From Gemmatimonadota bacterium (GTDB lineage Bacteria > Gemmatimonadota > Gemmatimonadetes > Gemmatimonadales > Gemmatimonadaceae), in assembly GCA_031127225.1 (NCBI GenBank), contig JARIEV010000016.1, positions 1 through 36,759 on the forward strand: 36,759 nucleotides of DNA, given 5' to 3'. The notes beneath the pieces are model-generated. The model searched no databases, was not told the DNA's origin, and saw nothing but the letters and a program-made list of their open reading frames with translations. The position numbers were made by a program, and so were the translations under genes. Below are positions 1 through 36,759 of this stretch, one piece after another (position 1 is the stretch's first letter; every line of letters begins with the position of its first letter).

Positions 1-1275
1 GAAGTCGGCCAGCATGCGCAGCTGCTCGGCGGTGAAGAACGACGCCTCGATGCTCCCCAAAATGATCGCGCGATAGCCGAAGAGTTCGTCGCGGCTGGTG
101 GGGAAGCCGCCCAGCAGGTCGAGGCTGTCGCGCACCCCCAGGCGCAGGAACTTGCGTTCGGCGCTGCGCATGAGCCCCACTACCTGTACGGCGCTGTCGT
201 TGGCGACGGCCCGGCGCAGGAAGGCGAATTCAGGGCGCGGCTCGCCTTCCAGATAGAGCACGCGGTCGGGACCGGCGCGTACCTCGAGGCTGGTTTGCCA
301 CTCGTTGTTCTCCGTCACGATCTCGTCCGGCAGCGTGCTCGCGCGCACGGCCAGCCGGTGCACGCCCGGTGGCAACGGCGGCAGACGGAAGCGCAGCGTG
401 GTGAGATCGCCTGCGGCGCCGCTGCGCGCCGCTTCGGTGCGGGCGGCTTCCGTGGCAACGACGCGGCCATCGGCTTCCACCGTGACCGTGACCGGTGTGC
501 GTCCGGCACCACGGAGGCGCACGTCGGCTTCCACCAGGCTCGAGGCGCCGGCGAGGGTGCGACGCGGCGCCTGCACGCGCTCGATGGCGACATCGCGGGC
601 GAATCGTTCCGTGCCCACGCCCACCGTGAACACCGGCACCCGGCGCGCCCGCAGCGCCAGCAGGGCGTCGTCCAAGGCACCGCTGCCGTTGTCCGCGCCG
701 TCGGACACGAGCACGACCCCCGCCAGCGGCATGCCGTTCAGATCGTCGCGTACGTCGGCGAGCGCTTGCGCGAGGTCGGAGCGCGTGCCGTTGGCGGTGA
801 GTGCGCCGGCGCCGGCCACCGGGGACGCCGTGGCCGCGAAGCGGAAGCGGCGCAGTGCGAACTTGTCCGCCAGTGTCTTACTGAGCGGGGCGGTATCGGC
901 GAACAGCTGCTGCACCGCGGCGGTGCGCGTGGCGGCGTCTACGTCGCGGATCCGCATGCTCCGGGAGTCATCCATCACCACCGCGAGCACGTTGCGCTGT
1001 GGGACGGCGCTGGCAATCACGAGCCCCGGGCGCAGCAGACACCCCAGCACCAGCAGCAGGGCCAGCGCGCGCAGCGTCCCCAGGAGCGCGCGGTCGGCCG
1101 GCCGCAACGCGCGCACCCGCGCGTACGCCACGAGCACCGCGGCCACCATACAGACGACCGCTACCGCCACGACCGCCGCCGGCACGACGGGTGCTATCAC
1201 CAGATCCCCCCGTGCGAAGACGCGCGGGGGATACTTGAAGAGGAACGTGGTGACGGATTCGAGCCAGCTTCCCAC
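1..1275 (-). CDS. VWA-domain membrane protein, C-terminus off the window
   Basis: A reading frame on the minus strand is open from the left edge back to a GTG at 1275-1273, giving 425 visible residues; the 3' end is missing. After a short cytoplasmic start come two hydrophobic segments (about residues 26-50 and 66-90), then a von Willebrand A domain. Its metal-ion-dependent adhesion site is intact: DDSRS at about residue 102 (DxSxS) and a second conserved acidic loop, VSDGADN, at about 187-196. A beta-rich region follows (about 240-340), then the start of an alpha/beta domain resembling the class I glutamine-amidotransferase-like domain often fused to these proteins. Role unknown; related proteins are BatA-like membrane proteins. 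It is divergent from the gene at 1561. The start is uncertain because the frame stays open upstream and no clear ribosome site is seen. Confidence 0.75.
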   Translation of the reverse strand, partial: MGSWLESVTTFLFKYPPRVFARGDLVIAPVVPAAVVAVAVVCMVAAVLVAYARVRALRPADRALLGTLRALALLLVLGCLLRPGLVIASAVPQRNVLAVVMDDSRSMRIRDVDAATRTAAVQQLFADTAPLSKTLADKFALRRFRFAATASPVAGAGALTANGTRSDLAQALADVRDDLNGMPLAGVVLVSDGADNGSGALDDALLALRARRVPVFTVGVGTERFARDVAIERVQAPRRTLAGASSLVEADVRLRGAGRTPVTVTVEADGRVVATEAARTEAARSGAAGDLTTLRFRLPPLPPGVHRLAVRASTLPDEIVTENNEWQTSLEVRAGPDRVLYLEGEPRPEFAFLRRAVANDSAVQVVGLMRSAERKFLRLGVRDSLDLLGGFPTSRDELFGYRAIILGSIEASFFTAEQLRMLADF

Positions 1276-1456
1276 GGGCGGGTCGGGGCGGGGACAGGGT
1301 GGGGCGCGCAGGGCCGGCGTACGGCATCGCGTGCCCGACCACGGCACGCGCAGAGATTCGAAGACGCGCGTGTAGACGAGAGTGCACCCGCGCGCGCAGG
1401 GCGTCTACCCCGGAGACGCCGAAACGGCCGCGGCCGTTGGACAGGGGATGAGCCGC

Positions 1457-1485
1457 GTGACGGGCGTGACGACGGTGATTAACAT
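1457..1485 (+). promoter_or_regulatory. Possible sigma-70-like promoter for the Spy-like gene
   Basis: GTGACG at 1457-1462 and TAACAT at 1480-1485 are separated by 17 bases, each matching four of six consensus positions. This would give a leader of about 70 bases. It is a weak match in a GC-rich spacer of 285 bases between divergent genes and is inference only. Confidence 0.22.
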
Positions 1486-1548
1486 CGCGGCAGTGCAGGC
1501 GTCCAATGGGATGAAACGGGCGCCAGTTCGGCGAACGTGGCCTATATC

Positions 1549-1552
1549 GGAG
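1549..1552 (+). promoter_or_regulatory. Ribosome binding site GGAG
   Basis: GGAG lies eight bases before the ATG at 1561. It supports that start. Many other genes in this window lack such a site. Confidence 0.55.
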
Positions 1553-1560
1553 ACTGATCC

Positions 1561-2268
1561 ATGCGCAGCATCATCTCGCGTTCCGTTGCACTCGCCCTAG
1601 CCGTGAGTGCGCTCGTGCCCGCCGTGCTTTCATCGCAGGCTCGTCCCGCGCCGCGCCCGCGCGCGGCCACCGCGCCCGCGTCCGGCGCCACTAGGCCGCA
1701 ACCCGGTCGCGGCGACCGCCCGCAGGGGCCCGGTGCACAGGGCCGCGGACAGCGCGGTCGCGGCGGTCATCCCGCCGCGCTGCTGCTGCGGGCACGGCAG
1801 GCGCTCGAGCTCACGGACGAGCAGGTGACGCGGCTCGAAGCGCTGCAGGCCGCGCCGCAGCCCAAGTCGAACGCCCCCGACCTCATGCGTGCGCGGGCCG
1901 ATCTGATGGAGGCCATGCAGGGCGACGGCAACCTCGCCGGCGCGCGGGCGGCGCTCGACAAGATGAGCCGCGCGCGGAATGAGGCGCTGGTGGCGCGTTT
2001 TAAGGTGCGGCAGGACGTGCGCAGTGTGCTGACGCCGGCGCAAAAGACGAAGGTCGACAACATGCGCCGCGCCCTGCGTGGACGGATGGGCGCCGCCCGT
2101 GCGGGGCGCATGGGGAAGGGCGGCATGCGGCAGGGTGGTGGCCGCATGGGCCCCGGCATGATGCCCCGCATGATGCCCGGCGCGCCGCAGGGTGGCCTAC
2201 AGGGCGCGATGCCGCGGATGCGGCGCGGTGGTGACACCGGCCCGCTGCCGGTTCCGCCCGGCAACTAG
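1561..2268 (+). CDS. Spy/CpxP-like periplasmic protein with Met/Gly/Arg-rich tail
   Basis: 235 residues with a Sec signal peptide (about 1-25). The mature protein starts with a long Pro/Arg/Ala-rich linker. The central part (about 80-175) carries two LTxxQ-type motifs: LTDEQVTRLEAL near 81 and LTPAQKTKVDNM near 159, flanking helices predicted to be alpha-helical. This is the hallmark of the Spy/CpxP/ZraP family of periplasmic chaperones and metal-sensor accessories. The last 60 residues are low complexity, rich in Met, Gly and Arg with repeated GRMG/RMM units, which is not usual for the family and could bind metal or be disordered. A GGAG site precedes the ATG, and a strong terminator follows the stop. 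It is probably a monocistronic gene. Exact client or metal is unknown. Confidence 0.7.
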   Translation: MRSIISRSVALALAVSALVPAVLSSQARPAPRPRAATAPASGATRPQPGRGDRPQGPGAQGRGQRGRGGHPAALLLRARQALELTDEQVTRLEALQAAPQPKSNAPDLMRARADLMEAMQGDGNLAGARAALDKMSRARNEALVARFKVRQDVRSVLTPAQKTKVDNMRRALRGRMGAARAGRMGKGGMRQGGGRMGPGMMPRMMPGAPQGGLQGAMPRMRRGGDTGPLPVPPGN

Positions 2269-2293
2269 CCGCCGCGCACGCCAGCCTGTGATC

Positions 2294-2330
2294 ACCGGGG
2301 CGCCAGTCGATGGCGCCCCGGTCTGTTTTC
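2294..2330 (+). terminator. Rho-independent terminator
   Basis: A perfect 12-base-pair stem, ACCGGGGCGCCA at 2294-2305 and TGGCGCCCCGGT at 2311-2322, with a five-base loop, is followed by CTGTTTTC. It ends transcription of the Spy-like gene and separates it from the peptidase gene at 2417. Confidence 0.8.
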
Positions 2331-2416
2331 ATGGGGGTGGCCTTGCCGGCCGGCCGTCGAGGCCGCCGATTTGCAGGGTGCGGGAATGTTGTGTCCACCG
2401 TTGACCGGGATCTGCC

Positions 2417-4582
2417 GTGCTCCGTTCGTCCGCCCTCCGCCATCTGCCGCGCGCCGTCGCCGTGGCGGCCTCCGTTGCCGTCGCGTCTGTCAGCATGCCG
2501 ACCACGCCACTGGCCGCGCAGCCCGCGTCGCCGGCCTCCGTGTCGTCCGATGGCGCGCTCGCTGAATCCGTGGCGCGGTGGATCGCGCTGGCCGCTCCCC
2601 CCAGTGGGGAGTCACATGCGCTCGACGCCCTGAAGCCGCTCCTGCCGGGGTGGACCCGCGACAGCATGGGCAATCTGGTCCGCCGAGTCGGTCGCGGATC
2701 GCCGCGCCGCATGGTCGCCTGCGCCATGGACGTCCCGGCGTTCGTGGTCAGCGGTATCACCGAGCAGGGCTATGTACGGCTCCATCGTACCGGCGTCGCG
2801 GCCCATCCGCTCTGGGACCAGTTCCACGAGGCGCACCAGCTGCGCATCCTCACCGCCCGCGGTGACGTCACCGGCGTGGTCGCCATCGCCAACGGGCACT
2901 TTTCCCGCCAGCACCGCGGCGACACCACGGTGGTCGGCGTGGACCAGCTCTGGGTCGACGTGGGCACCGGCACGAAAGCGCAGACGGAGGCGCTCGGCAT
3001 CGCCCTGCTCGACCCCGTCGTCGCCGCACGCCCGGTGTGGACGTACGCCGGACACGCTGCCGGCCCGGCGGCCGGGGCGCGGGCCAGCTGCGCCGCCGTG
3101 GCCAGTGCGGGCGCCGCGGCCACGGCCGCCACGCAGCCGGGGGAAACCATCTACGTGCTGTCATCGCAGCGCAGCTTCGGGTGGGTGGGGTTGGCCGCCG
3201 TCGTGGCGCGTGTGGGTCGGCTCGACGCGCTCACGCTGCTCGATGAGGGGCGCGCCACCGGCAGTGCCACCACGGTCCCCGTCGCCCGGCTGGGGGCGCC
3301 GCGCCGCCAGCTCAGCCGCGTGATCGCCTCGACCGGTCTCGACAGCGTGCGGCTCGTGTCCCCGGCGGTCCGCTACGCCGGCTCGCTCGTGGAGTCGATT
3401 GATGGCGCCGCGATCCGGGGGGTGCTGGCGGAAGCCGCGCGCGCCTCGGGGGCGACGGCCGCCCCCGCGCTACTCGCGCCGCCGCTCGACACGGTGCGGG
3501 TCCGCGCGCCGCGCCGCGACGCGTACGACGCCATCGAAAAGACCTTCGTCACCATCGCCGACCTTCCTGGGGTGCCGGGGCATGAATGGCGCGTGCGCGA
3601 GGCCATCACGGCGCTGCTCCCGGCGTGGGCCAAGGCCCGCGCCACGGTGGACAGCGCCGGCAATCTCATCGTGGCCGCTGGCCCCGAGCGTGACACGATC
3701 GCGTTCATCGCGCACATGGATGAGGTGTCGTTCGAGGTGGAAGCGATCGCCCGCGACGGCACCGTGCGGCTGGCGCGGCGCGGCGGGGTGGTCCCCAGCG
3801 CGTGGGAAGGGCAGCCCGCCGCGCTGCACTTTGACCGCACCGGCACGGGGACCGGCGCCGCCGCGGCGCCGGCCTCGTTGCGCGGGGTGTTCGTGCCGCG
3901 CGACTCCGCCCGCGTGAAAGCGCCGGCGGTGAGCACGGCGTGGTTTGGCATGGACTCCGCCGCCCTCGTGGCGGCCGGCGTGCGCGTGGGCAGCGCCGTG
4001 ACCGGCTACAAGCGCGCCGCACGACTCGGCGCCCCCGGTGACGCCGGCACGCGCCTGACCGGCCGTGGCAGCGACGATCGCACCGGCTCCACCGCCCTGC
4101 TGCACGCGGTGCAGCGTCTCGATCCGAACAGGCTGGCGCGCAAGGTGCTGTTCGTGTGGTCGGTGCGCGAGGAAGGCGGCCTGCTGGGCGCCGGGGCGTT
4201 CGGCGCCGAACACGGCCGCTCGCTGCAGCGCGTCTACAGCGTGGACACCTTCGTGTCCTCGGACACGCCGCTCGAAAATCCGGCCTTCGCCTACGCGCCG
4301 CTGGGGCAGGGCTTCGTGTTGCGCGGCCTCGATGACGGCGCCATCTCACCGCCGGCCGAACGGGCCCGGGTGCTGGCCGTGGCGCGGGCGCAGGGGATCC
4401 CGGTCCAGCTGGGCACCACACACGGCTCCACCGACGGATCAGCGATTGCCCCCTACGGCGGCCCCAACGTCGGCCTGTCGTGGCCGGGGCGCTACTCCCA
4501 CACGCCGGGTGAAGTCCTCGACCTGCGCGACGTCGCCGCGCTGGTGCGCATCATCACGGCGCTGGCGGCGGCCCCGCGGTAA
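2417..4582 (+). CDS. Exported double-length M42-type aminopeptidase, first half degenerate
   Basis: 721 residues from a GTG start, with a signal peptide ending PLAA|Q near residue 35. Residues about 370-720 look like a complete M42 (glutamyl aminopeptidase/endoglucanase M) metallopeptidase. The di-zinc ligands and general base expected for the family can be picked out: HMD at 433-435, DDR at 553-555, EE at 585-586, D610 and H695 in YSHTPGE. Residues about 45-330 can be aligned by eye to the same fold (PSGE... then PGVPGHE..., DSMGNLV versus DSAGNLI). In this copy the ligand histidine is alanine (CAMD, A103) and the EE pair appears as RS. It is therefore probably a fused pseudo-peptidase domain. 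Single-domain M42 enzymes are about 350 residues and usually cytoplasmic, so an exported tandem form is unusual. The 3' end overlaps the convergent gene by 29 bases. Confidence 0.8.
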   Translation: MLRSSALRHLPRAVAVAASVAVASVSMPTTPLAAQPASPASVSSDGALAESVARWIALAAPPSGESHALDALKPLLPGWTRDSMGNLVRRVGRGSPRRMVACAMDVPAFVVSGITEQGYVRLHRTGVAAHPLWDQFHEAHQLRILTARGDVTGVVAIANGHFSRQHRGDTTVVGVDQLWVDVGTGTKAQTEALGIALLDPVVAARPVWTYAGHAAGPAAGARASCAAVASAGAAATAATQPGETIYVLSSQRSFGWVGLAAVVARVGRLDALTLLDEGRATGSATTVPVARLGAPRRQLSRVIASTGLDSVRLVSPAVRYAGSLVESIDGAAIRGVLAEAARASGATAAPALLAPPLDTVRVRAPRRDAYDAIEKTFVTIADLPGVPGHEWRVREAITALLPAWAKARATVDSAGNLIVAAGPERDTIAFIAHMDEVSFEVEAIARDGTVRLARRGGVVPSAWEGQPAALHFDRTGTGTGAAAAPASLRGVFVPRDSARVKAPAVSTAWFGMDSAALVAAGVRVGSAVTGYKRAARLGAPGDAGTRLTGRGSDDRTGSTALLHAVQRLDPNRLARKVLFVWSVREEGGLLGAGAFGAEHGRSLQRVYSVDTFVSSDTPLENPAFAYAPLGQGFVLRGLDDGAISPPAERARVLAVARAQGIPVQLGTTHGSTDGSAIAPYGGPNVGLSWPGRYSHTPGEVLDLRDVAALVRIITALAAAPR

Positions 4583-5222
4583 CGGCACGGCGCCAGCGGT
4601 CCACGTCCGCCGGCGTATCGAGATCGAAGGTGCCGTGCGGTAACAGGACGGTGCGGGTCTGCGCCTGCCGCAACAGGGCGCGGGCCCCTTGGTCGCCGTC
4701 GAGGGCGGCCAGCGCCTCCCAGTCGGCGCGCGGCAGGAGCGCCGGAATCCCCCGCACCGGCTCGGCCTCCGCCTTGGCGTCCGCCTTGGCGTCCGGTCCA
4801 GCGTAGGCGGACGCCACCCGCTCGCCACCGGTCGGGGCGGCGTCGATCAGGGCCCGCAGATGCGCGGTCGTCACGCTGGGCATGTCGCAGGAGACGATCA
4901 GGACGGCGTCGATGGAGCCGAATTCGGGCGCCGCCAAGCGTTGAACGCCGCACGCAATCGAGGTCCCCATCCCCCGCTCCCAGTGGCTGTTTTCGACACA
5001 CTGAACAGGCAGCATCGAGACAGCATCACGTACAGCGTGCGCAGAACTCCCCACAATCACCAGCACCGGTGTGCAGCCGGCGTCCAGCAGGGCCCGGGCC
5101 GCACGCTCCACCAGCGTCGCGCCGTCGTCGCGGTGCGCCGTGGCCAGTAACTGCTTCGGCGTACCCAGCCGGCGTGACCCGCCGGCCGCCAGTACCAGCC
5201 CCGCAGCGGGGAGGGCCGCCAC
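4554..5222 (-). CDS. MocA-like molybdenum cofactor nucleotidyltransferase
   Basis: 222 residues. The N-terminus has the nucleotide-binding signature LAAGGSRRLGTPKQLL (about 10-25), followed by the acidic metal site CDMPSV (about 109) and GIPALLP, as in MobA/MocA enzymes that attach CMP or GMP to molybdopterin. It is cytoplasmic and would modify the cofactor delivered to xanthine-dehydrogenase-type enzymes. The start chosen is GTG at 5222, just ahead of the signature. The frame continues open upstream into the end of xdhC, but a GGAGG-like site near 5255 is too far away to decide the start. The gene lies 44 bases after the XdhC-like gene, on the same strand. A short DAKADAKAEAE insert (about 147-157) is encoded by small tandem repeats. 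No molybdoenzyme structural gene is visible nearby. Confidence 0.78.
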   Translation of the reverse strand: MAALPAAGLVLAAGGSRRLGTPKQLLATAHRDDGATLVERAARALLDAGCTPVLVIVGSSAHAVRDAVSMLPVQCVENSHWERGMGTSIACGVQRLAAPEFGSIDAVLIVSCDMPSVTTAHLRALIDAAPTGGERVASAYAGPDAKADAKAEAEPVRGIPALLPRADWEALAALDGDQGARALLRQAQTRTVLLPHGTFDLDTPADVDRWRRAVTAGPPPAP

Positions 5223-5266
5223 GCGGGGGGCCGTTGTTCGGGGCGCCGTCCCCTCCGCCGAGCCGC

Positions 5267-6511
5267 TCAGTGGGCCGCGTCCGTGGCGTCGCGCACGGGA
5301 TCGACCAACACCGGCTCGACCACCGCGGGATCGACCAAGGCCGGGGACGGGGTGCGGGTATGGATCGGGCTCTGGCGTTCCCGCAGAAAGCCCGCCGGGC
5401 GCCCGTGGATCACCGCCTCGATCTCCGCGACCGCCGACAGGGCGATCGAGGCCGGCGTCTCGCCCCCCAGGTCGAGCCCGATCGGGGCGTGCAGCCGGTG
5501 TCGCATGCGGTCGGTCAGGGCCGTGCCCTGCGCGGCGAGCTGCGCCTCCACCGCCGCGAGCAGTTGCGCCGCGCGCTTCCGCGAGCCCAGCACGCCCACA
5601 TACGCCAGCGGGAGCGGCAGCAGTGCCGCCAGCCACGCCGAGTCCACGGCGAACTGATGCGACAGCAGCGCCACGGCGGTGCGCCCGTCGTGCGGCAGCG
5701 CGGCCACGACCGCCGCCAGCGCCGCCGCGTCGTCGGCCCGCACCACCTGCGTGGCCACGCCTGCGGGGAGCGGCAACCCCGCCAGCACCGCCGGCCGGTG
5801 GTCGATCACGGTGACGCCCCACCCCAGCGTCTGCGCAAAGTGCGCGAACGCCTCGGCCCCTCGACCGGCGCCGATCACGTGCAGCGCGATCGGCGCCACG
5901 AGCGGTTCCACGAACAGCTGGGTCGCGGCTCCCGGCCCGTCGTGCAGCACCGCCTGCCCGGTCCGCTGTGCGGTGCTGGCGGCGGCCCCCGCGGCGGCGA
6001 GCATCTCGGGCCCCGCGCTCCACGGCGTCCCGTGCCCGATCGGCCGCCACGTGCCGCCGGACGCCGCTCCCTCGAGCACGGCGCCACTGCGCCCGCTGTC
6101 CCCCTCGAGCACCGTGAGCACGGCGCCGTTGCGGCGCTGCGCGCGGATCGTTTCCACCTCGCCCAGCCACGACGGATCGGGGAGCGGCTCGAGCAGCAGG
6201 TGGGCCACCCCTTCGCAGGCGGCCCCGAAGCCCCAGATGGTCTCGAGATCGGCCTGCAGGTCGTAGGTCAGCCGCACCCCGCGTCCCGACGCGCACACCG
6301 CGGCCGCCCGCGCCGCCACATCCCCCTCCAGGCACCCGCCGCTGATCGCCCCCGCCAGCACGCGCCCCTCAGCGTCCACCAACACCCGGGCCCCCGGCTG
6401 ACGGTACGAACTGCCGTCCACCTGCACCAGCGTGGCCAGGGCGAGCGGCACCGCGGGGCGCGCTGCCTGCGCCATCGCCGCCGCGCGGGCCAGCTCTTGG
6501 AATCCGGTCAC
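5267..6511 (-). CDS. XdhC/CoxI-family molybdoenzyme maturation protein
   Basis: 414 residues from the GTG at 6511. The N-terminal XdhC_CoxI domain shows GSSYRQPGARVLV and the conserved SGGCLEGDV motif with its cysteine, which in the family binds molybdenum cofactor before and after sulfuration. The C-terminal Rossmann domain has GAGRGAEAFAHFA and the closing LGSRKRAAQLL and LDLGGETPASIALS motifs. It is cytoplasmic and is thought to protect sulfurated cofactor and hand it to xanthine-dehydrogenase-type hydrolases. It is probably co-transcribed with the MocA-like gene behind it. An upstream in-frame TTG at 6619 would add 36 residues unlike the family and would run through the tetR promoter, so I rejected it. 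No good ribosome site is visible before the GTG. Confidence 0.82.
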   Translation of the reverse strand: MTGFQELARAAAMAQAARPAVPLALATLVQVDGSSYRQPGARVLVDAEGRVLAGAISGGCLEGDVAARAAAVCASGRGVRLTYDLQADLETIWGFGAACEGVAHLLLEPLPDPSWLGEVETIRAQRRNGAVLTVLEGDSGRSGAVLEGAASGGTWRPIGHGTPWSAGPEMLAAAGAAASTAQRTGQAVLHDGPGAATQLFVEPLVAPIALHVIGAGRGAEAFAHFAQTLGWGVTVIDHRPAVLAGLPLPAGVATQVVRADDAAALAAVVAALPHDGRTAVALLSHQFAVDSAWLAALLPLPLAYVGVLGSRKRAAQLLAAVEAQLAAQGTALTDRMRHRLHAPIGLDLGGETPASIALSAVAEIEAVIHGRPAGFLRERQSPIHTRTPSPALVDPAVVEPVLVDPVRDATDAAH

Positions 6512-6590
6512 GCGGGCGTGACGGTTGAAGGAGACGTCATCGATCCACGTTACCACATGGTGGCAGCGACACAAGAGCCCCGACGCCAGC

Positions 6591-6610
6591 GCAAGCAAGT
6601 ACCCGCTTGC
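6591..6610. promoter_or_regulatory. Palindromic operator, probable TetR-family binding site
   Basis: GCAAGCAAGTACCCGCTTGC reads as GCAAGC-NN-GTAC-NN-GCTTGC, symmetric on both strands except for the two NN pairs. It covers the predicted -35 box of the tetR promoter, the usual place for autorepression. The half-site GCTTGC recurs at 6622-6627 between the -35 and -10 boxes. Confidence 0.6.
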
Positions 6611-6635
6611 TACAAACAACCGCTTGCATTACCAT
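6607..6635 (+). promoter_or_regulatory. Predicted promoter of the tetR-efflux operon, leaderless start
   Basis: TTGCTA (6607-6612), a 17-base spacer and TACCAT (6630-6635) each match four of six consensus positions. Transcription would begin about seven bases past the -10 box, at the A of the ATG at 6642. There is no Shine-Dalgarno sequence before this ATG, which fits a leaderless message. This is inference from spacing. Confidence 0.45.
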
Positions 6636-6641
6636 TTGTCC

Positions 6642-7298
6642 ATGAACGACGACCACCGCCAACGGATCTTACAGGCCGCCGCCCGGGTGTACGCCCTGCA
6701 CGGCTGGCGTGGTGCGACCACCCGCCGCATCGCGGACGAGGCGGGGGTGAACGAAGTGACCCTGTTCCGTCAGTTCGGGTCCAAGGACGCCCTGCTCGAT
6801 CTCATGATGCGCGAAAGTGCCCGCATCGAGAACGACGCGCCCATGCCCCCCGTGCCCGTGGACCCCGAAGAGGAGTTGCTGGCGTGGGTCACGGTGCGCC
6901 ACACCCGCACCACCGCCATGCGGGCCATCGTGCGGCACATGCTCAGCGACGCCGACGAACGCCCCGACGCCGCCGATTGCGCCGCGCATGGACCCAGCGC
7001 GGCGGCGGCCCAACTGAGCGACTACGTGGCGAAGCTGCGCCGCCATGGCTGGCTCGCGGAACAGGGCGAGGCCTCGCCGGTCGAGGTGCGCGCCGCCGTC
7101 ACCATGCTCATGGGGGCCGTGTTCGCCGACGGCATGAACCGCGACATCATGCCCACCATGTTTGCCCAGCCCGTACCGGACACGTTACGGGCCTATGTCC
7201 GCATCTTCCTGCGCGGGCTCGGGGCGTTGCAGGAACCTGTCTCCCGTGCTGACCGTACGGCTGATGACGTCGTCCACTCCACTTCCGATTCCGCATGA
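6642..7298 (+). CDS. TetR-family transcriptional regulator of the efflux operon
   Basis: 218 residues. The N-terminal TetR helix-turn-helix is clear: RILQAAARVYALHGWRGATT, then RRIADEAGVNEVTLFRQFGS and KDALLDLM (about residues 7-55). The remaining alpha-helical region would be the ligand-binding and dimer domain; its ligand cannot be read from sequence. The ATG at 6642 places the DNA-binding domain at the very N-terminus; the frame is open further upstream but that part is unlike the family and would cover the promoter. Its stop overlaps the start of the next gene (ATGA), so it is the first gene of the pump operon rather than divergent from it, and is expected to repress both itself and the pump. 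A matching palindrome lies upstream. Confidence 0.87.
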   Translation: MNDDHRQRILQAAARVYALHGWRGATTRRIADEAGVNEVTLFRQFGSKDALLDLMMRESARIENDAPMPPVPVDPEEELLAWVTVRHTRTTAMRAIVRHMLSDADERPDAADCAAHGPSAAAAQLSDYVAKLRRHGWLAEQGEASPVEVRAAVTMLMGAVFADGMNRDIMPTMFAQPVPDTLRAYVRIFLRGLGALQEPVSRADRTADDVVHSTSDSA

Positions 7299-8857
7299 TG
7301 TTTTCCATACGTGCTTCCACTCGTCGCGTCATGCCCGCGCTGGTCGCGTCCGCGCTCGTCGCGTCGGCGATCAGCGCGTCAGCGCTCCGCGCGCAGCCCG
7401 CCGCCGCCGGCACCGCCACGGGCACCGCGCCGCGCGCCCTGTCGCTGGCCGAAGCGCTCCGGATGGCCGGCGGTGAGAGCGAGCAGATCGCCATCGCGCG
7501 CGCCGGCGCCCTGCGCGCGAAGGGGCAACTCGGTCAGGCCCGGTCCGCGCTGCTGCCGCAGCTGGCCACCACGATGAACTGGCAGAAGCAGCTGCAAAAC
7601 CAGTTTGAGGCCATCTCTTCGCGGTCGGACAACGGGTCGGGGGGCGGCGCGAGCGGGGACACGGCGTCGCTGGCCGACAACCCGATCACGCGCATCTTCG
7701 CCTCGCAGTACAACTTCAACGTGGGGCTCAGCGCCTCGCAGCCGCTGTTCACCGGCGGCCGGACCCGCGCCACGATCGCGGCGGCCCGCGCGGCACAGGA
7801 GTCGGCCGACCTCGGCATCACCAGCGCCCAGGCGCAGGTGCAGCTCGACGTCACGCAGGCCTACTACGACGCGCTCCTCACCGACCGACTGGTGTCCATC
7901 GCCGAGTCGTCGCTGGTGCAGTCGGAGCGCACGCTGCGCCAGGTCCAGCTCACGCGCGCCGTCGGCTCGGCCTCGGAGTTCGAGCTGATCCGCGCCCGCG
8001 TCACGCGCGACAATCAGCGTCCCGGCTGGCTGCAGTCGCGCACCAACCGCGATCTCGCCTACGTGCGGCTCCGCCAGCTGCTCAACCTTCCGGCCGATCA
8101 GCCGATCGCCCTGACCGACAGCATCACCGAAGCACCGATGGCGGCGCCCGCGGCCGCCGCGGCGCCGGTCACCACGGTGAACGTCAACGTCGCCGAGGTG
8201 CTCACCCTCGATCCGCAGGTGCAGGCGGCGGTGGCGCGCGTGCTGGCGGATAGCGATACCGGTACCACGCGCCGCGCGCCGGTGCTGCAGGCCCGCAAGG
8301 GTGTGGATATTGCGCAGCAGCAGCTGCGCGCCACGAAATCGCAGTGGCTGCCCACGATTGCCGCCACCACCAACTACCAGCGGCTGGCGTACCCCACCGG
8401 GCTGCTGCCGCGCAGTCTCGCCGACTTCTTCCCCAACTGGACCGTCGGCGTGGGGCTGTCGTATCCCATCTTCACCGGCGGTCGCGTGCGTGGTGAAGTG
8501 CAGGCCGCGCAGGCCGGCGTGATCGACGCGCAGCAGCGTCTGCAGCAGGTGCAGGAAGGCGCGTCGCTCGATGCACGGCAGGCCGTGGCGCAGCTCGTCG
8601 AGTCGCAGGCGGCGTGGCAGGCCAGCGTCGGCACGGCCGAACAGGCGCAGCGCGCCTACGACATCGCCGAAGTGCGCTTCCGCGAAGGCATCTCCACCCA
8701 GCTCGAATTGTCCGAGACGCGCAATCAGTTGCAGCAGGCGCTCGCCAATCGTGCGCAGGCCGCCCGCAACCTGCAGGTCGCCCGTAAGCGTCTCGAATTG
8801 CTCCCGTATCTCCCCCTGTCGCAGGGCTTCACTCCGACCACCGGCACCTCCCGATGA
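7295..8857 (+). CDS. TolC-like outer membrane efflux channel
   Basis: 520 residues with a signal peptide ending ALRA|Q near residue 34. Two related halves of the outer-membrane efflux protein family are visible: the first with LSQPLFTGGRTRATI-type strand-to-helix turn (about 145-165; here SASQPLFTGGR) and the second with its counterpart SYPIFTGGRVRGEV (about 388-400). Each is followed by long Gln/Ala-rich helices that form the periplasmic tunnel. The predicted role is to carry substrates of the RND pump across the outer membrane. Length is slightly above the usual 450-490, mainly from a Gly/Ser/Asp insert near 110-125 and an Ala-rich insert near 285. It overlaps the regulator before it and the adaptor after it by ATGA. 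Confidence 0.9.
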   Translation: MMFSIRASTRRVMPALVASALVASAISASALRAQPAAAGTATGTAPRALSLAEALRMAGGESEQIAIARAGALRAKGQLGQARSALLPQLATTMNWQKQLQNQFEAISSRSDNGSGGGASGDTASLADNPITRIFASQYNFNVGLSASQPLFTGGRTRATIAAARAAQESADLGITSAQAQVQLDVTQAYYDALLTDRLVSIAESSLVQSERTLRQVQLTRAVGSASEFELIRARVTRDNQRPGWLQSRTNRDLAYVRLRQLLNLPADQPIALTDSITEAPMAAPAAAAAPVTTVNVNVAEVLTLDPQVQAAVARVLADSDTGTTRRAPVLQARKGVDIAQQQLRATKSQWLPTIAATTNYQRLAYPTGLLPRSLADFFPNWTVGVGLSYPIFTGGRVRGEVQAAQAGVIDAQQRLQQVQEGASLDARQAVAQLVESQAAWQASVGTAEQAQRAYDIAEVRFREGISTQLELSETRNQLQQALANRAQAARNLQVARKRLELLPYLPLSQGFTPTTGTSR

Positions 8858-10026
8858 CCACCATAACACGCCGACCCGCGTCTCTGCTGCTGGCGCTTGC
8901 GCTGACAGGGGCCGCTTGCAGCAAGACTCCGGACACCGCCGCCGGGAATGCGGCACCGCTGGCGCAGGCCATCGGTCCGCAGAACATCGCGGTGGCCCGC
9001 AACGACACGCTGCGCAGCGGCCCGGCGATTTCCGGGACGCTGGCCGCCGATCGCGAAGCGCGCATCCGCGCCGAAATCGCGGGCGCGGTGCTGCAGACGT
9101 TCGCCGAGCAGGGCGAGCAGGTGAGCGCCGGGATGGTGCTGGCGCGCCTCGATGATGCCAACGTGCGCGACGCCGAACTCTCGGCGCGCTCTGCGGTGGC
9201 GCAGGCTACCGTCGCGGCCGGGCAGGCGGCGCGTGAACTGCAGCGCGCGACCACGCTGGCCGCGGCCGGCGCGATTGCTGAGCGCGATGTGGAGGGCGCC
9301 GAGCGGGCGAGCCTCGGGGCACAGGCGCAGTTGGCCGATGCCAAGGCGCGCCTGTCCAGCGCCGAGAAGAACCTGCGCAACACGATGGTGCGCGCACCCT
9401 TTGCGGGCGTGGTGTCGGAGCGCGCCGTGAGCCCCGGGGACATCGTGGCCCCGGGTGCGGCGCTGTTCACCGTGATCGATCCGCGCAGCCTGCGGGTGGA
9501 AGGGGCCGTGCCCACGTCGGCACTGGCCGATGTGCGCGTGGGGGCGCCGGTGCTCTTCACGGTGAACGGATCGGACCGCGTGCTGGAAGGCCGCGTCACG
9601 CGGGTGAGCCCGATGGTCGATCCGCAGACGAAGCAGGTGCGTCTGCTGGCGTCGGTGCCGAATCAGGCCGGTGCGCTGGTGGCCGGGCTGTTCGTGGAAG
9701 GGCGGGTGGCCTCCGAGAAGCGCGTGGGGGTGATGGTGCCTGAGAATGCCGTCGACCAGACCGGCATCGTCTCTACCGTGATGCGCCTCAAGGGCGGCAA
9801 GGTGGAGAAGGTTGAAGTGCAGTTGGGCGTGCGCGACGAAGCCGCCTCGATGTTCGAAATCACGAACGGGATCGCCAGCGGCGACACCGTGCTGATGGGC
9901 GCGGCCCGTGGCATCTCGGTGGGCTCGCCCGTGGTGGTGTCGGCGCCGCGCGATGCCACGCCCGCACCGGCCGCTGCGCCCGCGCCGGCTCCTGCGCCGG
10001 CTCCTGCGCCCGCGAAGAAGAACTGA
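8854..10026 (+). CDS. RND efflux periplasmic adaptor lipoprotein (MFP/HlyD family)
   Basis: 390 residues. The signal peptide ends in a lipobox, LTGAAC, so the mature protein should be anchored through Cys 22. The biotinyl-lipoyl-like halves frame a coiled-coil hairpin (about 95-175), then come the beta-barrel part (APFAGVVSERAVSPGD near 183) and the membrane-proximal domain (about 290-365). It joins the inner-membrane pump to the TolC-like channel. The C-terminus is an Ala/Pro tail encoded by short repeats (9982-10005), which is not part of the family fold. Start and stop overlap or nearly touch the neighbours. Confidence 0.9.
   Translation: MTTITRRPASLLLALALTGAACSKTPDTAAGNAAPLAQAIGPQNIAVARNDTLRSGPAISGTLAADREARIRAEIAGAVLQTFAEQGEQVSAGMVLARLDDANVRDAELSARSAVAQATVAAGQAARELQRATTLAAAGAIAERDVEGAERASLGAQAQLADAKARLSSAEKNLRNTMVRAPFAGVVSERAVSPGDIVAPGAALFTVIDPRSLRVEGAVPTSALADVRVGAPVLFTVNGSDRVLEGRVTRVSPMVDPQTKQVRLLASVPNQAGALVAGLFVEGRVASEKRVGVMVPENAVDQTGIVSTVMRLKGGKVEKVEVQLGVRDEAASMFEITNGIASGDTVLMGAARGISVGSPVVVSAPRDATPAPAAAPAPAPAPAPAPAKKN
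9982..10005 (+). repeat. Two 12-base tandem repeats in the adaptor tail
   Basis: GCGCCGGCTCCT occurs twice in a row and encodes APAP units. In-frame repeats of this kind can change in number without shifting the frame. Confidence 0.75.
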
Positions 10027-10056
10027 CCCGTCGGATCAACTTCCACTTAGGCCTCC

Positions 10057-13000
10057 ATGTTCATCTCTGATTTCGCGATCAAGCGACCGCTCATCACCGT
10101 GGTGTCGATGCTGACACTGGTGGGGTTCGGCCTGGTTGCGCTCTCGCAGCTGCAGACGGATGAATTTCCCGAAGTGCAGCCGCCGATCGTGCTCACCACG
10201 ATCATCTATCCCGGCGCCTCCCCCGAGCAGGTCGAGCGTGAAGTGCTCGAACCCATCGAAGAGGCGATCCAGAGCATCTCCGGCGTCAAGTCGATCAACG
10301 GCGAGGCGCGCGACGGCTTTGCGCAGATCGTCACGCAGTTCGTCTACGCCAAGGATCTCTCCGAAGCGACGCAGGACATCCGCGATGCCATCAGCACCAA
10401 GCGTCAGGATCTGCCGCAGGAAATGGAGGAGCCGATCCTCAAGAAGTTCAATCCCACCGACGCGCCCATCGTGACGCTGTCGCTGTATTCCACCTCGCTC
10501 ACGCCGGCGCAGCTCACGCAGATCGCCGATCCCGGCATCACGCGCGAGTTGCGGTCAATCGCGGGTGTGGCCGATGTGCAGGTGTCGGGCGGGGTGAAGC
10601 GCGAGCTCACCGTCAATCTCGATCCGCAGCGGCTGCAGGCGGCCGGCGTGAGTGTGCCGCAGGTGGTCGGCGCGCTGCAGGCCGGCAATCTCGCCGTGCC
10701 CGTGGGGCGGGTGACGAGCGCGCTGGATGAGCGCACGATCCGCCTGCAGGGACGTCTCCAGACGCCGGCCGACTTCATGCAGCTCGTGGTGTCGGAGCGG
10801 GGCGGACGTGTAGTGCGGCTGGGCGACGTGGCCACCGCGGCCGACGGCATCGAGGAGCAGCGCACGCTGGCGCTGTTCAACGGCCGCGATGCGGTGGGCA
10901 TCGAGATCAAGAAGACCAACGGCTACTCCACCACGGCGGTGGCCGAGGCGATTTTCAAGAAGGTCGAGGAGCTGCGGCCCACGCTTCCCGCCGGCGCCCA
11001 GTTCGACGTGGTGAAGAACAAGGGCATCCGTGTGGAGAACTCGGTGAACAACGTGCGCGATGCGCTCGTTGAGGGCGCCGTGCTCACCGTGCTCGTGGTG
11101 TTCCTGTTCCTCAATTCGTGGCGTTCCACCGTGATCACCGGGCTCGCGCTGCCGGTGTCGGTGCTGGCCAGCTTCGTGGCGGTGTGGGCGTTCGGCTTTA
11201 CGCTGAACACCATGTCGCTGCTGGGGTTGTCGCTCGCGATCGGTATCCTGATCGACGACGCCATCGTGGTCCGCGAGAACATCGTGCGCCACGTGGAAAT
11301 GGGAAAAGACCATTACACGGCGGCGCGTGAAGGCACCGACGAAATCGGTCTCGCCGTCGCGGCGACGACGTTCTCGATCATCGCGGTGTTCATCCCGATC
11401 GCGTTCCTGCAGGGTGAGTCGGGGCAGTGGTTCAAGCCGTTCGCGCTCACCATCGCCTGTTCCGTGCTCGTGTCGCTGTTCGTGTCCTTCTCGCTCGACC
11501 CCATGCTGTCGGCCTACTGGCCCGATCCGCACCGCGAAGAGCACGAGAAGTCGTGGATCACGAAGCAGCTGGACAAGTTCAACACGTGGTTTGACGGGCT
11601 GGCCAACGGCTACCGCAAGCTGATCGGCTGGGCGCTCGACCATCCCAAGTCGATGGTCACGCTGGCGGTGACCAGCTTCATCCTCGCGCTGGCCATGCCG
11701 GCGCTGGGGCTCGTCGGCGGCGGGTTCTTTCCGCTCGAGGACAACGCTGAAGTGCAGATGACGGTGGAAGCACCGCCGGGCGCGAATCTCGACTACCTGC
11801 GCCAGAAGGTGACGGAGACGTTGGCGATCACCGCCAAGTATCCCGAAGTCACCTACTCGTTCGTGACGGCCGGCGGCGCCAGCGGCGCGGTGGACAAGGC
11901 CAGCGTGTACCTCAAGCTCAGCACGAAGGCCGACCGCTTGGCCAAGGGGCAGCGCGATGCCGAAGCGCTCGCGGCGGCACTGCGCGACGACGTGAAGCGC
12001 ATCGGTGGCAGCGACATCTCGGTGTTCACGAACGATTTCGCCGGTCAGGAAAAGCAGATCTCCCTTGAGCTGCGCGGCACCGATAAGGCGGCGTTGCAGG
12101 TGGTGGCCGATCAATACCTCGCCGCCATGAAGTCCACGCCGGGGGCCGTTGACGTGGCCCTCAGCACCAAGGGGCAGAAGCCGGAACTCACGGTGCAGGT
12201 GGACCGGGCGCTGGCGGCATCGCTGGGACTGAGCGTGGGACAGGTGGCGCAGGCCATCCGGCCGGCGTTCGCCGGCCTCGATGCCGGCGACTGGGTGGAT
12301 CCCACCAACCAGACGCGCAAGGTCATGGTGCGGCTGGCCCCCGAGGCGCGCGCGCGCGGTGCCGATCTGGCGCAGCTGCCGATCGCCCTTGGCCAGGGCG
12401 CGAACGCGCAGCTGGTGCCGCTGCAGCAGGTGGCGCGCATCCGGAGCGAACTCGGACCGGCCATCGTCAACCACCTCGACCGCGACAACGTGATCAAGGT
12501 GCAGGGGAACATCGCGGGCCGGTCACTCACCGAAGTGATGGGGGATTTCGAGCAGAAGACCGCCGGCATCCAGCTCCCCGCCGGCGTGAAGCTCTCCAGT
12601 GGCGGACAGGTGGAGCAGCAGAACGAAGTGTTCGGCAGCATCTTCATCGCGCTCGGTGTGGCGGTGGCGCTGATGTACCTCATCCTCGTGGTGCAGTTCG
12701 GCTCCTTCCTCGACCCGATCTCGATCCTCATCTCGCTGCCGCTGTCGCTCATCGGCGTGATGGGGGCGCTCGCGATCACCGGCAACACGATCAACCTGAT
12801 GAGCCTCATCGGCGTGATCCTGCTGTGCGGCATCGTGGCCAAGAACGCCATTCTGCTGGTGGACTTCGCGAAGTGGGCGCGCGAGAAGAACGGCATGCCG
12901 CTGCGCGAGGCGCTGATCGAGGCGGGCGCCATCCGGTTGCGTCCCATTCTCATGACCACCTTTGCGCTGATCGCCGGCATGATCCCGGTGGCCATGGGGC

Positions 13001-13212
13001 GCGGCGAGGGGGCGCAGTTCCGGGCACCGCTCGGCGTTGCCGTGATCGGCGGCGTGATCACCTCGACAGTGCTCACCCTGCTCGTCATTCCCACGTTCTA
13101 TGAGATTTTCGACAACATGCGGACCGGGCTGTCTCGTCGGGTGGGGCTCACACCGCCGCACACCGGGCAGTTCCGCACCTTCGACATGCCGGTGCCCGAA
13201 GCGGGCGACTGA
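10057..13212 (+). CDS. RND multidrug efflux permease (HAE1 family)
   Basis: 1051 residues, the usual size for HAE1-type pumps. The first membrane helix (about 10-30) begins after MFISDFAIKRPL, a family start. Two large periplasmic loops follow TM1 and TM7, with the porter motif near YPGASPEQVEREV (51-63). TM4 holds the adjacent aspartates of the proton relay, GILIDDAIVVREN (D400, D401), and TM10 holds the partner lysine in GIVAKNAILLVDFA. Proton-driven export of hydrophobic or amphiphilic compounds is the family role; the substrates here are unknown. It is the fourth gene of the tetR-tolC-MFP-RND operon, 30 bases after the adaptor. Confidence 0.93.
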   Translation: MFISDFAIKRPLITVVSMLTLVGFGLVALSQLQTDEFPEVQPPIVLTTIIYPGASPEQVEREVLEPIEEAIQSISGVKSINGEARDGFAQIVTQFVYAKDLSEATQDIRDAISTKRQDLPQEMEEPILKKFNPTDAPIVTLSLYSTSLTPAQLTQIADPGITRELRSIAGVADVQVSGGVKRELTVNLDPQRLQAAGVSVPQVVGALQAGNLAVPVGRVTSALDERTIRLQGRLQTPADFMQLVVSERGGRVVRLGDVATAADGIEEQRTLALFNGRDAVGIEIKKTNGYSTTAVAEAIFKKVEELRPTLPAGAQFDVVKNKGIRVENSVNNVRDALVEGAVLTVLVVFLFLNSWRSTVITGLALPVSVLASFVAVWAFGFTLNTMSLLGLSLAIGILIDDAIVVRENIVRHVEMGKDHYTAAREGTDEIGLAVAATTFSIIAVFIPIAFLQGESGQWFKPFALTIACSVLVSLFVSFSLDPMLSAYWPDPHREEHEKSWITKQLDKFNTWFDGLANGYRKLIGWALDHPKSMVTLAVTSFILALAMPALGLVGGGFFPLEDNAEVQMTVEAPPGANLDYLRQKVTETLAITAKYPEVTYSFVTAGGASGAVDKASVYLKLSTKADRLAKGQRDAEALAAALRDDVKRIGGSDISVFTNDFAGQEKQISLELRGTDKAALQVVADQYLAAMKSTPGAVDVALSTKGQKPELTVQVDRALAASLGLSVGQVAQAIRPAFAGLDAGDWVDPTNQTRKVMVRLAPEARARGADLAQLPIALGQGANAQLVPLQQVARIRSELGPAIVNHLDRDNVIKVQGNIAGRSLTEVMGDFEQKTAGIQLPAGVKLSSGGQVEQQNEVFGSIFIALGVAVALMYLILVVQFGSFLDPISILISLPLSLIGVMGALAITGNTINLMSLIGVILLCGIVAKNAILLVDFAKWAREKNGMPLREALIEAGAIRLRPILMTTFALIAGMIPVAMGRGEGAQFRAPLGVAVIGGVITSTVLTLLVIPTFYEIFDNMRTGLSRRVGLTPPHTGQFRTFDMPVPEAGD

Positions 13213-13236
13213 TGTGATCGATTAGATTGGCGGGGT

Positions 13237-13953
13237 ATGCTCTCGCTGATCACCCCGCTGCTCGTTGTCACGACGCTCGCCCCCGCGCTGCTGCTGCGGG
13301 TGGCGGGCGTTGTCACGTCCGGTCTCGCCGCGGCGGGGGAGGCGGGACTGATGGCCGACGTGGGCAAGTGGCTCGCGCTGGTGACCGATAGCGCGCTCAC
13401 GTACACGGTGCTGGGGGCCTCTGCCATCGTGATCGAGGAGCTCGCGCCGATTTTCGGTGGGCTCGCGGCCCACGAAGGGGAGCTGCAGGCGGCGCGCGTG
13501 GTGCTCGCGATCACCGTGGGCGGCTGGGGCGCGACCACGCTGCTGTACGTGCTGGGACGGTGGCGATGGGAGTACATCCGGCGGCGCTTCCCCCGCGTCC
13601 GCGCCACGGGCACGGTCGCCTTACGCGCCGTGCGCCGCAATCAGCTCACGGCGTCGTTCCTCGTGCGCTTCGCCTTCGGCCTGCGCATCGTGCTCCCCAT
13701 GGCCTGCGGGGCGGCGCGCGTGCCGCTTTACATCTTCCTGCCGCTGTCGCTCGTCGGGTCGGCACTCTGGACGGCGGTGTTCACCGCGATCGGCTATGCC
13801 GCCGGCGAAGCGGCCGTCCGCGCCATCGGGCACCTGGACCGGGTCGGCGAAATCGTCGGCGCCGTGCTGGTCACCGTCGCCGTGCTGGGGTTCGTGCGCT
13901 GGCAGCGCATCCGTCGCGAGCGCAAAGCGGCGCGGCGGGCATCGGGCCGCTGA
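13237..13953 (+). CDS. DedA/SNARE-associated (VTT-domain) membrane protein
   Basis: 238 residues, mostly hydrophobic. The conserved DedA features are visible: the re-entrant region with acidic residues EELAPIFGG (about 68-76), GWGATTLLYVLGR (about 95-107), and the RFAFGLRIVLP motif (about 147-157), corresponding to the family's RxxxGxR element. DedA proteins are inner-membrane proteins linked to undecaprenyl-phosphate or phospholipid flipping and to envelope stress and cationic drug tolerance. It lies 24 bases after the RND gene, with GGGG before the ATG, and is likely read through from the pump operon. The basic C-terminus (RRERKAARR) is expected to be cytoplasmic. Confidence 0.75.
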   Translation: MLSLITPLLVVTTLAPALLLRVAGVVTSGLAAAGEAGLMADVGKWLALVTDSALTYTVLGASAIVIEELAPIFGGLAAHEGELQAARVVLAITVGGWGATTLLYVLGRWRWEYIRRRFPRVRATGTVALRAVRRNQLTASFLVRFAFGLRIVLPMACGAARVPLYIFLPLSLVGSALWTAVFTAIGYAAGEAAVRAIGHLDRVGEIVGAVLVTVAVLGFVRWQRIRRERKAARRASGR

Positions 13954-13983
13954 GCCGCTTTCCGCTCGCGTTGGTGCCGCCGC

Positions 13984-15468
13984 TTAGGCTGGTACCGATT
14001 CGGCGGCCGCCGCCGCGCGCAGCGCTGTCCACGCCGCGTCGATGTGCACCCGGTCGGTGCGGATGTTGCCGATCGCCAGGCGCAGTGTGTACTGCCCGTT
14101 GATCTTGGTGTGCGAGAGGTACGCGTCCCCGCCTGCGTTCACCCGCTCCATGATTGCCGCGTTCAGCCGCACGATCGCCTCCTCGGTCAGGCCGGTCGGC
14201 GCGTAGCGGAAACACACCAGTGACATCGTGACCGGCGCGGTGAGCTCCCAGCCGCTGCTCTCAAAGTGCACCATCCCCGCGAACTCGCGCGCCAGCTCGC
14301 AATGGAACCGGATGCGCTCCGCGATCCCCTCGGCCCCGTACGCGCGCAGCACCATCCACAACTTGAGCGAACGGAAGCGGCGTCCCAGCTGGATGCCGTA
14401 GTCCATCAGGTTGACCGCTTCGTCTTGCGTGCGCGTGATCAGGTACTCGGGCAGCAGGGCGAAGGCTTGCTTGAGCGCCGCCGGATGCTTGGTGTACAGC
14501 ACCGAGCAGTCCATCGGCGTGAACAGCCACTTGTGCGGGTTTACCACGAACGAGTCGGCGTCGTCGGTGCCGTCCATGAGGTAGCGCAGCTCGGGGACGA
14601 TGGCCGTGACGCCACCGTAGGCGGCGTCCACATGCACCCAGCATCCATGCGCGCGCGCGATGCGGATCACCGCCGGGACCGGGTCCACGCTGGTCATGCT
14701 CGTGGTGCCCACGCAGGGGACCACCGCCAGGGGCCGGTGTCCGGCCGCAAGATCGGCCTGGATGGCCGCCTCCAGCAGCTCGGGGCGCAGGCGGAAGGAG
14801 GCATCGGCGGGGATCTTCACGAGGTTGTCGTGGCCGAGCCCAAGGGCGATGACCGCCTTGTCGATCGACGAGTGCGCGTGCTCGCTGCAATACACGCGCA
14901 GTCGCGGCATCTCGGCGCGTCCGGCCATCCCTTGCCGGCGCACATCGTATCCGGCCCGTTCGCGCGCGGCCGCGAGCGCGTAGAACGTGCTCATGCTGGC
15001 GGTGTCGGTGATCTCGCCGAACCACCCGTCGCTGAGCCCCATGAGCTGGCGCAGCCAGTCGAGGGTGAGCTGTTCAAGCTCGGTGACGGCGGGGCTCGTG
15101 ACCCAGAGCATGCCGTTTGCGTTCAGGCCGGCGGCGAGCAGTTCACCCAGAATACCGGGATACGACGCGGAGTTGGCGAAGTAGGCGAAGAAGCCCGGAT
15201 GATTCCAGTGCGTGATCCCGGGCATGATGGTGTCGCGGAAATCGCGCAGCATGTCCGAGAGCGGTTCGCCGTGCACCGGCGGGGTGGCCGGCAGCGCCGA
15301 CCGCACCGCCCCCGGCTGGACCCGGCTCTTCACCGGATACTGCGTGGCCGTTTCCAGATAGTCGGCGATCCAGTCCACCGCGGCATGCGCGGCGGCGCGG
15401 AATTCGTCGGGGGCAAGGTCGCCGGCGAAGGCCGGTGACGCGGGCGAAGGAGCGGCAGAGTCGGGCAT
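13984..15468 (-). CDS. PLP-dependent group II amino acid decarboxylase (aromatic-L-amino-acid decarboxylase-like)
   Basis: 494 residues, typical of the family. PLP-binding elements are intact: ring-stacking histidine H199 in CSEHAHSSIDKA, aspartate D281 in HVDAAYGG, and lysine K313 in NPHKWLF. The C-terminal QLGRRFRSLKLWMVLRAYG and the earlier HWNHPGFFAYF closely follow animal DOPA decarboxylase and bacterial tyrosine/tryptophan decarboxylases. It should remove CO2 from an L-amino acid in the cytoplasm; aromatic substrates are most likely, but specificity cannot be read directly. It is the last gene of a minus-strand run after the FIST and kinase genes, with 89 bases between. Co-regulation is possible but unproven. 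It converges on the DedA gene with only 30 bases between stops. Confidence 0.85.
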   Translation of the reverse strand: MPDSAAPSPASPAFAGDLAPDEFRAAAHAAVDWIADYLETATQYPVKSRVQPGAVRSALPATPPVHGEPLSDMLRDFRDTIMPGITHWNHPGFFAYFANSASYPGILGELLAAGLNANGMLWVTSPAVTELEQLTLDWLRQLMGLSDGWFGEITDTASMSTFYALAAARERAGYDVRRQGMAGRAEMPRLRVYCSEHAHSSIDKAVIALGLGHDNLVKIPADASFRLRPELLEAAIQADLAAGHRPLAVVPCVGTTSMTSVDPVPAVIRIARAHGCWVHVDAAYGGVTAIVPELRYLMDGTDDADSFVVNPHKWLFTPMDCSVLYTKHPAALKQAFALLPEYLITRTQDEAVNLMDYGIQLGRRFRSLKLWMVLRAYGAEGIAERIRFHCELAREFAGMVHFESSGWELTAPVTMSLVCFRYAPTGLTEEAIVRLNAAIMERVNAGGDAYLSHTKINGQYTLRLAIGNIRTDRVHIDAAWTALRAAAAAESVPA

Positions 15469-15557
15469 GCCACAAACTCGTCGTGGGGCCGCCCGTGGTC
15501 CACTGCCGCGCGGTCGCCCGTCCTCGGTGCGGCCGGCGGTCAGGCGCCGTCGCCGGC

Positions 15558-17339
15558 CTAGTGCAGCAGCGTACTCACCGCGCCCATCAGCTGCTGCGAC
15601 GAGAACGGCTTGGCCAGGAACATGGCATCGGCGTCGAGGCTGCCACCCTCGTTGGCCAGCTCCTGATTGGTGTAGCCGGAGATGAACAGCACGGGCATCT
15701 CCGGACGGTCCCGCTGCAACTGCTTGGCGAGCTCGCGTCCGCCGAGTTCCGGCATCAGGACATCGCTGATGACCAGATCGACGTCGTACCGTTCGGCCAG
15801 CGCGGTGAGCGCCTCACGGCCGTTGGCGGCTTCGATGATGCTGAAGCCATGGCGGCGCAACACGGCCGACACGAGGCGCCGGACGGAATCTTCGTCATCG
15901 ACCACGAGGACGGTGCGGGTCGAAGGCGCCGCGGTGGGCGCCGGTGCGGGCGCGGCGGCCGGCACCACACGCTCCACTGCCGGCACCATGTCGGTCGCCT
16001 CGGCGGTCGCCGGGGGCGTATGCGCCGGCAGGAGGATTTCGATGCTCGTGCCCTGACCGGGCGTGCTGTCGAGCGACACGAACCCGCCCGACTGGCGCAC
16101 CAGGCCGTACACCATCGAGAGGCCGAGTCCGGTGCCCTCGCCGGTGGCCTTGGTGGTGAAGAACGGCTCGAACACGCGCGCTTGCAGCTCCGTGGGGATC
16201 CCGGCGCCCGTGTCCTGCACGGAGAGCACGGCGTAACGTCCCGGGGTGACCTGATCACCCTGTACGCCATCCCGCGGGTGCTCCAGCTGCAGTTCGCGAC
16301 ACCGGACGGAAATCGAGCCGCCGCCGGCGGTCGCGTCGCGCGCGTTGACGATGAGATTGAGCAGCACCTGATCGAGCTGCATGCGATCCGCTGCCACGAA
16401 CGACGGCGTGGCGTGCACGTGCAGGGCGGTACCGGCACCCACCAGACGGCGCAGCATCGGCACCATCTCGTTCACCGTCTCGGCCAGATCGAACACCGTG
16501 GAGCGCAGCGTCTGCTTGCGACTGAACGCCAGCAGATGGTTGGTGAGCTGGGCCGCACGCTTGGTGGCGGACGCGATTTCCTCCAGCAGCCCGAGGGCGT
16601 CGGGCGGCATGGCGGGGTCGCCCGCCAGCAGCTCGGCGTTCCCCTCGATGACGGTGAGCAGGTTGTTGAAGTCGTGCGCCACCCCACCGGCGAGCTTGCC
16701 GATCGCTTCCATCTTCTGCGACTGCCGCAGCTGGTCTTCCAGCAGCATCCGCGCCGAGATGTCGCGGAAGCTCCAGACCCAGCCCACGATGGTGTCGCCG
16801 AGATACTGCGGGCTGGAGTGCCACTCGATCACGCGGCCATCGTGGGTGCGCAGCACCTCCAGTTCGCGCAGGGGGCGCTCGGTGTGGCCGCTGTGCACCC
16901 AATCGCGGAAGCGCGGTCCCTGCTCGACTTGCGCGGCAATCCGCACGCGCACCGGAATGGCGTCGAGCAAATCGCCGGACACGGCGGCCAGTTTCCAGAG
17001 CCGGCGCAGCTGCTGATTGCTGCGCACCTCGTTCCCCTCGAGATCGAGCACCATGACCGCATCGGAGCTCGCCTCCAGGGTGGCTTCCAGCAGCGACATG
17101 GCCTGCTGCACTTCGTCGCGCTCGCCGATGGCGGTGCGCATCCGCTCCAGCCGGTCGGCGAGTTCACGCGACACGGTTTCGAGCGAGTGTTCCATCATGG
17201 CGCGGTCGTGATCCGCGTCGCCGTACGCGGCCTCGATGGCCCCGAGCAACGGCGCCAGCGATGCCGGCACGTCGGCGAGATTGCCGAAGTGCCGACGCAG
17301 CTGACGGATCAGCAGCTTATGGCGGAGCTCAACGTTCAC
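15558..17339 (-). CDS. PAS-containing hybrid histidine kinase, NahK-like
   Basis: 593 residues from a GTG that lies inside the 3' end of the FIST gene. Order: an N-terminal helical region (1-85) ending in a coiled coil, a PAS domain (about 86-200), HisKA with phospho-accepting H222 in GVAHDFNNLL, an HATPase domain (N box NLIVNARDA at 328, DTGAG at 376, GTGLGLSMV at 402), an Ala/Pro linker, and a receiver domain with acid pocket DDED (481-484), phospho-acceptor D526 and K577. It has no membrane segments, so it is soluble and probably takes its signal from the overlapping FIST protein. A separate phosphotransfer protein or response regulator would be needed downstream; none is in the window. 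The architecture matches the NosP-associated kinase NahK in outline. Confidence 0.9.
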   Translation of the reverse strand: MNVELRHKLLIRQLRRHFGNLADVPASLAPLLGAIEAAYGDADHDRAMMEHSLETVSRELADRLERMRTAIGERDEVQQAMSLLEATLEASSDAVMVLDLEGNEVRSNQQLRRLWKLAAVSGDLLDAIPVRVRIAAQVEQGPRFRDWVHSGHTERPLRELEVLRTHDGRVIEWHSSPQYLGDTIVGWVWSFRDISARMLLEDQLRQSQKMEAIGKLAGGVAHDFNNLLTVIEGNAELLAGDPAMPPDALGLLEEIASATKRAAQLTNHLLAFSRKQTLRSTVFDLAETVNEMVPMLRRLVGAGTALHVHATPSFVAADRMQLDQVLLNLIVNARDATAGGGSISVRCRELQLEHPRDGVQGDQVTPGRYAVLSVQDTGAGIPTELQARVFEPFFTTKATGEGTGLGLSMVYGLVRQSGGFVSLDSTPGQGTSIEILLPAHTPPATAEATDMVPAVERVVPAAAPAPAPTAAPSTRTVLVVDDEDSVRRLVSAVLRRHGFSIIEAANGREALTALAERYDVDLVISDVLMPELGGRELAKQLQRDRPEMPVLFISGYTNQELANEGGSLDADAMFLAKPFSSQQLMGAVSTLLH

Positions 17340-18468
17340 GGAGCGTGGTGATCGTCATGGTCTGGTTGTGCAGCTCGCACGCGGTCGATCCGCTGAACGG
17401 CGCGATCTCGCCGTACGAGTAGAACCCGACGAGCACCGCGTCGTCGCCCAGCACGTCGCGGACGCTCTCCACTTCCTCCTCGACGCGCTGCTTGAGTACC
17501 AGCTTCCGGCCCACGCAGCTGATCAGAATGGCGAGCTCGGGCGGCGTGCTGCCGAGCGCCTCGAGGGAGGCACTCGCGGCCCCCTGCGCGCCGTCCACCA
17601 GCCGGTCCACATTGGCCTTCATGAGCTGGGCCAGGTGTCCCTGCGGGACGTCGCCGGCGAAGGTCAGGCTGCCGGCCGCTTCATCAATACCGAGGATGGT
17701 GCGGACGACGCCCTTCTCGTTGGCGGCGCCGCGCACACTGAGCGGGAAGAGCAGGCCGCTGCTGGGCAGGTCGCCCGCGTGGCGCCCCAGGTAGCTCTTG
17801 TACAGCTCCAGTGCCGGGGCGCCGTCGAGTTCGTACAGCACGTTCCCCTTGGAGCGCGTGATGACGCGCTCAGGGCCAAAGGCGTCCCAGCCGCCCAGCG
17901 AGCCGTGTCCCACCTGCAGCCGGTCGCCGTAGAGGCCAATGGCCGCCACCGCGTGCCCCGCGCAGCCCCCGTCGATACAGACGGAGGTTTTCTCGAATTG
18001 CGCGCCGTCGGCGGCCAGCCCACCGGTCACGAGCACATGCGCCGGCAGCTGCTCCCGGAGTCCGGCCAGCAGTTCCGATCCGTTCACCTGCAGTCCTTCG
18101 GAGAGGACCAGCACGTGCACCAGATCGTCGGCGCGCAATGCGCCGGCGAGCTCCGCGCCGACGCGGTGGCTCTCATCCATCGATGTGAGCGGGAGGTGCA
18201 TGACCCGGATCTGCGTGTGCTCGAACTGCACCACGGCGGCCACGATCGCGTCATCGGAGACGTCGGTGCCACAGATCTCGCCGGCGGTGGAACACCCCAC
18301 CAACCTCGCGCCAGGATACTGCGTACGGAGCGTGGCGAGTGCATCGGACTCCTGCAGCGCCGCGCGGGCACCGAACAGCAGGATCAGTTGCGGCGTGATC
18401 GGCGTGCCTTCGCCGCGCATCGTGCGCCACCCGGTCGGGCGTGTCCACAGCAGTTTGTGTACGATCAT
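17329..18468 (-). CDS. FIST-domain sensory protein (NosP-like)
   Basis: 379 residues with both FIST_N and FIST_C regions. Typical elements are ARLVGCSTAGEICG near residue 53, VTGGLAADGAQFE near 145, RVITRSKGNVLYELDG near 203, and the C-terminal VGFYSYGEIAPF near 351. FIST proteins are cytoplasmic sensors. In Pseudomonas and Vibrio the FIST protein NosP is a haem-binding nitric-oxide sensor that controls a hybrid kinase encoded beside it. Here the gene overlaps the kinase start by 11 bases (17329-17339), which strongly suggests a working pair. Whether this protein binds haem cannot be seen from sequence; amino-acid sensing is another proposed FIST role. A 159-base gap with no clear terminator or promoter lies upstream. 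No ribosome site precedes the ATG. Confidence 0.83.
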   Translation of the reverse strand: MIVHKLLWTRPTGWRTMRGEGTPITPQLILLFGARAALQESDALATLRTQYPGARLVGCSTAGEICGTDVSDDAIVAAVVQFEHTQIRVMHLPLTSMDESHRVGAELAGALRADDLVHVLVLSEGLQVNGSELLAGLREQLPAHVLVTGGLAADGAQFEKTSVCIDGGCAGHAVAAIGLYGDRLQVGHGSLGGWDAFGPERVITRSKGNVLYELDGAPALELYKSYLGRHAGDLPSSGLLFPLSVRGAANEKGVVRTILGIDEAAGSLTFAGDVPQGHLAQLMKANVDRLVDGAQGAASASLEALGSTPPELAILISCVGRKLVLKQRVEEEVESVRDVLGDDAVLVGFYSYGEIAPFSGSTACELHNQTMTITTLRER

Positions 18469-18627
18469 GGCTGTTGGCTCATGGAGCGGTCAGGCTGGAG
18501 AGAGACGGCAGGGCTTGCCGACACGATCCGCAAGTATCCGGACCAACGGACATTCCCGCCAGTGGAAGGACCGGACTGCCGGTATCCACGGACGAAGTGC
18601 CCCATGTTGGTAGGACGACCGACCCCC

Positions 18628-19701
18628 CTACGGCGTCATTCGCAGCGCCCAGTGCGTGCGGAGGTACTGCTCGAGCACCACTGCGGTGGCGTCGGCGAAG
18701 CGCTCGCGGTTGGCCGGGGTGTCCCGGACGCCGGTGAAATTGGCTTCGATCTGCACCCCGCAGATGGTGCCGCCGGTCACCCCGCCCACGGACGCCGCAC
18801 CGGCACCGCAGGTGTGACGGCGGGTATTCTCGCCGCCGGTGAAGTAGTCCGCGCCCGCCGGCCGCGGGTCGCTGCTGCTGGGGAGCGACGGGAACCCCTG
18901 CGCGGCGTACAGCGTGCCCAGGCTGGCCGGTCCGCGGAGGAGGGCCGAGAACGAGAGCGGCGACAGCTGCGACAGCGTGAGAATGCTCGAGGCATTTTCC
19001 GCGGTGCCGGCGGCGTCGAGGGCGGCGTCGCTGCCGTCGAGGAGCGCACTGGACAGCAGGTACCCCAACTCCAGCCGCTGCACCGCATGGCCGTGGCCGT
19101 GCATGTCCATGTACCAGCCCTTGCCGTGCGACTTGAGCACCGCGCTCTTGGCGAGCTCGATGAACCCGTGCCATTCCCCGAGCGCCTCGGCCGCCGTGGC
19201 GTTGCCGCAGGCGGCTTCCAGCGGGAGCCGGTTGGGGTCGAGCTTCCGGCGTGAGAGGTGCGAGATGACCACGTGCGGGTACGACCCGAACCGCGCGGCG
19301 AAGCGCGCCTGCATGACGCGGGCGAGATCGGCCGTGTTGGCGTCGGTGACCGTGGTGGCCGAGCCGCCGCAGGCCGCCGCAGTGCGATCGGGGATGCCGC
19401 TGGGGGTGAGTGCCCCGCCGTGGGGGGCCGTGAGGATGACCGGCGCATTCCCCGCGAGGTACTCCACGTAGTTGTTGCGCCCGAAATACGACTGGCCGGC
19501 CACGTAGACCGTGGGGGCCGGCGGGACGACCGGCGTGGTCGGTGCGGTTGGGGGCGTCGGTGCCGCGGCGTCCGAGCCGCCGCAGGCGGCGGCACCGGCG
19601 GTGACACCGGCGACCGCGAGGGTCAGCAGGAACGTGCGGTGCCGCCCGGTACGGGGCGTGCCGGCACGGGGCCGCGGAGCAAGGCGAGGCAAGAAGCGCA
19701 T
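18628..19701 (-). CDS. N-formylglutamate-amidohydrolase-like lipoprotein
   Basis: 357 residues. A basic N-terminus and hydrophobic stretch end at lipobox AGAAACGG (Cys near 40), followed by a Pro/Thr linker. The rest matches the N-formylglutamate amidohydrolase (HutG-type) fold: PVILTAPHGG (near 88), ISHLSRRKLDPNR (near 145), YMDMHGHGH (near 195) with the metal-binding histidines, and GVQIEANFTGVRDTP near the end. Family members cleave N-formyl-L-glutamate to formate and glutamate in the cytoplasm during histidine breakdown. A lipid-anchored copy in the envelope is unusual, and no other histidine-degradation genes are present, so the substrate may differ. It is divergent from the amino-acid operon, with only 50 bases between start codons. 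Confidence 0.72.
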   Translation of the reverse strand: MRFLPRLAPRPRAGTPRTGRHRTFLLTLAVAGVTAGAAACGGSDAAAPTPPTAPTTPVVPPAPTVYVAGQSYFGRNNYVEYLAGNAPVILTAPHGGALTPSGIPDRTAAACGGSATTVTDANTADLARVMQARFAARFGSYPHVVISHLSRRKLDPNRLPLEAACGNATAAEALGEWHGFIELAKSAVLKSHGKGWYMDMHGHGHAVQRLELGYLLSSALLDGSDAALDAAGTAENASSILTLSQLSPLSFSALLRGPASLGTLYAAQGFPSLPSSSDPRPAGADYFTGGENTRRHTCGAGAASVGGVTGGTICGVQIEANFTGVRDTPANRERFADATAVVLEQYLRTHWALRMTP

Positions 19702-19751
19702 GGTCCAATTTGACTGATTGCGCCCACGCCGCCCAGTCCGTAGCGTCTGCT

Positions 19752-21083
19752 ATGCCTACACATCGTTCCCGTCGGGATTTCGTGAAGCACGCCGCCCTGC
19801 TCGGTGCCGCCGCCGTCGCCGCTCCGCAGGCCGCCGCCGCGACCCCGGCGCCGTTCACACCGGACCGGCACGCGCCGCTCACGCCGCACCCCGGCGCGCT
19901 CGCCGACGTCGCGCGCGATGAGGCCTACTGGGCCACCGTGGCCGCGCAGTACCGCATCACGCCGCGCACCACGAATCTGGAGGCGGGCTACTTCGGCATG
20001 ATGGCGCTGCCGGTGCTCGAGGCGTATCACCGCTACATCGATCGCGCCAACAGCGAGAGTTCATACTTCGCCCGGCGCGAGTATCCCGCCATGTTCCGCG
20101 CGGCGCGCGAGCGCGTGGCCGCGTTCGTGGGCGCCAAGCCCACCGAGCTGGCGTTTTCGCGCGGCGCGACCGAGGCCTTGCAAGCGCTGATCGGGCAGTA
20201 CAACCGCGTGCAGGCCGGCGACACCGTGATGTACGCCGACCTCGATTACAACGCGATGCAGTGGGCCATGAATGCGCTGGCCGCGCGCTGCAACGCGAAG
20301 GTGGTCACGCTCGACATTCCCGAGCCCGCCTCGCACGACGCCATTCTGGCGGCGTACACCACGGCGCTCGACGCGAACCCGCGCACCAAGCTGCTGCTGC
20401 TCACGCATTGCAACAACAAGACCGGGCTGCTGCTACCGGTCGGTGCCATCGCGCGGCTGGCGCGGGCCCGCGGCGTGGACGTGGTGGTCGACGCGGCGCA
20501 CTCCTTCGGGCAGGTGCCGCTCACGATGGCTGACATGGACGCCGACTTCGTGGGGCTCAACCTGCACAAGTGGATCGGCGCCCCCGTGGGCGCCGGGGCG
20601 CTGTATATCCGCGAGGGACGGCTCAGCGCGATCGACCGCGCCCACGCCGACGAAAGCGCGCCGGCCGATCGCATCGAGAGCCGCATCCACACCGGCACCA
20701 CCCACTTCCCCACGGTGATGACGATCCCCGATGCCATCGACTTCCAGCTCAGCATTGGGATTCCGCAGAAGGCCGCACGACTGCGCTACCTGCGCGACCG
20801 CTGGGTGCATGCCGTGGCCGACGTGAAGGGGGTGACCATTCTCACGCCCGAGGATGCCGCCCTCACCGGGGCGATTACCGGCTTCCGCCTGCACGGCCGC
20901 GGCACTGGCGAGGCCAACCGCGCGCTCGCCGCCACGCTGCACGACGAGTTTGGCGTCTTCACCTTCCAGCGCACCGGCCTCGCCAAGGGCGATTGTGTGC
21001 GCGTGACGCCCACGCTGTACAACACGCCCGCCGACGCCGACAAGTTGGCGGCGGCCATTCGCACCATCGCCGCCCGGGGTTGA
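19752..21083 (+). CDS. Tat-exported class V aminotransferase/isopenicillin-N-epimerase-like enzyme
   Basis: 443 residues from the ATG at 19752. The N-terminus is a twin-arginine signal, HRSRRDFVKHAALLGAAAVA, so a folded, cofactor-loaded protein is expected to be exported. The body is a type I fold PLP enzyme: FSRGATEALQ (phosphate/ring contact), VVVDAAHSFGQ with D247, and NLHKWIGAPVGAG with the Schiff-base lysine K273. The closest recognisable family is isopenicillin N epimerase (CefD)/class V aminotransferase, which includes epimerases, desulfurases and lyases, so the reaction is not certain. Three bases separate it from the following carbamoylase-like gene, which is also Tat-exported, so the two probably act in the same compartment. 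A TTG further upstream would hide the Tat motif inside the protein and was rejected. Confidence 0.82.
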   Translation: MPTHRSRRDFVKHAALLGAAAVAAPQAAAATPAPFTPDRHAPLTPHPGALADVARDEAYWATVAAQYRITPRTTNLEAGYFGMMALPVLEAYHRYIDRANSESSYFARREYPAMFRAARERVAAFVGAKPTELAFSRGATEALQALIGQYNRVQAGDTVMYADLDYNAMQWAMNALAARCNAKVVTLDIPEPASHDAILAAYTTALDANPRTKLLLLTHCNNKTGLLLPVGAIARLARARGVDVVVDAAHSFGQVPLTMADMDADFVGLNLHKWIGAPVGAGALYIREGRLSAIDRAHADESAPADRIESRIHTGTTHFPTVMTIPDAIDFQLSIGIPQKAARLRYLRDRWVHAVADVKGVTILTPEDAALTGAITGFRLHGRGTGEANRALAATLHDEFGVFTFQRTGLAKGDCVRVTPTLYNTPADADKLAAAIRTIAARG

Positions 21084-21086
21084 TCC

Positions 21087-22421
21087 ATGCAGCGCCGTAC
21101 GTTTCTCCGTCACGCCGGTGCGCTCGCGGCCATGCCGCTGGTGATGCCCTCGCTGTCCGATGTATGGTCCGCCGCTGCCGCGGCGCCGCTCCGGGTGAAC
21201 GGCGCGCGGCTCAACGAGTGGCTCACGAAGTTCGACCGCATCGGACGCACGCCGACCGGCATCAATCGTGTGGCGTACTCCGAGGCTGATCTCGCCGGTC
21301 GCGCCTTCACACTGCAGCTCCTGCGCGACGCCGGCCTCACGCCGCGTATTGATACCGCCGGCAACATCTACGCGCGTCTCGACGGCACCGACGGCACGCT
21401 CGCGCCCATCCTGATCGGCTCGCACATCGACTCGGTTACCGACGGCGGCAACTTCGACGGTCCGGTGGGTTCCTTCGGCGCCATCGAAGTGGCGCGCACG
21501 CTGCGCGAGCAGGCGGTGCGGCTGCGGCATCCACTCGATGTGGTGATCTGGCAGAACGAAGAGGGCGGCACCACCGGCAGCAAGGTCGCCATCGGCGAGA
21601 TCACCGACGCCGAGTTGGCCAAGGTGGCGCGCTCGGGGATCACCATTCGCGACGGCATCGGCCGCATCGGCGGCGACGTGTCGCGTCTGGGTGAAGCGGT
21701 GAAGCGAAAAGGTGATATCGCCTGCTACATCGAGCTGCACATCGAGCAGGGTGGCTTGCTCGAAAAGGCCGGCAAGCAGATCGGCGTGGTGCAGGGGATC
21801 GTGGGGCTGCGCTGGTTCGAAGTCACGATTACCGGCTTTGCCAATCACGCCGGCGCGACGCCTATGGATCAGCGGCAGGATGCCATGCTCGCGGCCGCCA
21901 AGTTTACGGTGGCCGTGAACGATGCGGTGCGCGCCGAACCGGGACGGCAGGTGGCCACGGTGGGGCGCATGGTGGTGTCGCCGAACACCACCAACGTCAT
22001 CCCCGGACAGGTCGTGCTCACGGTGGACCTGCGCGATCTCGATCAGACCAAGATCGAGCACTTCACCGAGATCTTCGCGCGGCTGGCGCGCGAGATCGGT
22101 GCCGCCACCACGACCACGTTCGCCTTCAAGCGACTCACCGACAGCCGGCCCGCCATCTCCGATCCGCGGGTCATGCAGTGGATCGAGTCGAGTGCCACGG
22201 CACTCGGGCTGTCGTCGCAGCGTATGCCCAGCGGCGCCGGACACGACGCGCAGGAAATCGCGCACATCGCCCCCATGGCGATGATCTTCATTCCAAGTGT
22301 GGGCGGGATCAGTCATTCGCCCAAGGAATTCTCCCGCGCGGCGGATATCACGAACGGGGCCGATGTGCTGCTCAACGCCGTGATCGCCGCCGATTCGCGC
22401 GTCCCCGACGGTCCGTCATGA
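21087..22421 (+). CDS. Tat-exported M20-family N-carbamoyl-amino-acid hydrolase/allantoate amidohydrolase-like
   Basis: 444 residues with a twin-arginine signal, QRRTFLRHAGALAA. The M20C metal site is intact by motif: GSHIDS (H113, D115), NFDGPVG (D124), QNEEGG (E158, E159), CYIELHIEQGG (H218) and ISHSPKE (H410). The dimerisation domain is marked by ITGFANHAGATPMDQR. This pattern defines the group of L-N-carbamoylases, beta-ureidopropionases and allantoate amidohydrolases, which release an amino acid plus CO2 and ammonia from N-carbamoyl compounds. Carbamoyl-amino acid is the best guess. It sits between an epimerase-like gene and an amino-acid permease, which supports release and uptake of amino acids. 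Its stop overlaps the permease start by ATGA. Confidence 0.83.
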   Translation: MQRRTFLRHAGALAAMPLVMPSLSDVWSAAAAAPLRVNGARLNEWLTKFDRIGRTPTGINRVAYSEADLAGRAFTLQLLRDAGLTPRIDTAGNIYARLDGTDGTLAPILIGSHIDSVTDGGNFDGPVGSFGAIEVARTLREQAVRLRHPLDVVIWQNEEGGTTGSKVAIGEITDAELAKVARSGITIRDGIGRIGGDVSRLGEAVKRKGDIACYIELHIEQGGLLEKAGKQIGVVQGIVGLRWFEVTITGFANHAGATPMDQRQDAMLAAAKFTVAVNDAVRAEPGRQVATVGRMVVSPNTTNVIPGQVVLTVDLRDLDQTKIEHFTEIFARLAREIGAATTTTFAFKRLTDSRPAISDPRVMQWIESSATALGLSSQRMPSGAGHDAQEIAHIAPMAMIFIPSVGGISHSPKEFSRAADITNGADVLLNAVIAADSRVPDGPS

Positions 22422-23791
22422 CCGACGGCGGCGCGCTGCGCCGCGTCCTCGGTCCCGGCACGCTCGCGCTCCTCTTCGCCAACGGCACCATCGGCGCGGG
22501 GATTTTCGCGCTCCCCGGCCTGGTGGCCGCCACGCTGGGCAGCGCGACCGCGCTCGGCTACGCGATCTGCGCGGTGCTGGTGATACTGATCTTTCTCTGC
22601 TTCGCCGAAGCGGGCAGTCGCGTCCACGACAGCGGCGGGGCCTACGCCTATGTGGGTACGGCGTTCGGCCCCTTCGCCGGATTCATCGCCGCCAATCTGG
22701 TGTGGTTCGGGTTCTCCGCCTGTGCCAATGCGGCGCTCGCCGATGTTCTCGTCGGCGCACTGGCCACGTCCGTGCCGGCGCTCGCGCAGCCGATCCCGCG
22801 CGCGATCGCCTTGATCTCGCTGTTTGCGTGCACGGCCGGCGTGAACATCATGGGGGTGAAGACCGGCGCGCGCGTGGTCGTCGGGCTGACCGTCCTCAAG
22901 CTGCTGCCGCTGGTGCTGCTGCTCGTGGTCGGCATCCCGCACATCGAGTGGTCACACATCGTGCCGACCCGTGTGCCTGATGCGTCCACGCTTGGCAGTG
23001 GCGTGCTGCTGCTGATGTTCGCATTCGTGGGTGGCGAAGCCTCGCTGTCGGCCAGCGGTGAGCTGCGCCAGCCCAGTCGGACCGTGCCGCTCGGTCTCCT
23101 GATGGGCGTGGCTACCGTGGTGGGCCTGTATTGCGGACTGCAGTTGGTCGCCGAGGGGGTGCTCGGGGCTGATCTGCCGCGCGAGTCCGTGTCGCCCCTC
23201 TCGGCCGCCGCCGGTCAGCTGATGGGCCCTTGGGGGCGCACGATGCTGCTGGGCGCGGTGTCGCTGTCGATTTTCGCCAATCTGAACGGCGATCTGCTGC
23301 TCTCGCCGCGCTGTCTGTACGCCGCCGCCAAGGATGGTTTGCTCCCGGCACCGCTGGCCAGGGTGCATCCGCGGTTCCAGACACCGTACGTGGCGATCGT
23401 GGTGTTCGCCGCGATCTGCGCCACGTTAGCCGTCCTCGGCGCCTTCAAGCCGCTGGCCATTCTGGGCACCTCGTCGCTGCTGCTGGTGGACGTGGCCGTC
23501 TGTCTCGCCGTGCTGCAGCTGCGGCGGCGCGGGGTGCAAGGGGCCGAGCCGCCGTTCGTCATTCCCGGCGGACCGCTCGTCCCGGTTCTGGCGGCGACCG
23601 TCTGCATCTGGGTCCTGACCAACCTCACGCGCGAGGAACTGTTGGGGCTGAGCGCGCTGGTGTTCTTCTCGGGCGGCTTGTACCTGCGCCTCCTGCGCGC
23701 CCGCGCGTTCGCGGCGCGCCGGGCCGCGGCGCGCGCCAGCGCCGGAGCAGGTGCAGGAGCAGGCGCAGGAGCAGACGCACCCGGTGCCTGA
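22418..23791 (+). CDS. APC-superfamily amino acid permease
   Basis: 457 residues, about 12 membrane segments. The first carries the APC signature NGTIGAGIFALPG (about 21-33), where the Gly-Ala-Gly turn contacts the substrate carboxyl in this fold. TM3 and TM6 regions (GGAYAYVGTAFGPFAGF; FAFVGGEASLSASGE) are also characteristic. It should import amino acids across the inner membrane by cation symport or exchange. The start overlaps the stop of the hydrolase gene, so this is the last gene of a three-gene operon. The C-terminus ends in an Ala/Gly tail coded by three 12-base repeats. Substrate is unknown. Confidence 0.87.
   Translation: MTDGGALRRVLGPGTLALLFANGTIGAGIFALPGLVAATLGSATALGYAICAVLVILIFLCFAEAGSRVHDSGGAYAYVGTAFGPFAGFIAANLVWFGFSACANAALADVLVGALATSVPALAQPIPRAIALISLFACTAGVNIMGVKTGARVVVGLTVLKLLPLVLLLVVGIPHIEWSHIVPTRVPDASTLGSGVLLLMFAFVGGEASLSASGELRQPSRTVPLGLLMGVATVVGLYCGLQLVAEGVLGADLPRESVSPLSAAAGQLMGPWGRTMLLGAVSLSIFANLNGDLLLSPRCLYAAAKDGLLPAPLARVHPRFQTPYVAIVVFAAICATLAVLGAFKPLAILGTSSLLLVDVAVCLAVLQLRRRGVQGAEPPFVIPGGPLVPVLAATVCIWVLTNLTREELLGLSALVFFSGGLYLRLLRARAFAARRAAARASAGAGAGAGAGADAPGA
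23744..23779 (+). repeat. Three 12-base tandem repeats at the permease 3' end
   Basis: Units GGAGCAGGTGCA, GGAGCAGGCGCA and GGAGCAGACGCA lie head to tail and encode the GAGAGAGAGAD tail. Copy-number change would lengthen or shorten the cytoplasmic tail without a frameshift. Confidence 0.8.
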
Positions 23792-23902
23792 CTGATGTTG
23801 GCCCCCCGCCGCTCCTGACCGGGATTCGCCAACAGCCCCCGTCGGTGCGATATTCCCGCGACGCCCTTCTTCACCTGTCTCCACGACCCAAGGATCTCAC
23901 GC

Positions 23903-24307
23903 ATGCGACACGCCCTCATGTACGTCGGCGGCTTCGAACGGAACTTCCCGACGCTCACCACCGCCTCCACGTCGTTCGAGGGCAGTGATGGGGCGCAGCA
24001 TGCCTATGCCCCGTGGCCCGAGGGCGTGGACGGTCTGCGCATTTCGTTCATGGAGAAGACCGGCAAGAAGTTCGTGGCCGTGCGCGTGTCCGACGGCACG
24101 AGCGACGTCGTGCTCCACAACGAGATGGTGCTCGTGCCGGGTGAGCACTTCGGCTTCGGGGTGCACCTCAGCGGCACGCCCACGGTGATCGACGACAGTC
24201 TCGCCGTGATGAAGATGCTCGAGGATATCACCAAGAAGAACGTGGCACACAGCGATGAGCTGCTGGCCATCCGCGCCCGCTTCAAGGCCGCGAACACCAA
24301 GCACTAG
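23903..24307 (+). CDS. Unrecognised 134-residue protein
   Basis: I do not recognise this family. The protein is small, soluble-looking, without signal peptide or membrane segment. The N-terminal two thirds look beta-rich (MYVGGFERNF, LRISFMEKTGKKFVAVRVSD, VVLHNEMVLVPGEHFGFGVH); the C-terminal third is helical and ends in a basic tail (DELLAIRARFKAANTKH). AAGGA lies eight bases before the ATG, a good ribosome site, and codon use resembles its neighbours, so it is very likely a real gene. It stands alone after the permease operon and ends at a strong hairpin. Function is unknown. Confidence 0.75.
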   Translation: MRHALMYVGGFERNFPTLTTASTSFEGSDGAQHAYAPWPEGVDGLRISFMEKTGKKFVAVRVSDGTSDVVLHNEMVLVPGEHFGFGVHLSGTPTVIDDSLAVMKMLEDITKKNVAHSDELLAIRARFKAANTKH

Positions 24308-24359
24308 CCGTCGGGTCGATCGTCGCGCCGCCGGTTATCGCGCGGGCGGTCGCAACACA

Positions 24360-24388
24360 GAGGGGCCGGCGATCATCGCCGGCCCCTC
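24360..24388. terminator. Hairpin between convergent genes, probable bidirectional terminator
   Basis: A perfect 13-base-pair stem, GAGGGGCCGGCGA (24360-24372) and TCGCCGGCCCCTC (24376-24388), with a three-base loop, lies between the convergent stops at 24307 and 24416. A T-run is weak on either side, so efficiency is uncertain. Confidence 0.6.
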
Positions 24389-24415
24389 GTGTCGTTCATA
24401 ACCACCGCCGTCAGG

Positions 24416-26104
24416 TTACGGCGTGGGCTGGTCGCCCTTGGGCTGCGTGACTTGCGGCCGCACGGTGGGGTACTCGATGCCGAGCTGTTCGAGATACGTT
24501 TTGAACTTCGTGGGGTCGTAGTAGAACTTCTGCAGCTGCGTCTTGTAGCGCGCCATGATGTCGGCGTTCAGGTACGTCGGCGGCGTGTCCTGCGGGCGGA
24601 TGAACGGCTGGTACTTCACGTTCTTCGTCTGCACGTTGTTGAAGTAGTCCCATGCGTCCGCCACGACCTTGGGCGTGAGGAAGATGTCGAGCATCGTGAG
24701 CGCCTGCACCTTGGCGCCGGCCAGCGCACCCTTGTGCGCGATCGGCGTCGCCATCGAGATGGCGTTGGCCCAGTTGTGCCCCGGCAGTCCCGGAATGTTC
24801 GACGGGAAGCGCAGCGTGATCGTGGGCACGTTCCACGCGATGTCACCGATGTCGTCGGAACCGCCACCCATCCAGTTCTGCGGCGTTTCGGCGCCGCGCA
24901 GCTGCTTGTTCACTTGGTCCGACAGGCCGAAGTCGGGCGATCCGAGTTCCTTCTGGATCCCCTTTGCCAGCGTCTGGTCCTTGTCGTCCCACTTGGGCAT
25001 GCCCACCGTCTGCACGTTCTCGTGCATCGCTTCCGCGATCGGCTTGCTGAAGTGCGCGGACCAGCCGGAGCCGAGAATGGCGATCGTGTCGAGCTTGGTG
25101 TCGGTCATCATCGCCGCGCCTTCGGCGATCTTCTTGCCCACCTCGAACAGCGCCATCGTACGCGGATAGTCCTGCTCACGGAAATAGAACCAGATGCTCG
25201 CCGTGCTGGGCACGACGTTCGGTTGATCGCCGCCGTCCTTGATCACGTAGTGCGAGCGCTGCTGCAGACGCAGGTGCTCACGCTTGTATTCCCATCCCTG
25301 GGCCATCAGCATCACGGCATCGAGGGCGCTCTTGCCGCTCCACGGCGCACCGGCGGCATGGGCGCTGGAGCCGCGGAACCGGAACTCGGCCGAGAGCAGC
25401 GCGCTCGATCCGCTGGCGCCCCACGACACACCGAGGTCGTTGCCGACGTGCGTGAACAGCGTGACGTCGGTGTTCTTGAAGAGCCCCGAGCGCACGAGGA
25501 ACGCCTTGCCGGCCATCTGCTCTTCGGCGATGCCCGGCCACAGCAGCAGCGTGCCGTTGATCTTGTCGCGCTGCATGAGCTGCTTCACCACGATCGCGGC
25601 CACGATGTTCACGGCCTGACCGGCGTTGTGTCCTTCGCCATGGCCCGGGCCGCCGCTGACCATCGGATCGCGGTAGCCCACACCCGGCTTGTTGCTGGCC
25701 TGCGGAATGCCGTCCACGTCGGAGCCGAGCGAGATCTCCGGCTTGCCCGTGCCGTTGCTCCACTTGGCCGTCCACGACGACGGAATGCCCGCCACGCCCT
25801 TCTCGATGGTGAAGCCTTCCTTGGCCAACAGCGTGGTGATGTAGCGCTGCGACTCGAACTCCTGGAAGCCGAGCTCCTGGAACGAGAAGAGCATGTCCAC
25901 GATCTCCTGGACCTGCTTGGCGCGGCCCTGGACCATCTCCAGCGCCTCGGCCTTGAGTTTCGCCAGGCGTGGGTCGGCGGGGGCAGCCGTGGGAGCAGCC
26001 GCGGGGGCGGCGGCTTGTGCCGCGAGCGTGGCCACCGGGGCGGCAGACAGCGTGGTCAGCGCCAGCAGCAGGGAACGGGCGGGTCGAAATCGGGTCGGAT
26101 GCAC
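24416..26104 (-). CDS. Exported AbgB-like M20 amidohydrolase
   Basis: 562 residues from a GTG with a GGAG site six bases upstream. The signal peptide ends ATLAA|Q near residue 30. The rest fits the M20D amidohydrolase group that includes p-aminobenzoyl-glutamate hydrolase subunit B: SDVDGIPQ (metal Asp), GPGHGEGHNAG (metal His), GIAEEQMAGKA (catalytic Glu pair), GSSAHAAGAPWSGKSALDAV (dimerisation domain) and GGGSDDIGDIAWNVPT. It should hydrolyse an amide bond of an acyl-amino acid or aminobenzoyl-glutamate-type compound. AbgB is normally cytoplasmic and shorter (about 480); this one is exported and has about 60 extra C-terminal residues. It is monocistronic and divergent from the outer-membrane-protein gene at 26279. 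Confidence 0.85.
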   Translation of the reverse strand: MHPTRFRPARSLLLALTTLSAAPVATLAAQAAAPAAAPTAAPADPRLAKLKAEALEMVQGRAKQVQEIVDMLFSFQELGFQEFESQRYITTLLAKEGFTIEKGVAGIPSSWTAKWSNGTGKPEISLGSDVDGIPQASNKPGVGYRDPMVSGGPGHGEGHNAGQAVNIVAAIVVKQLMQRDKINGTLLLWPGIAEEQMAGKAFLVRSGLFKNTDVTLFTHVGNDLGVSWGASGSSALLSAEFRFRGSSAHAAGAPWSGKSALDAVMLMAQGWEYKREHLRLQQRSHYVIKDGGDQPNVVPSTASIWFYFREQDYPRTMALFEVGKKIAEGAAMMTDTKLDTIAILGSGWSAHFSKPIAEAMHENVQTVGMPKWDDKDQTLAKGIQKELGSPDFGLSDQVNKQLRGAETPQNWMGGGSDDIGDIAWNVPTITLRFPSNIPGLPGHNWANAISMATPIAHKGALAGAKVQALTMLDIFLTPKVVADAWDYFNNVQTKNVKYQPFIRPQDTPPTYLNADIMARYKTQLQKFYYDPTKFKTYLEQLGIEYPTVRPQVTQPKGDQPTP

Positions 26105-26110
26105 GGCGAA

Positions 26111-26114
26111 CTCC
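26111..26114 (-). promoter_or_regulatory. Ribosome binding site GGAG deciding a GTG start
   Basis: On the minus strand GGAG ends six bases before the GTG at 26104-26102. It supports that start for the AbgB-like gene. Confidence 0.6.
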
Positions 26115-26278
26115 AGAGGTGGTCGGCGAATCGCGATCAGGGTGCACCGGCGGGCCGCGACGAATCGGGCAACGCCGGCGAAACCGGAAATTACGTTTCA
26201 GGCAGGGAAACCGCTCGCTCCGGACCCGCGTACGGTCATCCGACGGTGGTTTTGTCCTCCTTTCCTGTGCCCCGGTTC

Positions 26279-28873
26279 ATGCCTCCTTCGAATTCGCTTC
26301 GTGCCTTGGCCCTGGTCGGGGTGATGAGTGTGGTGTGCGCCGCGTGTCCCGAGGCGCTGTTCGGCCAGGCGCGACCCAAGGCACCGGTCAAGCGCGACAC
26401 GCTGACGGTCGAGGAGCGGGTGGTGGCGCGCGAGGCGTCACGTGACGCCCGCGCCATGGCTCGCCGTCAGCTGTCGCCCGACAGCATGGTGCGGCGCCTG
26501 CGGGCCGATTCGGCCAGCGCGTCGGCCTTCAGCGACCCCGAAGCGCAGCGCATTTTGCTGCGGGCCCGCGAGGCGCGCACTCGGCAGGACAGCGCGCTTC
26601 GGGCCTACAAGGCGACCGCCACGCAGCGCATTTCGATGGGCATGGGTGCCAAGCGGTTGGGGCTCGAGAAGCTGTTGTTCCGTGGGGACAACGTGGCCGA
26701 GATCTCGTGGCGACGCGATGTGGGCGTCCGGGTGCGTCCGATCGGGTCGCGCATGACCGTGCCGATGGGCGGCAATGCGAATGGTGACTTCAGCGGTGCG
26801 CTCTCCATTCCGTACTTCCCGGGGCGTGAAACGCTGTGGTTCCCAAGCAGCAACTTCGGGGTGGTGAAGAGCGACATCGACGAACGTGAGATCATTCATC
26901 CGCTCGCGAACGGCGCCGAGACGTACTACCAGTATGCCACCGGCGACTCGGTGGACATCACGCTCGATGGCGGGCGTGTGATCAAGCTGCGCGAATTGCG
27001 CATCACGGCGCGTCGTCCCGACTGGCGGGTGTTCGTGGGTTCGTTCTGGTTCGATCGTGATGGTGGCCAGCTGGTGCGCGCGGCGTATCGGCTGGCGGCC
27101 GAGCTCGAGATCTGGGATGTCGCCTCGGAAGACAGCGAGGCCGACACCAAGGTGAGCCGCGAGGCGGACCGTTTGCGTGATTCGATTGCCCGGGCGCGGA
27201 TGCCGCGTGATCTGTACGTCAAGGATTCGATCCTGCGCGCACCGTCGGTGCAGGCGCGGGCCAGCGGGACCGGGGCCGACGATGGGCCACCGGCGTGGGT
27301 GAAAGCGACGTTCCGTCCCGCCAAGGCGAAGCTCGATGCGATCACCGTGGAGTACGGCTTGTATCAGGGCACGTTCTGGTTGCCGCGCGCCAACAGTGCC
27401 ACGGCGTCGGCGCAGATCGGCTTCATCCGTACGCCATTCAGCATCGATGAGAAGTTCACGTACGACGAGGTGAACGGTGACTTCTCGTTGGCGGCGATCC
27501 CGGCGGCGCGTCTCTCCGGCGCCGGGACGCGCAGTGACACCACGGTGCTGGTGGGGAGTGGTAACGTCACCATCAGTATCGGCGGCGGCGCCGTGCAGGG
27601 CGGTACCGGCAACGCCACGGTCGATACGGTGAAGCTGTCGGCCACCGAGCGCCTCCGGCGTCGGCTGTGCGCGCAGGATTCCACGTACACGCGGGTGGAG
27701 TCGCGCTATCAGGGGGCGTTGCGCGTGGCGTACGATATGCCGTGCGATGCGGCGTCGCTCGCGACCTCGCCGGCGCTGCCGCCGGCGAGCGCCACGGACG
27801 ATGCGGTGTTCGACGTGCGGGCGCGCGACGAACTGCTGGCCGCCCTCGACCTGTCGTTGCAGCCCGGCTGGATGCCGCAGATGCCGAAGGTGCGACTGGG
27901 CTCCGACTTGCTGCGCTACAACCGCGTGGAGGGCATCTCGGCCGGCGTGAACGTGTCGCAGGTGCTGGGCGCAGGGTACTCGCTCAACGCGGTGGGGCGC
28001 ATTGGACACGCCGACCGGCACGCGAACGGTGAACTGAGCCTGGCGCGCACGAACGGCGCGCGCACCGTGACGGCCACACTCTTCCACCGGCTCGCCGCTA
28101 CCAACCCGGAGTGGGCCGGCGGGCTGTCGCTGGGCGCGTCGTTACCGGCGTTCGTGTACGGCCGCGACGAAGGCTTTTACTACCGCACGTTCGGCGCTGA
28201 ACTCGGGGAACGTCGCACGGGACGACATGGGTCGCTCGAGTACCGCCTCTTCCTCGAGCGGCAGTGGACGGCCGGCGACACCAATGTGGTCAACACCTTC
28301 TCGCTGGCGAAGCTGATCGCCGACCGTCGGTTCCGCCGCAACATCGAAGCTGAGAACGTGTCGGTGACCGGGGTGGCCGGTACCTGGACGCGGGTGCTGT
28401 TGGAGCAGCCGCGCGGACTGCGCGCGACGGCGGTGGTCAGCGCGGAAGCGGGGACCGGCACCTTCCAGTACGCGCGGGCGGCGGTGGAAGGCACCGTGTC
28501 GCAGCCCGTGAGCCGGTTCGCCGCGTCGCTGACCGGGGCGATCGGGAGTGCCGTGGGCGATCTGCCACGGCAGCGCGGCTGGTTCGTGGGCGGCGTGCGG
28601 ACGGTGCGCGGCCAGATCGCGGGCACACAGGACGGTGACGCGTTCTGGCTGGCGCGCGCCGAGGTGGGCACGCGCCAGGGGATCGTCCGCCCCGTGGGCT
28701 TCTACGACATCGGCTGGGCGGGGAGCCGCGGCACCTTCGGTGCCGTGCAGCCGCAGCGTGGCGCGGGCATTGGCCTGAGCGCACTGGACGGGCTCATCCG
28801 CGTAGACTTCTCGCGCGGCCTGTATCCCCTCAAGCAGTGGCGCACCGATTTCTATCTCAGCGCGGCGTTGTAG
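26279..28873 (+). CDS. Large exported protein with C-terminal outer-membrane barrel, DUF5686-like
   Basis: 864 residues from the ATG at 26279. A signal peptide ends near ALFG|Q (about 30). Residues about 35-110 are charged helices with many Arg/Asp/Ser. The next part (about 115-390) is beta-rich, with LRITARRPDWRVFVGSFWF and DRDGGQLVRAAYRL, reminiscent of the periplasmic part of Bacteroidetes DUF5686 proteins. From about 535 the sequence alternates like a transmembrane barrel, beginning RYNRVEGISAGVNV and ending VRGQIAGTQDGD, then GIGLSALDGLIRVDFSRGLY, like surface-antigen/Omp85-type barrels. Two cysteines (CAQD, MPCD) may pair. The frame is open far upstream across the antisense gene, but that stretch is not coding. 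Molecular function is unknown. The 3' end overlaps the convergent gene by 17 bases. Confidence 0.7.
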   Translation: MPPSNSLRALALVGVMSVVCAACPEALFGQARPKAPVKRDTLTVEERVVAREASRDARAMARRQLSPDSMVRRLRADSASASAFSDPEAQRILLRAREARTRQDSALRAYKATATQRISMGMGAKRLGLEKLLFRGDNVAEISWRRDVGVRVRPIGSRMTVPMGGNANGDFSGALSIPYFPGRETLWFPSSNFGVVKSDIDEREIIHPLANGAETYYQYATGDSVDITLDGGRVIKLRELRITARRPDWRVFVGSFWFDRDGGQLVRAAYRLAAELEIWDVASEDSEADTKVSREADRLRDSIARARMPRDLYVKDSILRAPSVQARASGTGADDGPPAWVKATFRPAKAKLDAITVEYGLYQGTFWLPRANSATASAQIGFIRTPFSIDEKFTYDEVNGDFSLAAIPAARLSGAGTRSDTTVLVGSGNVTISIGGGAVQGGTGNATVDTVKLSATERLRRRLCAQDSTYTRVESRYQGALRVAYDMPCDAASLATSPALPPASATDDAVFDVRARDELLAALDLSLQPGWMPQMPKVRLGSDLLRYNRVEGISAGVNVSQVLGAGYSLNAVGRIGHADRHANGELSLARTNGARTVTATLFHRLAATNPEWAGGLSLGASLPAFVYGRDEGFYYRTFGAELGERRTGRHGSLEYRLFLERQWTAGDTNVVNTFSLAKLIADRRFRRNIEAENVSVTGVAGTWTRVLLEQPRGLRATAVVSAEAGTGTFQYARAAVEGTVSQPVSRFAASLTGAIGSAVGDLPRQRGWFVGGVRTVRGQIAGTQDGDAFWLARAEVGTRQGIVRPVGFYDIGWAGSRGTFGAVQPQRGAGIGLSALDGLIRVDFSRGLYPLKQWRTDFYLSAAL

Positions 28874-29762
28874 CCGCGCGTCCGGTCCGGATGATCGCTG
28901 ACGCCTGTTCCGCGGTGCCCGACAGCAGCAGCCCGCGATAGCCCTTGGCGATGCGGTCGGTGATGCTCCCCGCGGTCGCGGTCATCATGCTCGGCATGCC
29001 CGCTTTCGCACCCAGATCGCGCACGCGCTGGCACGCCGCCTCGGCGCCGGCGGCGTTCCCACCCATGTCGCGGGTGAGACTGCCGATGCCGCACGAGAGC
29101 AGGCTGTACCCGGGAAGCGCGGCGATGTCGGCCGCCACCTCGATTGCCCCCGCATCCTCCACCATCAGCATCGCCACCACGGTGCCCCGCGGGTTGGCCG
29201 GTGACCAGACGTTCGCACCGGCCTCCGTGAAGAACGCGGCGGCCGTGCGCGCTTCGGCCACGGTGCGGACGTGCGGGATCACCACGCCATCAGCGCCGAG
29301 CGCGAGGACTTCCTTCACGCGCGCCCGGGTGTCGGCCTCGCCCGCGGTTTCGATGGTGGGAATGCGCACCAGCAGCGTGGGGCGCCGCGCCGCGCTGCTG
29401 CGCGCGATGCCGGCCACCATGGCGCGCACGGCGTCGGCGTCGTACGCGCCTTCGAGGTTGAGAAACAGGTAGTCGAGCAGCGGATTCTCGGCGAGCGCCT
29501 GCGCGCCCTCGGCTGTGTAGACCGGCGGCAGCCGGTTGCTGCCGGGCGCGGGTGCCCGCTCGCTGGGGACGAACATGCCGAAGGCCGAGGCGCCGCTTTG
29601 CCACAGCGTGATGGCCGTGACGGAACGCGTACCGGCCGAGGCTGACGACGGGGATGCGCCGCGTGTACCGGCACAGGCACTAAGGGCACCCGCGCTAAGG
29701 GCACCCGCACTCAGCAGGAGGGCCGCGAGGGGATGGACGGCGAGTCGGCGGACGGAACGCAT
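28857..29762 (-). CDS. HpcH/HpaI-aldolase-fold lipoprotein, probable pseudoenzyme
   Basis: 301 residues from the ATG at 29762. The signal peptide contains two copies of SAGAL and ends in lipobox LSAC (Cys 30). The body aligns by eye with HpcH/HpaI class II aldolases: LFLNLEGAYDADAV (98-111), TLLVRIP (129-135), ADGVVIPHV (157-165), MVEDAGAI (200-207) and GIGSLTRDMGG (225-235). In E. coli HpaI the matching positions hold catalytic His45, Arg70, Glu149 and Asp175. Here Arg133 and Glu202 remain, but the His is Gly105 and the Asp is Ser228. Loss of the base and a metal ligand argues against aldolase activity. A lipid-anchored envelope location is also odd for this family. Function unknown. It is divergent from the nucleoside transporter gene. 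Confidence 0.72.
   Translation of the reverse strand: MRSVRRLAVHPLAALLLSAGALSAGALSACAGTRGASPSSASAGTRSVTAITLWQSGASAFGMFVPSERAPAPGSNRLPPVYTAEGAQALAENPLLDYLFLNLEGAYDADAVRAMVAGIARSSAARRPTLLVRIPTIETAGEADTRARVKEVLALGADGVVIPHVRTVAEARTAAAFFTEAGANVWSPANPRGTVVAMLMVEDAGAIEVAADIAALPGYSLLSCGIGSLTRDMGGNAAGAEAACQRVRDLGAKAGMPSMMTATAGSITDRIAKGYRGLLLSGTAEQASAIIRTGRAATTPR
29681..29710. repeat. Two 15-base tandem repeats in the signal peptide
   Basis: TAAGGGCACCCGCGC and TAAGGGCACCCGCAC are adjacent on the plus strand. On the minus strand they encode the repeated AGALS in the hydrophobic core of the lipoprotein signal. Confidence 0.75.
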
Positions 29763-29913
29763 GGGGCTTTCTCGGTGGGGGACACACGCGGGTATCGATC
29801 GGGCCAAGATACCGTTCGGCGCGTGCTCGCGTTAGCGAAGGCAGGGACACAAATTGTCGCGTTCGCGGTCCCGATCATTCCCGTGTGCGTCTCCCGTCTC
29901 CTGCCCGCCGCCG

Positions 29914-31230
29914 ATGCCGCTGCTCCGCCTTCGCTCCCTGCTGGGGCTCCTGCTGCTGGTCGCGCTCTGCTGGGCGCTGAGCCGGAACCGCCGCGCGGTG
30001 ACGTGGCGGGTGGTGGCGTGGGGCGTGGGGCTGCAACTGCTGTTCGGTGTGCTCGTGCTGCTTACGCCGGCGGGGGCGTCGTTCTTCAGCGCAGTGAACG
30101 ACGCACTGCTGGGCATCATGCGCTTTTCCGACGTGGGCGCGCGCTTCCTGTTTGGCGATCTGGTGTTCAACAACATCCCGGTGGGGACCGGCGTGGCCGG
30201 CACCAACGGACCATTGTCGGGCACCGGCACACAGGTGGCACGCACGGGGGCGTACTTCGCCTTTCACGTGCTCCCCACGATCATCTTCTTTTCGGCGCTG
30301 ATGGCGGTGCTGTATCACCTGCGCATCATGCAGCGGGTGGTGCACGGCATCGCGTGGGTGATGCAGCGCACGATGGGCACCTCGGGGGCGGAGTCGCTGG
30401 CCACCGCCGGCGGGATTTTCGTGGGGCTCATGGAGACGCCGCTGCTGGTGCGCCCCTATCTCGAGCGTATGACGCGGTCGGAGGTGTTTGCGCTCATGGT
30501 GGCCGGGCTCGCGTCGATCAGCGGCGGGCTGCTGGTGGCGTACGTGGGGCTGCTCTCACCGTTCTTCCCGGACATCGGCGGTCATCTGGTGTCGGCGTCG
30601 TTCATGTCGGCGCCGGCGGCGTTGGCGGTGGCGAAGCTGTTGTATCCGGAAACCGAGGCGGCCGAGACGTCGCGGGCGCTGCCGGTGGAGTCGGAGCGCA
30701 GCGCTGATGTGAACCTGATCGACGCCGCCGGACGGGGCGCCACCGAGGGGCTGTTCATGGCGCTCCGGGTCGGCGCCATGCTGATCGCGTTCCTGGCGCT
30801 GCTGGAAATGGTGAACGCCGGGGTGGGGCTCCTGGGGCGGACGGCGGGCGTGGCGGAGCTGTCGCTGCAGCGTGTGCTCGGGGTGCTGATGGCGCCGGTG
30901 GCGTGGCTGATCGGTGTGCCGTGGTCGGACGCGCAGGTGGTGGGGGAGCTCATCGGGGTGAAGACCATCCTCAACGAGTTCGTGGCCTATCGTCAGCTGG
31001 CCGACCAGCTGCAGAGTCCGGGTGCGATCAGTCACCGGTCGATGGTGCTGGCCAGCTATGCGCTGGCGGGGTTTGCCAACTTTGGATCGATCGCGATGCA
31101 GATCGCGGGCATGAGTGAACTGGCCCCCGGCAAGCGGCCGATGTTGGCGGAGCTGGGGATGCGTGCGCTGCTGGGTGGACTCCTCGCGTCGCTGATGACC
31201 GCGGCCGTGGCGGGGGTGCTGCTGCCGTGA
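29914..31230 (+). CDS. Concentrative nucleoside transporter (CNT/NupC family)
   Basis: 438 residues, about ten membrane segments. Family motifs are clear: GAESLATAGGIFVGLMETPL (about 153-172) with the nucleoside-contacting polar residues, GVPWSDAQVVGELIGVKT (about 335-352), ILNEFVAY (353-360) and ANFGSIAMQIAGM (about 389-401). CNT proteins import nucleosides with H+ or Na+. The ATG at 29914 is taken because it leads straight into the first helix; a TTG 20 codons upstream would add a Ser/Arg/Pro-rich stretch. The stop overlaps the GTG of the kinase gene by GTGA, so uptake and phosphorylation appear coupled. Confidence 0.9.
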   Translation: MPLLRLRSLLGLLLLVALCWALSRNRRAVTWRVVAWGVGLQLLFGVLVLLTPAGASFFSAVNDALLGIMRFSDVGARFLFGDLVFNNIPVGTGVAGTNGPLSGTGTQVARTGAYFAFHVLPTIIFFSALMAVLYHLRIMQRVVHGIAWVMQRTMGTSGAESLATAGGIFVGLMETPLLVRPYLERMTRSEVFALMVAGLASISGGLLVAYVGLLSPFFPDIGGHLVSASFMSAPAALAVAKLLYPETEAAETSRALPVESERSADVNLIDAAGRGATEGLFMALRVGAMLIAFLALLEMVNAGVGLLGRTAGVAELSLQRVLGVLMAPVAWLIGVPWSDAQVVGELIGVKTILNEFVAYRQLADQLQSPGAISHRSMVLASYALAGFANFGSIAMQIAGMSELAPGKRPMLAELGMRALLGGLLASLMTAAVAGVLLP

Positions 31231-32147
31231 ACCGGCTGTGGGGCGCCGCGGGCGTTGGCGGTCACGACCCCGTGCGCACGCTCGTGGTGAGCGGGACGCT
31301 CACCCTCGACACCACCGAGCGGGCAGGGGTGGTGCACGCCGAGGTCCCGGGTGGGTCGGCGTTGTATGCGGCGGCGGCGGGGAGTCTGCTGCTCCCCACG
31401 CGGATGGTCGGGATCGTGGGGGACGACTTCCCGTTTGATACGCTGGCGCCGTTGTGGGCGCGCGGTGGTGACCGTTCGGCGGTGGACGTGGTGCCCGGTC
31501 GCACGTTCCGCTGGCAGGCGCGCTACGCGCCCGACGGTGACACGCGCGAGACGCTGTCGCGCGATCCCGGGGTGGCGGCGGGGCGGCTGCCCACGGTGCC
31601 GTCGATGCCGGCGGGGGGCTACGCCCTGCTCTTGGGGAGCACCGATCCGCGGGTGCAACGGCACGTGCGCGACGCGTGCGCGACCGCGGCCGTGGTGGGG
31701 CTCGACAGCATGGCGCATTGGTGGCGCGACTATGCCGAGTCGCTGCGCGCGCTGCTGGCGCAGGTGGACGTGCTGTTCGTGGACGAGGAGGAACTGGTGC
31801 AGGCCACCGGTGACACCGACGCCACCGCCGCGGTGGCGCGCGTCCTGGCGCTCGGGCCCGGGGTGGTGGTGGTGAAGCGCGGGGCGCGGGGGGCGTGGCT
31901 GCAGCGCCGGGACGGCGTGCCGGTGGCGACCGCGGCGGCGCCGGTGCGGGCGGTGGTGGATACCACGGGGGCGGGTGACGCGTTCGCGGGTGGGTTCATG
32001 GCCGCGCTGGCGCAGCGGCCGGCGCTTCCCGACGAGGAGGTGCTACGGGTCGCCGCGGCGATCGCCGCGTTCGCCGTGGAGGCCGTCGGCCCCGGCGCCT
32101 TGCTGGCCGCCGATCGCGCGGCGGTGCAGCGCCGGCTCGCTGGCTGA
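31227..32147 (+). CDS. PfkB-family sugar/nucleoside kinase
   Basis: 306 residues from the GTG that overlaps the transporter stop. The ribokinase-type fold shows the substrate loop VPGGSALYAAAAGSLL (about 39-54), GIVGDDFP (about 62), VVVKRGARGAWL (about 213) and the ATP/anion-hole motif DTTGAGDAFAGGF with base D251. PfkB members phosphorylate sugars, inosine/guanosine or adenosine. The tight link with a nucleoside transporter favours a nucleoside or ribose substrate, though this is inferred from context only. It is the end of a two-gene operon; a weak hairpin (AGCCCT/AGGGCT near 32188-32204) follows. Confidence 0.83.
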   Translation: MNRLWGAAGVGGHDPVRTLVVSGTLTLDTTERAGVVHAEVPGGSALYAAAAGSLLLPTRMVGIVGDDFPFDTLAPLWARGGDRSAVDVVPGRTFRWQARYAPDGDTRETLSRDPGVAAGRLPTVPSMPAGGYALLLGSTDPRVQRHVRDACATAAVVGLDSMAHWWRDYAESLRALLAQVDVLFVDEEELVQATGDTDATAAVARVLALGPGVVVVKRGARGAWLQRRDGVPVATAAAPVRAVVDTTGAGDAFAGGFMAALAQRPALPDEEVLRVAAAIAAFAVEAVGPGALLAADRAAVQRRLAG

Positions 32148-32321
32148 GCGATTGCGACACCCGCCGTCCGTCAGACGCCGTTCGCGGGCGCAGCCCTTCC
32201 CGAGGGCTCGCGGTGGCGTCCACATTGCACGGTCTCCCGGTGCACCGGTCGGATTGTCGCGCCTCCCGTGGGGCCACCCGCTGCGCTCCCTCCTTGCTGC
32301 GCTGACTTCACTGTTTCCGCG

Positions 32322-32987
32322 ATGCACGTCGAACGTTTCACCACCCGCCGCACCGCCCGGTGCGCCGTCCGCGGCCCCGCCGATCCGGCGGCCGTCCGCG
32401 AGCTGTGGATCGTCCTGCACGGTTACGGCCAATTGGCGCGTGACTTCATCGCGGGGTGCACGGCGGCCGATGACGGTCACCGGCTGATCGTCGCCCCCGA
32501 GGCCCTCTCCCGCTTTTACAGCGCGCAGGCACCCCTGGCACATTTCACCTCCGCGGCGGACCCCGTGGGGGCCTCGTGGATGACCCGCGATGATCGTGAC
32601 GACGAGATCGTGGATCAACTGGGCTGGCTCGATCAGGTGCTCGCGACGTATCGTGCCCGCGTGGCGCCGGGGACCCCGGTGACCGTGCTCGGGTTTTCGC
32701 AGGGCGCCGCCACCGCCGCGCGCTGGGTGGATGCGGGGGGCGTGGCGCCGGCGCACCTGATCCTCTGGGGCGCCATCCCGGCGGCCTCGCTCTCTCCGGA
32801 GTCCGCGGTGTGGCAGACGCGCTGCACGATCGTGGTGGGGTCCCGCGACAAGTTCATCCCCGAGGCGATGCTGCGCGACGAGCGCGCCCGTCTCGATCAG
32901 AGTGGTGTGTCGTACACGTGTGTCTCCTTCGTCGGGGGACATCGGCTCGATGATGCCACCCTGGCCCACCTGCTCACGCCCGGCTGA
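32322..32987 (+). CDS. Phospholipase/carboxylesterase-like alpha/beta hydrolase
   Basis: 221 residues, the usual size for the small carboxylesterase (YpfH/acyl-protein-thioesterase-like) group. The oxyanion strand IVLHGYGQLARDFI (about 28-41) is followed by the nucleophile elbow GFSQGAA with S126, acid D176 in GSRDKFIP and H207 in VGGHRLDD, completing a Ser-Asp-His triad. It has no signal peptide, so it is cytoplasmic. Substrate unknown. The ATG at 32322 was chosen because the in-frame extension to 32268 has no family similarity. It lies 174 bases after the kinase gene and 33 bases before the peptidase gene. Confidence 0.82.
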   Translation: MHVERFTTRRTARCAVRGPADPAAVRELWIVLHGYGQLARDFIAGCTAADDGHRLIVAPEALSRFYSAQAPLAHFTSAADPVGASWMTRDDRDDEIVDQLGWLDQVLATYRARVAPGTPVTVLGFSQGAATAARWVDAGGVAPAHLILWGAIPAASLSPESAVWQTRCTIVVGSRDKFIPEAMLRDERARLDQSGVSYTCVSFVGGHRLDDATLAHLLTPG

Positions 32988-33020
32988 CCGTCGTTGTCTC
33001 CCCTCCCGCCCCCCTCGCGC

Positions 33021-35000
33021 ATGACTCGTCGTTCTTTCCCTGTGGCGGCGCGTGTCACCGCCGTGCTGGCGACCCTCGCCTGTGCCCGCGCGGCGGCCGC
33101 GCAGGGCACCCCGCCGGCCGCCCCACCGGCGGCCCCACCGGCGGCGCCCGTGTTCGTGAACGGCATGGCGCAGGTGGTTCCCGCGTGGCGCGATTCCACC
33201 ACCTGGATCCGGCAGGACCTCTGGGTCGAGACCGATTTCGACAGTGACCGCGACGGGCGCCGCGACCGCGTGCACGTGGACGTCACGCGCCCGGCGCAGA
33301 CCGACGCGGGGCTCAAGGTGCCCATCCTGTACGGGGCCAGTCCGTACTTCGCCGGCACGTCACGCGACGACTCCAACTGGAACGTGCAGCAGGAGCTCGG
33401 CGATCAGCCGCCCACGCGTCGCCCGCTCGCTGCGCCGGTGCATCAGCCCAACCGCCGGCGTATTTCGAACGTGCTGGTGAACGAGTGGGTGCCGCGCGGC
33501 TTTGCCGTGGTGCACTCCGAAGCGCCGGGCACCGGCTTGTCGCAGGGGTGCGCCACGGTGGGCGACTACCCCGAGCGCGCGCCGATGAAGTTCGTGATCG
33601 ACTGGCTCAACGGCCGCGCCAAGGGCTACACGTCGCCCACGGGACGCGACGAAGTGCGCGCGACGGCGTGGTCCACCGGCAAGGTGGGGATGATCGGCAC
33701 GTCGTACGAAGGCACGCTGCCGCTCGCGGCGGCCACCACCGGGGTGAAGGGGCTCGAGGTGGTCGTGCCGGTGTCGCCGAACACGTCGTACTACCTGTAC
33801 TACCGCGCCAACGGGCTCGTGCGCTCACCGGGTGGCTATCTGGGTGAGGACGTGGACGTGCTGTACGACTTCGTGGCCAGTGGCGATCCCGCCACGCGCG
33901 CGCGCTGCGACGTGCTCTGGAAGACCAACGTGTTCGCGGGTCCGACGGGACAGGACCGCGCCACCGGCGACTTCAACGACTTCTGGAAGAAGCGCGATCT
34001 GCTGCCGCACGTGAAAAACATCAAGGCGGCGGTGCTGCTTGCGCACGGCCTCAACGACTACAACGTGACGCCGGCGCACAGCGTGCGCATCTACGACGAG
34101 ATGAAGAAGCGCGGGCTGCCGGTGTCGCTGTATCTCCATCAGGGCGGCCACGGCGGCAACCCGCCGGCCGACATGCTCAATCGCTGGTTCAGTCACTACC
34201 TGTACGGCGTGGACAACGGCGTGCGGGGCGAGGCGGAAGCGTGGATCGTGCAGGATGCGGGCGCACAGGCGCCCTCGGCCGCCGCCGCCACCGCGCCGGC
34301 CACGCCGTCGGCCGCGCCGGCGCCGCGTGGACGTGTCACCGCGCTGCCCACGCCGTTCGCCTCGTTTCCGGTGCCGGGCACCGTGCCGGTGACGCTGTAT
34401 CCGTCCGCCGGCGGACGCGGCATCGCGTCGCTGTCGTACACGGCTGCGCGCACGGGGACGGAATCCCTGATCGACGACGTGGCCTTCAGCGGCAGCGCGC
34501 TCGCGAGTGTGCCCACGTCGGCCAACCGCCTGCTGTATTCGACGCCGGTGTTCCGCGACACGGTGCACCTGTCGGGGACGCCGCGCGTGACCCTTCGCGT
34601 GGCGGCCAACGTGAAGGCGGCCAATCTCAGTGTGTGGCTGGTGATGCTGCCCTACGATTCCGCCCGGGCCGGCTCGCAGAGCTACAAGGGGAGCGTCTCA
34701 CACGGCTGGGCGGACCTCCAGAACGCCAAGTCCCTCACGTCGGGCGGCGAGTATACCTCGGCGAAGCGCGGCACACCGCTGCAAGCCGGCGAGTATCGCG
34801 AGGTCACCTTCGATCTCGAGCCCACCGATGAGTTCATTCCCGCCGGCAAGCAGCTCGCGGTCATGATCATGTCGAGCGACCGCGAGTTCACGTTGTGGCC
34901 GAAGGCCGGGGCCGAGCTCACGCTCGATCTCGCGAAGTCACGGTTCCTGCTGCCGATCGTGGGCGGTACGGCCGCGTTGCAGAACGCCGGAATGCGCTGA
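33021..35000 (+). CDS. Exported Xaa-Pro dipeptidyl-peptidase, S15/X-Pro family
   Basis: 659 residues from the ATG at 33021. Signal peptide ends RAAAA|Q near 27, followed by a PPAAPPAAPPAAP linker. The catalytic alpha/beta hydrolase domain has the S15 elbow GMIGTSYEGTLPL with nucleophile S228, then D346 in HGLNDYNV and H377 in QGGHGGN. The C-terminal jelly-roll typical of PepX and cocaine-esterase-like proteins (about 425-655) contains LYSTPVFRDTVHLSGTPRVTL, and an Ala/Pro hinge separates it from the hydrolase. Expected action: release of X-Pro dipeptides from peptide N-termini in the periplasm or outside. It probably works with the other exported peptidases of the window. Confidence 0.9.
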   Translation: MTRRSFPVAARVTAVLATLACARAAAAQGTPPAAPPAAPPAAPVFVNGMAQVVPAWRDSTTWIRQDLWVETDFDSDRDGRRDRVHVDVTRPAQTDAGLKVPILYGASPYFAGTSRDDSNWNVQQELGDQPPTRRPLAAPVHQPNRRRISNVLVNEWVPRGFAVVHSEAPGTGLSQGCATVGDYPERAPMKFVIDWLNGRAKGYTSPTGRDEVRATAWSTGKVGMIGTSYEGTLPLAAATTGVKGLEVVVPVSPNTSYYLYYRANGLVRSPGGYLGEDVDVLYDFVASGDPATRARCDVLWKTNVFAGPTGQDRATGDFNDFWKKRDLLPHVKNIKAAVLLAHGLNDYNVTPAHSVRIYDEMKKRGLPVSLYLHQGGHGGNPPADMLNRWFSHYLYGVDNGVRGEAEAWIVQDAGAQAPSAAAATAPATPSAAPAPRGRVTALPTPFASFPVPGTVPVTLYPSAGGRGIASLSYTAARTGTESLIDDVAFSGSALASVPTSANRLLYSTPVFRDTVHLSGTPRVTLRVAANVKAANLSVWLVMLPYDSARAGSQSYKGSVSHGWADLQNAKSLTSGGEYTSAKRGTPLQAGEYREVTFDLEPTDEFIPAGKQLAVMIMSSDREFTLWPKAGAELTLDLAKSRFLLPIVGGTAALQNAGMR

Positions 35001-35028
35001 TCAGCTTGTGCTGATCAGCTTGTGCTGA
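34996..35028. repeat. 14-base tandem repeat containing a palindrome
   Basis: GCTGATCAGCTTGT at 34996-35009 is repeated exactly at 35010-35023 and followed by GCTGA. Each unit contains the perfect palindrome GCTGATCAGC. It begins in the last codon of the S15 peptidase gene and ends 48 bases before the next gene. Confidence 0.85.
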
Positions 35029-35076
35029 GTCGCGTTCGCTGATCCGAATCTCCTTCTCCACCTCCACGTGACTGTC

Positions 35077-36759
35077 ATGCGTTCTCTGTTTCGTCTTGCC
35101 GCACCGACGCTGTTCCTCGCTGGCGTCGCGGGCGCGCAAACGCCCGACGCGGCGACACTGAACGGCCTGCGTTGGCGTTCGATCGGCCCCGTGAACATGG
35201 CCGGGCGCATCACCGACGTCGAAGCGCATCCCAGCGCGCCCAAAACGTTCTACGTGGCCGGCGCCACCGGCGGCATCTGGAAGACCGTCAATGCCGGCAC
35301 GTCGTTCGTGCCGCTCTGGGAGAAAGGCCCGATCGCCTCCATGGGCGACCTCGCGATTTCCCCAAGCAATCCGAACATCATCTGGGCCGGCACGGGCGAA
35401 GAAGATTCACGCAACTCCGTGGCGCCCGGCTACGGCATCTACAAGTCGGTCGATGGCGGCGTGACGTGGCAGAGCATGGGCCTCGAAAAAACGCAGCATA
35501 TCGGGCGCATTCTCGTGCATCCCACCAACCCCGACATCGTGTACGTCGCGGCGCTGGGCGCGCTGTGGGCCACCAATCCCGAACGCGGGTTGTACAAGAC
35601 GATCGACGGCGGCAAGACGTGGACGCTCGCCAAGTTCATCAGCGACAAGGCCGGCTTCGTCGATCTCGCGATGGATCCGCGCGATCCGAACGTGCTCTAC
35701 GCCACGAGCTGGGAGCGCATCCGGAAGGCGCATTTCCTCAAGAGCGGTGGCCCGGGCTCGGCGCTCTGGAAGTCGACCGATGGTGGCACGACGTGGAAGG
35801 AGATCACCGGTGGTGGTTTCCCGGCCACGACAAAGGGACGCATCAACCTGGCCATCGCACCAAGCAATCCCGACATGGTGTATGCCATGGTCGAAGCCGA
35901 CAGCGTGCGCGGCGCCAAGCCGCAGCGGCTGTTGAGCGGGTTGTATCGCTCGAAAGATGCCGGCGCGACGTGGACGTGGATGAGCACGATCAACAACCGT
36001 CCGTTCTACTTCTCGCAGATCCGCATCGATCCGAAGAACGCGGACCGCGTGTATCGCATGGCCGTCGACTTCGCCTTCTCCAATGACGGTGGTGCGTCGT
36101 GGCGCGCGGGTATGGTCGGCATTCACGAAGATTATCATGCCATGTGGATCGACCCGAACGATCCTGAGCATTTCATCGTCGGTGGTGACGCGGGCATCTT
36201 CCAGACGTGGGACAAGGGCGGCACGTACGACGCCGTGAACAACATGGCGATGGGCCAGTTCTACGGCATCAGCTACGACTTTCAGGTGCCGTATCGCGTG
36301 TGCGGCGGCTTGCAGGACAACGGCACGTCGTGCGGCTTGAGCCGTCGCGCCAGCGCCCCGCTGCAGATGACCGACTGGTTCGCGATCTTTGCCGCCGACG
36401 GCTTGCAGACGGCACAGGATCCGTTCAATCCCGACTACGTGTACTACGAGTCGCAGGGCGGCAACATTGCGCGCCGCAATGTGGCCACGGGTGATGTGAT
36501 GAGCGTGAAGGCCCGCACCGTCACCCGCGCGCAGTTCGGACAGCAGATCGCGCGCATCCGCGGCGCCGGCACCACGCCGCTCACGCCGGAGCAGACGAAG
36601 AGCATCGCCGACATCCGCGTGCAGATGAAGACGGCGCTGGCCGATCCCAACGTGGCGACGCGCTGGAACTGGAATACGCCGTTCATCCTGTCGCGCCACG
36701 ATGCGAACGTGCTGTACTCGGGTGCTGAGAAGCTGTTCAAGTCGGTGAAGAAGGGTGAG
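35077..36759 (+). CDS. Exported VPS10/sortilin-like Asp-box propeller protein, 3' end off the window
   Basis: 561 residues are visible and the frame is still open at the edge. Signal peptide ends VAGA|Q near 21. The N-terminus LRWRSIGPVNMAGRI opens a beta-propeller with at least five Asp-box (BNR) turns: SVDGGVTW, TIDGGKTW, STDGGTTW, SKDAGATW and SNDGGASW. Each is followed by a blade containing a HPTNPDIVYV- or DPRDPNVLYA-type strand. This is the VPS10-domain 'glycosyl hydrolase' group, about 1000 residues in full. Despite the name, enzymatic activity is unproven for this group. Short Asp-box loops keep blades together and need not be catalytic. Probably secreted or periplasmic. No ribosome site is seen before the ATG. 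Confidence 0.85.
   Translation, partial: MRSLFRLAAPTLFLAGVAGAQTPDAATLNGLRWRSIGPVNMAGRITDVEAHPSAPKTFYVAGATGGIWKTVNAGTSFVPLWEKGPIASMGDLAISPSNPNIIWAGTGEEDSRNSVAPGYGIYKSVDGGVTWQSMGLEKTQHIGRILVHPTNPDIVYVAALGALWATNPERGLYKTIDGGKTWTLAKFISDKAGFVDLAMDPRDPNVLYATSWERIRKAHFLKSGGPGSALWKSTDGGTTWKEITGGGFPATTKGRINLAIAPSNPDMVYAMVEADSVRGAKPQRLLSGLYRSKDAGATWTWMSTINNRPFYFSQIRIDPKNADRVYRMAVDFAFSNDGGASWRAGMVGIHEDYHAMWIDPNDPEHFIVGGDAGIFQTWDKGGTYDAVNNMAMGQFYGISYDFQVPYRVCGGLQDNGTSCGLSRRASAPLQMTDWFAIFAADGLQTAQDPFNPDYVYYESQGGNIARRNVATGDVMSVKARTVTRAQFGQQIARIRGAGTTPLTPEQTKSIADIRVQMKTALADPNVATRWNWNTPFILSRHDANVLYSGAEKLFKSVKKGE

What the first reader, a model, noticed from the sequence alone, without database searches (positions are those of the whole stretch)
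1561..36759. Glutamine follows the signal-peptide cleavage site in all seven Sec-exported proteins
I see Q immediately after the likely cleavage point in all seven non-lipoprotein Sec substrates: LSS|Q (gene at 1561), LAA|Q (2417), LRA|Q (7295), LAA|Q (24416), LFG|Q (26279), AAA|Q (33021) and AGA|Q (35077). Five of seven have Leu at -3. The three lipoproteins and two Tat proteins do not follow it. A preference for Gln at +1, with cyclisation to pyroglutamate by glutaminyl cyclase, has been described for Bacteroidetes as the 'Q-rule'. If this window is Gemmatimonadota, the rule may extend to another phylum and shape the stability of its whole secretome. For the 1561 product an alternative cleavage after SQA is possible.
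Basis: partly seen in the sequence, partly recalled or inferred. Interest (0 to 1): 0.75.

Follow-up and report, generated by a model that had tools for sequence, protein, structure and literature searches.

The report
Glutamine-first rule in Gemmatimonadetes exported proteins
In this bacterium most exported proteins appear to start with glutamine once their export tag is cut off, as described for Bacteroidetes, and its genome carries a probably membrane-anchored enzyme, of a kind unrelated to theirs, that could cap that glutamine.

Summary
In detail: all seven Sec/SPI precursors of the window carry Gln after a plausible signal-peptide site. It is genome-wide. In a 676-kb sample of this genome 59 of 86 Sec-like candidates have a motif|Gln site in the c-region, against 8 of 86 in mature windows, 3 of 86 for Glu, and 5 of 26 in E. 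coli. Orthologs keep the Gln. Relatives across class Gemmatimonadetes show it; a small Glassbacteria sample does not.

The genome has one glutaminyl cyclase (QC) found: plant-type (type I, PF05096), a predicted lipoprotein. No animal-type QC was found in it or in ten relatives of its genus. Most other surveyed Gemmatimonadota have a type II QC like Bacteroidota. Of 249 genomes 60 have type I only, 144 type II only, 24 both, 21 neither. Unrelated cyclases thus seem to replace each other under an unchanged Gln signature, which favours pyroglutamate capping.

Against it: two sampled genomes with neither QC keep the rule (28 of 50 candidates), Glassbacteria have a QC without the rule, my model missed the Bacteroidota control, and no pyroglutamate was measured. 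New variant of a known kind.

The parts
1561..1635 (+). signal peptide of LTXXQ-family protein (gene 1561-2268), cut LSS|Q; Gln codon 1636-1638
   Evidence: Gln kept in 12 of 12 readable copies
2417..2518 (+). signal peptide of M42-type peptidase (2417-4582), cut LAA|Q
7295..7393 (+). signal peptide of outer-membrane efflux protein (OEP, 7295-8857), cut LRA|Q
26018..26104 (-). signal peptide of a protein with an M20 dimerisation domain (24416-26104), cut LAA|Q
26279..26365 (+). signal peptide of a large protein without a Pfam match (26279-28873), cut LFG|Q
   Evidence: Gln kept in 16 of 16 copies although the upstream Cys are not always kept
33021..33101 (+). signal peptide of S15-type peptidase (33021-35000), cut AAA|Q; an atypical TLAC stretch upstream leaves a lipoprotein possible
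35077..35136 (+). signal peptide of Sortilin-Vps10/BNR-type protein (35077-36759, runs off the window), cut AGA|Q
8854..10026 (+). lipoprotein (HlyD-type) with Cys at +1: does not follow the rule
18628..19701 (-). lipoprotein with Cys at +1: does not follow the rule
28857..29807 (-). lipoprotein by eye (LSAC): does not follow the rule
19710..21083 (+). Tat-type (SRRDF) class-V aminotransferase precursor: does not follow the rule
21087..22421 (+). Tat-type (RRTFL) precursor with a weak PF04389 match; M20-type by recall: does not follow the rule

Best explanation
Signal peptidase I cuts L/A-x-A|Q and bares Gln. A periplasm-facing lipoprotein glutaminyl cyclase, here the single plant-type (type I, PF05096) enzyme at G000:C190:17500-18207, then converts it to pyroglutamate, which blocks aminopeptidases, of which this genome has many candidates. 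In most other surveyed Gemmatimonadota an unrelated animal-type (type II, M28-fold) lipoprotein cyclase takes that place. Shown from sequence: the Gln excess, its conservation, the enzymes, their lipoboxes and their partly complementary distribution. Inferred: the cyclisation, its place and the protection.
For: Gln site in 59 of 86 candidates versus 8 of 86 mature windows and 3-7 of 86 for E, D, N, K, H; E. coli K-12 in the same script 5 of 26, mature 4 of 26. An EM fit that started near background at +1 settled on Gln in 54 of 86 own candidates, 56 of 91 sites in ten other genomes and 30 of 44 in named class loci, but 0 of 26 in E. coli and 1 of 15 in Glassbacteria. Gln kept in 12 of 12 and 16 of 16 copies in the genus. 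By eye 12 of the 13 best M28 matches of the own genome have Gln after the signal peptide (L007 does not). One PF05096 match in the own genome, 343 bits; best solved relatives are glutamine cyclotransferases 3mbr, 3nol and papaya 2faw/2iwa; the six active-site residues recalled for papaya QC (E69, W83, W110, N155, W169, K225) are all present and five of the six are invariant in 22 Gemmatimonadota sequences. Own genus: 11 of 11 surveyed genomes with type I, 0 of 11 with type II at E <= 1e-30. Survey: 60 type I only, 144 type II only, 24 both, 21 neither of 249; at genus level within families 'neither' is rarer than by shuffling (13 versus 18.6, P 0.0013).
Against: No pyroglutamate was seen. G125 (one contig, 90% complete) and G161 (two contigs, 92%) have neither QC at the thresholds used yet show Gln in 14 of 23 and 14 of 27 candidates. 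Glassbacteria carry type II QC but show Gln in only 2 of 11 and 0 of 4. The Bacteroidota control came out weak: 11 of 32 by motif and 4 of 44 with Balneolales by EM against a published mean of 71%, so the script misses or dilutes real cases and its fractions are not true Q-values. A finder blind to +1 failed to place sites (4 of 85 Gln in the own set, Pro the commonest -1), so the counts rest on motif enrichment or on a model that sees +1. Small samples: G060 2 of 7, G017 2 of 4, G166 2 of 4. The own genome is 84% complete, so its lack of type II QC leans on its relatives; the lipobox of its QC (AFGA|C) is atypical.
Confidence: 0.7

Rival explanations
1. The Gln is a cleavage-site feature read by signal peptidase I (it marks the true site in Ala-rich signal peptides full of A-x-A) and cyclisation is incidental.
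For: Gln persists in G125 and G161 without a known QC; a type II QC does not bring the rule in Glassbacteria; Leu is the commonest residue at -3 of the Gln sites (30 of 59).
Against: One or other of two unrelated cyclases is present in 228 of 249 genomes, and both types carry lipoboxes, which is hard to explain if cyclisation is incidental; in Bacteroidetes with the same rule pyroglutamate was found in mass spectra (PMC5837995, passages read).
Confidence: 0.2
2. In some lineages (G125, G161 and their clades) a third, unrecognised cyclase or spontaneous cyclisation serves the rule.
For: 12 of 167 well-assembled class genomes have neither type (two of them, G089 and G174, belong to genera that otherwise have type I); rule intact in the two sampled, G125 and G161. 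The place where type II QC often sits is closed in G141, G150 and G151, which have neither type, so there its absence is not an assembly gap.
Against: No candidate enzyme was found. G125 has only 6 PF04389 matches; the four of them that were read (L131, L141, L146, L160) look by eye like ordinary peptidases; L137 and L155 were not read.
Confidence: 0.3
3. The seven hits are a by-eye artefact of choosing sites where Gln stands, in Ala-rich, high-GC proteins.
For: Ala, Leu, Val and Pro also follow the motif more often in the c-region than in mature windows (60 versus 29, 43 versus 18, 40 versus 24, 32 versus 10), as the Ala-rich core would give.
Against: No other polar residue behaves like Gln (59 versus 8): E 3 versus 11, D 7 versus 19, N 4 versus 7, K 7 versus 9, R 21 versus 29, S 24 versus 21, T 31 versus 22; E. 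coli is not enriched; orthologs keep the Gln.
Confidence: 0.02

Closest known systems
Bacteroidetes Q-rule (Bochtler 2018, PMC5837995; Szczesniak 2023, PMC10653852; passages read, not whole texts)
   Same: Most SPI substrates seem to expose Gln; an extracytoplasmic QC is encoded.
   Different: Different phylum. The papers call the rule Bacteroidetes-specific or exclusive, though the first also lists high values in three Chlorobi outliers and Ignavibacterium album (77%). The QC of the own genus is type I, not type II. Pyroglutamate was not measured here.
Type I (plant/bacterial) glutaminyl cyclase, PF05096 (Xanthomonas and papaya QC)
   Same: Profile, best solved relatives and six recalled active-site residues.
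   Different: Predicted lipoprotein in a genome with a Gln-first secretome; [quoted passage not shown]
Type II bacterial glutaminyl cyclase (P. gingivalis, T. forsythia and kin)
   Same: Found in 168 of 249 surveyed Gemmatimonadota with invariant HWD, GAND, GED and DDH blocks; a loose lipobox motif in 68 of 70 Gemmatimonadetes loci.
   Different: Not found in the own genus; the Gemmatimonadetes sequences form their own clade beside Glassbacteria, not inside Bacteroidota (quick tree); often next to an sprA-like gene.

Membership tests
Q-rule secretome (as defined for Bacteroidetes) | Gln at +1 in about half or more of SPI substrates | tested here: met
   59 of 86 loose candidates by motif, 54 of 86 by EM; SignalP was not available
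Q-rule secretome (as defined for Bacteroidetes) | the exposed Gln is cyclised to pyroglutamate | not testable with these tools
   needs mass spectrometry
Q-rule secretome (as defined for Bacteroidetes) | an extracytoplasmic glutaminyl cyclase | tested here: met
   PF05096 protein with signal peptide and Cys (AFGA|C, atypical lipobox); location inferred
Q-rule secretome (as defined for Bacteroidetes) | that cyclase is of type II | tested here: not met
   0 of 11 genomes of the own genus at E <= 1e-30; own genome 84% complete
Q-rule secretome (as defined for Bacteroidetes) | rule independent of the protein's final location | tested here: inconclusive
   seen for an outer-membrane efflux protein, peptidases and a repeat protein; no systematic localisation
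Type I glutaminyl cyclase PF05096 | profile over cut-off, solved relatives, active-site residues | tested here: met
   343 bits against 22.3; 3mbr 4.6e-75; residues (the list of residues is recalled)
Type I glutaminyl cyclase PF05096 | cyclase activity | not testable with these tools
   needs an enzyme assay
Type II glutaminyl cyclase (relatives, not own genome) | closer to solved bacterial type II QCs than to aminopeptidases | tested here: met
   for the G129 protein: 6qql and 7cje at 1e-61; best chain named aminopeptidase of another kind (YwaD) 3.5e-11 (3tc8 and 4fuu are labelled leucine aminopeptidase there, the latter also glutamine cyclotransferase)

The most novel reading that the evidence does not exclude
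Pyroglutamate capping of the secretome is an old trait shared by Gemmatimonadetes and Bacteroidota, kept up by interchangeable, unrelated cyclases: type II, inherited and often next to an sprA-like translocon gene; type I instead of it in Gemmatimonas and other lineages; and a still unknown third enzyme in a few. Capping the secretome would then be a true physiological role of at least some bacterial type I cyclases.
Probability: 0.35. Interest if true: 0.75.

Novelty: new variant of a known kind. Interest (0 to 1): 0.62.

Why it matters
It takes a secretome-wide N-terminal rule, described in print as exclusive to Bacteroidetes (with a few outliers elsewhere), into a second phylum, and gives bacterial type I glutaminyl cyclases a likely set of natural substrates. 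The exchange of two unrelated enzymes under one unchanged sequence signature suggests that the product, a capped N-terminus, is what selection keeps. It also makes the question testable: Gemmatimonas has the rule with one type I enzyme found, and some relatives have the rule with no known enzyme found.

Tried and rejected
A +1-blind cleavage model was tried and failed: in the own set it drifted to Pro at -1, and it gave 3-6% Gln in every set of 26 or more candidates, so I do not use it. The EM model that sees +1 also missed the Bacteroidota control (4 of 44, with Balneolales). Start calling by codon usage alone cut off signal peptides; I then searched starts around the called one, blind to +1. 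My guess that the best M28 match of the own genome (L001) is a type II cyclase was wrong: it reads as an aminopeptidase. That the plant-type QC is needed for the rule was rejected after (genomes without it keep the rule). That a QC of either type is needed is weakened. A third cyclase in the sprA-comEA slot was looked for and not found; my first request for that slot was misplaced by about 2 kb. Rows dropped or moved before counts: five genomes with weak PF05096 matches (best E 1.5e-5 or worse) were not counted as type I; three genomes with broken type II fragments (G014, G175, G209) were moved to type II; candidates labelled lipoprotein were left out of the c-region counts, which drops at least two Gln cases, one of them gene 33021 of the window; 2 of the 80 named loci (L254, L264, same genomes as G013 and probably G199) were left out of the group counts; G161 alone had one stretch that entered only the count.
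Full report
Observation. The products are an LTXXQ protein, an M42 peptidase, an outer-membrane efflux protein, a protein with an M20 dimerisation domain, a large protein without a Pfam match, an S15 peptidase and a Sortilin-Vps10/BNR protein. The three lipoproteins and two Tat precursors do not follow it. Gene 33021 also has an atypical TLAC stretch and is the least certain of the seven.

Genome-wide test. I took 676 kb of the same genome (the window plus 40 stretches), called genes, and looked for signal-peptide cores without using the +1 residue. SignalP was not available. For every residue X, I counted candidates (sec- plus tat-labelled) with [ALVSTIGMFC]-x-[AGS]|X in the c-region. Gln: 59 of 86, against 8 of 86 in mature windows of the same proteins. 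Glu 3 (mature 11), Asp 7 (19), Asn 4 (7), Lys 7 (9), His 4 (5), Arg 21 (29), Ser 24 (21), Thr 31 (22). Ala 60 (29), Leu 43 (18), Val 40 (24) and Pro 32 (10) are also more frequent, as expected next to an Ala-rich core. E. coli K-12 by the same script: Gln 5 of 26, mature 4 of 26. Fisher P is 3e-16 for own c-region against mature. An EM model that began near background at +1 settled on Gln for 54 of 86 own candidates and 0 of 26 in E. coli; it missed the Bacteroidota control (4 of 44 with Balneolales), and a model blind to +1 failed to place sites. By eye, many of the 27 non-Gln candidates are prepilins, Tat proteins, anchors or cytosolic proteins, while a few of the 59 are not SPI substrates either, so the true share is probably higher than 69%; that is a reading, not a count. 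By eye 12 of the 13 best M28 matches of the genome also have Gln there.

Conservation. In the genus, 12 of 12 readable copies of gene 1561 (of 16 loci) and 16 of 16 copies of gene 26279, the window's own included, keep the Gln while the residues before it vary. This settles S|Q for gene 1561.

Who the host is. Two genomes that the tool marks as the same family have type II QC sequences identical to records named Gemmatimonadaceae bacterium and Gemmatimonas sp. (G237 and L299, G202 and L267), so the family is Gemmatimonadaceae. The genus is probably Gemmatimonas: a complete genome in it has 4,636,964 bases, which I recall as G. aurantiaca T-27.

How far it extends. These are six families of the class; f3, f4 and f8 were not sampled in this way. 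Named loci of the class: 32/44. Glassbacteria: 2/11 in f10 (taken as Glassbacteria because their QC groups with the named ones) and 0/4. Others: Calditrichota 6/7, KSB1 7/15, Ignavibacteriae/Kryptonia 3/8, Balneolales 3/12, Bacteroidota 11/32, Krumholzibacteriota and Hebobacterum 0/2, Poribacteria 0/1, Acidobacteriota 1/1, unnamed 0/7. The Bacteroidota figure is well under the published mean of 71% (PMC5837995), so my script underestimates, and its fractions should be compared only with each other. The named loci were found through their type II QC.

The enzyme. The own genome has a single PF05096 match (343 bits): a 287-aa protein with a signal peptide ending AFGA|C, an atypical lipobox. Its closest solved relatives are glutamine cyclotransferases (3mbr, 3nol, 2faw/2iwa). 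The six papaya active-site residues, recalled and then found at those numbers in the printed chain, are present. In 18 of 30 type I loci a mutS and/or mug-like gene lies in the flank. The own genome also has 26 PF04389 matches, so peptidase candidates of that fold are plentiful.

Two enzyme types. A type II QC is found in relatives (best solved relatives 6qql, 7cje, 6qro). Survey of 249 genomes of the phylum: PF05096 in 89, of which I count 84 strong ones; type II in 165 at E <= 1e-30 plus 3 with fragments. Together: 60 type I only, 144 type II only, 24 both, 21 neither. The 11 surveyed genomes of the own genus all have type I, and none has type II at that threshold. If independent, about 56 of 249 would have neither. 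Since genomes are related, I also shuffled at genus level within families: 13 genera with neither against 18.6 expected, P 0.0013. A loose lipobox motif precedes the type II enzyme in 68 of 70 Gemmatimonadetes loci; by eye many type I loci have one too. The Gemmatimonadetes type II sequences form one clade beside Glassbacteria and apart from Bacteroidota in a quick tree (the careful tree did not finish; deep forks are weak), which speaks for inheritance rather than recent import.

An unexpected neighbour. In 44 of 72 Gemmatimonadetes loci, 4 of 4 Calditrichota, 2 of 4 KSB1 and 1 of 7 others, an sprA-like gene (type IX secretion translocon relative) ends within 800 bases before the type II QC gene; in 0 of 13 Bacteroidota, 0 of 4 Balneolales, 0 of 4 Ignavibacteriae/Kryptonia and 0 of 2 Glassbacteria. 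The search used seven such proteins as queries, so their own loci match by construction, distant forms can be missed, and some loci are the same genome twice. Pfam confirms SprA_N in the four proteins scanned (L250, L267, L290, L306), and PF14349 rings in 32 of 249 genomes at E <= 1e-15. comEA/pilB-like genes follow the QC within 3.5 kb in 29 of 39 class loci with enough DNA. I read that place in five genomes without type II QC: in G141, G150 and G061 the comEA-like gene follows sprA directly; in G151 too, but there the end of sprA is inferred from spacing; in G174 an integrase-like gene follows and comEA was not seen. Whether the own genome has sprA is unresolved: no PF14349 match at E <= 1e-15, but a named family member scores only 3e-13. 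A paper notes that type IX systems may occur in Gemmatimonadetes (PMC11285876, passage).

Reading. The most economical account is capping: SPI bares Gln, a lipoprotein cyclase turns it into pyroglutamate, and which of two unrelated folds does this has changed over time while the Gln has not. Results against it are the QC-less genomes that keep the rule and Glassbacteria with a QC but hardly any +1 Gln. A signal-peptidase preference would explain both exceptions but not the presence of a cyclase in 228 of 249 genomes.

Literature. Seen: passages of PMC5837995, PMC10653852, PMC7948796 and PMC11285876; listings otherwise. PMC5837995 reports Q-values over 48% in 332 of 334 Bacteroidetes, under 9% in most Chlorobi, and 77% in Ignavibacterium album; Gemmatimonad- does not occur in its main text. 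PMC10653852 says 'exclusively in the Bacteroidetes phylum'. No paper in the held library joins Gemmatimonas with pyroglutamate or Gemmatimon- with glutaminyl cyclase. The listings of searches (20 of 33; 1 of 1; 25 of 415; 10 of 16; 3 of 3) show no title about the rule in this phylum. Subscription papers and preprints are not held, so this is no proof of absence.

Noticed in passing
L250, L267 (Gemmatimonadetes), L290 (KSB1), L306 (Calditrichota); by size and place also L260, L283, L289, L298, L304, L307, L322, L273, L262: An sprA-like gene of about 2,000 codons lies directly before the type II QC gene (SprA_N confirmed by Pfam in the first four); not found in the 13 Bacteroidota loci.
   Followed up: partly
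L364, L365, L366, L368 (G141, G150, G151, G061): In these genomes without type II QC the comEA-like gene follows sprA directly, so the QC place is closed (in L366 the sprA end is inferred).
   Followed up: yes
G125 (L111-L115, L191-L200), G161 (L130, L201-L210): Gln-first rule kept although neither known cyclase type was found.
   Followed up: partly
L240, L241, L247, L248; G003, G007: Glassbacteria carry type II QC but show little or no +1 Gln.
   Followed up: partly
L021 and 17 other type I loci: A mutS and/or mug-like gene lies in the flank of the type I QC in 18 of 30 loci.
   Followed up: no
own genome sample, 59 Gln sites: Leu is the commonest residue at -3 (30 of 59), while Ala is in the E. 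coli set (17 of 26).
   Followed up: partly
L288, L294 (Calditrichota): There the type II QC itself seems to be an SPI substrate starting with Gln (AAAQ, VSAQ) rather than a lipoprotein.
   Followed up: no
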